Shown here piece by piece: positions 1-64,000 of a stretch of 64,000 nucleotides of DNA (position 1 is the first letter of the stretch; each line of letters begins with the position of its first letter). The stretch covers positions 62,001 through 126,000 of the forward strand of contig BDDD01000716.1 in NCBI GenBank assembly GCA_001972305.1, read 5' to 3'. The notes beneath the pieces were generated by a model that ran no database searches, had not been told where the DNA came from, and saw only the letters and a list, made by a program, of their open reading frames with translations. The translations under genes were made by a program, and so were the position numbers. This stretch comes from Cephalotus follicularis (taxonomy: Eukaryota; Streptophyta; Magnoliopsida; Oxalidales; Cephalotaceae).

Positions 1-1125
1 AATGCCTGTATCAGCAAATCTTTTGGCGATCCTCTTCTGTCGTCTCCTCATGCATTGCATATTCGTCTTCAGATCGGCAATATTCTGCTGCATGCCTTTA
101 ATAGCGTCAAACATCTCATCTAACCTATTTCTGGTAAGATGGTCATCTGGAATAGGTTGAGCTTGTGGTTCGATCTGTAGGGGTATATACTCAGCTTCTT
201 CCCCTACCTCGGCTTCACCTTCCTCTTCCTCCATCCTATTGGAGTCCTCGTCTCTCGGAATCCATGTACCAAGTCTCTTGTGCTTTTTGAACCCCATCCT
301 ACCAAGGGTTCCTTTTCCAAGTTTTTCTGCACTTTGGAGATCGTGGAGCACTTCTCCAGTAAAATCAATACCACAAAACTCGAGAATCTTGGTTATAATA
401 TTACTATACCCTAATCTTGCGTTCTCCCGGTCGTGTATAGCATGCATATGATTTATCATAAGAAAGAGAACATTGATAGGTCGGCTTGTGATAAAGTGAT
501 ACATCGTGAAGGCTTCCATGTGGGTCACCTCATCGAACCCACCGGCCTTAGGTAAAATGTGCGTGCAAACTGCACGGTGTAGGAATCTATAATCCAAGGG
601 TAAGTTCCTAGTGTACATTCGCTGAATAGGATCAGCGTTCTCTCCAAATAATACACGTACACAATCATGTCTATCGAATTCATCGCCAGTGACCCAAGTG
701 CGTTGGTTCCAACCCTTAGCCCCTAGGTTCGGAACTTTCAAGATGGTGTTTAGCCTATCTAAATTCAAGTCAATAGACTTTCCTTTGACTTTAGTGCTTA
801 GGCTATTCGAAGAGCTACCAAGTATGTGCACATAGAACTCTTTCATGAGTTCTGGATAACTAGGCAAGTTAATAGTGAAAAAAGGTTCTAATCCTTGGAA
901 CCTAATCCATTCAACAATGGGAAAACCTTCCCTAATGAAAAAATCAAAGTCCAAGACCTTACCTACAAGGATTTTCCTATTGAAATAGGCCTCTGGGTAC
1001 CTAGGGAGAGTGAGAGGCACCTCAGGAGCTGTGGATTCAGTGGTAACTCCCTTGCCCTTCTTCCCAACTGTTTTCCTCTTGCTTTTGGAGCCTTGTCCAA
1101 CCTCAACATTCTCGGTTCTAGGCAT
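1..1125 (-). CDS. Third frame of copia A: plant 'Transposase_32-like' (PF20167-type) protein, open to the window edge
   Basis: An uninterrupted frame of 375 codons starts at the ATG whose complement is at 1123-1125 and leaves the window at base 1. It lies 3' of pol on the same strand, where SIRE-type elements are known to carry an extra (env-like) frame. Residues about 12-25 are basic (KSKRKTVGKKGKG). Residues about 50-250 carry a domain with ELMKEFYVHI, VKGKSIDLNLDRLNTIL, LPLDYRFLHRAVCTHILP and SNIITKILEFCGI, which matches the same positions in the copia D third frame (LVKEFYSNL, VKGQRIYLDARILASIL, DHRLLHHLIVHQILP, SILTKVFQHC). Residues near 297-312 are acid-rich, and the visible end is a heptad-like coiled coil (MQQNIADLKTNM). 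I see no signal peptide or membrane segment. The family is named from memory as the 'putative plant transposon protein' domain; its function is unknown to me. Confidence 0.78.
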   Translation of the reverse strand, partial: MPRTENVEVGQGSKSKRKTVGKKGKGVTTESTAPEVPLTLPRYPEAYFNRKILVGKVLDFDFFIREGFPIVEWIRFQGLEPFFTINLPSYPELMKEFYVHILGSSSNSLSTKVKGKSIDLNLDRLNTILKVPNLGAKGWNQRTWVTGDEFDRHDCVRVLFGENADPIQRMYTRNLPLDYRFLHRAVCTHILPKAGGFDEVTHMEAFTMYHFITSRPINVLFLMINHMHAIHDRENARLGYSNIITKILEFCGIDFTGEVLHDLQSAEKLGKGTLGRMGFKKHKRLGTWIPRDEDSNRMEEEEGEAEVGEEAEYIPLQIEPQAQPIPDDHLTRNRLDEMFDAIKGMQQNIADLKTNMQCMRRRQKRIAKRFADTGI

Positions 1126-1254
1126 GATTGATGTTGTAGGAAGGTTAATCTTCGATTTTCGACTGTCAATCGCCAAGAAATCGCCGGAGAGGAGTGTATT
1201 TAGAAGTTAGGGTTTTGATATCTCTGTAAAAGTGAGTGGCAGACGACGCTTAGT

Positions 1255-1390
1255 AACTTAAAACCCGCTTAAAGCGTCGACGGAATTGGTTTAAGAGTCG
1301 GCGCCTAGACCAATTTCCCCAATTTTGAACCCTAATTTTGCTTTAAAGCGCTGACGCTTTAAAAGCAACGGTCGGCGCTTAGCTCTGTTT
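1255..1390. repeat. GTCGAC-word array in the pol/third-frame spacer of copia A
   Basis: The spacer holds about four words of one type: GCGTCGACGG, GTCGGCGCCT, AAAGCGCTGACGCTTT and GTCGGCGCTTAG. The exact variant AAAGCGCTGACGCTTT recurs in this element's own LTR near 17950. In transcription order the array lies between pol and the third frame. The remaining spacer (1126-1254 and 1391-1517) shows no frame of note. Confidence 0.7.
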
Positions 1391-1517
1391 TTCTGCAGAT
1401 TTGCCGTTTTGTGAGTGAGAACGAATGCAAATGATGCAATCATGGAAAAATAAGCAATTTGAACAAACATGCATATTCACATCAATCATAGAAACATGTT
1501 AATCAGTCAATTTCACA

Positions 1518-2642
1518 CAAACCTAATTCCAATCTAAAATTCAAGAAGGTTTGTTCATCTAGGGGTTTTGTAAAAATGTCCGCGACTTGTTCTTCGGTCG
1601 GGACGAAAACTAATTCTATGTCACCCTTCTCAATGTGGTCCTTAATGAAGTGATATCTAATGTCGATGTGCTTAGTTCTAGAGTGATGAACGGGATTTTC
1701 CCCTAAGCATATAGCACTAGTTTTATCAACCTAATAGGCACTTTTTCAAAGGTAAAACCATAATCAAGAAGTTGTTGCTTCATCCACATTATTTGTGCGC
1801 AACAACTACTTGCAGCGATAAATTCGGCTTCGGTAGTCGAAAGTGCTACCGAATTTTATTTCTTGCTAAACCAAGAAATGAGCATATTGCCTAAGAATTG
1901 ACAAGTGCCACTTGTGCTCTTTCTATCCACTTTATATCCTCCGAAATCGGCATCGGAGTAAGTGTGTAGGTCAAATGATGATTTCCTAGGATACCATAAT
2001 CCTAAGGACGGTGTATATGCTAAATATTTGAAAATGCGTTTTATGGCATGCAAATGAGATTCTTTGGGACAAGCTTGAAATCTAGCACACAAGCATACAC
2101 TAAACAAAATATCCGGCCTACTTGCCGTTAAATATAACAACGATCCAATCATACTTCTATATAGTTTCTGATCGATTGACTTACCTTGCTCATCTTTGTC
2201 AAGCTTTGTTGTAGTGCTCATGGGTGTCTTGCTCTTTTTCGCATTCTGCACCCCAAATCTCTTAAGTAGGTCCTTGACGTACTTTGATTGATTGATGAAG
2301 ATGCCTTCCTCCAATTGTTTGACTTGAAGTCCAAGGAAGTAATTGAGCTCACCCATCATGCTCATCTCGAATTCCACCTGCATAATCTTAGCAAAGTTCT
2401 TGCACAATTTTATGTTAGTAGAACCGAATATGATATCATCCACATACACTTGAACAATCAAAATTTCATCATTGACAGATTTTGTAAATAGTGTAATGTC
2501 AATAGTGCCTCTTTTAAAACCATTTTCAAGTAAATATCCACTAAGATTTTCATACCAAGCTCTTGGAGCTTGTTTCAAACCATACAAAGCCTTTGAAAGC
2601 TTAAAAACATGGTTGGGATAGAGAGGGTTTTCAAACCAGGGA
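1518..2642 (-). pseudogene. Copia A pol, downstream part: reverse transcriptase C-terminal half and RNase H
   Basis: Minus-strand reading shows ALYGLKQAPRAWYE at the RT palm, then YVDDIIFG (catalytic DD, near 2425-2450), LNYFLGLQV, YLTASRPDI, and the RNase H stretch SDADFGGYKVDRKSTSG, all standard for the SIRE-lineage copia polymerase. Its upstream part lies beyond gypsy A at 13549. The fragment is a fossil of a copia polyprotein and is broken overall. Confidence 0.9.
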
Positions 2643-3301
2643 TGTCACGCCCCGAACCACAAGAGTAAACCCCCACGATCCGTCGCGCGAGATACGTTCC
2701 TTTCAGCCCATTTAGTCATATAATTCATACTCCAAAAAGTGCAATAAATTTAAAACTTTAAACCAAAGTCATATAAGCGAAAGAATCATATATACATCAG
2801 TGGAACTAATCAAAATCAAATAAAACTAACTCTTAAAATCTCTCGAAATTTCGGCATGAAGTATTCGTTTATAGAGCTAAACCCCCTGTAAAGGAAAACT
2901 CAATTTATATATTCACACTCCCGAAGGAGGAATCAACAATTTATGTACATATGGGGCTCAGCCCTTAGCGATCACAACTTAACCTGTATCATATCATTCT
3001 AATGCCTCAAATGATGGGCTTGTCCCTGTTTAATACATCAATACACATATCATAAGCACCGCCACATGTCGGCAGGTCGATAGCTGAAATGAAACATATC
3101 TAATATATCTTTAGATCTATCTCTTATACATAACAAGTCTAACATATCAGTACAGTTCATTTATAACCCGAGGACCTTTTACAATTCATATAAACAAATT
3201 CATATACAAGAAACTCCATATACAACTAGCCAACAAAATATGTTATAAAAAACCTGTCCTTCTCAGCTTACCTCACAGACGTCCATCACCTGTGCCTGAG
3301 C

Positions 3302-3348
3302 CTGACCCATTCCGCACACATGGGAAATGGGTCAGCGACATAATGTCG
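3302..3348 (-). other. Paired hairpins in gypsy A 3' LTR
   Basis: CTGACCCATT (3302-3311) and AATGGGTCAG (3326-3335) form a perfect 10-bp stem with a 14-base loop. It is followed directly by CGACATAATGTCG (3336-3348), a second short perfect stem. The first stem sequence is shared with gypsy F at 61961-61986, with a different loop. The other LTR copy has the same stem at 10395-10428. Confidence 0.75.
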
Positions 3349-3743
3349 TGTAGGTATACTATGCTATGCATGCAACATTATAAGAATGTATGTGTGCAAC
3401 AATATATCAATGTATGTCATGTAGTGCATCAGCATAATAGTGATATGCGTTCAACAGTGTAATATATATATGTATGGTATGTCGTGTGCACAAATGAAAA
3501 TTGCGGATGGCGTCAATATACCAGCTGTCCCTAAGCAGTGGTATACTGGGCTGGTCCTAATCACATAAAAGGCCATAGGCCTGCAGACAATCCATATACA
3601 ATCAATATCAATCATAGGGACAACCTGTCCATAGGTCTGAGTACTACTCTGCCCCTCCGGCCCGAGATAGTACTACCACCGACTACCTACCCTTTTGAGG
3701 TCGTAGCCGAGTGGGGAAGAGATAATGCTGATCACATCATGGC

Positions 3744-3910
3744 TAAGCCGTAAAAACGGTCAGAGCCCATAATATAGTGGTAAAGCCGTAAAAACGGTCA
3801 GAACCCATAAGGTGGTAAAACCGTTGTTCTGACCCATAAGGTGGTAAAGCCGTAAAAACGGTCAGAACCATAGTTGGTAAAGCCGTAAAAACGGTCAGAA
3901 CCCATAGGCG
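3744..3910. repeat. Tandem repeat in gypsy A 3' LTR, about 5 units
   Basis: Units of about 30-42 bp carry the core GCCGTAAAAACGGTCAG, itself an imperfect palindrome (CCGT-aaaa-ACGG). The other LTR has about six units at 10842-11046, which accounts for the 37-bp difference in LTR length. Confidence 0.85.
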
Positions 3911-4604
3911 CCAGGAACCTCCAATGATGATGTGATCGAACACCCATAATCCTCGCGACGGAAACGTAGGTTATGGATGAGTTACCTCATAGGTCTCAAA
4001 CAGTAGTATATATCATAGTTGTACCTTGTAATACTCGTAACCCATAACATATATTTGTTTAAGGGATAGGGACCATTTCATAAAGGATCTCGTAGGATCC
4101 ACATCCGTCAAATCATATAAAGATCATTTCGTAATCATAAGTCATTTTTCATATCCAATGGCCCTTTTTTGTGTCCATAATCCATTTTGTAATCAATTTT
4201 TCATATATCATTTGGTTGGTCCCTATCGAAGTTATAATGAATGGAAAGGGAGTCCAAATGGGAGTATCCGTGCCCAGATGTCCCAATGGAAGTACCTGAC
4301 CATTTCAAAATCCATAAAACAATGGAGAGGAAGTCCAAATAAGATATCTGCGTCTCGATATCCCAATGGAACTATCATGACCATTTTGAAAACCATTTAG
4401 AAACCACTTGCGTAAAACTCTTTTATTGAGTACTTTTCTTTAAACTTCACTTTGAACATCGATTTATAATTCAAAAGTGATACATAAGGATTTCCATAGG
4501 TTACAAAGCCTCAGGGAGGCTTTCTATGAAATCCGGTTGAAGATAAAACCATTTCGGATGGAAAACCATGTAAAACAGTGTGTTTGGGCTGAATAGGGCA
4601 CTAA

Positions 4605-4815
4605 GCGTCATTGCTTAGCCCTGGGCGTCAACAGTTTTAAAAAGCACAAGTATAAAGCGTCAGCGGTTTGTTTTAAAGCACAAGGCGTTGACTGTTTGGT
4701 TTAACACATAAAAGCGTCGACAGTAAGTTTAACACATAAAAGCGTCGACTATAAGTTTAACACATAAAAGCGTCGACAGGTTTAGTTTTGAAAGCATAAA
4801 GCGTCGACGGTTTCG
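4605..4815. repeat. GTCGAC-word array in gypsy A 3' LTR
   Basis: About eight words of the AAAGCGTCGAC type occur, the middle ones in a near-tandem frame of about 27 bp (each following AACACATA). On the transcribed minus strand the array lies about 140-350 bp upstream of a TATAAAT (complement at 4462-4468). The same words are found in copia A's LTR and spacer, a different superfamily. Confidence 0.8.
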
Positions 4816-5410
4816 ATAGAAAATGTAGTTTGTGGAAAAGTTCGCAAATCATTGGAACTATGTCCAAAATAGTTCGAAGCCTTTTAAAATTCATCCCATA
4901 GCCCAGGAATTGAGAGAAGGCAAGAATTCATCTTCTCTTAATTCAATATCGACCCTTATATCATAAGTCATATGCAATATGCATATCCATCCGTATACTT
5001 GTATATATATATATATATGTATATACAATGATTCATCCATGCAAGTACAATTCGTACACATATCAATCCAAATAATCATTTAGAATGCATGAATGCAATG
5101 CAAGCAATAGTATAACCTACCTCGTAATAACTGAGCTCGTAAAGCTCAGAAATCCTTTATCCTTAATCGTTTCGTTTATCCTTGATCATTTCGCTTATCC
5201 TTGATCGTTTCCTTTATCCTGCATGAACAACACATTTCCGTTACATTCTACGCACGGAAACCAAGAACAGCCGCTATAGAAGCTTCAGCCAGTTTCCGGC
5301 CTACTCATTCACTCCGGCGAAACCCAAAAACAGGTTCCACATTGGACAACATGTTGAAAACCATCAGAGGCTCATCGTGACTCGTCGCGAAATGCGTTGT
5401 CACGGCCGGC

Positions 5411-5733
5411 AATGAGTCAACTCACTGAGTCAACTCGCCAGACTTCAACAGTTCTGGTCAACACCCAAAAACGCCTTAACCGACCTTAAAATCCTTCACC
5501 CAATCCATTGGTGGACGTAACTCACCGTGAATCGGCGCTGAAATGCCCAGTCACGGTCGGCCAGTGAGTTCAACTCACTGAGTTGACTAGTCGGTCGTCC
5601 TCAGCTTCGGCCAACACCATAAAATGCATCACAATCATCATATAAACACACTACCAGCCTTAACTCGCCGAGACTCGGCGCACATTGCGCGGTCTCAGGC
5701 GACTGTGAGTTGGCTCCACTGAGTCAACTCGCC
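5411..5733. promoter_or_regulatory. TGAGTCA / GTTGACT clusters in gypsy A 3' LTR
   Basis: Three short clusters each combine TGAGTCA-like (bZIP/GCN4-type) and GTCAAC (W-box core TTGAC on the other strand) motifs, near 5411-5435, 5562-5590 and 5705-5733. The copies in the other LTR (about 12550-12872) are almost unchanged. On the minus strand these lie upstream of the TA run and the GTCGAC array. A promoter role is inference. Confidence 0.45.
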
Positions 5734-6413
5734 AGTTTGATTCCGGCCGTTTTCGGCCAAATGATGCCAAACCAGCCATTGAAATGGGTGTAGCCGGCCT
5801 CCTAGGTGAAGACTCGACCCACCCGCGATGCTAACCGACGGTGGAACACACGCCAGCGGCGTGACAGTGGCGACATCGGGGAGAAGAAAGATAGAGAAAA
5901 GGAAGAAGAGAAAGGGGAGGTTACCGTGGTGAAGTCGCGCCGCTCGCTTTCCCGGTCTGGCGCCTTCTCCGTCATCCTCTCCGGCGTCTCTCTTCCTCTC
6001 TGGTTCTCTCTCCCGAATGCCCTCTCCCACTGTCTCACTCTCTCCCACTCTTCTAACACACTCGGGCGCCTTATGCGCCCGAGTGTTGTTTTGTTTTTTT
6101 TCTTTTTTTTTTCTTTTTTTTGTCTTTTGTCTCTCCTTTAGTATTTACCAGCCAAAATACTAAGGCCTGGGTCCCGTTTAATCCCCAAACGGCAATATTA
6201 ATTATCCGAACGGGTACCAAAATAATCGCAATAAAAATGCGAACATAGGGACTTATTGTCGCGCATTAATAATGGCCTTATTAATCATTTTGGGCCTTAC
6301 GATTTGCGGCTCCAATATGCGATGCCTTTTGTTAATACGGGCTCCATCGGCTCAATACGGCCATACATTGTGCCAATATTAAAATAATTATTTATAAAAT
6401 TTGGGGCCTTACA

Positions 6414-6428
6414 TCCTCCCCTCCTTAG
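6414..6428 (-). other. Polypurine tract of gypsy A
   Basis: The minus strand reads CTAAGGAGGGGAGGA immediately before the LTR, preceded by the GGGACGAGATTTTTC context usual at the 3' end of chromovirus pol. Confidence 0.85.
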
Positions 6429-9400
6429 AAAAATCTCGTCCCGATATTTCCTAGGTTAAATCATGTGAGGGTAGAGTGTCCGCGTTTCTTTCTCGCGTCT
6501 CATATAACTTTCTCAAGCTCATAGCATTATCATCACACTTCACCCATGAAGCGTACTCATCCTTTAACCATTTGGTCCACGACCGTATAACCCGTTTCAT
6601 CGTCCTTCGGAGTCCATATCATTCCAAAACCATCTCTGAACATATATTTATATACATATATGTGAGTTCTCCTCAAGCTTGTATCCATCCTTAGCTCTAA
6701 CAACTCATATGGTAACACGCGAGAAGGATCTGGATAATACATTATGAGTATTGAGGTATGACCACCTTCTGAAATACATGATCTTCCCATGTGAGTTCTG
6801 CTAACGGCAGAAGTCCATTCCAACTGTTATCTCTATCCATCACGCTTCTGTGATGCCACCCTGATCCAGGCATATACTCTACCTTATATGGTAGGTTCCA
6901 ATCCTGTAGGTTGAGTGGTAAGGCAAGCCTATAGGATACTGTGCCCACTCCTTCGCCATGTCATTCCACCAAATTGAATTACAGATCTCGATACATCTCG
7001 CTAATCGCAGGATGTACTGAGAAACTGGAGCGATAAGCTTGAAACTATAGCTCCTCCGCTGGCTTTTCGTTGTAAAGGGCACAAACTCTGCCTTGGGATT
7101 TTATCAACTCATCACCACAAATCGAGAATTCTGGTTTCAATCCGTCTTGATCGTGTAATGTAGCTTTAAGCAATTCACCATCCATTCCTTGAGCCTCTCA
7201 ATTCTATCTATCAACCATGGTCATGCTTGAACTTAGGAGATTGTCAAGCAAGCTAATCAGCGACTTAAGGCGTCTGCAAGCATATTAGCATCGCTTGGTT
7301 GATATTGGATCTCACAGATGTAACCATTGAGTAGCTCCATCCGCCTTCTTTGTTTCATTTTTTGATCCTTCTAAGAGAAAGGATGTTTCAGACCCTTGTG
7401 ATCTGTGAAAACCTCTACTTTATGACGCGTAGATAGGGTCTCCATTGGCGTAGCGCACTGCTAACGCTGCAAATTCTAGGTCATGAGTGGAATAACTCAC
7501 TCATGAGGCTCCAACTTTCCTTAAGACATAGGGGCTCATTCTCTTACAATCTCAAAACACAATTTGCACCGTTCCCTGAGGCATCGCTACATACCACGAA
7601 AACATCATTGCTCTCAGGTAAAACCATGATCGGCGCAGATATAAGACGATGTTTTAACTCCTGGAAGCTCCCTTTACCACTGTCATCTTTTACATCCCGT
7701 CTTTCTGCGTCAATCGAGTCAAAGGTGTGGTCATCCGTAAAAATTCCTTAAGAAAGCGGCGATAGTAACCCGCTAAGCCTAAGAAACCACGGACTATTGT
7801 CACGTTTATCGATCATTCCCAATCCTTCACTGCTTCTATACTTGTTAGGTCCACAGACGAACCAGCACTGGTCAACGTGAACAAGGAAACTACCTCCAAT
7901 AACAAAACTCCATACTTTCTGAATTGGCATACCATTGGCGATCTCGCAAGACCTGTCGTGTTTAGTACAACCACTTCCCATGGAAATCCACAAGCTTGGA
8001 ATGCACTAACACATCATCGAAGGAGACTACGATGATATGGTCAAGATATGGATTACACACCCCTTCCATAAAGTTCATCAATGTAGTGAGGAATTGATCA
8101 TCGCCTTTAACGACACTACGATTCACCCACAAGTCCATATCGTGACTTGGAGATTTTTGATGATAACATATATCCAAATGGATCCATCTCTGTAATCAAT
8201 TTCTAACTCATCCATCAACAACACTAGGAGGTTCGTCGTCATATAGGGTCGGCCATCTTTATAGCGCATGACTCACACACACCTTCAGGTTGAATAGATT
8301 CTCCCATTGGGGTGTTAACTTACATAACATTCCATAAGGGTTCTGGTTTCACATTAGCATGACATATGAGTCACAAGGAAATACATGAACTGCGCGAATC
8401 CAGATCCATAACCGTATCTTTGCCATGCCATAACCATATACCATAAACTGTATATATATACGTCCTGTAGTCAGGGCTCGTCGACCCTTCCTCTCAGTGC
8501 CACACCGATCTACCACAGTCATCTCAGTCGGTGACCTGTTTGCTTCACATGTCATGGCCCTCACTGTCACACCATTGGTATATCTCCTGGGGTTTCAGAG
8601 GGGTTGCCTTTTTGAAGTCGGTCTACTCGGCAGCCTGACTAGGGAATCCTTTAAGGATAGAACCCAAGCAAATCCAGAAACTTCATATAAAACAGGACAT
8701 TTGGGCGTCAACACCATCCTCTAGGCGTCGACGTCATCACTGTAGGCGTCAACTTGTAACACTGGTTAATGCACAAAAACGCGAAAGAATGGTCATCGCG
8801 TCAACTCTTCACTCATAAGCATCGATGTTATGAACCAATGCGTCGATGTGTTGATCGACAGAGGGGTTGACAAACAAAGGAGAATTCGAGCCAAACCCCT
8901 AGAAACAATCAATCAGATACTCTGAACCCTTCTCTAGAGGTAAGGATGTTAACTCACCAGGAACCACGTCCAGGTATTCACAAACAACCAGAACATCCTC
9001 AAACATCGGTACCAGTCTCCTGTTATCGGTTACATATGCCAGATATCCACTGTAACCTTGTCCCATAATTCTATCAGCATGAAGAGCTGAAATCATCTGA
9101 ACTGGCTGATGATCCCAAGTCCCAATAAACTGGAATTGAGACTATCTTGATATATTGAAGGTCTTAACCTTCTCGTAACCATTCACATGGGTACAATGTG
9201 CTGCTAACCAATCCATCATATATCCTTAGGAGGGTTAACTAAACATACATACTGTCTTCCGACTATACCATCACAATCCGGATCATTACGATCCGTAACG
9301 ATACGATCCGCAAACATATCATATCTGTATCCATACCTTATCCCTTAGCCATAACCGCACGATCCCTAGCCGTACGATTCATGGTTGTACGGTCCGCAAC

Positions 9401-9716
9401 CGTATGATCCATAACTGTATAACCAGCCCATACCACAAAACTGTGAGACAAGGTCAAATTGTAGGTCCCCGATAATTCCCGACCGTGGAACTAGTCTAAA
9501 TGTGGTATGGTAGTTCCTTTCCTTTTCCGTTCCATATCTGCTTGTTTAAGAGACAAAGATTCAGCTATCGACTTCTTATACTCATAATTCCAAGATACTC
9601 CATGTAACACTTATCATTCCGCTATTCCAAATAACTCAAATTATAGCACTTTAACTCAATCAATCAATCTCAATTCCACTAGCCAAGGACCCTATCCTGG
9701 CGTATCCAGCATAGGA
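6429..9716 (-). pseudogene. Gypsy A core: heavily decayed gypsy pol remnants
   Basis: Only islands of Tekay-type pol can be read on the minus strand. These are the protease-RT linker (GYLAYVTDNRR near 8900-9070), an RT palm echo (YLDHIIVVSFDDVLVHS near 7990-8040), RNase H and integrase echoes (about 6740-7700) and an integrase C-terminal echo (GTVSYRLALPLNL near 6890). A GTCGAC-word array lies at 8700-8860. From 9100 to 9716 no gag is recognisable; instead a degenerate CGTACGATCC-like word repeats near 9262-9430. Many breaks. Confidence 0.75.
8700..8860. repeat. GTCGAC-word array inside the gypsy A core
   Basis: At least seven words occur (GGCGTCAAC, GGCGTCGACGTCA, GCGTCAACT, GCATCGATG, GCGTCGATG, GATCGACAG and others). 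This array lies outside the LTR, near the protease-RT linker remnant. Confidence 0.7.
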
Positions 9717-9717
9717 C

Positions 9718-9733
9718 CGGCTCTGATACCAAT
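9718..9733 (-). other. Primer-binding site of gypsy A (initiator tRNA-Met type)
   Basis: The minus strand reads TTGGTATCAGAGCCGG just inside the 5' LTR, the usual tRNA-iMet complement of plant gypsy elements. Confidence 0.88.
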
Positions 9734-10841
9734 CCTGTCGCGCCCCGAACCGCGAGAGTAAACCCCCACGATCCGACGCCCGAGATACGTTCCTTTTAGT
9801 CCATTTAGTTATATAATTCATACTCCAAAAAGTGCAATAAATTTCAAACTTTAAACCAAAGTCATATAAGCGGAAGAATCATATATACATCAGCGGAACT
9901 AATCAAAATCAAATAAAACTAACTCTTAAAATCTCCCGAAATTTCGGCATGAAGTATTCGTTTATAGAGCTAAACCCCCTGTAAAGGAAAACTCAATTTA
10001 TATATTCACACTCCCGAAGGAGGAATCAACAGTTTATGTACATATGGGGCTCAGACCTTAGCGATCACAACTTAACCTGTATCATATCATTCTAATGCCT
10101 CAAATGATGGGCTTGTCCCTGTTTAATACATCAATACACATATCATAAGCACTGCCACATGTCGGCAGGTCGATAGCTGAAATGAAACATCTCTAATATA
10201 TCTTTAGATCTGTCTCTTATACATAACAAGTCTAACATATCAGTACAGTTCATTTATAACCCGAGGACCTTTTACAATTCATATAAACAAACTCATATAC
10301 AAGCAACTCCATATACAACTGGCCAACAAAATCTGTTATAGAAAACCTGTCCTTCTCAGCTTACCTCACAGCAGTCCATCACCTGTGCCTGAGCCTGACC
10401 CATTCCGCACACAGGGGAAATGGGTCAGCGACATAATGTCGTGTAGGTTTACTATGCTATGCATGCAACATTATAAGAATGTATGTGTGAAAAAATATAT
10501 CAATGTATGTCATGTAGTGCATCAGCATAATAGTGATATGCGTGCAACAGTCTAATATATATATGTATGGTATGTCGTGTGAACAAATGACAATTGCGGA
10601 CGGCGTCAATATACCAGCTGTCCCTAAGCAGTGGTATACTGGGCTGGTCCTAATCACATAAAAGGCCATAGGCCTGTAGAAAATCCATATACAATCAATA
10701 TCAATCATAGGGACAACCAGTCCATAGGTCTGAGTACTACTCTGCCCCTCCGGCCCGAGATAGTACTACCAGTGACTACCTACCCTTTTGAGGTCGTAGC
10801 CGAGTGGGGAAGAGATAACGTTGATCACATCATGGTTAAGC

Positions 10842-11046
10842 CGTAAAAACGGTCAGAGCCCATAATATAGTGGTAAAGCCATAAAAACAGTCAGAGCCCA
10901 TAATATAGTGGTAAAGCCATAAAAACGGTCAGAACCCATAAGGTGGTAAAGCCGTAAAAACGGTCAGAACCCATAAGGTGGTAAAGCCGTAAAAACGGTC
11001 AGAACCCATAGTTGGTAAAGCCGTAAAAACGGTCAGAACCCATAGG
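10842..11046. repeat. Tandem repeat in gypsy A 5' LTR, about 6 units
   Basis: Same unit as at 3744-3910 with one more copy. Confidence 0.85.
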
Positions 11047-11742
11047 CTCCAGGAACCTCCAATGATGATGTGATCGAACACCCATAATCCTCGCGACGGA
11101 AACGTAGGTTATGGATGGGTTATCTCAGAGGTCTCAAACAGTAGTATATATCATAGTTGTACCTTGTAATACTCGTAACCCATAACATATATTTGTTTAA
11201 AGGATAGGGACCATTTCATAAAGGATCTTGTAGGATCCACATCCGTCAAATCATATAAAGATCATTTCGTAATCATAAGTCATTTTTCATATCTGATGGC
11301 CCTTTTTTGTGTCCATAATCCATTTTGTAATCAATTTTTCATATATCATTTGGTTGGTCCCTATCGAAGTTATAATGAATGGAAAGGGAGTCCAAATGGG
11401 AGTATCTGCGCCCAGATGTCCCAATGGAAGTACCTGACCATTCCAAAATCCATAAAACAATGTAGAGGAAGTCCAAATAAGATATCTGCGTCTCGATATC
11501 CCAATGGAACTATCCTGACCATTTTGAAAACCATTTAGAAACCACTTGCGTAAAACTCTTTTATTGAGTACTTTTCTTTAAACTTCACTTTGAACATCGA
11601 TTTATAAATCAAAAGTGATACATAAGAATTTCCATATGTTACAAAGCCTTAGGGAGGCTTTCTATAGAATTCGGTTGAAGATAAAACCATTTCGGATGGA
11701 AAACCATGTAAAACAGTGTGTTTGGGCTGAATAGGGCACTAA

Positions 11743-11955
11743 GCGTCATTGCTTAGCCCCGGGCATCAACAGTTTTAAAAAGCACAAGTATAAAGCGTCA
11801 ACGGTTTGTTTTAAAGCATAAGGCGTTGACTATTTGGTTTAACACATAAAAGCGTCGACAATAAGTTTAACACATAAAAGCGTCGACTGTAAGTTTAACA
11901 CATAAAAGCGTCGACAGGTTTAGTTTTGAAAGCATAAAGCGTCGACGGTTTCGAT
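11743..11955. repeat. GTCGAC-word array in gypsy A 5' LTR
   Basis: Counterpart of 4605-4815, with about eight words and several word-level substitutions between the two copies. Confidence 0.8.
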
Positions 11956-13548
11956 AGAAAATGTAGTTTGTGGAAAAGTTCGCAAATCATTGGAACTATG
12001 TCCAAAATAGTTCGAAGCCTTTTAAAATTCATCCCATAGCCCGTGAATTGAGAGAAGGCAAGAATTCATCTTCTCTTAATTCAATATCGACCCTTATATC
12101 ATAAGTCATATGCAATATGCATATCCATCCGTATACTTGTATATATATATATATATGTATATACAATGATTCATCCATGCAAGTACAATTCGTACACATA
12201 TCAATCCAAATAATCATTTAGAATGCATGAATGCAATGCAAGCAATAGTATAACCTACCTCGTAATAACTGAGCTCGTAAAGCTCAGAAATCCTTTATCC
12301 TTAATCGTTTCGTTTATCCTTGATCATTTTTCTTATCCTTGATCGTTTCCTTTATCCTGCATGAACAACACATTTCCGTTACATTCTACGCACGGAAACC
12401 AAGAACAGCCGCTATAGAAGCTTCAGCCAGTTTCCGGCCTACTCATTCACTCCGGCGAAACCCAAAAACAGGTTCCACATTGGACAACATGTTGAAAACC
12501 ATCAGAGGCTCATCGTGACTCGTCGCGAAATGCGTTGTCACGGCCGGCAATGAGTCAACTCACTGAGTCAACTCGCCAGACTTCAACAGTTCTGGTCAAC
12601 ACCCAAAAACGCCTTAACCGACCTTAAAATCCTTCACCCAATCCATTGGTGGACGTAACTCACCGTGAATCGGCGCTGAAATGCCCAGTCACGGTCGGCC
12701 AGTGAGTTCAACTCACTGAGTTGACTAGTCGGTCGTCCTCAGCTTCGGCCAACACCATAAAATGCATCACAATCATCATATAAACACACTACCAGCCTTA
12801 ACTCGCCGAGACTCGGCGCACATTGCGCGGTCTCAGGCGACTGTGAGTTGGCTCCACTGAGTCAACTCGCCAGTTTGATTCCGGCCGTTTTCGGCCAAAT
12901 GATGCCAAACCAGCCATTGAAATGGGTGTAGCCGGCCTCCTAGGTGAAGACTCGACCCACCCGCGATGCTAACCGACGGTGGAACACACGCCAGCGGCGT
13001 GACAGTGGCGACATCGGGGAGAAGAAAGATAGAGAAAAGGAAGAAGAGAAAGGGGAGGTTACCGTGGTGAAGTCGCGCCGCTCGCTTTCCCGGTCTGGCG
13101 CCTTCTCCGTCATCCTCTCCGGCGTCTCTCTTCCTCTCTGGTTCTCTCTCCCGAATGCCCTCTCCCACTGTCTCACTCTCTCCCACTCTTCTAACACACT
13201 CGGGCGCCTTATGCGCCCGAGTGTTGTTTTGTTTTGTTTTTTTCTTTTTTTGTCTTTTGTCTCTCCTGTAGTATTTACCAGCCAAAATACTAAGGCCTGG
13301 GTCCCGTTTAATCCGCAAACGGCAATATTAATTATCTGAACGGGTACCAAAATAATCTCAATAAAAATGCGAACATAGGGACTTATTGTCGCACATTAAT
13401 AATGGGCTTATTAATCATTTTGGGCCTTACGATTTGCGGCTCCAATACGCGATGCCTTTTGTTAATACGGGCTCCATCGGCTCAATACGGCCATACACTG
13501 TGCCAATATTAAAATAATTATTTATAAAGTTTGGGGCCTTACACGGGA

Positions 13549-15445
13549 GGTTGTTCCACATACACTTCCTCCTTGATTAACCCATTTAAGAAAGCACTTT
13601 TGACATCCATTTGAAAAAGAGTAAAATCTTTAAAAGATGCATATGCAAGCAACATGCGAATAGACTCTAATCTAGCTACGGGTGCATATGACTCATCAAA
13701 GTCAATTCCCTCTTCTTAGGAATAGCCCTTAGCAACCAAGCTAGCTTTGTTCCTAATTACAATACCTTGGTCATCTACCTTATTCCTATAAACCCATTTT
13801 GTACCTATAATATTTTGATTACTAGGTCTAGGTACTAAGTTCCATACTTTACTCCTTTCAAATTGGTTCAATTCCTCTTGCATGGCATTGATCCAATTTT
13901 CATCCTTTTCGACCTCATTTATATTTTTAGGCTCGATTTGAGATAAAAAAAAGCAATATAATTATTTTTAATGCTACTTCTAGTAGAAACTCCTAATCTA
14001 GGGTTACCTATTATGGCTTCATGAGGATGTCCCCTTACCACCTTCAAGGTTCGATCATGAAGAGCTTCTTGATACTCATCTTGAGGGGTTTCTCCTTCGG
14101 TAGACTCCTCCCTTTTTGCTTCATCTAGATTGAGCTTGTTAACACCATTCTCAATAAAATCTACACAATCATCAACATTAACTTCTTTTGGAAGTTTAGG
14201 GTTAGATTCATCAAAAACAACATGCATGGATTCTTCAACAAGTAAGGTTCTTTTGTTAAAACATCTATAAGCCCTACTAGTGGAAGAATAACCAAGAAAT
14301 ATGCCTTCGTCGACTTTTGAGTCGAATTTTCCAAGATGCTCTTTTCCATTATTGTGGATAAAGCATTTGCAACCGAAGGTATGAAAATAACTAATGTTAG
14401 GCTTTCTCCCCCTCCATAACTCATATGGAGTCTTTTTGAGAATAAGCCTTATTGATATACGATTAAGGATATAACATGAAGTATTTATAGCTTCAGCCCA
14501 AAATTATTTTGGTAAACTATTTTCATTTAAAAGCGTTCTACACATTTCTTGTAGAGTTCTATTTTTCCTTTCAACAACCCCATTTTGTTGAGGTGTTCTA
14601 GGAGTTGAGAACTCATGTATAAAACCATTTTCATTACAAAAGTTTTCAAACAAGTGATTTTCAAATTCTTTTCCATGATCACTTCTAATTTTAGAAATTG
14701 AAGTGTCCTTTTCATTTTGAACGGTTTTGCAAAAATTTGAAAATTCTTTAAAAGATTCACTTTTGTGGGCTAGAAAAATAGTCCATGTATATCTAGAATA
14801 ATCATCTACTATAACCATGGCATAGGATTTTCCACCTAGGCTTCTAACATCTATTGGTCCAAATAAATCTAGATGTAGGAGTTGCAAGGGCCTAGTTGTA
14901 GATACAATGTTCTTGCTTTGAAATGAGGCTCTAGTTTGTTTACCATATTGGCATGCATCACAAACTCTATCCTTTTCAAAGCTAATTTTCGGAAGTCATT
15001 TAACTAGTTTATGTTTCAAAAGCTTTGAAATGGTTGATATTCCTACATGACCTAATCTTCTATGCCATAGCCAACTATCATCATTCATGGAAACTAAACA
15101 TTTAATATTGACTAAGTCATCTATGTCTACCACATATACATTTCCATGTCTATGTCCTATAAACTTTACTTGACAATTGTTTATATCAATAACTTTGCAT
15201 AAGTCTTTTTCAAAAATGACTTTACAATCCTTGTCACATAATTGACTTATGCTCAATAGATTGTGCTTGAGTACATCAACAAATAACACATTATGAATAG
15301 AAGTTTTAAGATTACCTATGGAGCCAACACCTTTGATTTTTCCTTTTGCATTGTCTCCGAAAGTTACTTCTCCTCCTTCCTTTGGTTCATAATTGACGAA
15401 GAGACTTTTGTCACCCGTCATATGCTTGGAGCATCCACTATCCAA
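13549..15445 (-). pseudogene. Copia A pol, upstream part: protease, integrase, start of reverse transcriptase
   Basis: In minus-strand order: aspartic protease core DSGCSKHMTG (near 15390-15445), the GAG-pre-integrase block with WHRRLGHVGISTISKLLKH and a CxxC pair (about 14940-15080), integrase core with LHLDLFGPI, DDYSRYTW, KIRSDHGKEFEN and TPQQNGVVERKNRTLQEM (about 14504-14887), then linker and the RT N-terminal part up to VYVEQPP at the gypsy A junction. The order PR-INT-RT defines Ty1/copia. Broken, with several breaks. Confidence 0.9.
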
Positions 15446-15583
15446 GTACCATTGTGTCTTCTTGGATAATGCCTACAAGCACACCTACAAACACAAAAAT
15501 TCAAGTTTTTGTTTGAGGTACCAAACAAATCTTGGGTCCTTTAGGGTTAGTCAAAATGGTTCCTTTGGGAACCCAACTTCTTT

Positions 15584-17297
15584 TTACCTTTGAGAGTCAT
15601 TCAATATATTTTGTTTATAAAAACATGATGATGAGGTATGGCCATTGTTACCACAAACATTGCAAGACACAATTACATGTCTTTTATGCACATTATTTCT
15701 TCTATGAAAACAAAATGAAAATGCATGACCATATTTACCACAATGTGTGCACATGACATTCATTCTTTTCTTATTAATGGCATTCTTCCTATGATAACAT
15801 TGTGAAAGTGTGTGTCCATGTTTTCCACAAAAATTACATGATCTAATCACATTCTTCCTAAACATGGCATTCTTTTTATGGAAGCAAGTAAAGGATGTGT
15901 GTCCTATTTTACCACAATAATCACACATGGTTTTCTTTTTAATCTTGGCCTTATCAACCTTTTCCTTTTCAATTTTCTCCTTCCTATCAAAGAATGTTTG
16001 ATAAAGCTTGACATTATTCATTTCTTCATAACCTAGTTTGGCTTTATCAAATACACATCTTTGTATCCCAAGGAGTTTTTCAAGTTTCTCACTACTATTG
16101 GAGAACTTTGAAAAGGTTTTGTTTAGAGCTTCTATCTCCTCCTTGAGATTTTTGTTTTCCTTTACAAGGTTAGCTACTTCATTTTCAAGGAGGTCTACCT
16201 CAATTTCATTTGAGGTTTCTTCCTTAGCCAATTTTAGTTCATCATTTTCATATGTTAATAGCTTAACCTTTTTCTTCATTGAAGCAATCATAGAACTATA
16301 TTTTTCTACTAATAAGACAAGTTCGTCATATGTTACCTCATCATTTTCTTCTTCTTCTTGATCCTCCAAAGCCATCAAGGCTATTTGAGCCACCTCTTCG
16401 TTTGTGTCTTCCTTCGAGCTGGATTCATCACTATCATCCCAAGTTACGATCATAGCTTTCTTCTTCTTTTTCAAGATGTCCTTCTTCTTGAGGCGTGGGC
16501 AATCTCTTTTGTAATGCCCTGGTTTGTTGCACTAGAAACATATGATTTCTTCAAGTTTGCTTGCCTCTCCCTTTTGGTGGAATTTCTTATTTGGCCTTCC
16601 ACCAAATTTCTTTTTGCTGGCAAGAAATTTCTTGAATCTTCGGGTGATAAATGCAAGTTCTTCATTGTCATCATCATCATCCTCGGAATCTTCGGTTTGG
16701 GATGATTTGAGTGCAACAATCTTCTTCTTCTTCTTCTCCTTTTCTTCATCGTCATCCTTCTTTTGTATTGACAATTCATGAGTCATCAATGACCCAAGGA
16801 GATCTTCCAATGCAAGAACATTGAGGTTTTTTGCTTCCTCAATTGCGGTGACCTTTGGCATCCAAGATCTTGGCAAGCACCTAAGAATTTTTCTTACCAT
16901 TTCACTGTTAGAATAAGTCTTATCTAAAGCTTGTAATGCATTTATAATGTTTTTAAATCTAGAGAACATAGATTTAATATCTTCATTCTCATTCATAGTA
17001 AACATTTTGTAATCATGTACAAGCATGCTGATTTTGGCCTCCTTAACTTGATTAGTCCCTTCGTAGGTGACCTCAAGTCTATCCCACATTTCCTTGGCGG
17101 AAATGCAAGATGAAATTCTATTAAAATCATTGGAGTTTATAGCACAAATAATAATATACTTGGCCTTAGCATGTATTTGTACTCTCTTCCTATCATTGTC
17201 ATCATATATATTCCTAGGTTTGGAAACCACATCTCCGTTTTCAAGAGTCATGGTAGGGAGATTAGGACCATCAACTATAGGGTCCCAAAGGTTATAG
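15584..17297 (-). pseudogene. Copia A gag with an expanded zinc-knuckle array
   Basis: The minus strand shows a UBN2-type gag core (AKEMWDRLEVTYEGTNQVKE, LRCLPRSWMPKVTAIEEAK; about 16800-17150), a Lys/Glu-rich region, one CCHC knuckle near 16500-16550, an acidic segment, a long Asn/Glu/Lys coiled-coil stretch (about 16050-16330), and then four more knuckles in tandem at 15620-15932. These read CDYCGKIGHTSFTC, CNFCGKHGHTLSQC, CTHCGKYGHAFSFC and CNVCGNNGHTSSSC at an 84-87-bp spacing. Copia B and copia D gags in this window show two knuckles each. Broken, about one or two breaks, with the N-terminal end incomplete. Confidence 0.88.
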
Positions 17298-17516
17298 TCA
17301 AGAAAGATTTGTGTTTTGATCTAAACCTCTCACAAGGTTGGATTTTACAAGATAGAATTGCTCAAAATAATGAGAACAAGAAATAGCTCAAAATGCAAAG
17401 TATAAACTATTTTGGTGAGCTTTGGATTTTGATACTCTTTGAATGTTTGCTTTGAATGATGTTTGTATATGTGCTTTGCTTGTGTTGTTCTCTCTTTCTC
17501 TTCAAAACATTCGTCC

Positions 17517-17523
17517 ATTTATA
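17517..17523 (-). promoter_or_regulatory. Candidate TATA box of copia A LTR
   Basis: The minus strand reads TATAAAT in a pyrimidine-rich context. It lies about 90-470 bp downstream of the GTCGAC array and upstream of the transcribed part of the LTR. Confidence 0.6.
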
Positions 17524-17614
17524 CCTTCTTGCCTCATAGATCCGTTGGAAGAGCATTAGCAAAAATTCCTTAATGGAATGTCCACTAAAACTCTGTCAGA
17601 AACTGTTTCAGCCG

Positions 17615-17990
17615 ACTAAAGCGTCGACTGTCTCCTTCAAAGCGTCGACTGTCTTGTGACCGTTGGGGATCACAAATTTGAATATTCAGCTCAAAGCGCA
17701 GGCATTCAAAATTAGAGTCGACCGTCACCTCAAAGCGCTGACGCTTAATCCGGGGCGTCGACGCTTAGGAAGATTTTAATTACCATTTTGTTCTCTGTAA
17801 CAAAGAGCAGGCGCTTTGCACTAAAAGCAGGCGCTTTGCACCTCAAAGCGTAGACGCTTGAATCTGGGCGTCGACGGTTTCAGTGTTATTTCTATTTCTC
17901 CAAACCTTCCACCGATAGACGCTTAGGTTCTTGTCTCGACCGCCTGGTAAAGCGCTGACGCTTTCAGCTTGGTCGTCGACGGTCTGGGCT
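17615..17990. repeat. GTCGAC-word array in copia A LTR
   Basis: About a dozen words: AAAGCGTCGACTGTC twice, GAGTCGACCGTC, AAAGCGCTGACGCTT twice, GGCGTCGACGCTT, GGCGTCGACGGTTT, GTCGTCGACGGTC, and relaxed forms such as GCAGGCGCTTTGC. Words are separated by 10-40 bp of unrelated sequence. Confidence 0.85.
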
Positions 17991-18111
17991 GAGTTCTGCA
18001 TAATTCTTGTTCTGTTTTTCTTATGTTTATGGCTATCTTGCACATAAAGAAGCTTTGTTAACTACAAATATGTTATCATCAAAACTTAGGATTGAGACAT
18101 AAATGTCAACA

Positions 18112-18822
18112 TGCTTCATCTGATCCTCAAATTGATCCAAGTCTTCACCAAACACTGTTATGAGTCTGTTTAATGCTTCTGATGTGTCTTAGACTGTTAT
18201 ACGTATGATTTTGGATGCCTTTTAGATTATTGTGCTTCAAGTGGAATTCGTTTGAATCGTCTATCCGTAAGTACTTTGTGAACGCATAAGGTACGGATTT
18301 TCTGTTCCTTGGCTATCCGATATTTCAAACTGAAAATAGTTTTGCTATGCTTCTTCGTTTATGAAATCGATAATGTTTTATGGTTTTGATACGTTTCGAA
18401 TTTAAAGTTGGTTTGACATTTTTAAATGATTCCGACTTTATACATATGACATGAAATGATACGATATGTTATGAAATGTATGTTATGATACCATTATGAG
18501 CGGTTTTTTGATATGTATTGTGAAAACATATTTTATGTGATTTTAAGTTGATTTTGATAAATCAATATTTTTGAAATGAATACTGAGTATTGTACCCACA
18601 TATGGGGCGTACCATAGGCACATTGTGGGCCTGGCACGGGGATGTGACACTTCCGTAGCGGTGTGATTAGACTACGGCATCTCTGAGTGTATGAATAAAT
18701 CCCAGGAGGTGGATTTATGGATCCGCTATGTATGATAGATGCGTATGAATCGATTCTAGTTTATGATATGTGATCTAGTGAATGATCAAATATGTGACCA
18801 GATGGTTGATCTGATATATGAT
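18112..18822 (+). repeat. Gypsy C left LTR, first visible piece
   Basis: Aligns with 36080-36790. It begins directly after the copia A tip and ends at the ATGAT target site used by gypsy B. Confidence 0.88.
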
Positions 18823-18984
18823 TGTAACGCCCAAGATTTCCTTGTATTATTATTTCACTATGTAATGGTGCTTTTGAATTGTGGAATTAATAAAAGGATG
18901 AAATTCCTGAATTTGATGATGTTTTCCAATGTTGATTTTTGGTTGAATGATTAAAAGCATGTTAAAAAGGCTAAACGACGTTGT

Positions 18985-19115
18985 GCTGGGAAAACACGTC
19001 GACGCCTTTGTGGCGAAGTATTGCAGCACATGCACATCGATCCGGACGAATGACATCGACGTTCTCGTGCGAAGTAATGAAAGACATCGACGTCCTTGGA
19101 AAGACGTCGACGCCT
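18985..19115. repeat. GTCGAC-word array in gypsy B left LTR
   Basis: Five words: CACGTCGACGCCTTT, ACATCGATCC, GACATCGACGTTC, GACATCGACGTCC and GACGTCGACGCC. The right LTR copy (25453-25600) has one more 20-bp unit. Confidence 0.82.
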
Positions 19116-20159
19116 TAAGTTCGAATGCCAGAACATGTTACTCTTCTGACACATAACGTGCAAGGGGGATTCTTGAGGCCTTTTTACAGGGGCCTTGGGG
19201 CATGAGTTGGGACGTGTTGAGAATGCACCTCACTCCCAAACATGCATGACTAAAATGATGAGGACAAGTGTGACATGAGGGTGTGCATGCAGGCCATGGT
19301 GCCACCTTCAATGTCTGCACCTGCAAAAGAAAGGAATCAAAAACTGGGGAAGAGGAAATGGAGGAAATGAAACTTTTAATACATACAATGTATTAGAGAG
19401 GGAAGTGAGAGGTCCTACCTGCATAAAACGCCTCCTCTCTTCAACACTGGTCAACTAAAACGCTTGTGTATGAAATAGAGAGTAAAGAGAGAAAAACCAC
19501 CATTCTTGGACATAGCTTGGAGCTTGGAGCCACGAACTTGCAGCTTCGGAATGAACCTGGAGGGACTACTGTGACCGGTTGGGACGAAAAGGGTGGACTT
19601 TCCAGTTCCTAACTTGGAACAAAAGGTAGGGGAAAGCCATACTGTAATTTGGAGTTTGATATTCATGCATGCTCTAGGGTTTTGGATGTATGAAATGCAA
19701 GATTCTTGAAATAATATTGTTACTGGATTGATGCCATAATATGCTAGACATGTTTTGAGTATCTGCATGTTGATTTCTTGCCTCGCTCGGTTGCCTGATG
19801 TAGGGGCCAGAGTGAGAGTGTAGCGTGGGGCCAGGAGTTGGCGGCGCTACACATACTGCCTGTTGTAGTCCTATGTGGACATACTGCCTGTTGTAGTCCT
19901 ATGTGGACATCATGTACTAACTGTTTGGTCCTTTACAAACATTACTGTGTTTGTTGATGTAGCCCTGGTCGGGTTACTACTGTACTGTACTGTCACTGCA
20001 TACGTATATTTTCTTATATATGTACTCACTGATATTTTACTATACTGTAAGATATATATATATTTCTCATATATATATAAACTGGTTTTCCTACACTGCA
20101 TCATTATGCATTCATATCATGACATGCATATAATGTTAATCCCGAATTACTGTTATGAC

Positions 20160-20184
20160 TTAGCCAAGTGAGGGCAAAGGCTAA
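20160..20184 (+). other. Conserved LTR inverted repeat, gypsy B left LTR
   Basis: TTAGCC (20160-20165), a 13-base loop, then GGCTAA (20179-20184). It is followed by CCCCCTAC, a T-rich stretch and GCAG. The partner LTR has the same at 29651-29675. Confidence 0.7.
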
Positions 20185-20560
20185 CCCCCTACTTTGCAGA
20201 TTGATGCAGCGGACTGATTGGGCTAGCGTGGATGAAGAATAGTTATTGTTCTATTCTTCCATTTGTAATAACTGTTGTAAAAGGATTTCCGATGTACCTT
20301 TCGTGGTTGTACTTGTGGAATTAATATCGTTTTATGTTCATGCTCCGTTTTTGGGCGATTAACGGTTCAAGACTTGTATTTGAGTAGCGTGTGGTATGGG
20401 ACGCACGTTACGGTTTACAGCTTGTGGACTTTTTTTATGCTTCCTCAACTGTTTTTTGGTTTAAAGTTTAAAGTTTTATGGTTTTTGCATAAGCTGTATT
20501 TTATGTTAATTGCCTTTACCGCTTGATGTTGCCTTCTTGGGAAACGGGGTGTGACAACAG

Positions 20561-20572
20561 TGGTATCAGAGC
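20561..20572 (+). other. Primer-binding site of gypsy B
   Basis: TGGTATCAGAGC four bases after the LTR end; complement of initiator tRNA-Met. Confidence 0.92.
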
Positions 20573-20748
20573 ATATTCCACATATGCTTAATCTAGGATA
20601 AGTTTCTCGGTAATTAATTGATTGTTTTCCTAAAAGTCGTGACTAACTGTCGTCCTTCTTATAGGCACTACTGGACCGAAGGAGAACACGTGGTAGGGCT
20701 AGGGCTGTTGGAGCCGATGTCCCTAATGAAGCAAACTACCCGCGGGGG

Positions 20749-21800
20749 ATGAACATTCCTCAGGATGATAGGGATCCGATGGCTCGGATCGCAGATTACT
20801 TTCAGCAGCAGATGGCCTTTAATCGGGCTAACACGGAGGAGATGCGCCAGTATCACGCACAGGCTCGACCACAGCATGGAGCTCCCGACCATTGCCTGGG
20901 AGACAATGGTCATCAGTTTGGTAGAGATATCGAGAAATTCATGAGGCTTAATCCACCCAGTTTCAAGGGGGAACTAGATGCTACTATCGCTGAGAGATGG
21001 TTGCAAGACTTAGAAAAGATCTTTGAAGTAATGGACTGTAGTGATACACAGAAGCTGAAATTTGCTGTGTACCGCCTTTGGGGTGAAGCCACTCATTGGT
21101 GGGAGATGGTTAAGGCCAAATGGGCGACACAGAGGCTAGACGGCACCTGGGACAGGTTCCAAACAAAGTTCCTGGAGACTTATGTCCCACACATTGAGCA
21201 AGAACGGTGGGAGACTGAGTTCTTAGAGATGCGGCAGGGTGAGATGACCGTTGCCGAGTATCAGGCAAGGTTCATGGAGCTATCCAGACATTCTCCTTAT
21301 CTGGTAGCAGACGAGGTGAAGAAAGTACAGAGGTTTCTGAGAGGGTTGCGACCGGATTTTCGGTCAAGAATTAGAGCCATGGAGCTGAAAACTTTTGTTG
21401 AAGTTGCCCAGAAAGCTAGACTGCTGGAGACGATATCCAGTGAGGACCGAGCTGAGAGAGCTCGCATGAAAGAGAGTAAACAGAGTTCAACACAGTCCCG
21501 ACCAGCATCATCAAAATGGCAGGATGGTGGCTCTCCAACAAAGTCTTCAAAGAACAGAACTCAACAGACAGCTTCGCAGGGTACTCCTAGTCAAGGGAGT
21601 AATGCTAGATCTGGGAGTTGTTACTACTGTGGTCGTGCTGGTCACCAACAGAAGGAGTGCTGGAGATTCAATGGCTGGTGTTTAAGGTGCGGGGCACCGG
21701 GTCATACAGTGAAAGATTGCCTGAAGAGTTCTGCTACAGCGCCTACGGGGCCAGGGAGCAGTAGTGGTGCGGCTGCGGGACCATCACAGAGGAGGGACAC
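20749..21800 (+). pseudogene. Gypsy B gag region
   Basis: The frame starts [18 protein letters not shown]; a GTARRRR-type upstream part from about 20667 may also belong. It shows a Retrotrans_gag core (about 21080-21430: [50 protein letters not shown]) and two CCHC knuckles, [14 protein letters not shown] and [14 protein letters not shown] (about 21619-21720). In this family gag and pol are one translation product. Part of a fossil polyprotein that is broken farther on. Confidence 0.9.
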
Positions 21801-24800
21801 CGGCAAGGGCATCGCTAAAGGTAGAGTTTTTGTACTTGCTCAGACTGAGGTTCCAGAGTTGACTTCTGTGGTTGGAGGTACCTTGTATATATACGGTTAT
21901 TCTGCTAGAGTACTGATGGATTCTGGAGCATTACATTCCTTCATATCTGCACATTTTGCATCTTTCTTAGATGCTACTCCTGACAGCATGTCTTATATAC
22001 TTGATGTGAGCACACCGCTTGGGACTTCTATGTATACCGACTCGGTATATAGAGGTTGTGAAATGTCTATGGCAGGCATTCCTTTGTACGCGGACTTGAT
22101 TGTACTGTCTATCTGTGACTTCGATGTGATTTTGGGGATGGATTGGTTATCAGCACACCATGCTCGTATGGATTGTTACCATAAGACCGTGGATTTTTGT
22201 CTGCCCGACGGAACAACCTTTCAGTTCAAGGGGGACAAGGGATTCTCGACACCGATCATATCTTTTATCCGAGCATCGAGATACCTGGAGAAGGGATGCG
22301 AGGGATATCTGGCATATGTTATTGATCATCGGAAGGAGAAAGGCTTGAGCTTGGAGGAAATTCCAGTTGTGTGCGAATTTCCGGATGTGTTTCCTGATGA
22401 CTTGGGATCTTTACCGCCCAAGAGGAGTATGGAGTTCGTTATTGATCTTGTTCCTGGAACGGCTCCTATTTCCAAATCACCTTATCGGATGGCTCCGGCT
22501 GAGTTGCGAGAGCTGAAACTGCAGTTACAAGACCTGATTGATAAAGGTTTTGTAAGGCCCAGTGTTTCTCCGTGGGGTGCACCTGTTCTGTTCGTTAAGA
22601 AGAAGGATGGGTCGATGAGGCTCTGCATCGACTACAGAATGTTGAACAAGGCAACGATCAAGAATAAGTATCCTTTACCCCACATTGAGGATTTATTTGA
22701 TCAGTTGCAGGGATCGAGGGTGTTTTCCAAACTCGATTTGAGATCGGGTTACCACCAGTTGAGGGTAAAGGAAGGGGACATAGAGAAGACTGCCTTCCGA
22801 ACACGGTATGGTCACTACTAGTTCTTGGTGATGCCGTTTGGTGTTACCAACGCACCGGCAGCTTTCATGTCATTGATGAATGACGTATTCCGGCCATACC
22901 TGGACCAATTTGTTGTGGTATTCATTGATGATATATTGGTATACTCGAGGTGTGAGGAGGAGCACACTCGGCATCTGAGGATGGTATTGCAGGTTCTTAG
23001 AGAACACCGATTGTATGCCAAGTTCGGCAAATGCGAGATCTGGCTTGATCATGTGTTCTTTCTCGGTCACATTGTATCTGGAGCGGGTTTGGCGGTGGAT
23101 CCGTCAAAGACTGAGGTTGTGAGGGACTGGCCGCAACCAAAGAATGTGACGGAAGTGCGCAGTTTCCTTGGTTTGGCGGGGTATTACCGGAGGTTTATCC
23201 AGAACTTTTTGAGGATAGCAGAACCCTTGACCAGACTCACCCAGAAGAAGACCTTGTTTGTTTGGGATGACGATTGTGAAGCCAGCTTTCACGAGCTGAA
23301 GGATCGGTTGGTTTCCGGTCCTGTCTTGACATTACTTGAGGGTAATGAAGGCTTTGCAGTGTACAGTGATGCATCGGGTAAGGGCTTGGGATGTGTGTTG
23401 ATGCAGCGGTGCAGAGTGATTGCATTTGCCTCGAGGAAGCTTAAGCCATACGAAGAAAACTACCCGACTCACGATCTTGAACTGGCAGCTATCATTTTCG
23501 CTCTTCAAAAATGGAGGCACTACTTGTATGGAGCATAGTTTGAGATTTACACCGATCACAAGAGCTTGAAGTACCTATTCTGTCAAGACACGCTGAATAT
23601 GAGACAGCGCAGGTGGGTCAAATTCTTCAATGACTATGACTGCAGCGTACAGTATCACCCAGGGAAAGCGAATGTAGTCACTGATGCCTTGAGCCGCAAG
23701 TCTATGGTTGCCAGTGCGATGGTGTCACAGTGGAAGATGCTAGAAGACTTCCAGAAATGGTCTCCATTCAATCAGTCACCGGGGATCTTTCTAGCTGACA
23801 TGCGAGTACAGCCTGAGCTGTTGCATCGCATCAAAGATGCACAACCACATGATCTTGAATTGCAGCGGATTCGAGAGAATCTTGATTCAGAGTCTGATTT
23901 CAGGGTACATGCTGATGGTATCCTGAGGTATCGGGGACGTGTGTGTCTTCCAGACGAACCAGGACTGAAGAATGCACTACTTGGTAGGGCTCATAAATCT
24001 GTGTACAGTATTCACCCTGGGAGTACTAAAATGTATCAAGACATGAAAAAGTGTTACTGGTGGCCCGGCATGAAGCGGGAGATCGCTGAGTGCGTTGCAA
24101 AGTGTTACACTTGCCAGACAGTTAAAGCTGAGCACCAGAGACCGGCGGGTTTTCTGCAACCTTTGCCGATTCCGGAGTGGAAGTGGGAACATGTTACGAT
24201 GGATTTTGTTTCAGGATTTCCTCTGACTCGGAACCGTCATAATGCCGTGTGGGTTATCGTGGATAGGCTCACCAAATCAGCGCACTTTCTACCCACACAT
24301 GTTACTGATTCTGTGAGCAAGCTGGCTCGGCTGTATGTGAAGGAGATAGTGAGGCTACACGGGGTTCCGGTCAGCATCGTATGTGACAGAGACGCTATCT
24401 TTACTTCCAACTTCTGGAAGAGATTTCAGTCCGCCTTCGGGATGAAGCTGAACTTGAGTACTGCTTTCCACCCTCAGACCGATGGGCAGTCTGAGCGTAC
24501 CATCAAGACCTTGGAGGATATGCTGCGGGCTTGCGTTATTGATTTTGCTGGTACCTGGGAGGATCACATCCCTCTGATAGAGTTCTCCTACAATAACAGC
24601 TATCATTCCAGTATCGGTATGGCACCGTTTGAGGCACTGTATGGGAGGAGGTGCCGATCTCCTGTGTGTTGGGATGAGGTCAGGGAGCGGCCTTTACTCG
24701 GGGCTGAATTGGTGGAGGAAACTTCAGAGAAAGTCAGAATGATCAAGAAGAAGCTACTTGCTGCTCAGAGTCGGCAGAAGAGCTATACAGACAGTGTCAA

Positions 24801-25239
24801 GAGAAGGCCTTTAACCTTCGATGTGGGTGATCATGTATTCTTGAAGGTTTCACCGTGGAAGGGCGTGCAATGGTTTGGGAAGAAGGGCAAGTTAGCCTCG
24901 CGTTACATTGGCCCTTTTGAGATCCTGGAGAGAGTCGGGGAGGTAGCTTACCAGCTTGCCTTACCTCCTGCACTGTCAAACGTGCACGACGTCTTTCATG
25001 TATCTATGCTGAGGAGGTATATCCTGGACCCGTCACATGTCCTAGATTATGATACTGTCCCGGTGCAGGATGACCTATCTTGTGAAGAGTTGCCTATGCG
25101 AATCCTTGATCGGAGAACGCAGACTTTGAGGAACCGAACCATCGCGATGGTTAAGGTTCAATGGCAGTTCCACCGACCAGATGAGGCAACTTGGGAGCGT
25201 GAGGAGGATGTCCGAGAACGCTACCCGCATTTGTTTTAG
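21800..25239 (+). pseudogene. Gypsy B pol region with C-terminal chromodomain
   Basis: In order: aspartic protease ([11 protein letters not shown] near 21915, then [10 protein letters not shown]), reverse transcriptase ([40 protein letters not shown] near 22919-22948), RNase H (about 23340-23720, [14 protein letters not shown], ending NVVTDALSR), integrase zinc-binding part ([12 protein letters not shown]...CYTCQ, near 24010-24120), integrase core (about 24180-24560, STAFHPQTDGQSERTIKTLEDM), the FHVSMLRRYI region, and a chromodomain-like C-terminus (VKVQWQFHRPDEATWERE, ending PHLF). PR-RT-RH-INT-chromodomain marks a Ty3/gypsy chromovirus, and the C-terminus fits the Tekay clade. About two breaks overall. 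Confidence 0.92.
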
Positions 25240-25270
25240 ATTGTTTTAAATTTCGAGGAGGAAATTCCTT

Positions 25271-25284
25271 GAAGGAGGGGTGGA
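25271..25284 (+). other. Polypurine tract of gypsy B
   Basis: GAAGGAGGGGTGGA immediately before the right LTR. Confidence 0.9.
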
Positions 25285-25619
25285 TGTAACGCCCGAGATT
25301 TCCTTGTATTATTATTTCACTATGTAATGGTGCTTTTGAATTGTGGAATTAATAAAAGGATGAAATTACTGAATTTGATGATGTTTTCCAATGTTGATTT
25401 TTGGTTGAATGATTAAAAGCATGTTAAAAAGGCTAAACGACGTTGTTCTGGGAAAACACGTCGACGCCTTTGGAAACACGTCGACGCCTTTGTGGCTAAG
25501 TATTGCAGCACATGCACATCGATCCGGACGAATGACATCGACGTTCTCGTGTGAAGTAATGAAAGACATCGACGTCCTTGGAAAGACGTCAACGCCTTAA
25601 GTTCAAATGCCAGAACATG
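25285..25619 (+). repeat. Gypsy B right LTR, first piece
   Basis: Matches 18823-19135 at about 98%. It contains the GTCGAC array (25453-25600), in which the unit CACGTCGACGCCTTTG is present twice in tandem against once in the left LTR. Copia B begins at 25620 after the target site ACATG. Confidence 0.9.
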
Positions 25620-25851
25620 TGAAGGTAAAGTATGGCAACCTTAAATAACAATGTTGTATGTGGAAAATACAATTTAAGCTATGAAACTAAACAATCTACA
25701 CAAGAACAAATAACTAAGGACAAGTAAAGAAAGAGATAAGGGATAGAAGGATTGCAAGACAGCAAACTTTCTAATGTCTTGCACATTAAGCAAACATGTT
25801 AAATACATTTTTGTAATCATTAAAACTCAGGATTGAGATTAAATCCCAACA
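25620..25851 (-). repeat. Copia B 3' LTR
   Basis: Begins (minus) TGTTGGGATTTAATC, ends TTCA. Its first 75 plus-strand bases recur at 28101-28175 with a single mismatch. At 232 bp it is much shorter than the copia A and D LTRs. Confidence 0.85.
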
Positions 25852-26300
25852 ATCTCCCCATTTTTGATGATTACAAAAATTTGCTTCATGATGAAACAAA
25901 AAGGATTTACCAATTGAAATTTTCTTTAGATATCAATTTAAAAAATCTAGATATAACTCCCCCTTAATATGACATCTAATTTTTCAAAACTCCCCTTTAA
26001 CATATTCATCATTAATAGCATTCATCACAACTATCTCCCCCTTAATATCTATTTCCCCCTTAGCATAGGCTATCAATATTTCATAATCATAAGCATTCTC
26101 CCCCTTTTTGTGAGCATCAAAAAGATAATATAAAAAAAATGATACCAATTAAACCATTTTAAAAGGGATATAATATGGAAGATACCAACTGAAAGTTACA
26201 ATATTAGAATTATATCAAGAGATAGATATACCAATAGTTGGATAAAATGATAGTAAATAAAACATCATTATTATAATATCAATACCTCCCCCTCAAATAA
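25852..26300 (-). other. Copia B polypurine tract and a run of PPT-like tracts
   Basis: GGGGAGAT adjoins the LTR. Further copies of AAGGGGGAG or similar lie within the next 450 bp (plus-strand CTCCCCCTTAAT at several places near 25957-26110 and 26286-26295). Copia D shows the same habit at 51439-51790. Confidence 0.65.
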
Positions 26301-26383
26301 AGCTTTCTCTCCAAGTTATGTACTTGAACATATTGAGCTTGACTTCAAGTACACCTGTAAAACAAAGTTTAAGCTTTTGGTAC

Positions 26384-28045
26384 TCATTTAAACTTGGGTC
26401 CTTTCAAGTTAGTCACAAGAGTTCCTTTTGGAACCCAAATCTTTCTAGTTTTACTAAAACCAAGATTATTTCTAACAAAGCAAGAGGTAGATACATGTCC
26501 TAATCTACCACAATGATTACAGCCAATTTTAGGCTCATTTTTCTTAACAAAGAAATTCTTAAAATGTTTGACATTTTTCATTTCTTCATAGCCAAGACCG
26601 GCTTTGTCAAAAACACATCTTTGTAACCCTAAAAGATTTTCCAATTTAGCACTACTATTTGAAAAAATAGAAAAAGACTTCTTTAAAGCATCAATCTCAA
26701 TTTTTAGTTTTTCATTTTCTTCTGTAAAATCAATTGATAATTTTGAAGAAACATTTAAAATATCAATCTCATTCATATAAAAACTATTTTTATCCTTTAG
26801 AGATTCAATTTCATTTATATGTTTGCTATTCTCATTCTTTAAAGTCTCTAATTCGTTAGACATAGAAATAGCATTTTTCTTTAGAGACTTATTCTTTAAG
26901 CAAACGCATTCATATTCTTTAAACAAGTTTTCATATGCATTTTGCAATTCATCAAATGTAAAATTTACCTCATTTTCGCTTTCATCTCCACCTGTATCTT
27001 CTTCCATAGCCATGAGAGCAAAATTTACAACTTCTTCATCATTTTCCTCTTCGGAGCTTGAGGAATCACTATCATCCCAAGTGGCTACCATTGCTTTCTT
27101 CTTCTTGGAATGCTCTTTGATGAATTTTTCTTTCTTCTTGAGATTTGGGTATTCGTTTTTGAAATGTCCGGGCTTATTGCATTCGTAGCACGTTGGTTCT
27201 TCCCTTTTTCTTGATTCTACATTGTGAGGGAATTTCTTTAAAGCCTTCTTCCCCTTTTGACTTTTGAGAAAATTCTTGAATTGGGATGTGATAAGAGCCA
27301 CATGTCCATCTTCATCACTTTCACTATCTTCCTTTGAAGCTTTTAGAGCAATTGACTTCTTCTTCTTGACTTCCACATGCTCATGATTCTTCATTGTTGT
27401 CTCATGTGTCATCAAGGAGCCGAGGAGTTGTTCGAGTGGGATAGTGGATAGGTCCTTAGCCTCCTCAATGACCGTCACCTTAGGAGTCCAACTTCTTGGC
27501 AAACACCTTAAGATTTTTCTTACAAGTTCCTGGTTAGAATACGATTTGCCAAGATTTTTAAGGGAATTGACGATAGTAGTAAATCGAGAAAACATATCAC
27601 TAATACACTCATTATCATGCATCACAAATAATTTGTATTCATGAACGAGCATACTAATCTTAGATTCTTTTACTTGATTTGTACCTTCATATGTGACTTC
27701 TAATAAATCCTACATTTGTTTTGCCGAATCACAAGAAGATATGCGATTAAATTCATTAGGGCCAACGGCACAAAATAAAACATGTTTAGCCTTAGAATTT
27801 AATTGGAGCATCCTAAAGTCATTATCATTATATTCATTTTCGGGCTTAGGGGAGACAACTCCTTCTATGGTTCCAGTGGGCATTCTAGGACCATTAACAA
27901 CTATATGCCACAATTGATAGTCAAGGGATTGTAAAAATATGGTCATCCTAGTCTTCCAAAAACTATAGTTGTTTCTATACAAAAATGGAGGTCTAGTAAT
28001 GGAGGAACCTTCTAATCCCATGTTTAGGTTCATTTGGTTTGCCAT
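26384..28045 (-). pseudogene. Copia B gag
   Basis: Starts MANQMNLNMGLEGSS, then PPFLYRNNYSFWKTRM (typical copia gag N-terminus), LRCLPRSWTPKVTVIEEAKD, an acidic segment (SDSSSSEEENDEE), a long coiled-coil stretch (residues about 340-460 of the region), and CCHC-type knuckles (near 27165-27200, and CNHCGRLGHVSTSC near 26490-26530). It ends with GTLVTNLKGPKFK, the point where pol would normally follow; none does. About one break. Confidence 0.86.
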
Positions 28046-28086
28046 GGATCTTTATATCTCAAACAATTAAGAATAATGAGATAACC

Positions 28087-28100
28087 TCTCTGATACCAAT
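28087..28100 (-). other. Primer-binding site of copia B
   Basis: The minus strand reads TTGGTATCAGAGAG directly inside the LTR tip; tRNA-iMet type. Confidence 0.85.
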
Positions 28101-28389
28101 TGAAGGTAAAGTATGGCAACCTTAAATAACAATGTTGTATGGGGAAAATACAATTTAAGCTATGAAACTAAACAAGGGGAAAGCCATACTGTAATTTGGA
28201 GTTTGATATTCATGCATGCTCTAGGGTTTTGGATGTATGAAATGCAAGATTCTTGAAATAATATTGTTATTGGATTGATGCCATAATATGCTAGACATGT
28301 TTTGAGTATCTGCATGTTGATTTCTTGCCTTGAATACCTGTTATTATGCATGCTTGTGGGTTGTTATGGCCACTGTGTGCTAAGTTGTG

Positions 28390-28750
28390 AGGTTGAAGAC
28401 GACTTCTGCTCGAAAGACATCGACTCCTTTTAACGAACATCGACGTCTTTAGAGTTTTGCTTTGTTACTGATTGAAAAGGATCGACGCCTATTTAATGAC
28501 ATCGATGCCTTTGGTTACCTGCCTGGGTTTTGTTGTGAATCACATCGACGCCTAAGGTCCCTTCCTTAGTGCATCGACGCTGTGTACCATACGCTGTCGT
28601 TTTAAGGTTCCAGACATTGAACGTCGACGGGTATGGAATGGCCATCGACGCCTTCTTCTGCGGAAAACGCGCTGACACTGAGACCTGTACATCGACGCCT
28701 TATGGAAATGACATCGACGCCTTTGGTAAAGACGTCGACGTCTTTGCCAC
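28390..28750. repeat. GTCGAC-word array in gypsy B right LTR
   Basis: Eleven words of the form GACATCGACGCCTTT (variants ACATCGACGTC, GGATCGACGCC, GCATCGACGC, ACGTCGACGGG, GACGTCGACGTC), spaced irregularly at 20-50 bp. Confidence 0.85.
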
Positions 28751-29650
28751 TGTTTGGGGTTTTCTTCGACAAACGACACGAAACGATCCCGATTCCCATT
28801 TGAGTGCATTTGAGCATTTGTATACATCACATATGTACTGTTTTACTGCCTGTTCTTGACTGTTTGGGAATTGTTTATGGTTTCTAAGTATTGTTACTTT
28901 AGAAATGCATATAGGAACTCGGAATATGATATTTCGAGCATGAAATATGTGTTGATTACATAATATATTTTCGACCGAACTGATAAATAATTTATACTAC
29001 TGAAACTGTTACTGATATTTTCTATTGAAAATGTATATTTCAAATGTTGTCACTTTTGGAAACATTTTGGAAAATAACACGACTGTTGTGGATCAAATCG
29101 ATCACTACTGTATACTGTACTGTACTGCCTGAATTCACTGTTTGCTCTGTGAATTGCTATGTGTTTGTGATTGAACCACTAGTTGCATGGCAGAGACTGC
29201 CAGTGCCGACTAGTGGAGGGTTGACCTAGGGGCCAGGAGTATGGCTGGGTAACTCACTGACTGTACTGTTACCTCGCTCGGCTGCCTTATGTAGGGGCCG
29301 GAGTGAGAGTGTAGCGTGGGGCCAGGAGTTGGCGGCGCTACACATACTGCCTGTTGTAGTCCTATGTGGACATACTGCCTGTTGTAGTCCTATGTGGACA
29401 TCATGTACTAACTGTTTGGTCCTTTACAAACATTACTGTGTTTGTTGATGTAGCCCTGGTCGGGTTACTACTGTACTGTACTGTCACTGCATACGTATAT
29501 TTTCTTATATATGTACTCACTGATATTTTACTATACTGTAAGATATATATATATTTCTCATATATATATAAACTGGTTTTCCTACACTGCATCATTATGC
29601 ATTCATATCATGACATGCATATAATTTTAATCCCGAATTACTGTTATGAC

Positions 29651-29675
29651 TTAGCCGAGTGAGGACAAAGGCTAA
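29651..29675 (+). other. Conserved LTR inverted repeat, gypsy B right LTR
   Basis: TTAGCC (29651-29656) and GGCTAA (29670-29675) with a 13-base loop, 372 bp from the LTR end as in the left LTR. Confidence 0.7.
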
Positions 29676-30047
29676 CCCCCTACTTTGCAGATTGATGCAG
29701 CGGACTGATTGGGCTAGCGTGGATGAAGAATAGTTATTGTTTTATTCTTCCATTTGTAATAACTATTGTAAAAGGATTTCCGATGTACCTTTCGTGGTTG
29801 TACTTGTGGAATTAATATCGTTTTATGTTCAGGCTCCGTTTTCGGGCGATTAACGGTTCAAGACTTGTATTTGAGTAGCGTGTGGTATGGGACGCACGTT
29901 ACGGTTTACAGCTTATGGACTTTTTTTATGCTTCCGCAACTGTTTGTTGGTTTAAAGTTTAAAGTTTTATGGTTTTTGCATAAGCTGTATTTTATGTTAA
30001 TTGCCTTTACCGCTTGATGTTGCCTTCCAGGGAAACGGGGTGTGACA

Positions 30048-30705
30048 ATGATATGTGACAATTGACTTGTGTAGTGCCGTACACTTCAATTCTAGTGGGC
30101 ATGTGGAATTAGCGCCTCCCTTGCCAAATTTATGTTATGTGATACGTATGTGGCTCAGTATGATTATGTGAATTATGAAATGATGATTTGAAATGTTTCG
30201 TAAATGTTTCGAAAGATATGAAATTGGTATTTGAATATGATTAAACTGCTTTAACTGTTTAAGATTTCCGTTATGAAGTTTATTGAAATATTACTGTTTG
30301 TAAATTTATCATTTACTGTTTTATTTCCCTTATCCGTACTGAGGTTTGCTCAGCCACGTTTTTGTTTTCCATGCGGCAGGTTTACAGGAGCAGCGGGGGA
30401 AAGTGTGAATGAGAGATGACCACTCTATGTATTGGATCCCTAGGAGTGAGACCATTGTGTTTCATGTTTAGTGGTCATAAAAAAGATACCTTTGATCATA
30501 TTTTATGTTTCGAATTTGGAACTTAATTATGTTTTAAGTATTTCACAAAATGATTATTTGTTAAGTTCTTAATGTTTCAATTATGATAAGACTGCCACAT
30601 TTTTGGCTGTTTTGGCTAATAAATAATGTTATGTTCAGATATGTTATGTAAGTTTGTATGTATGATATGGTCCCGTAACGACTCCCGCCGTCCGGGGGTG
30701 TTACA
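30048..30705 (+). repeat. Gypsy C left LTR, last piece
   Basis: Begins with the duplicated ATGAT, then matches 36791-37443, ending GGGGGTGTTACA. Contains CTGAG-loop-CTCAG (30339-30353). Confidence 0.9.
30339..30353 (+). other. Conserved LTR inverted repeat, gypsy C
   Basis: CTGAG, loop GTTTG, CTCAG; 352 bp from the LTR end. The right LTR has it at 37077-37091, also 352 bp from its end. A pyrimidine-rich run and GCGGCAG follow. Confidence 0.65.
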
Positions 30706-30710
30706 GATTT

Positions 30711-30721
30711 TGGTATCAGAG
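30711..30721 (+). other. Primer-binding site of gypsy C
   Basis: TGGTATCAGAG five bases after the LTR end. Confidence 0.88.
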
Positions 30722-30877
30722 AATTAGGTTTTGTTTCCTTAGAAGACCTAACTAGGCTTGACCTGTGAGATTGGGTAGACACTGGATTAGGCTGTTCTGG
30801 TTTTGATTTTATGATATGTTTTCTGTTTTCTATTTTTGTTCCTTGTGATGTTTTATGTTTTGGGTGCCTTTTCGTAG

Positions 30878-33800
30878 ATGGCACGTACAAGGAACGCTGC
30901 TCGGAGGACTGCACCCGTTGAAGCACAGGAAGCTAGAAATGAGCCTACTATGGAGGAGCTTGTACGTCAAGCAGTCGCTCAGGAGGTATGACGCGCGTTG
31001 AGTGAGAAGAATCAGAATCATGTCCGTAGGGAGCCGGTTATTGCTAACGATGCTCCAGCTGATGTTCAGTTGGGAAGAGATGCTGGGGACAGGACTGATA
31101 CGCCCACTTATGTCTTGCTAGAGCGGTTCCAAAAGCAGAAACCGTCGTCTTTCAGCTCAGCCGTGACTCATGTGGAGGCTGAGTACTGGATTGCTCATAT
31201 GGATAAGATCGTTGATGTGCTTGGCTGCAGTGATGAATAGAAGATTAAGTTAGCTGTGTACAAGCTTGAAGGTGATGCTCAGAAATGGTGGAAAGCTGTG
31301 GTGTTGGCTAAGGGTGGCAACTATGAGGAGACTTTGACCTGGTCTGAGTTTTGCGAGGTCTTTTATCAGCAGTACTTTCCCACTGCTGATAAGGAGGCTT
31401 ACGCCAGAGAGTTTATTAATACCAGACAGAAGGATGGAGAGTCAGTGACAGAGTTTATGACTCGTTTTACTAGGCTTGCTGGTTTTACTGGGTCTGCGGC
31501 GGGGACAGCACTGGAGCAGGCAGAAAAGTTTAAGTGGAAATTGCATTCAGTTCCGAGGTAAATTGATCAACACCAGGTTTGCTGATGTGTCTGAAGTGGC
31601 AAATGCGGCAAAGAACATTGAGCTGGAAAGGTTAGATTTCCAGGCAGCTCGTCAGGAGAGTGATAGAAAGAGAAACAGAGGAGATTCTCAAGGGCAAGGT
31701 TCTGGACAGAATAAGAATAAAAATGGTAAGAGAGGGAAGAGAAATGATAACCGGGGACAACAACAGCTCGGTAACGACCAGAGGCAGACACAGGGAGCTG
31801 CGGATGTCCAGATTGCCAAGTGCGATGTTTGCGGTAGACAGCATCCAATGGGGGTGTGTGACAAGGCTATCGGGGCCTGTTTTGTGTGTGGTCAGAAAGG
31901 GCATTTCGTGAAGGATTGTCCAGACCCTTGTGCAAAGGAAAGGAAGGGGAACAATGCAGATCATGGATAGCGAAACGTGGGAGGTCGTGTCTTTGCTATC
32001 ACGACGCAGCAGGCTGCCGATGCACCAGGTACTGTTTCGAGCTTTATTTATTTTGGTAATCGTAGGGCTTATGTTTTGTATGATACTGGATCGACCCACT
32101 CGGTTGTAGCGAGGTCTTTTGTTCGGCATCTTGGGATGTCTTCTCAGTTGCTTGACCCAGCTTTGGTTCTTTTGACCCCTACGGGTTCTTCTGTTGTGAT
32201 ATCTGAGTGTTTTTATGCTTGTCCTCTTGTTTTCGATGATCGGATTCGTGATGCGGATCTTCTGCCTATCAATATGTATGACTTTGATATGATTCTGGGT
32301 ATGAACTGGTTGGATCATCATCGGGCTACGATTGATTGCAATGCTCGGAGGGTTCTGTTTGGGGATGTGAACAGACCTGATTTTGTTTATCAGGGTTCAG
32401 AGCCGAGAAAAGAAATGAAAGTTATATCTACTCTGAAGGCTCGAAAATTGGTAGCTAAGGGCGCTGAAGGTTTCTTAGCTATTGTGAAGGATGTCTCAAG
32501 GTTGAGCCTCGCCTTGAAGACTATCCTGTGGTACGAGAATTTTCTGATGTGTTTCCGGAGGAGTTACCAAGTTTTCCACCCAACGGGAAGTGGAGTTTAC
32601 CGTCGAACTAATTCCTGGAGTGGCACCTTTATCTAAGGCACCTTACAGAATGGCATCGTTGGAACTGCAAGAGTTGAAGGAACAGTTGCAAGAGCTGTTG
32701 GATCGGGGTTTCATTCGGCCAAGTGTTTTTCCGTGGGGTGCTCCGGTTCTGTTTGTGAAGAAGAAATATGGGTCTATGAGGCTATGCATAGACTACAGAG
32801 AGTTGAACCGAATTACTGTTCGGAATAAATACCCTACCTAGGATTGATGACTTGTTTGATCAACTCCAAGGTGCTCAGTATTTCTCGAAGATCGATTTGA
32901 GATCGGGTTATCATCAGCTTCGGATAAAGGATGAAGATGTGCCTAAAACTGCTTTCCGTACACGGTATGGGCATTATGAGTTTCTGGTGATGCCTTTCGG
33001 ACTCACTAATGCACCGGCAGTTTTCATGGATCTGATGAATGGGGTGTTCCATGAGTACTTGGATCAGTTTGTTATTGTGTTCATAGATGACATTCTGGTG
33101 TATTCCAAGTCGAAGGAAGAGCATGAAGAACAGCTTCGCATTATGCTGGGTATTCTTAGAAAGAATCAGCTTTACGCGAAGTTTTTGAAGTGTGAGTTCT
33201 GGTTGGAACAGGTAGCATTTTTGGGTCATGTGGTTACAGCTGAAGGTATTTGTGTGGATCCTACTAAAGTTGAGGCTATTACTAAATGGCCGAGACCTAC
33301 CACAGTGACGGAGGTTAGGAGTTTCTTGGGTTTTAATCGGTTGTGTGTTCCATCAGATTCTTCTATCATAGATGCTGTTTTGTCAGAGGCACACAGTTCT
33401 CCATTTTCTATACATCCGGGTTCTACGAAAATGTATAGAGACTTGAAGAAGAACTTCTGGTGGAATGGAATGAAGAGGCATATAGCGGAGTACGTTGGGA
33501 AGTGTTTGATCTGTCAGCAAGTAAAGATTGAACTCCAGCATGCTAGTCGTTTGTTACAGCCTTTGAAAGTTTTGGTATGGAAATGGGAGAGTATATCTAT
33601 GGATTTTGTTACGGGTTTGCTGAGAAGTTTCAGAAGGAACGATGCTATCTGGGTAGTAGTGGATCGATTGACTAAATCGGCTCACTTCTTGGCTATCCGC
33701 AAGGACTTCTCTGTTGATCATTTGGCTGAGGTGTTTCAACAGGAGATAGTGAGACTGCATGGGACTCTAGTATCCATTGTTTCGGATAGGGATCCTCGTT

Positions 33801-34639
33801 TCACTTTGCAGTTTTGGAAAGGATTTCAGAAAGCTTGGGGTACTAGGCTCAGTTACAGTACAGCTTTTCATCCATAGACAGATGGGCAGACTGAGAGAAC
33901 CATCCAGACCTTAGAAGATATGTTGAGGTCTTGTGCTTTGGAGTGGACTGGGAGCTGGGATGAGTATTTGAGCTTAGTGGAGTTTGCCTACAATAACAGT
34001 TGGCATGCTAGTATCGGTATGGCTCCGTTCGAAGCTCTTTATGGGAGGAAGTGTCATGCTCTGACATGTTGGGATGAGGTTGGAGAACGCGTTATCGAGG
34101 GACCTGAGCTAGTGCAGGTCACTACGGAGAAAGTGGCAATAGCAAGGGAGAGATTGAAAGCAGCTCAATCTCTACAGAAGAGTTATGCGGACAAACATCG
34201 GAGGGATTTCGAGTTCAAGGTTGGTGAACATGTGTTCTTGAAAGTTTCACCTTGGAAAGGAGTCCGACGTTTTGGGCTGAAAGGAAAGTTGAGTCCGCAG
34301 TTTATCGAGCCTTTCGAAGTTTTGGAGAAGGTAGGCGCGGTTGCTTATCGGTTAGCTTTGCCTCCGCAGTTAGCACATGTCCATAATGTGTTCCGCGTAT
34401 CTTTGCTGAGGGGTTATCAGTATCATCCTCTGCATGTGGTCCACTATCCGTCGGACAGTATTCGGGGGGACCTATCTTGTGACGATGAGGCCGAGGCTAT
34501 TCTGGATCGACAGGAATGGGTGACGCGTAACAAAACCGTTTCTTTTGTGAAAGTGCTGTGGAGAAATCATCCCGAACGTGAGGCCACTTGGGAGTTCGAG
34601 GAGCATATTCGGGAACGTTATCCGCACTTGTTTGTTTGA
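30878..34639 (+). pseudogene. Gypsy C gag-pol region with chromodomain
   Basis: Starts MARTRNAARRTAPVEAQEA. In order: Retrotrans_gag core (about 31240-31560; KWWKAVVLAKGG, FYQQYFPTADKE, FINTRQKDGESVTEFMTRF), CCHC knuckle CFVCGQKGHFVKDC (near 31880-31920), protease YDTGSTHSVVARSF (near 32080) with MILGMNWLD, reverse transcriptase (about 32620-33330; [37 protein letters not shown] near 33080), integrase ([17 protein letters not shown] near 33415-33460, [37 protein letters not shown]), and a chromodomain-like end (VKVLWRNHPEREATWEFEE...PHLFV). Tekay-type chromovirus. Broken, a few breaks. Confidence 0.9.
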
Positions 34640-34683
34640 GGTATGTTTATGTTTGTGATTTAGGGACGAAATCTTCTTTCTAT

Positions 34684-34693
34684 AGGGGGTGGA
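34684..34693 (+). other. Polypurine tract of gypsy C
   Basis: AGGGGGTGGA just before the right LTR. Confidence 0.88.
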
Positions 34694-35829
34694 TGTAATA
34701 CCCTTCTCGTTCGTAAATGTATTTTACGGATTTTATGTGTGTTTTCGGGCTTTTAATTTTGTTTAATTTTAAAGTCCGGTCGCCCTGTGTTTTGGGCCTA
34801 TGTGAATTGGGCTGACTGATACCAGTCCGAAATTTGGGTATGTTATGCTATGTTGGGTTTGGGTTTTATTTATTTTATTATAATCCAAAATTATTTTATT
34901 AAAAACAAATTATTTATCTTTTATTTTAAAATCCCTTAATTCCTTTTATTATTAATTCCTTATTTTCCTTTTTGCTTTTTTTCTTCTTTTTTTCTTCTTT
35001 CCTATTTCTTCTTCCTTTCATATTCTTCTTCCTCTCCTTACCCGAACTCCCTCCTCCCTCTTTACTTCCACACGGCAAAAATCCATTCTTTCCTATTTCA
35101 ATTCCTGAAAATCCTCCTTTCTTCCCCTTTTGGTCAGATTTTGTCTCATTTTGCCTTTGTGAGAGTGGCATTGCCATTTTAAAGTGTCTCCCTCTTCTCT
35201 GTTATGTGCCACTGCCGATTCTGCCTTGTGAGTGTGTGTCAATCTGCTGTGGATTCGTTCTTCAAAGTTGAAGAGGTAACCTTGATCTTCCTTTGTCTTC
35301 AAGTTGAATTCCTTGGTTTGTTATGCATGTCTAAGCATGTCTTTGTTTTGTTTTCCTTGTCCTCTGTTTTTGTTCACAGCCGGGTAACAATTGTTATTGC
35401 TGTGTTTTCGTGTCCTTGGTACTCACTGTAGGTTAGTTAAATTCGTTTCCTATAGTGATGGTTTTGTTCCAATGTCATAAATTCAGTTTTTATGATTTTA
35501 ATGTCCCTTGGGTTCAATTCCTATGTTAATATGTTCTGCCACTGTGTTGTTAAGTCTGTTAACATGTGTAATACACCTTAGACATGTCACAATCTAGTTT
35601 TAAAGACTGCAAATTAATAAGGGACAGAATCTGGACACACATGTATGCATGCCTTCTTGTTTTCTCTTGGAAGCTAAGCCACTGTCAAATTGTTTCTGAG
35701 TCAATTATGTGTTCCTGAGACATCTAAATGTCATATATGGTCTTATGTTTGTGTCCATGCGTCTCTGGTTTAGTGTAGAAATCATTTGAACCCATTTCTG
35801 TATTGAATTGTAAAGTTTGTTGGTGTTCT

Positions 35830-36055
35830 GTCGTCCAGAACAGTCGGTTGTTCCTGTGGACAGTTGGCTGGATTGGATGAGCATCCGACTGCCATATGAA
35901 CACAGTCGACTGCCTCAGGTTGAGTAGTCAAATGGACCTATGAACCAGTCAACTGCCTGCATTCTAGTTTGAGTAGTCGACTAGTGCTCTGTATTAGTCG
36001 ACTGCCAAGCTTCCCCAGTCGGCTAGAGCTCTGTGATAGTCGACTGTTTTGCCCA
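35830..36055. repeat. CAGTCGACTG-word array in gypsy C right LTR
   Basis: About ten words: CAGTCGACTGCC, CAGTCAACTGCC, GTAGTCGACTAG, TAGTCGACTGCC, CAGTCGGCTAG, TAGTCGACTGT and looser forms. The centre GTCGAC is the same as in the other arrays but the flanks (CA...TG) differ. The same dialect appears in LTR E. Confidence 0.82.
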
Positions 36056-37076
36056 GAAATGTACTGTTTTCAACTGTTCTACTTCGTTTGATCCTCGAAT
36101 CGATCCAAGTCTTCCCCAAACACAGTTATGAGTCTGTTTAATGCTTCTGATGTGTCTTAGACTCTTATACGTATGATTTTGGATGCCTTTTAGATTATTG
36201 TGCTTCAAGTGGAATTCGTTTGAATCGGCTATCCGTAAGTACTTTGTAAACGCATAAGGTACGGATTTTCTGTTCCTTGGCTATCTAATATTTCGAACTG
36301 AAAATAGTTTTGCTATGCTTCTTCGTTTATGAAATCGATAATGTTTTATGGTTTTGATACGTTTCGAATTTAAAGTTGGTTTGACATTTTTAAATGATTC
36401 TGACTTTATACATATGAGATGAAATGATACGATATGTTATGAAATGTATGTTATGATACTGTTGTGAGCGGTTTGTCGATATGTTTTGTGAAAACATATT
36501 TTATGTGATTTTAAGTTGATTTTGATAAATCAATATTTTTGAAATGAATACTGAGTATTGTACCCACTTATGGGGCATACCATAGGCACGTCGTGGGCCT
36601 GATACGGTGACGTGACACTTCCGTAGCGGTGTGATTAGACTACGACGTCTCTGAGTGTATGAATAAATCCCATGAGGTGGATTTATGGATCCGCTATGTA
36701 TGATAGAGACGTATGAATCAATTCTAGTTTATGATATGTGATCTAGTGAATGATCAAATATGTGATTAGATGGTTGATCTGATATATGATATGTGAGAAT
36801 TGACTTGTGTAGTGCCGTACACTTCAATTCTAGTGGGCATGTGGAATTAGCGCCTACCTTGCCAAATTTATGTTATGTGATACGTATGTGGCTCAGTATG
36901 ATTCTGTGAATTATGAAATGATGATTTGAAATGTTTCGTAAATGTTTCGAAAGATATGTAATTGGTATCTAAATATGATTAAACTGTTTTAACTGTTTAA
37001 GATTTCCGTTACGAAGTTTATTGAAATATTACTGTTTTTAAATTTATCGTTTACTATTTTATTTCCCTTATCCGTA

Positions 37077-37091
37077 CTGAGGTTTGCTCAG
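37077..37091 (+). other. Conserved LTR inverted repeat, gypsy C right LTR
   Basis: CTGAG, loop GTTTG, CTCAG; position equals that in the left LTR. Confidence 0.65.
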
Positions 37092-37443
37092 CCGCGTTTT
37101 TGTTTTCCATGCGGCAGGTTTACTGGAGCAGCGGGGGAAAGTGTGAATGAGAGATGACCACTCTATGTATTGGATCCCTAGGAGTGAGACCATTTTGTTT
37201 ATTGTTTCGTGGTCATAACAAAGATACTTATGATTCTGTTTTATGTTTCGAATTTGAAACTTAATTATGTTTTCAGTATTTCACAAAATGATTATTTGTT
37301 AAGTTTTTAATGTTTTACTTATGATAAGACTGCCACGTTTTTGGCTGTTTTGGCTAATAAATAATGTTATGTTCAGATATGTTATGTAAGTATGTATGTA
37401 TGATATTGTCCCGTAACGACTCTCGCCGTCCGGGGGTGTTACA

Positions 37444-38873
37444 ACCACCAGAGAGAGACCGATTTCTCCATAGAGTTGAAAGAGTTGAAGATGCAATTAC
37501 AGAAATTATTGGAGAATGGATTTATAAGACCCAGTAGTTTCTCCTTGAGTGCTCCGGTTTTGAAAGATGATACTCTCCGGTTGTGCATTGACTATAGGCA
37601 ATTGAACAAGTAATGATGCGGAATAAATATCCTTTACCACGTATCGATGAACTATTTGATCAGCTGCAGATAGTCTGTATAGTTTCGAAGATCTCTCTTC
37701 GATCAAGATATCGTCAGTTGAGGATTTGAGAACAGGATATATTAAACAGAACTGTTAGAACCCGATATGGTCAACATGAGTTCTTGGTCATACCATTTGG
37801 GCTGACCAATGAGCTGACAGCATTTATGGATCTGATGAATCGAGCCTTCTGGCCTTTTCTAGACAGTTTTGTGGTCGTATTTATTGATGATAGTACAGTC
37901 AATCAGAGCACATTGATCATTTGAAGATAGCTTTACAAACCTTAAAGGAACATGATGCCAATTTTTCGGGCCATGACTTTGAGATAGCATAGAGGAAGGT
38001 AGAAGCTTTACTTGCTTGGAAACGACCCAGAAATGTTACAAAGATGATTATGAGAGGAGTTTCTAGAAGCTTAAAAGTAAATTGACTGCAGCTCCAGTTT
38101 TTATCTCCAGATGGTGAATTTGTAGTATACAGTGATGTCTCCAGGCCAGGATTGGGTTATGTATTGATGCAGCATGGAAAAGAAATAATATATAATCTGA
38201 GACAGAGGAGATGAATAGAATTGATTAAAGATTATGACTGTACCATTGACTATCACCCTTGCAAGGCCAATGTCGTGGCAGATGCATTGAGTAGGAAATC
38301 TTCTGATTTCCTTGCTCATGTACGGATGACTTATCTGCCATTATTGGCGCAGTTAAGGTTTATGGGTACATATTTGACAGTGGATGACAATGGTATAGTG
38401 TTAGCTACACTACGGGTGAGATTAGTATTAGTAGCTCAGATCCGAGAAGCACAAGAGCAAGATTGGAGATTTGTAAAACTATTGAAGCAAGTAAAAGAGG
38501 AACCTATAAATTGATAAGATTGATATTGATTCACGAAGATTATCAATGTGTGGGGTAAGACTAGAGGACATATACAAATTGTGTATAAGGTTTGACTAAT
38601 GGATTATGTGGATGTCGGATGACTTAAAAATAAGGATTGTTGATTTATATATATAAATGACTATTGAATTCTTGATTTTTAGCCTTGGGTATAAATAGGT
38701 AATTTGGAAGGTTAAATATTGATACAATTTGGGAACATAAATGGAGTAATTGATGTTTATCAATGTGAATATGACCAGGAGAGCAAAGATGTGATGAAGA
38801 AGCGCTAACTAGCTCTCTTCGACAAATAAGGTATGTGAATTTTGAGGACAAATTTCTAAAAAGGGGGGGATAT
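37444..38873 (+). pseudogene. Gypsy D pol remnant (RT and RNase H)
   Basis: Recognisable pieces: [50 protein letters not shown] and FMDLMN of reverse transcriptase, and [24 protein letters not shown] of RNase H (near 38230-38300). From about 38515 to 38830 no family motif is visible. Heavily broken. Confidence 0.8.
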
Positions 38874-41800
38874 TGTAACACCCCGCATTATATTTTGGAG
38901 TATGCAAATTAAGCATACATGCCATGGACTTTTGGTGAATTTTTTTTAGGCATGCATTAATGGATTTCTAAACCTTTGAAGCTTGAAATGAACTAACTTG
39001 TAAATTGGGTTATGTGTAGAATATATGGGATTTAAGCCCGAACCATTATTTTCCTAAACTAGCCTAATTAGCATGTTTTAGGCCTACACAATTTTTTTAA
39101 AAACATAGTTTTGGCCCAAGCTTACAAATATCATGCAAGGCCTAATTTTAAATGTGTAAGGCCCGAAATTTCACTAGTTGAGACCCAATTATGCTTAGAA
39201 TTATGAACAAATTCATCCCAACACATACCAAACTACTCTTCATTATATTGTAGCCGATTTTAGCATGTATTGGCCCAAAATGTTTATATTGCTTCTCCCA
39301 AATCAGCCGGCCAATTGCTCCTTTGTTCTTCAACATTCTAGACTCAACCAAGGCTTACAAAGGAAGTTAAAAATCGACATCTCCTCTCCTCTTAGATATC
39401 GCCTTCTCCCCATTTCTCTCCCTAATTCTATACCATTCTATTCTTAACCTTCTTTAACCGTGCAAATGAGGTAGAAGCGGCATCTCTACATTTTTTTTTC
39501 TTCTTGGGCGTAGTAGCTATTGAGACTCTCCATTATTCTTCAACTCTCTACAAGCATCCTTCAAGGGTTTATGCAAAGGGTGATTCATCCTTCATCATTG
39601 TAAGTCCTATAGTATCCTAACTTCATTTTCTGCCATTTTTTCGGGTTGAAGAAGAATAATGGATATGGTGTTTGAATTGATTTGAGGATGAATAAAAGTG
39701 CTAAATGATGAAACTTTGCTATATAAATTAAATTCCTTCTTCCTTCATTTAAAGAATTCCCGCCTTGTATTTTAAATATTGGTGAAGTTGTATTTTTAAG
39801 TTTAAAAGTATTAAAGGGAGTATTATTGATGGATTATAATTGAGTATGCATTATATTGAATTATGTATTGAGAAATATTGAGAAAGTGGAATTGAGAAGG
39901 GCTGATTTTTTTTAGCTTGTTGAGTTGGTGATTGAGGAATTATGGTATAAATTGCTTATTAATTCTATTTCATAATTTTTGGGTCCTAAGATGGTAAAGA
40001 GAAATAAATAAATTCTAAGGTTTCAAAGAATTATGAAAATTAAATGTATTAGAATTGTGTGTATATGTTATTAGATTAAAAGTTTAAGTCATGTGAAACA
40101 ACTTTAATCATCTTCTTGGGCCATGATTTCGGCCTTGTTGAAGAATGAAGAGGAGTTGAGAAATTCCTTTACATTAAGGATGTTAGATGATGCTAGAAAT
40201 TGATTAACATGTTAAATTACATAATTATATTTTTGGATACAAGAATTTGAGTCTAGCGATCATTCGATCCTCCAAAATACGGTCTTGTGTATTTAGAGTT
40301 TAGTGAAATTGTATCATGAGTTTAAAGGTATTATGGACAATTAGAATTATTGATGTGTTAATAAAGTGGAGATGATATTATCTCTATGGTTCTAGCAATG
40401 AAGGATTTTAAATGGTGTGTTCTTGCATTGGTGATAGGGTTAAATGACAAATATGAGGAAATGAGTGTATATATGTCGAAGTAAGTTGAAATGCAAATGT
40501 TGTGTCAAAGTGAAACTAGGAAAGTATATGAGATAAATAATATTAGAGAATGAGTGGAATTTTAAGAAAACGTGAAACATTGTTATGTAAGTAGTAAAAT
40601 GCTATAACAACGGAAATGGTGAAATCGGGGGATATAGCCCTTATGAAGCTCATATGTGCATTATATACATAATATACTATATAAGCATGGGAAGTATGCT
40701 TATGGATATTTTCATGTAATGACTTTGTAGATGCGGATTCGGTTTCTGATCCGGAGCATTGCGGGGTTAGTCAGCGATAGCCAAGTTCCATAAATCAGTG
40801 AGTGGGACATTCCCTTCCTCTTATCTTGAGTCTTGTATTGATATGTGCCCGGTTGTGTTTGTGTTATATGATTTGATCGGGATTTGAATCCCGTATGTCT
40901 TATGTGAGTTGATTCTTTATTGTATGGTGATATACGAGTATATGAGACTCTGATTCTTGGTGTCTAGGTCACCTTCTTGATATATGTGTGATCGTGATTA
41001 TTATATTGTATTTGTACTCTGATGCTGGTACTTTGTGATACGTCACATATGATTCTACCGGTCCAAGGAGAGGTATATGTTCGACGCTCAACTCTACTTA
41101 GCAGGCCCATTGGTCTATGATGGGGTGTTATATGGAAACTGCCCCCGGGTTCCATACATGGATCTGCGGCATACTATTGTCTATGATGGTATACTGAGTG
41201 TGAGTGCAGCAGAGCTGCTCCATTACCCTCCTATCGGACTATGTTTGGTTGCTGATAAATATATATATGTATATATTGCACGCGGTCCCTCGGATGAGGT
41301 TGAGTATGCGTGTGGGTTTTTCGAACGATGGTTGGGTTCGTGCACTGATCATGCCAGCCCCTCGTTCGAGGCAGAGGTGGGCACTCTACACCGGTGTATG
41401 ATGGATGATGATCACATCCTGTAGCCTTACCTAGGATTATTACTGCAGCGGTTATATTATGACGTCATGTGATTTGGCGGGGATATGAGACTATGACAGA
41501 TGTACCAGTATTTCTCGGATGTTATATAATTTTATGGGCACATACCTTGATTTATTGTTCATGATCATGTCATAATTCTTGACATTCTTGTGTACTAATT
41601 TTATTGTGAGCCTATCGTTATTTTTGTAAGAGTATTGATTTGTTCATTGATATTGTTTTCATGGATTCTTATTTTAGTGGTATTGTTAAGTTCGAGCGTT
41701 TCTTTTATGGAGCCATGATGGTATTTTCTTTTCTTTATTCATTGATTCCACCCAGTATGGGTTTATAATCTATATCATGGCATATTTCCTTCAGCGCATC

Positions 41801-42122
41801 CAATCTTTGATGGATGCAACAGGGAATGTTTTGTTCTCACTCACTTAGTTACTTGGACTAACCCCCCTCACAGTGTTTTGTTTTCAGATGAGACAGCAGA
41901 GGATGATCCACCGGCCTTGAAGTAGTTAAAGGTAGACCACGTAAATGAGGCACCTCATGTTGGCAGTTTCGGCCAACCTCACATGCATACATTTGGGACA
42001 TTTGGGTATGTTTTTGGGTTGTATATATTTTGTTATGGTTATATACGAGATAGATAGTAATTGTTGAGTTATGATTTCCTTTTGAGAATTATATGATCGT
42101 ATAATAATTATGATGAAATCAG
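38874..42122 (+). repeat. Gypsy D 3' LTR, right end not preserved
   Basis: About 3.2 kb, AT-rich, without coding sequence I can support; the 115-codon frame near 41077-41424 matches no family known to me. It contains the inverted repeat TTAGT-loop-ACTAA (41845-41861) followed by CCCCCC, a T-rich run and TTTTCAG, like the other gypsy LTRs. Confidence 0.75.
41845..41861 (+). other. Conserved LTR inverted repeat, gypsy D
   Basis: TTAGT (41845-41849), 7-base loop, ACTAA (41857-41861), then CCCCCC. The stem letters differ from gypsy B and E on both arms together. Confidence 0.6.
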
Positions 42123-42641
42123 GCTCTTATTTGTTTACCTTGTTGGCAAGCATCACACAATTTATCTTTTTGAAAACTTAATTTTGGAAGACCTTTAACA
42201 AGGTCGTGTTTCAAAATTTTCGCAATTGTTCTCATACTCACATGTCCAAGCCTTCTATGCCACATCCAACTATCTTCATTTAAGGAGACAAGGCATTTTA
42301 CATTTTGGTTTTGAAGGTCATTTAAATTAATAACATAAACATTGCCTTCTCTTTGTCCAATAAACTTAGTAACGTTATTGTTGTTGTCTACAACTCTACA
42401 TGAAGAATTTTCAAAAATAACTCTACAATTCTTGTCACATAATTGACTTATGCTCAAGAGATTGTGTTTGAGTCCTTTTACATGCAATACATTAGAAATA
42501 GAAATGTCTTTGTTACCTACGGAGCCGGTTCCAACAATTTGTCCTTTTGTATTGTCTCCAAAGGTTACGTTTCCTCCGTCTTTTGGTTTCAAGGTTATAA
42601 ATAGGTGTTTATCACCCGTCATGTGTTTGGAACGACCACTA
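42123..42641 (-). mobile_element. 519-bp copia fragment, near-identical copy of 56486-57004
   Basis: It encodes the protease/GAG-pre-integrase stretch of a copia D-type pol (SKHMTGD analogue, LKHNLLSISQLCDKNC, SWMWHRRLGHVSMRTI). I count two mismatches against 56486-57004 over 519 bp with no length change. Both ends are blunt: gypsy D LTR sequence on the left and a few bases before the copia D LTR on the right. Confidence 0.88.
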
Positions 42642-43132
42642 GGGAATTGAATATTGAAGTAAATATAGGAAATTTAAAAACTTTAAATGTAAAAAGTTAA
42701 GGAAAGAAAAACTTCTCCGAAATTTAGAGTGGTTCGGCTAACTCTTTCCTACGTTCACTTTTCCCAAGGGAGCTCCTTGAGTTTCCACTATCTCGATTTG
42801 ATTAAGGCAGCAAATCATTACACCTCACAATTTCGTGATTGACCTCAATCACAAGACTTTGACATCAAAGCCTTAGAGGATTCTCGTCTTTTACAAGTAA
42901 TGATAAAAGTGTTTACAAGTTAACCTCTCAAATAGGTTGATATGAAAGATACAGCTCACAATATGAAACACTCAGATAAACTCAAAGAATAAAGCTTAGA
43001 AGCCTTGTTGAACAATGTAGAGCACTTTGAGCTTTTTGCACACTAGAATGCTTGGATTTGATTTCTCTTGATGTTGTGTGATTGATGTGAATAATTCTGA
43101 ATTTGTTGTTCTATTCTGAGGTTTCAGTCTTC

Positions 43133-43140
43133 CTTTTATA
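43133..43140 (-). promoter_or_regulatory. Candidate TATA box of copia D LTR
   Basis: TATAAAAG on the minus strand, about 100-650 bp downstream of the word array, the same layout as in copia A. Confidence 0.6.
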
Positions 43141-43239
43141 GGCATCAAAGATTTGTAGCCGTTGCATGATTTGTGGAAGCTTTTGATTTAATAATGTGTA
43201 ATTGCAATCTTTGAATTTTGTCTTCTGCTGGTATAAAGA

Positions 43240-43780
43240 CGTCGACTTCTTTGTAAAAGGCGTCGATGTCTTTCAGTTGATAGCCGTTGGAAGTGCGTGT
43301 ATTAGCCGTTCCAGGTTTCCCGGGTCTTGTTCATTTAAAAAGACGTCGACTTCTTTTTAAAGGCGTCGATGTCTTTTCTGGGAAATCTCCAGGATATGAA
43401 TCTTTGAACATCACATCGACTTCTTCTGTGGGAGTCGATGCATTTTCTGGGAATTGCAGGTAGCTCTAGAAAGGCGTCGATGTCTATGGAAAGACGTCGA
43501 TGTCTTCTTTAATGTCGTCGATGTCTTTGATGTAGGGATAGATGTTTTTCAATTGCAAATCTATACAGTAGCTTCTGGCACTAAAGACGTCGATGTCTTC
43601 TTGAAAGTAGTCGATGTCTTTATGTAATAACGTCGATGTTATTTCTGGAAGGACGATGTTTTCATCAGAATTTGTACTTGCACTAAAGACGCCGATGTCT
43701 TTTGGAAGGGATCGACTTCTTTCGTATAGACGTCGATGTTATTCCTTGAAAGTCGATGTCTTCTTCTGCAGATGGTATTT
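43240..43780. repeat. GTCGAC/GTCGAT-word array in copia D LTR
   Basis: About 17 words, mostly GACGTCGATGTCTT and GACGTCGACTTCTT with GGCGTCGATG, AACGTCGATGTTA and ACATCGACTTC variants. The spacing is irregular (18-50 bp) and the intervening sequence differs, so this is not a simple tandem repeat. Confidence 0.88.
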
Positions 43781-43848
43781 TGCTTTGATATTGAACTTGT
43801 GATTTCTTGCACATCAAGTAAATTTGTCAAATGCAAATATGTTATCAT

Positions 43849-45663
43849 TGTAATAACCGCAACTTCAATTAAATGTATATTGATCCAAATTTGAATTTTA
43901 ATATACATTTTAATTGAGTTATTTATCAAATTGTACTAATTTCTATGATTGGTAATTGTTAGGGAATGATTAAATGTGAAATTGGTGATGTATCAAAGAT
44001 TAGAAACCCTAATTTAGACCAAACAGCCGACTGTCATAGGGCAACAGTCGACTGTTTGCCACGTGATGAAGGCAGTCGACTGCCCACTAAATCCAGTAGA
44101 CTGGACTGCTCCTGGACAGATGCCTAGCATGTGCGAAGACAAGAAGGACAGATGGGATAATGGCCCATGCTCCTCACCACCTGCCAGAACATGCAAAAGT
44201 GAATGTTTGCATGTTCTCTGCAGATCTAAAACCACAAATTGATAAATTATGAAGGAAAAGTGAAAGAGGACAAGGCATGTAGGTGGAAAGAAAGAGTGGA
44301 AGTGAGTGCATGTGAGTAGGTGACAAATCTGTCGAATTTAGAGGGTTTTGAGAGTTATATCTGCTGATGAAATGGTGAAAGGAGTGTTAGAAAACATTGA
44401 GTGAAGAGAGGAATCATTGGAGCTTGCATTGGAGGATTAGGAAGCTCAAAGAAGGAATTTTGAGGCTTTAGACACTTGGTAAGTCCTTGATCCGAATTAT
44501 TTGTTGTTATGTTGATAAAAATGTGACTAGGAATGTTAAATATCTTCTGTTAATGGATTAGAATTAACAACTTTGGAAGTGAAATGAAAGTAATAATGGG
44601 ATCAAGTGGAAATTTGTGATATAGTCTCTAGAATGGATTTTGATTGTTGTTAGTGTTATGATACATGCTTAATGATTCCTAAGTATGTATATACCTACTG
44701 TTGAAACATACAAATCAGTAGATGGATTTAGTAAATTAGTTGGAATATGGAAGGTGTTTTAAATGGAACTAGAGGCTTAAGAGTTCTAGTAATTCTTGAT
44801 GCAACTAGATAATGATTATAGCCATTGATTTGTACATATACATACTGATTTCATGGATATATCTTCTGTCAAACAAGATAAAATCAATGAATTCGAGATT
44901 GAATAATTGTTGACATAGAGTTCAAAGGGGAATTGGAAATTGGAAGTTAAGACTTAGAGACTTAGTGATTTAAATTATCGTTGGAAATTGTAATTGTAGT
45001 AAGTAGCTAATGAAACCTACTGCTACTAATGCATGAGTCTATAAACATGCTTACATAGATTGATATTGCTGAATTGAAAGAGTGATTGGTGAAAGTGACT
45101 TGGAACTCAAAGAGAAAGATCAAACTCAATTGATCTTGGGATAGCGATTTGAGGTAGGGGTAATGATATGTTATGGAAGATATGAGTATGCATATTATGT
45201 ATGTTTATTTTCTGCATAATTACATGTATTGAATTGATTGGGAATTGAATTGGCATTGCATGACTTGCTATTTCTGCATTTTCTGGGCAGAGGCAGTCGA
45301 CTGCCACCCAAGGCAGTCGACTACTCAACCCAGCAGCCGACTGGTTCTTGATGGCAGCCGACTGTTCTGGGCAGAATTTGCATCATATCGATTGAATTGC
45401 TACTGTTGGTATTGTTATTGAATTGTGTATGTTACCACCATATAGTACATACTGTTTGATGTTATTTGACATCACTACTACTCATATTGCAATGATCAAA
45501 TGAACTATGTGCCTTATGCACAACTCATGGTTTTAAACACCATTTTCAAGTGAGAACTCTTATTGCAAGAATTATTGATTTATGAAAGTGTTACCAAATG
45601 TGCTACTGTCACATTATTATAAACTGTTTTGGTGTCATTATCACCACCACCACTTGTATTTCT
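43849..45663 (+). repeat. E LTR, first part
   Basis: AT-rich and non-coding as far as I can see. It carries CAGTCGACTG-type words at 44025-44105 (four) and 45294-45365 (four), the same dialect as gypsy C. Confidence 0.72.
44025..45365. repeat. Two CAGTCGACTG-word clusters in E LTR
   Basis: First cluster: CAGCCGACTGTC, CAGTCGACTGTT, CAGTCGACTGCC and CAGTAGACTGG (44025-44105). Second: CAGTCGACTGCC, CAGTCGACTAC, CAGCCGACTGG and CAGCCGACTGTT (45294-45365). Confidence 0.78.
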
Positions 45664-46332
45664 CCAGGTTTCCCGGGTCTTGTTCATTTAAAAAGACGTC
45701 GACTTCTTTTTAAAGGCGTCGATGTCTTTTCTGGGAAATCTCCAGGATATGAATCTTTGAACATCACATCGACTTCTTCTGTGGGAGTCGATGCATTTTC
45801 TGGGAATTGCAGGTAGCTCTAGAAAGGCGTCGATGTCTATGGAAAGACGTCGATGTCTTCTTTAATGTCGTCGATGTCTTTGATGCAGGGATCGATGTTT
45901 TTCAATTGCAAATCTATACAGTAGCTTCTGGCACTAAAGACGTCGATGTCTTCTTGAAAGTAGTCGATGTCTTTATGTAATAACGTCGATGTTATTTCTG
46001 GAAGGACGATGTTTTCATCAGAATTTGTACTTGCACTAAAGACGTCGATGTCTTTTGGAAGGGATCGACTTCTTTCGTACGGACGTCGATGTTATTTCTG
46101 GAAGGACGATGTTTTCATCAGAATTTGAACTTGCACTAAAGACGTCGATGTCTTTTGGAAGGGATCGACTTCTTTCGTACGGACGTCGATGTTATTCCTT
46201 GAAAGTCGATGTCTTCTTCTGCATATGGCATTTTGCTTTGATATTGAACTTGTGATTTCTTGCACATCAAGTAAATTTGTCAAATGCAAATATGTTATCA
46301 TCAAAACAAGGATTGGGACTAAATCGTCAACA
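45664..46332 (-). repeat. Copia D-type LTR piece inside E
   Basis: Near-identical to 43311-43848 plus the LTR tip (ending GTCAACA on the plus strand). A 100-bp segment with its GTCGAT words is present twice in tandem (45991-46090, 46091-46190) but once in the main LTR. Shows that array size changes quickly in this family. Confidence 0.85.
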
Positions 46333-46605
46333 TATTCTTTGGGTCCTGATAGATCCCAACAGACTGTGTAAATTGTATATGCCAAATGGCATGTACACGA
46401 ATAATGTTCTAATGGTACGTTTTGGCAAGTGTCCAGTATTTCTGGGCACTCTATTTATTGGTTATTTGGAACATAGTAAGATATGTGGGTAGCAGAAATA
46501 TTTGGAAATTGAACGGGATTTGAAAGAATCTATCTGAGGAAATTATGAATTACCTGAAAATTGTTGAGTAGATTTTGGTGTGTCATTCTTTGAATGGTTT
46601 CTATG
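46333..46605. other. Unassigned stretch between copia LTR piece and caulimovirid fossil
   Basis: About 270 bp, AT-rich, with no frame, family motif or terminal repeat that I can recognise. Confidence 0.5.
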
Positions 46606-46682
46606 ACTCATTCAAGGTTGTAGTCTCTCAATATTTTGAAAATAGTGTTTGGGAAGGAAAAAGCTCTAGAATTTCTTATCTC

Positions 46683-47158
46683 TATCTCAGTGGGGGATAA
46701 AGATTTTTTCTCATTTTCTTCTATCTCAGTAGGAGATGGAAATTTTCTCTTTCTTGTACTTTCTGTTGCTCTGTCAGATGACAGTGTCTCCATTATTCTT
46801 GGTTTTTCTATGAATGAATGAAAAATTGAACTCTTTTTATATGGACTTGGATGAGTGTGGAATGAATCTCTTTTATATGGATTCAGATGAGTGTGGTTAC
46901 TATTGTTAAATAGTAATTTGTCTGTAAATGGAATGTTCACACACAATGTTTTCATGCGCGCAGAACAAATAATAGTGGTATCACACACAAGAATTTTTTC
47001 AAGCACACACAATGATTGTAAACGTTTTTCAAATGTTTCATTCCTTTGCAGGAATCTTATCCTTATCTTAGTGGAGGATAAAGTATCACTCATAATTTTC
47101 TTTGTCTCAGTGGGAGAGAAAGTATCACTCATAATCTTCTTTATATCAGTGGGAGATA
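46683..47158. repeat. Five copies of a short hairpin word in the caulimovirid fossil
   Basis: TATCTCAGTGGGAGATA or a close variant occurs at 46683-46699, 46722-46738, 47065-47081, 47103-47119 and 47142-47158. Each can pair TATCTC with GAGATA over a short loop. The last three are in near-tandem at 38-39 bp, sharing AAAGTATCACTCATAAT between them. A further two-copy repeat (TTTTATATGGA...GATGAGTGTGG) lies at about 46828-46898 and contains the minus-strand TATA-like CCATATAAAAAG. Confidence 0.7.
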
Positions 47159-49099
47159 AAGTGTCTTCAATAGATTCCATTTCTTATAATCTCGAGAAAG
47201 CTATGATAATGTTTGGAAGTCTTTGAATTGATGTAATGGTTCCTAGATGTATATCAAGAAATCTAACATGTGTAATGAACAAATCCAAATTTATTTTTGA
47301 CAATACTAAATCATTGGGTTGAATAATTTTGTAAAATGTATATAAGTATTTAAAATGTTGTTCTTTTGAAATTGTTAAAATATCTTCAATATTCACAATT
47401 GAAAATGATGAATATGGAATAAATATATCATTCATAATTTTACTAGGAGTATCAAATAATATAACATTCCATTCGTAATGTTTAAGAAGGATAGTTGAAT
47501 ATGACTCAGTTAATCTTTTGACTAAATCTTTTTTGTTTGGAATAGGATTTATAGCAATATGTAATGGTCTAACAATATAATTTATGACTAATCTTGGTGT
47601 TTCTGCATAACTTAAAAGAGATTTGCTAGGCCTAATTAATTTTTTATTAAGTAAATTATGAATTTGTGAAGCGAGTAACTGTTGTTCAAGTTTTTTATTT
47701 GACATAAAATACAAAGTTTTTCGTTTGTTCTTATCAAATTTATAGAGTGTTCTTTAAATATGGATAATATTTTTAAAAGATTAATTTCTTTAGTAATTGG
47801 TTTTTCATTGAAAGTAAACAGAATTTTTTGTTGAAATAATTTTGTTGTAATTCCTTTATTTGTTACTTTAAATGATTTAATAACTTCTAGAAATGGTTGC
47901 CCTAGGATTATTCCTATGTCTATCTTTGATTAGGATAAATGATTGTTTGATGTAAATACCTCCATTACAGATATGGACATCAGAAATTTTGAATTTAACT
48001 CTAAGGTTTTCACTGTTAGCAGTGGATAATTTTTGTTCAGTTTTTTCAAAGAATTTTGTTGGGATTAATTCCTCTTGAATACAATTTATTTGTGCACTTG
48101 AATCTACCAGGACAATTGTTTGAAGTTTAAAAGAATCTTGAATTGTAATAATAATGTTAATATTTCATTTTTGGTATGTTATTCTTTCTGTTAAATTGAC
48201 AAATTTTGTTGTTGTTTCTTCTTGAATTCCTGGTTTAACAAGGTCAATTTATTCAACTTCTTTATCAGAAGAAGATGAAGATGACTGTTTTTGTAATAAA
48301 ATTTGTTTTAAATGTATAATTTGTTTCTTTGTTTAAATTTTTGTAATTCTTGTAAGGTTAAATTTTGTGATGGTGGATTTTAAAATCTTTGGAATATTTT
48401 TTGTAATGTGTAAGGTTGACTAATTGTTGTAATAGGTTCATCTGATATTACATCTCTTAATTTTAATAAATATGCTCTCTTTAATTTTGGGTCATCAATC
48501 TTATCAGATAATTGTATTAGTAAACTTGATTCTTTTTGTTTATCGGTATTCATCATAGAAATTGTTCGATTTTTATTATTTTGAATTTCTAGAGTGACTT
48601 CTTCTAATTTTTTATTATCATCATTCTCATGACTTTCTTGAATACTAGTAATTTCTTCTATAGGAAAATGTTTATTTTCTTTTTCTAAATTTATATTATT
48701 ATATTCTAAAATTTTCTCTTGTTCATAATGTTTTTTAGAATTGTGAATTTTAATGTTAGAATCATTAGATTCTTGTTCAGAATCTAAAGAAGAAATTTTA
48801 ATTTTTTGAACTTGTATTGAATATTCTGGATGTTGGAAACATTCAGTTTCTTCCTTAGAAGTTTGTTCATTAATTTTTTCAATTTCATGTGTTATTAATG
48901 ATGTCTTAATTTTTTCAATTTGCAAAGGAGTTGTTTGAATTTTACTAATTTCAACTTCTTTAGACAATGAATAAATATTTTCATCGTTAATTGTTTCTGT
49001 AAAAGAATACTTATTCTCTTTACCTTTTAATGGTATATTTCCTTCTTCAAAATGATTTTTACTTTCTAAATCTTTATCTTGTAAAATTTTTTCTTCTTC

Positions 49100-49500
49100 A
49101 AAATTTTTTTCTTTTTTGTCATGTTGTTGACTAATATAAATTGGTAAATAGTCAAAAAATATAACATTAGCCTTGATCGTAATCATGAACTCATACCATA
49201 ATATTTGAATATCATTTTGTTCTTCTTCAGAATATTTTTTTAAAGAATTTGGTTCTTTTTTGTAAATATTTTTCTTGAAGGAAATATTTTCTAATTAAAT
49301 CTTTGTTAATTTCAAATGGTTCATTAATTTTAATTTTTTTCGTTTTTGTTTTCTTGTTGATTAATGTAAATAGGTAAATAGTCGAAAAACATAATATGAG
49401 ACTTGATTTTAATCATAAACTCATACCATGCAGTTCGGATATCGTTTTGTTCATTTTCAGAATAAATTTCAAAGAATATGTTTCTTTTTTGCAAATATTT
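49100..49500 (-). repeat. Diverged 230-bp tandem duplication in the caulimovirid fossil
   Basis: Sequence from about 49100-49270 recurs at about 49330-49500 with a 230-bp offset. Both copies encode a MIKIK...FFDYLPIYI.QQ stretch followed by Lys/Glu-rich sequence, and differ at roughly a fifth of positions by eye. Confidence 0.65.
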
Positions 49501-50045
49501 TTCTTGTAAAAAATATTTTCTAATCAGATCTTTATTGATTTCAAATAGTTTGTCAATTTTAATCATTTGAAGTTTTATTTCAGAGTGTGTGGGGGAAATG
49601 GTTTCTAAATCTATAGATTCTTTGATTTTAATAGTATTAGTTTGATTTTTAGATTCATCTGCTTTTTTAATTTCTAATCTAGTGTAACAATTTTTTCTAG
49701 TATGATTAGGTTTTCCACAATAATAACAATTATAATAAACTTTTTTATTTGGTATTTTCAAATTTTCTTTTTGCTCTATTTTTTATTCTATTAGTTGAAT
49801 ATTTTGTTGATTCTTATTAATTTTTATGGTTTGATTCTTATCAATTTTTTGAATTCTTTTATCAATTTCTTTAACTGAAATCTTTCTAAGTTCAGTCTTT
49901 GGAGGTTTCCGATTTTGCATTTGTTTTATTCTTTCATCTAATTTTTTATCTCTATTTGAATTATTACTAGTTTATGAACTACTAAATGATTTCGAAGACA
50001 TAATCCTACATAATTTATTCATGTTTAAAGAAATTTTAAAGTTTC

Positions 50046-50212
50046 AGTTTCACCACGTGCAAATAAATGGTCTTTCTAGTACACGCTTAGAGTAGTTTTC
50101 GATGGTCTACTGGGACTTACACTCCGTCTGCCCTACCACCCCAATTCTCTAACTGCTAGAAAACGATCGATCCTGTGTAGATGCACCCTGCCCAGACGCT
50201 TTAGAAACTTTG
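50046..50212. other. Unassigned 167 bp next to the caulimovirid fossil
   Basis: Less AT-rich than the fossil, no frame or motif recognised. It may be leader sequence of the same virus. Confidence 0.35.
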
Positions 50213-50649
50213 TGTCACACCCCGTTTCACAAATAACATTTATCATGGCAATTTAACATACATTCAGCTTGTACAAAGTGCGGTAAAACTTAAAACTTTG
50301 ATAAAACATCAAACTTGCGGAAGCATTTTGACGACAAGCTGAAAGCAACAGAACCATGTATCCCATACTACATGATTCCCGCATACATTAACAGAAAAGC
50401 GTTGTTAAAAAGCCCACAACTGAGCGTGATCCAAAAGTCGATCAACAACAGTAAAACATTAGTACAATAATCCAAAGTACATCATGTTCTAAGTACGCTA
50501 CTTTACAAAACATTTAAAGAAAAATAAACCCTGTCACATCCCATCCTGACATAGCATTGCCCGGCGATATCCACAACGCTGCTTCAATCTGTAAAAGTAG
50601 GGGGTTAGCCTTTGTCCTCACTCGGCCAAAGTCATAAAAGCAACATAGG
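50213..50649 (-). repeat. Reversed gypsy LTR end, gypsy B-related
   Basis: The minus strand ends GAAACGGGGTGTGACA and carries the hairpin block (complement at 50605-50629) and the CCCCCTAC-T-run-CAG context of gypsy B about 390 bp from that end. Only the last roughly 440 bp of an LTR are present. Confidence 0.72.
50605..50629 (-). other. Conserved LTR inverted repeat in the reversed LTR end
   Basis: In minus-strand sense TTGGCC, 13-base loop, GGCTAA. Against gypsy B one base differs, but as RNA the pair becomes G-U, so the stem is kept. Confidence 0.6.
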
Positions 50650-50825
50650 TGTCACACCCCGTTATTTCGGTGCCACATTTTAGACGAGCATATATGGCGA
50701 TATCAGTATTAACATACATTCCAGCATCTCATTTAACCATATATAACAATATGCGGAAATAGTCAATAAGCCAGAATGTATAAAATTACAAGTCTTCGCA
50801 GTGTAGGGTGATAGATAGGTGGTGC
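50650..50825 (-). repeat. Second reversed gypsy LTR end, E-related
   Basis: The minus strand ends ACGGGGTGTGACA with sequence like the last 150 bp of E (TATCGCCATATATGCT against TATCACCACATATGCT). It faces E's own end in inverted orientation. The boundary with E at about 50825 is approximate. Confidence 0.6.
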
Positions 50826-51402
50826 ACTGTTGGTGCTAGGAGTTAGCGACATGTGATACCTAATTGATGGATGAATTGATTGTACCCTTGTGCGGTATTA
50901 TTGCATATGAATTGTTTATGGCCATTTGGCATGATTGCTTATATATTGGCTCATTTAAATGTTATTTTGATATAAATTGTCATACATGTTGCATTCCTAT
51001 ATTCCTTATCATACATTATCATTCTACTTAGCCAAGTGAGGACAACGGCTAACCCCTACAATTTCAGATTAAGCAAGGATATTGGAGATTGCCGCTGAAC
51101 TTGGAGAGCTTCTTATTTTGATATAAGGTTGATTATTTTAATATTGATGATGTATTGTAATTTGTATTGAATTTGAACGGTTCATACCCCGTGTTATGTT
51201 GTAATTTCCTTATGTAAGGAAAATTGTTGGCTTTTCCCGCACGTAGTATGGGATGCGTGCGGATGACTTATGTTTATATATTTCGGCTTATCTAATGCTT
51301 CCGCAAATTTATTTATGAATTGTGTTGGAATATTAGTTATGCTTAATTCTGATATCACCACATATGCTGTCTATATCGGAATTATGGGAATGGGGTGTGA
51401 CA
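50826..51402 (+). repeat. E LTR, last part
   Basis: Contains TTAGCC...GGCTAA (51028-51052) 350 bp from its end, then CCCCTAC and TTTCAG, and ends GGGGTGTGACA followed by ATCAT. Confidence 0.75.
51028..51052 (+). other. Conserved LTR inverted repeat, E
   Basis: TTAGCC (51028-51033), 13-base loop, GGCTAA (51047-51052). Confidence 0.65.
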
Positions 51403-51438
51403 ATCATCAAAACAAGGATTGGGACTAAATCGTCAACA
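51403..51438 (-). repeat. Copia D 3' LTR tip
   Basis: The 36-bp end of the LTR beyond E, minus strand starting TGTTGACGATTTAG, and matching the tip of the 45664-46332 piece. Confidence 0.85.
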
Positions 51439-51790
51439 ATCTCCCCCTTTTTGATGATGACGAAAATTTGCTCAAAAGGCATAAATTATAAGTAATACCA
51501 ATTTTAAAAATGACATAAGTAAATACCAATTATAATGTAAGTAATGGTAATGATAATAAGAAAGTTCCTGTGCAATATCAATAAGCAATGAGTTTGAGAG
51601 TTCTATTCTAAAATGCATAGCATTTAGTCTCCCATTGAGCCTTTCTCTCAAAATTAAGCATTAGCATTTCTCCCCGTTAGCATTTCTCCCCAATCATAAT
51701 TCTTTTGAGCCATTAGCATTTCTCCCCCTTTTTTGTATAGCATCAAAAAGGTTCTGCAAAAGGCAGAAATTATTAGCTCCCCCTTAATAA
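51439..51790 (-). other. Copia D polypurine tract and further PPT-like tracts
   Basis: AAAAAGGGGGAGAT adjoins the LTR. More GGGGAGAAATGCTAA and AAGGGGGAG tracts follow within 350 bp, some in tandem (51660-51730), echoing copia B. Confidence 0.7.
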
Positions 51791-52108
51791 CAGCAAGGGT
51801 TAAAAGAATATGAATAAGGCAATATGCACAAAAAATATCATAATATCGGCAATGATCATAATTATGGACAATAATTGAGAAAACATTAATCATACAATAC
51901 AATTATATCATAAATCAGAAACTCATTCATACAATCATAAACACAATTCATAAAACACAATCTCATAAACACAATTGCATAAACATTTCATTAATATCAT
52001 AAATTCAAACTTGTTCTTACAAAAACTATAAAAGAAATGAACACTAAGGTTCATTACAACATCAAACAAAAAACAACAACAAGAAATAAAACAGAAACAA
52101 CAACAAGA

Positions 52109-53422
52109 TCATTCATCAGCAGGAGGGGTATCGGATTCGGATTCATCGCCTGAAGTCTCTTCGCAACGATCAATAGTCTTGGAGTCAGCAAGCTTTCTTT
52201 CCATTCTTTTTAGACGCCTCTTTACGACTTTTAGATCGTAGTAGATGGTGTCATCAACGTTTTCGAAGTCAAAATGAATAATTTTATGATCACCCTCCAA
52301 TCTAGTGAGCCGCGAGTTGACTTGCTTAAGTTCATCTTTAAGCGAGGCTTGCATGGCAGCAAATTGAGATTGCATGAACTCCATCATCCTGTCATAATCA
52401 GAAGTGGATGAAGTTCCTTGGGCTTGAGGCTGAGCAGGTGCAGCTTGTTGTTGAGCTTCCCAAGGAGGGTTCACTTCTTGCTCTTCAATGGCAATCATTG
52501 GTCCTTGATCCACTTTAGGCAAATAGGTCCAAATCCCTTCTTGTTTCTTCCACCCCATCTAATTCAACGTACTCTTGTTGTATGTATCTTCTTTCTTCAA
52601 CTTGGTTGCAATATCTCCTTCTAGCCGAATGTGACAATGTTGGAAGACTTTGGTAAGAATGGATCCGAAGGGGAGTACGGATTTCTTTTGTGAAAATGCT
52701 CTTACCATAGTCTTCAGCATGAGGAGAGGAAAACAAAAATCAATTTTTGAAATGATACACCACATTAGGAAAACTTGCATCCTAGATAATTTTGCATACC
52801 CTCCACCGGTGGGTAGAATTTGATGTACGATGAGATGGTGGAGAAGCCTATGGTCTACTGACAATTTATTGGTGGTCAGTGCCATATTGGGATGAAAATT
52901 TGGATCGTTGGGATAAAAAATCAACAAAATTTGGTTAGGGTGAAAACCCTCAACCTCCGGCCATTTTTTGTGTTCAAAAACATATAGACCGGTGTGTGGA
53001 ATATGCAAGATAGAAGCTAGAATCCTAGCATCTAGATAAATCCTCTGCCCTTTAACAGATGAGGAGATTGCAAATTCCTCATTTTGGGCAGAAACCATCC
53101 TTAGGTTAGAATAAAATTCTTTAACCAATTTTATGTAAAATGGGTCAGAAATTTGAACAAGAGGGAGAAGATGGAGGTCATCTAACCAGGAAACAAAGGA
53201 AAATTCGGAAGAACAGAAATCTAAATCAATATTTCTGCCTCCCATTACTCGTTTTTCAACAAAAGATATAGTCCTAATAGGAATTTGCTCTTCAGATGAG
53301 GAATCCGATACAGAGGGATCGGGGGAAGATTCCCTAAGCTCAAGCCTCTGCTTCTTAGCAGATTTCTTAGGCTGAGATGTAGAAGCAACCTTCTTTTTGG
53401 CAACTTGTTTTGACCTCGACAT
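52109..53422 (-). pseudogene. Third frame of copia D: plant 'Transposase_32-like' protein
   Basis: Starts MSRSKQVAKKKVASTSQ (basic, possible nuclear signal), then a Ser/acidic stretch (SSPDPSVSDSSSEEQ). The domain follows, with SFVSWLDDLHLLPLVQ, IKLVKEFYSNLRMV, VKGQRIYLDARILASIL, DHRLLHHLIVHQILPTGGGYAKLSRM and SILTKVFQHC. It is continued by a Gln/Pro/Ala-rich linker and a long coiled coil (FMQSQFAAMQASLKDELKQ, LTRLEGD, LKRMERKLAD) with an acidic tail. Same layout and position as copia A's third frame; no membrane segment seen. Nearly whole, about one break. Confidence 0.8.
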
Positions 53423-53634
53423 ATTGTCAAGCAGATGGTGAGTACACTAGAAAAACACAGGGAATGAAAAATATAGACGGATTGGTCAAGACGAAAGGAG
53501 TTTTTGAGGTTGTAAAAGTGATCAGAGGATTGTTTTCGAACAAAACAGAACGATTTTTGAAGAAAAATAAAGAGAGTAGAAAATTTTTGAAAACTCAGAA
53601 ATGGAGGTAAGATGAGAAATGAGCAAGAGGTCAA

Positions 53635-53643
53635 CTTTTTATG
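53635..53643 (-). promoter_or_regulatory. TATA-like site between word array and third frame of copia D
   Basis: The minus strand reads CATAAAAAG about 210 bp upstream of the third-frame ATG and directly downstream of the word array. Weak on its own; noted because LTR arrays have the same array-then-TATA layout. Confidence 0.3.
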
Positions 53644-53644
53644 A

Positions 53645-53930
53645 AGCAGTCGATTTTCTGAGCAAAAGACATCGACGTGATTCAAAAGAAGTCGACGCGA
53701 TCTTTAAAATAAAGCTACAAAAACGGTGCGTTTTATAAAGCATCGACGCGTTTGAAATGAAGTCGACGTGTTTCAAGAAAAACACAAAGAGATCGACGTT
53801 TTACAAAAAAGGTCGACGTGATTTTCATAAGTCACAAGTTTTCCAGAAAAGGAGTCGACGCCATTTTGTAAAGCATAAAAATTTCCAAAAAAGGAGTCGA
53901 CGTTTTTGTGTAGCATAGCACAAAATTAAG
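53645..53930. repeat. GTCGAC-word array in the pol/third-frame spacer of copia D
   Basis: Nine words: AGTCGATTTTC, GACATCGACGTGATT, GAAGTCGACGCGATC, GCATCGACGCGTTT, GAAGTCGACGTGTTT, GAGATCGACGTTTT, AGGTCGACGTGATT, GAGTCGACGCCATT and GAGTCGACGTTTT. Spacing about 20-45 bp. Confidence 0.85.
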
Positions 53931-54012
53931 CAAAAACAGAACAATTTTTCTCAAAACAATCATCACATCAAATTAACATTCAATCAAACATATCATTCAA
54001 ACATAATACACA

Positions 54013-57000
54013 TCATTCAAGTTCACACAAACCTAATTCTCTTCCAAACTTAGAAAAAGAATTCTCATCTAAGGGTTTGGTGAAGATATCCGCCACTTGT
54101 TTTTCAGTGGGAATATATTCTAACACAATGTCACCACTTTCTACATGTTCTCTTAAGAAATGGTATCTAATGTCAATGTGTTTTGTCCTAGAGTGATGGA
54201 CTGGGTTCTTAGCAAGGCAAATGCTACTAGTATTATCACACTTAATAGATACATCCTTAACATAAATACCATAATCAACCAATTATTGCTTTTGCCAAAG
54301 AATTTGTGCGCAACAACTACCTACTGCAATGTACTCAGCTTCAGTGGTAGATAAAGCTACTGAATTTTGCTTCTTGCTAAACCAAGAGACTAGCATGCTT
54401 CCTAGGTATTGGCATGAGCCACTAGTGCTCTTGCGGTCTACTTTATAACCACCAAAGTCGGCATCCGAGTAAGAATGCAAATCAAAACTAGAATCTCGGG
54501 AATACCATAAGCCTAGAGTAGGAGTATATGCAAGATACTTAAAAATCCTTTTTACAGCAAATAAATGGGATTCTTTAGGATTGGATTGAAAACGGGCACA
54601 CAAGCACACACTAAACAAAATATCGGGTCTACTTGCGGTTAAGTACAATAAAGAACCTATCATACTTCTATAAAGCTTTTGATCGATACATTTACCTTGT
54701 TCATCTTTGTCAAGCTTTGTAGAGGTACTCATCGGTGTCTTGCTCGTTTTAGCATTCTCCATTCCAAACTTCTTGAGAATATCCTTTGTATATTTTGTTT
54801 GGTTGATGAAGATCCCATCTTTATTTTGTGTGACTTGTAGTCCAAGAAAATAGTTGAGCTCTCCCATTAAACTCATTTCATATTCAGCTTTCATTGTATT
54901 TGAAAATTCCGTGCATAAAGAATCATTAGTAGATCCAAAGATAAGATCATCAACATAAATTTGAACAACAAGTAAATCATTACCTTTGGATTTTGTAAAA
55001 AGAGTAATATCAACATTACCACATTTAGAATCATTTTCAATCAAAAAATTTGTTAACCGCTCATAACAAGCACGAGGGGCTTGTTTGAGTCCATATAAGG
55101 CTTTATTTAACTTGAAAACATGATTTGGAAAGTGAGGGTCCTCAAAACCTAGAGGTTGTTCAACATATACCTCTTCTTTGATAAAACCATTTAAAAATGC
55201 GCTTCTCACATCCATTTGATATAATTTGAAATTATTAAAACATGCAAATGTAGGCAACAAATGAATGGATTCTATTCTAGCAACCGGTGCATAAGTCTCA
55301 TCATAATCTATTCCTTCTTCTTGTGAATTGCCTTGGGCAACTAGTCTAGCCTTATTTCTAATAATGGTTCCTTGATCATCCATCTTGTTTCTAAAAACCC
55401 ATTTGGTTCCTATAACCGAATGGTCCTTTGGTCTAGGTACCAAAAACCAAACTTTGTTTCTATCAAATTGGTTTAGCTCTTCTTGCATAGCTAAAATCCA
55501 ATATTCATCTTTTTCGGCTTCTCCAAAGTTCTTAGGTTCTATGTGTGAAATGAATGCAACATAGTTACAAGTGTTTGCTCTAGATCTAGTTCTAATGCCT
55601 TGTTGAATGTCACCTATGATAGCCTCATGTGGGTGGTCTCTAACAACCTTATAAGTCTTATCTATAAGTTCTTTTTGGTAGCTATCCTTAGGTTCAACTT
55701 CTATGTCCTCCGATGGTTCATGAAAATCTATACTATCATGCATATGCGAACTTGAATCATGTAACTCATCAAATACAACATGCATAGATTCTTCTACTAA
55801 TATAGTACGTTTATTAAAATATCTATATGCTTTACTAGTGAGAGAGTAGCCAAGAAATATACCTTCATCCGCTTTGGAGTCAAACTTACCAAGTTGATCT
55901 TTACCATTGTTGTGAATGAAGCATTTACATCCGAATGCACGAAAGTAGCTAATGTTAGGCTTTCTCTCCTTCCATAACTCATATGGAGTCTTTTTGAGAA
56001 TAGGCCTTATTGATGTTCTATTTAAAATATAACATGCGGTGTTTGTAGCTTCGGTCCAAAAATACTTTGGTAAATTATATTCGCAAAGCATTGTTCTTGT
56101 CATTTCTTCCAAAGTTCTATTTCTCCTCTCAACAACTCCATTTTGTTGGGGGGTCCTAGGGGTTGAAAATTCATGTTTAAAATCATTTTGAATGCAAAAA
56201 TCATCAAAAATATTATTTTCAAATTCTTTGCCATGGTCACTTCTAATTTTCAAAACTGAAAATCCTTTTTCATTTTGAACAATTTTACAAAAATTGGCAA
56301 AGAAAGTAAAAGTTTCACTTTTGTGTGCTAAAAATTAAACACATGTGTACCTAGTATAGTCATCAACAATAACATAGGCATAAGATTTACCTCCTAAGCT
56401 TCTTATGTTTATTGGTCCAAAAAGGTCCATATGAAGTAGTTCGAGTGGCCTAGAAGTTGCAACAATGTTTATAGGTTTAAAACTTGCTCTTATTTGTTTA
56501 CCTTGTTGGCAAGCATCACACAATTTATCTTTTTGAAAACTTAATTTTGGAAGACCTTTAACAAGGTCGTGTTTCAAAATTTTCGCAATTGTTCTCATAC
56601 TCACATGTCCAAGCCTTCTATGCCACATCCAACTATCTTCATTTAAGGAGACAAGGCATTTTACATTTTGGTTTTGAAGGTCATTTAAATTAATAACATA
56701 AACATTGCCTTCTCTTTGTCCAATAAACTTAGTAACGTTATTGTTGTTGTCTACAACTCTACATGAAGAATTTTCAAAAATAACTCTACAATTCTGGTCA
56801 CATAATTGACTTATGCTCAAGAGATTGTGTTTGAGTCCTTTTACATGCAATACATTAGAAATAGAAATGTATTTGTTACCTACGGAGCCGGTTCCAACAA
56901 TTTGTCCTTTTGTATTGTCTCCAAAGGTTACGTTTCCTCCGTCTTTTGGTTTCAAGGTTATAAATAGGTGTTTATCACCCGTCATGTGTTTGGAACGACC

Positions 57001-57036
57001 ACTATCGAGGTACCAACGATTTCTCTTTGGTGACAC
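54013..57036 (-). pseudogene. Copia D pol: protease, integrase, reverse transcriptase, RNase H
   Basis: In minus-strand order: protease end with SKHMTGD (near 56980), GAG-pre-integrase (WHRRLGHVSMRTIAKIL, CDACQQGKQIRASF), integrase (LHMDLFGPI, KIRSDHGKEFEN, TPRTPQQNGVVERRNRTLEEM), a copia linker with GYSLTSKAYRYFNKRT, reverse transcriptase (KWVFRNKMDDQG, ARLVAQG, DYDETYAPVARI, YVDDLIFG near 54935-54960), and RNase H (SDADFGGYKVDRKSTSGS, STTEAEYIAV, CDNTSSICLAKNP, HIDIRYHFLRE), ending at 54013. SIRE-lineage copia. Well preserved; a few breaks. Confidence 0.92.
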
Positions 57037-57053
57037 CTACAAAACAAGAAAAT

Positions 57054-58365
57054 TTATGTTGAAGCCTTTGGTACCCAAGTTGCTTTGGATCCGGGGGGGT
57101 TAGTAACAAATGTTCCTTTAGGAACCCATATAGTTCTTAATCTCAACAATTTATTTTTCAACAATAAATTCCTTTTGTGCATGTCGTTTTTCTTGCGATA
57201 GCAAGTGTGTGTAGTGTGGCCATGTCTATTGCAATAGTTACAAGTCATGCTAGATGAGATCTTTTGATTATCCTTCTTTTCAAGATATTTTTGAAAATGT
57301 TTAACATTATTCATCTCATAATAACCAAGGCCAGCCTTGTTGAAAACACATCTTTGAAGACCTAAAAGTTTGTCAAGTTTTTCACTACTATTTGAAAATT
57401 TTGAAAAGGTCTTTTTAAGAGCATCAATTTCAATTTTTAAAATCTCATTTTCCTTTTCTAAAGAAATGGTCTTATCTTCTAAGGTCTTATTAGATGAACA
57501 TTCTAATTCATGTTTTAGACTAGTATTTTCTTTATTAAGAGCTTTAACGGTCTTTTTAAGAGAAGATTTTTCAAAACTAAATTTCTCTAGAAGTTCAAGA
57601 AGTTTGCTTATCTCATTTTCATCTTCATCTTCATCTTCATCTTCATCTTTATCACTATCGTTGATAGCCATCAATGCTATTTGTGCTACTTCTTGGTCTT
57701 CTTCTTCTTCGAAACTTGATTCATCACTATCCGACCAAGTGGCAAGCATAGCTTTCTTCTTTTTGATAGTGTCCATTGCTTTCTTCAATCTTGGACAATC
57801 ACTCTTGTAATGTCCGGGTTTATTGCATTCGAAACAAACTATTTCTTCTTTCTTTGTTTCGGATTTTGATGGAAATGTCTTCTTAAATTGTTTGTTCCCA
57901 AACTTTTTCTTTGCAAGGTACTTCTTGAATCTCCTTGTGATTAATGCCATTTCATCGTCACTATCATCTTCACTTGTGTCCGTTGTAGAGGACTTGAATG
58001 CAATGACTTTCTTCTTCTTTTTATCTTGTTCTTCTTCATCCTCATGGTTTTTAATGGTCATTTCATGCATCATGAGTGATCCAAGAAGTTCTTCAAGCGG
58101 CAAGGTGTTGAGGTCTTTAGCTTCTTCTATAGCCGTAACCTTAGGCATCCAACTTTTCGGTAGACACCTAAGTATCTTTCTCACCATTTAACTATTAGTG
58201 TAGCATTTATTTAAAGATTGTAAGGAATTGATGATATTTGTAAATCTAACAAACATACCGAAAATGTTTTCGTTTTCCTTCATAGAGAACATTTCGTATT
58301 CTCTTACAAGCATATTTATTTTTGCATCCTTGACTTGGTTGGTACCTTCATAGGTAACCTCTAAT
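57054..58365 (-). pseudogene. Copia D gag (N-terminal part not present)
   Basis: UBN2-type gag (EVTYEGTNQVKDAKINML, LRCLPKSWMPKVTAIEEAKD), a Lys-rich stretch, CCHC knuckle CFECNKPGHYKSDC (near 57790-57835), an Asp/Glu run (GAT codon repeat near 57615-57650), coiled coil, LLGLQRCVFNKAGLGYYEMNNVKHF, and a second knuckle CNYCNRHGHTTHTC (near 57200-57240). Ends IWVPKGTFVTNPPGSK. Two knuckles against five in copia A. About one break. Confidence 0.88.
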
Positions 58366-58596
58366 CCTCGATTTAGGAGCAAGTGTGAATTTGTTGCCTT
58401 CGTCAGTTCTTGAGCAACTAGGTTTAGGAGAGTTGCGCCCGACCAATACGACTTTGCAATTAGCTGACAGGTCGGTAAAAGTACCAAGAGGGAAAATTGA
58501 GGATGTTTTTATAAAGGTTGGTGAATTTTTCTTTCCTGTCGACTTTGTCGTATTAGATACCCAGCCTGTTGCGAATATAAAAGACCAAATCCCATA
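58366..58596 (+). mobile_element. Tat/Athila-type gypsy protease scrap
   Basis: Plus-strand reading gives LGASVNLLPSSVLEQLGLGEL, QLADRSVKVPRGKIEDV and FPVDFVVLDTQP, typical of the retroviral-type protease of Tat/Athila gypsy elements. Only about 230 bp, lying between copia D gag and gypsy F with no terminal repeats; a filler-like fragment. Confidence 0.78.
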
Positions 58597-60060
58597 AGTC
58601 AATTGATGCTTTAGCTCCTGAAAGCTCTGTTCACAACATTCATTCCATACAAATTCTACATTCTTCTGCATCAATCGGGTCAGAGGTGTGGCTATGCGGG
58701 AGAATCCTTGAACAAAACGACGATAATATCTCGCTAAGCCTAAAAAGCTTCTAATTTCTGTCACATTAGTTGGCCATTTCAATCCTTTATTGCCTCTATC
58801 TTGGATAGGTCGACTGATAAGCCAACACTAGAAATAATATGGCCAAGAAAAGCTACCTCTGACAACCAGAACTCACACTTGCTGAACTTGACATATAACC
58901 AATGATCTCTGAGAGTTTGCAATGCCAAGTGTAGATGTTCTCCATGCTCTTCCATTGTCTTTGAATACACCAGGATATCGTCAATGAAGACTACAATAAA
59001 GCGACCAAGATATGGACTCAACACTTGATTCATAAATCTAATAAATGTAGCAGGGACATTAGTCACCCCAAACGGCATAACCATAAATTCATAATGTCCA
59101 TAACATGATCTGAAAGCTGTTTTCGGGATATCTTCCCTTCTGACCTTGAGCTGATGATATCCGGATCTCAAGTCTAGCTTGGAGAACACCGTCGATCCTT
59201 TCATTTGATCAAATAACTCATCAATATGCGATAGCGAATATTTGTTCTTGACAGTTACTTTATTAAGCTGCCGATAATCAATGCACATTCGCAATGATCC
59301 ATCTTTCTTATTAACAAACAAGACAGGTGCTCCCCACAGAGACACGCTCGGTCGAATGAATCCTTAAACAAGTAACTCCTGCAATTGTACCTTCAATTCC
59401 TTCAATTCAGGGGGAGCCATTCGATAAGAAGCTCTCGATATAGGTGATGTTCCTAGCAGGAGGTCAATAGTAAACTCCACATCTCTTTCAGGGGGTAAGG
59501 ATGTCAATTCTTCCAGAAACACATCCGGATACTCACATACTACTGGAACATCATCTAACTTTGACACCCGTCTATTACTATCTATAACATGTGCCAGGTA
59601 AGCATCACAACCTTGCCTTAAGAGTTTGTCATCCTGCATAGCAGTTACCATTCAAATCGGCTGACATTCCAAAGTTCCAATAAACTGGAAAGGAGATTGT
59701 CCTGGCACATTAAAGGTTACAACCTTCTTGTTATAATTCACAGAAGCATAGTGTGTCAATAACCAATCCATTCCCAAAATTACGTCAAGTTCTCCCATCG
59801 GCAACACTATCAGATCTACCAATAGAACATGTCCAGTAATTTCAATAGCACAAGCCTTATACACCCATTCGGAGGTAGCAGACTCTCCTACTTGTGTGCT
59901 AACTTCTATAATAAATGGTAAAGACTCTGGCTCCACACTCATATGTTTTATAAAATGCAGTGCAATATAAGAATGAGATGAGCCGGAGTCTATAAGAACT
60001 TATGCTTTACAATGAAATATGTAAACCGTACCTCCAATAACGGAGACAGATCCTGCTGCA
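58597..60060 (-). pseudogene. Gypsy F pol part: protease, reverse transcriptase, start of RNase H
   Basis: In order: DSGSSHSYIALHF-type protease core (near 59970-60000), [16 protein letters not shown], the linker CDAYLAHVIDSNRRVSKLDDVPVVCEYPDVF, reverse transcriptase ([41 protein letters not shown] near 58975-59005, [14 protein letters not shown]), and ITEIRSFLGLARYYRRF with PLTRLMQKN at the RNase H start. Very close in plan to gypsy B and C. Confidence 0.86.
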
Positions 60061-60229
60061 GTTTGCTAATCCAAAGCATACACCCTACCTTGCACGGTAG
60101 GTGCTGGCCCCATTGGTTGCTTTCCACGGTCTCCTCATCCTGAGCTATTGCTAGGACGGCCCTGACGTTGCTGTCTAGAATTACGATTTTACTGAGGACC
60201 TTCCTGGTGCGAAAAATAACCTTGTCCTA

Positions 60230-61540
60230 GTTGATTGCCATGTCCGTACCTTCCATAAGGACATTCCGAAACTTTATGATATGTAGCTCCACATACCATA
60301 CAATTCCCAGCCTTCCACCAACAATCGTCGAAGGCATGATTCATATGCTAACAATGTATGCATGGTTCATAAGGAGCTTGACTGCTGGAGTCAGCAAGTC
60401 TGGAATGACTCCTCTGCGGCGACAATAATCCTTGATCTCTTCATCGAGAGCCACGACCTCTTCTTCTCTACTGTCTTCCAAATCTGGAAGGATCAGCTAG
60501 ACTGCCAGCACTATGTGGGGATCCACTCTGGCCAGGGGTACTGTTATACCTTGATCTCTGGGATTTATTACTACCACCAGAACTTCTACCAGACTGTCTG
60601 CTGGGAGATACCGATCTCTTATTGTTGGTTTGGATTCTCAATTTATGTATCTCATCGGTCACAGCTTCTATGTCTCTGGCTCTGCTAGACACTTCAAAGA
60701 GGGATCTTAGTCGTAGAGGTACTAGCTGTTGTCTAATATTAGGTCAGAGGCCAGTAAGAAACTTCTTAGCTTTCCTTGTTCAGTATCAACCATGTGTGGA
60801 GCTACTCTTGATAATTCAACAAATTTGGCCTCATACTGGGCCACTGTCATATCACCTTGAGCTAGGTTAAGAAATTCGGCTTCTCTTTTGTCCACTTCAA
60901 CCTCGGGATAGTACTGTTCATTAAATTCTTCTTCAAATTTGTCCCATGATCTAACTATCCCTGCTTATCCCCATGAGTCTTCAATCATTTTCCACCAGTG
61001 ATCTGCTTCACCTTGCAACATATATGTGGCAAAGAGAATCTTCTAATAGTCAGAACACTCCAAGACTCTGAAAATCTTCTCCATTTGCATTAACCGTCTC
61101 TCGGCTGTTACAGCATCTGAGTCCCCTGTAAACACAGGAGGGTTTAACCACAAAAATCTGACTAGGGGATCCTCTAGGCGTGTAGGTTGATCGACTAATC
61201 TCCTTACTTTCATAGTACGGCTAAGAGGTCTTGCAGCCGGAGGTCATTCAGGTGCTTCAGTCGCATGTCTATTGGGTCTGGCGACTGAGGTTTGTTCTTG
61301 TGCAGTCGCATGTCGCTGCATAAATTCATCCATCTAAGCCATCATTGCACGCATCCTTCTCATAAGGCCTCTAGGCTGCTCTCGATTGGGAGCTATCACT
61401 TCTGCCTCTTGGGCCACATTAACTTCTAATGCATCTCTACTTGCTTGAGTACGTCTAATCGACGGCTCAGCTCTCACTCCTCATGCAGTTCTACTTCGAC
61501 GACCATCCCTTTTTATACCTTGTATAAGAATAGAGGGTTA
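60230..61540 (-). pseudogene. Gypsy F gag
   Basis: MDEFMQRHATAQEQ-like start region, then a Retrotrans_gag core (EADHWWKMIEDSWG, EFNEQYYPEVEVDKREAEF, DMTVAQYEAKFVELSRVAPH), and CCHC-like motifs near 60240-60330 (CMVCGATYHKVSEC). Also an Arg/Ser-rich stretch (SRQSGRSSGGSNKSQRSR, near 60500-60600). Many breaks. Confidence 0.78.
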
Positions 61541-61623
61541 ATATCCACTTATCTTGTTCGCATGCAATTGACTTAACAAGCCAAGGACTCTATACCGGTA
61601 TACCCATCATAGAAGAACCGCAC

Positions 61624-61637
61624 GCTCTGATACATAA
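61624..61637 (-). other. Primer-binding site of gypsy F
   Basis: The minus strand reads ATGTATCAGAGCGT just inside the LTR, a near match to the tRNA-iMet complement. Confidence 0.75.
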
Positions 61638-61960
61638 ACTGTAACGCCCCAAACCCCAAGGGTCAATCCCCTAAGGCTTGACGACCCACAAGTAGTACCA
61701 TTCAATTTACCAAACATTCAGTAGATTAATTAAAAACAATTTATCATACAATAATGCATGCGAAAAATCCAAATAAACAATAACTCATGTGGATAAAACC
61801 CAATGTTATACAATACTGTCCAAGGTTAGCTCTGTCACAAACCGGAAGGTTATTAACAATTACAGCCTTCATTTATACAATGGGGTCATCTGACTGCATT
61901 GTAGGAGAAGACTTACTCTGATGCTTTAATCTTCTGCTTGCTGCGAAGCTTTACCTGCAC

Positions 61961-62001
61961 CTGACCCATTGCCGAGAATGGGTCAGCAACCATTAGTTGT
62001 G
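61961..62001 (-). other. Paired hairpins in gypsy F LTR
   Basis: CTGACCCATT (61961-61970), loop GCCGAG, AATGGGTCAG (61977-61986), perfect over 10 bp. Then CAAC-CATTA-GTTG (about 61988-62000). Lies 321 bp from the 3' end of the LTR in transcription sense. Same first stem as gypsy A. Confidence 0.72.
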
Positions 62002-62128
62002 TAAGAACTACTACCCATGCATATGAGAAGTGCAATGCAGCGAGAATAAGCATATATGCAATGAGAGATGCAAATACAGGTTCAACCATACAGTACAAGC
62101 ATTCATGACATTCACAGAATCATCATTT

Positions 62129-62130
<2 letters not shown>

Positions 62131-62163
<33 letters not shown>
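62131..62163. repeat. (TA)n microsatellite in gypsy F LTR
   Basis: About 16 uninterrupted TA units. Confidence 0.95.
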
Positions 62164-62165
<2 letters not shown>

Positions 62166-62334
62166 TTCCTCGGCATCCCCTACTTAGGGAGGAGCAGAAT
62201 ACGCACTCCAGACGTTGAAGGCAGAGGAACCGAGACAGGTACCTTTACATTTATCTTAGGTCAGACCTCATTACAGTTCCGTCATTTATACAATTATCCT
62301 TACACTATACAGTAACATTCACTCAACATTGTGG

Positions 62335-62475
62335 CTCTTCTCGATTGGTGATCCTTCTGGCTCATCTCAATCGGTGATCCATTGGTCTATCTCAGTGACC
62401 CTCCTGGTTCATCTCAGTTGGTGAACCATTGGTTCATCTCGGGGATGACCTTACTGGTTCATCTCAGTGGTGACC
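62335..62475. repeat. Degenerate tandem repeat in gypsy F LTR
   Basis: About five units of GGTTCATCTCAGTNGGTGA-type sequence, each about 25-30 bp. Confidence 0.75.
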
Positions 62476-62692
62476 CAGTGCATCACATTACATTGCATTA
62501 CTCATTATTACATTAACATTACATTTCTATATTCCATAGGAGGTCTGCCTTCACTTCATTTAAGTTACATTACTTTACTTTCGTTTATCCTTCCACAGTT
62601 TATATTTTCATTCACTTAGTCATACTAGCCCTCCTAGGATACCTAAGGTCAGGCACGATTTGGTTCACATGCTCTAGAGCGTTTGGCGTAAA

Positions 62693-62888
62693 GCTCGGCA
62701 TGCTCGGGACACACACGTTATGGCTTACTTGGGCGCATAGCTTGGCATGCTCGAGAACATATCATGCTCGGGCGCATAGCTTTCTCGGACGCATAGCTTG
62801 GCATGCTCAGGCGCATGGCATGCTCAGGCACATAGCTTGGCATGGTCGAGCGCATAGCTTGGCATGCTTGAGCGCATGGCATGCTCGG
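62693..62888. repeat. GCATGCTCGGGCGCATAG tandem repeat in gypsy F LTR
   Basis: About ten degenerate units of 18-22 bp, alternating GCATGCTC(G/A)G and GCGCATAGCTTG. A 74-codon frame across it (62700-62924) is His/Ala-rich only because of the repeat and is not called as a gene. Confidence 0.85.
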
Positions 62889-63566
62889 TTAAGGCACAAT
62901 TATAAACATTCACTAGGTCCATGAACTCATCAATACTAGAGGGACATTGACGTGTCTCAGTCATTCTACCTTATATCCTTCGCCTAACTCTAGCCTGAGC
63001 AAACACATTATCATAAAATTCATAACAATACACATTAAGAATAAAGTCTCTGAGTAGGAAGCAGATCCTACCTCAAATCCATCAAGGCTCGATTTCACGT
63101 TTTCCTTTCCACGGGCAACACTCCCATGCCTTCAAGTTAAGCTACTTCCTTCATTGTTCCTCCTTCTGCTTCTTCGGGCTTCTTTTTCCATGTGTCTCTC
63201 TCATAGGTGGAAGTGAGGGGATTTAAATTGAGAGTGGGAAGGAGAGACAGGAACTTTCTGGAGAATGACACTCTCATGTCTCCTTCCTTTGTCTCTTTCT
63301 CTCCGAATTGGCAACAGCCATCCCCACACTCATCACTTTCTCTTTTATAGACACAATGGAAAGATCTAGAATCCACTACACATTTCCATCCGCCTCACTA
63401 AACGTGGGCTAATGTGTGATAGTCGGCCCAACATTTTCTTTCTCTCCCTTGGACAAGATTCGGCCCAAGGCTTCCTTTCTCCATTTATCACAATTCGGCC
63501 CAATACCATAGAGCCCATTTCCACGTCCAATACCGTTCCTTTCATTGTAAAATTTTGGGTGTTATA

Positions 63567-64000
63567 TATATGGTGGAAGGATTGAATTGCACGCTAACTG
63601 CAATTGAAAAGGTTCATAAAATATATTAATATTATCTGGGTAGTAATTGACACTGCTAGGCATCAATCTTGACTTGTAGCATCCTGAAATAATTAATAAG
63701 ACTGATTATGAGTTAATTAATTAGAATGGGGTAATTAATTAATACAATAGTTGCATATCTACTGCTAGCATAATATTGAATCTAAGGGGTCACACACAAA
63801 AGGGTATTTTTGAATTAGATAAATGTTAAGTTTATTCCATAATTAATATTAAGTGGGGACTTAATTAATAATTATGAAATTCTAATTTAAGTAGGAAAGC
63901 AGCTGCTATGCAGATTCTCCTTCTATATAAGGAGACTTAATGCTGACAAGGCTAGCAACTTTAAGCATTAGGGTTTTCACATATTCTCTAAAGTAGAGTT
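63567..64000. other. Unassigned AT-rich tail, possibly another LTR or promoter
   Basis: No coding sequence. It is rich in TTAATTAATTA and ends with TATATAAGGAG (63925-63935) followed by a 5'-leader-like stretch. The layout resembles the U3/R part of a plant copia LTR, but no partner or terminal repeat is in the window, so this stays open. Confidence 0.35.

Follow-up and report, generated by a model that had tools for sequence, protein, structure and literature searches.

Palindromic repeats in the control regions of plant retrotransposons have been described in Sireviruses, whose LTRs carry many palindromic copies of a repeated motif (RM) in their upstream half, before the TATA box; further boxes precede the env-like gene (Bousios et al. 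2010, PMC2829016). The RM core was CGG-CCG in 12 of 13 elements, the Vitis motif was CGGTCGACCG, the motif was termed Sirevirus-specific and no one common RM-binding factor could be named (PMC2829016). An element-encoded, sequence-specific DNA-binding protein, VANC, is known from VANDAL elements; their non-coding DNA holds dense arrays of short motifs that vary from family to family, VANC6 motifs are also borne by an unrelated element, AT9TSD1, and cis-trans escape from silencing has been described for these Arabidopsis DNA transposons (Hosaka et al. 2017, PMC5735166; Sasaki et al. 2023, PMC10398659; meeting report PMC12859917). The Ty3/gypsy element Retand combines tandem repeats between pol and the 3' LTR with an additional antisense ORF, TRP28, having a domain predicted to bind DNA (PMC11963269). 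In sunflower Athila elements, PF20167 is found in an additional ORF downstream of pol, with a predicted nuclear product of unknown function (PMC11728184). Finally, short interrupted repeat cassettes (SIRC) of Arabidopsis consist of short words with unrelated spacers and are often found in transposons (PMC10342631).

The window analysed here comprises 64,000 bases of Cephalotus follicularis DNA, in which an earlier note had listed 13 intervals with arrays of short words centred on GTCGAC or GTCGAT. These intervals, covering 4,683 bases, contain 38 of the 42 GTCGAC sites of the window and 85 of the 105 sites of a wider set that includes GTCGAT and ATCGAC. First-order Markov expectations for the window were 5.6 GTCGAC (maximum 13 across 100 simulations) and 24.3 sites of the wider set (maximum 38). 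The listed coordinates were borne out, with three intervals in need of qualification: 44025-45365 holds two pairs of words 1.2 kb apart and no array, 8700-8860 is a weak array, and 1255-1390 has a single clear word, at 1276. The observation is confirmed and extends far beyond the window. GTCGAC was the top 6-mer by excess over dinucleotide expectation in a 240 kb genome sample, and the words were dense in LTRs and scarce in coding DNA; the word-density check proposed earlier was performed here with the sample and genome-wide pattern counts rather than a full LTR annotation.

Two kinds of palindrome make up the words, A-GTCGAC-T (A class) and C-GTCGAC-G (C class). Genome-wide pattern counts gave 339,984 sites of the A class, 223,473 of the C class and 83,196 with mixed A/C flanks, with an odds ratio of 44 for matching half-sites. 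The three dialects proposed initially collapse to two palindromic classes, AAAGCGTCGAC and AAAGRCGTCGAYGYC both belonging to the C class. Among 51 arrays, many of them mutual copies, from 312 kb (the window with the 8 kb preceding it, plus six genome blocks), 46 were without any word of the opposite class and five, including the copia F linker array, were mixed.

Like the RM, the Cephalotus words are dyad-symmetric palindromes, and their GTCGAC centre is that of the Vitis Sirevirus motif as reported; in the copia elements their placement can be compared as well. The 5' LTR of copia A (17303..18111, minus strand; its partner is situated upstream of the window) carries six C-class words at 17623-17980, i.e. 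131-488 bp from its 5' end, with a TATA-like box downstream of them at 588 of 809, in agreement with the many upstream-LTR copies ahead of the TATA box in Sireviruses. In copia D, the LTR array at 43241..43757 consists of 15 C-class words, many 19-22 bp apart, and its second copy at 45698..46210 of 17 words, at positions 123-635 of the LTR; at its 5' end, near 46333, the LTR is similar to the end of the copia A LTR (84% across 77 bp). Words were also found ahead of the env-like gene, nine of them in copia F, within the linker that separates pol from the PF20167 ORF (53649..53901), and one clear C-class word in the corresponding linker of copia A (1276..1281). The minimum of eight copies per element given for Sireviruses is reached by copia D and copia F but not by copia A, whose LTR and linker together have seven.

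In copia A and copia F, a PF20167 (Transposase_32) ORF lies between pol and the 3' LTR, which by position is the place of the env-like ORF that part of the genus Sirevirus carries. That of copia A (1..1125, minus strand) continues past the window start; that of copia F (52112..53422, minus strand, the extent of alignment to a 437-aa relative) has its frame open across 52559-53446 in the window copy, and the integrase/reverse transcriptase (RVT_2) is encoded at 54283..56334 on the same strand. Sireviruses possess multiple identical polypurine tracts, an exact octamer, upstream of the 3' LTR. Both elements share this trait in the form of G5 tracts, of which copia A has three within 1.3 kb before its 3' LTR and copia F three in the 2 kb downstream of the ORF, where the 3' LTR was not located, against a background of 0.21 per kb. 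In these respects the copias of the window resemble Sireviruses. At the same time, the RM as described has a CGG-CCG core, whereas in Cephalotus GTCGAC is flanked by A and T or by C and G; and in comparison with the published account of the RM, the Cephalotus words are helix-phased, fall into two covarying classes and number several hundred thousand copies. We propose that they represent the Sirevirus RM in enlarged form.

The reported confinement of the motif to Sireviruses does not hold in Cephalotus, where words are found in chromovirus LTRs. Gypsy B, inserted within a gypsy C LTR, is a chromovirus judging by Tf2-1 SH3 and chromodomain matches of its gag-pol (20665..25239, plus strand), and C-class words are situated at 18998-19111 in its 5' LTR (18823..20557, plus strand) and at 25460..25573 in the first part of its 3' LTR. 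Gypsy A, inserted within copia A, has C-class words at 4716-4808, spaced by 28-31 bp, in the 3' LTR (2643..6413, minus strand) and at 11854-11946 in the 5' LTR (9736..13543, minus strand). A-class words occupy 35905-36044 of the gypsy C 3' LTR (34706..37443, plus strand), the second LTR being interrupted by copia A and gypsy B, and form the two pairs (44047..44080 and 45296..45321) of LTR E, which is related (83%) to the LTR of a chromovirus in another genome block (C400).

Permissive searches of the copia A LTR against that of gypsy A returned four matches only, of 14-18 bp, all at words; for copia D against gypsy B, matching stretches did not exceed 53 bp and were confined to the arrays. The claim that one dialect is common to a copia and a gypsy with no other LTR similarity is upheld by both comparisons, and in the sample and pattern counts used to compare dialects by superfamily, words are shared by copia and gypsy. 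Short-patch gene conversion or template switching, with words retained by chance, has been considered for such sharing: dialects are nearly pure inside arrays, and in block C1500 a gypsy whose LTRs are of the A class shares 83% integrase identity with the C-class gypsy B. This process is a possible route of word spread, but it leaves the retention, phasing, minimum spacing and conservation of the words without explanation, and as a full account we consider it very improbable.

Neighbouring words are seldom less than 19 bp apart, and the preferred word-to-word steps equal 2, 3, 4, 5 and 7 helical turns; steps of 28-32, 39-44, 49-53 and 70-74 bp are favoured, with sparse bins between. The resultant for a period of 10.5 bp was 0.49 versus 0.31 at 11 bp, the contrast being weaker when the 19-23 class was left out (0.40 versus 0.34). 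EBNA1 sites in oriP of Epstein-Barr virus, palindromes of about 18 bp placed 21 or 30 bp apart, are bound as arrays, which is an analogy of layout alone and implies no kinship. That period, being that of B-DNA, argues against words working in RNA through pairing of neighbouring palindromes in the transcript into hairpins or small RNAs, and a loopless perfect palindrome makes a poor hairpin; we regard this as improbable, even though an RNA stem would also yield symmetric covariation and local RNA structure with small RNAs is the subject of a paper on maize elements (PMC10760457). Functionless growth of a 20-21 bp minisatellite unit by slippage in each LTR might be suspected from the many neighbours 20-22 bp apart and from arrays reported by Tandem Repeats Finder, and local duplication surely aids array growth. 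Nevertheless, unrelated families have the same centre and the same two classes, the intervening sequences are diverse (133 distinct among 248), the longer favoured steps are separated by sparse bins and the word core is more conserved than the spacers, making this origin very improbable. SIRC, as described, share with the Cephalotus words the unrelated spacers and the frequent location in transposons, but differ in having 2-8 direct repeats per cassette and many repeat sequences, with no common palindrome or phasing.

It should be added that the words outlast other CG hexamers in conservation between diverged relatives. Together with dyad symmetry, half-site covariation, helical phasing, minimum spacing and scarcity in coding DNA, this conservation strongly supports the suggestion of the earlier note that the words are convergent sites of a single DNA-binding protein; its second part, that the protein belongs to the host, is less favoured here than a copia-encoded candidate, PF20167. 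A host protein, either an exploited transcription factor or a silencing-pathway factor recognising transposons, with sites converged or exchanged, would agree with the presence of words in copia and gypsy elements whose LTRs are otherwise dissimilar and with the finding of no PF20167 with the gypsies of the sample, and the binding-site evidence suits any dimeric protein. However, words also precede the copia env-like ORF, which is an element gene, and their conservation across diverged lineages suggests a benefit to the elements, which lowers the likelihood of a purely silencing role; we hold a host binder to be possible but doubtful.

Words are located close upstream of the PF20167 ORFs examined. 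The fold predicted for PF20167 may be akin to that of VANC21, an anti-silencing protein of Arabidopsis, according to one model with modest scores; no VANC Pfam family was among the matches of the PF20167 ORF to E 10, and a PF20167 profile search of PDB sequences returned no VANC chain to E 10. The similarity to VANDALs as published would encompass an element-encoded sequence-specific DNA-binding protein, for which PF20167 is the candidate, dense short-motif arrays in non-coding DNA of that element, motif variants between families, perhaps the predicted fold and, in the VANC6 motifs of AT9TSD1, the crossing between elements. VANDALs, on the other hand, are DNA transposons and the Cephalotus carriers retrotransposons; VANDAL motifs keep a single orientation within their arrays, and the term 'palindrome' does not occur in Hosaka et al. 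2017 (PMC5735166). Retand offers a comparable pairing of repeats with an additional ORF and predicted DNA-binding domain; its repeats, as described, are family-specific and without a shared palindrome, the domain is another one and a repeat-protein link was not shown (PMC11963269). PF20167 is carried by Ty3/gypsy Athila in the sunflower report and by Sirevirus-like copias with upstream words in Cephalotus.

We give about an even chance to the reading in which a homodimeric protein binds the words, the copia PF20167 product being the likeliest binder and gypsies using the factor in trans. Such a protein would occupy the words cooperatively, forming an array along a single face of the DNA, within non-coding control regions, i.e. 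LTRs and, in Sirevirus-like copias, the region before the env-like gene. PF20167, if VANC-like, would bind palindromes in LTRs and ahead of the gene that encodes it, and thereby spare the elements from silencing, or activate them; the two palindrome classes may correspond to two binder specificities, and Ty3/gypsy chromoviruses may have acquired words and exploit the factor in trans. More tentatively, and with somewhat less than even confidence, we suggest for Sireviruses at large that the env-like gene encodes a VANC-like anti-silencing factor and not an envelope, the palindromic boxes being its operator arrays, and that in Cephalotus two specificities were captured by unrelated Ty3/gypsy elements, giving a genome-wide transposon regulon that crosses superfamilies and comprises over half a million palindromes in phase with the helix. 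If true, this would provide one testable answer both to what binds the Sirevirus boxes and to the role of the env-like or additional ORF, would reveal a cis-trans silencing-escape system common to, or parasitised across, Ty1/copia and Ty3/gypsy, and may bear on the growth of the genome to 1.58 Gb. The initial impression that no such arrays had been described has to be narrowed, since palindromic arrays in LTRs and before env-like genes are known in Sireviruses (PMC2829016); in the open-access literature searched, with subscription papers mostly outside it, we found no report of Ty3/gypsy sharing of words, helical phasing or a candidate binder.

A further ten C-class words (28419..28739) belong to the gypsy B 3' LTR region, in a 0.9-kb stretch that separates the LTR parts 28175-28330 and 29269-30048 and is absent from the 5' LTR; it represents either an insertion in the 3' LTR or a deletion from the 5' LTR.

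GTCGAC occurs 42 times in the window versus 5.6 expected, and 38 of these 42 copies lie inside the 7% of it where an earlier note had placed arrays of GTCGAC-centred words. Six other contigs were sampled for 240 kb in total; there, GTCGAC ranked first among 6-mers by the ratio to dinucleotide expectation (314 versus 42 expected, both strands), CGTCGACG and AGTCGACT were over-represented 79-fold and 45-fold, and CTCGAG and TTCGAA showed no over-representation; by maximal-order Markov z-score, CGACTG/CAGTCG and GACGTC stood ahead of GTCGAC. Genome-wide, AAAGCGTCGAC was counted 104,797 times versus 280 for the reversed pattern. It should be added that GACGTC (3.2x) and CTCGGC / GTCGGC (about 3x) were also over-represented in genome blocks L009-L032, together with GTCGGCTG (16x), which looks like a variant of the words with A..T flanks described below.

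The words were concentrated in LTR-like direct repeats (at least 200 bp, 85% identity, 0.3-25 kb apart, coding matches excluded), at 1.60 per kb (114 in 71 kb), versus 0.064 for matches to TE coding sequence (6 in 93 kb) and 0.62 elsewhere (91 in 148 kb); the mean densities of five control palindromes were 0.24, 0.21 and 0.19 each, respectively. Across alignments that are mutually non-independent, core hexamers, other NTCGAN and other CG hexamers were intact in 149/174, 42/61 and 1,046/1,316 cases at 94-100% identity, 32/43, 76/121 and 664/1,257 at 88-94%, 120/158, 33/108 and 481/1,288 at 80-88%, 150/261, 35/209 and 564/2,486 at 72-80%, and 97/470, 27/818 and 328/5,732 at 60-72%. A stricter set of 83 alignments had 123/252 core sites intact versus 753/2,850 control sites, the core exceeding the control in 46 alignments and falling below it in 28, with the others tied or lacking a control; judging by coordinates, many of these 28 overlap pol matches, where the 'words' are chance sites. 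The words are thus non-coding and kept.

Among 199 sites, the -1/+1 flanks were A..T in 92, C..G in 41 and mixed between these two in 23; the left flank mirrors the right one, and the words are therefore palindromes. After removal of related contexts, flanks matched in 39/70 sites versus 23.5 expected (p 0.0005, the lowest value that 2,000 shuffles allow), and further out in these 70 sites covariation was found at positions 3, 5 and 7 (p <=0.03), was borderline at position 8 (p 0.053) and was not significant at positions 2, 4, 6 and 9-12. Genome-wide, AGTCGACT was counted 339,984 times, CGTCGACG 223,473 and mixed 8-mers 83,196 (odds ratio 44), versus 23,357, 8,375 and 32,119 for the reversed controls (odds ratio 0.76, derived from the genome-wide counts). 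Flank covariation and 8-mer counts together therefore define two word classes, A and C, and the three dialects proposed earlier are better described as a single A class plus two variants of the C class. Out of 51 arrays of at least three words, copies included, 46 were free of other-class words and five were mixed.

Centre spacings of GTCGAC pairs were strongly uneven genome-wide over the 9-38 bp counted, copies of the same arrays included, with 559 pairs per bp at 9-18, 35,253 at 19-23, 1,563 at 24-27, 5,550 at 28-32 and 646 at 33-38 bp; the reversed pattern gave total pairs of 1,018, 1,828, 398, 327 and 356 in the same bins. Deduplication to 133 distinct interword sequences from 248 neighbour pairs (312 kb) left 7.4 pairs per bp at 19-23, 0.5 at 24-27, 3.2 at 28-32, 0.17 at 33-38, 2.2 at 39-44, 0.75 at 45-48, 3.6 at 49-53, 0.6-0.8 from 54 to 69, 2.6 at 70-74 and 0.2-0.5 from 75 to 100 bp. 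In a Rayleigh test of these spacings (n=131), the maximum fell at a period of 10.5 bp, with p 3e-14. When the data were reduced far more severely, to ten connected components (n=156), a period of 10.25 bp still had p 1.4e-4; both p-values presume independent spacings, which related arrays do not fully provide. Without the 19-23 class (n=94), the resultant stayed high, at 0.40 for 10.5, 0.40 for 10.75 and 0.34 for 11 bp. The words are thus phased, as would be expected of dimers that line up along one face of B-DNA, each with a footprint of roughly 19 bp.

The window comes from a plant genome of 1.58 Gb and consists of nested LTR retrotransposons. Its host is probably Cephalotus follicularis: for the ORF at 52559-53446, the 120 protein matches listed out of 439 are CFOL_v3 proteins. 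Two elements inserted into gypsy C, which has one LTR at 34706-37443 and another that is split: copia A, with one LTR at 17303-18111 and the other outside the window on its upstream side, and the chromovirus gypsy B (18823-30048). Copia A in turn hosts gypsy A (2643-13543). Copia D was identified by an LTR end 84% identical over 77 bp to copia A and by an adjoining copia ORF. C-class arrays are present in copias A, D and F and in gypsies A and B, and the earlier report of words common to both superfamilies is thereby confirmed. In a non-systematic survey, the assignable A-class arrays were found with gypsy elements and LTR E. An artefact of one family was rejected, and so was a single satellite as the source of the arrays, as had been argued before, since the interword sequences differ. 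An integrase tree of 18 elements (gypsy A, too short, was left out) had mostly single-class clades, but the A-class element of genome block C1500 is 77-83% identical to three C-class elements, and four elements had no words in those of their LTRs that were seen. Class labels in this tree were assigned manually, according to where LTRs lie in nested blocks, with two elements unassigned, one queried and one 'wordless' element having its LTR cut by the block end. Mixed-class relatives and wordless elements imply that words were gained, lost or switched.

The arrays are not entirely without precedent, given the repeated palindromic boxes of Sireviruses; as published (PMC2829016), these have a CGG-CCG core, absent from our words, and are confined to Sireviruses, unlike the words. 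We interpret the arrays as operators of a dimeric protein cooperating along one DNA face in element control regions. If the binder were PF20167, the family of the env-like ORF in Sirevirus-like copias of the window, these copias would hold a positive feedback loop, the protein binding beside its own gene and in LTRs and holding off silencing by analogy with VANC, the VANDAL-encoded anti-silencing proteins of Arabidopsis; gypsies that evolved or captured identical words would ride on it. PF20167 itself appears to be a recently amplified element gene, because a genome search returned 13,073 candidates at first look and most of the 150 that were scored had stop-free frames.

Several minor features accompany the elements. 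Direct copies of the copia D array, 457 bp long and 97.6% identical (43310-43766 and 45663-46119), lie on either side of LTR E and are much too long for a target-site duplication. Each gypsy A LTR carries a 33-35 bp tandem repeat (3745-3906 and 10833-11044), in about 4.8 versus 5.9 copies. Adjacent ORFs at 48380-49294 and 49330-49782 (minus strand) both match DUF7588 (PF24496) and adjoin two ORFs at 46608-47753 without a Pfam match, and two adjacent tandem-repeat groups with periods of about 17-56 bp occupy 62332-62888.
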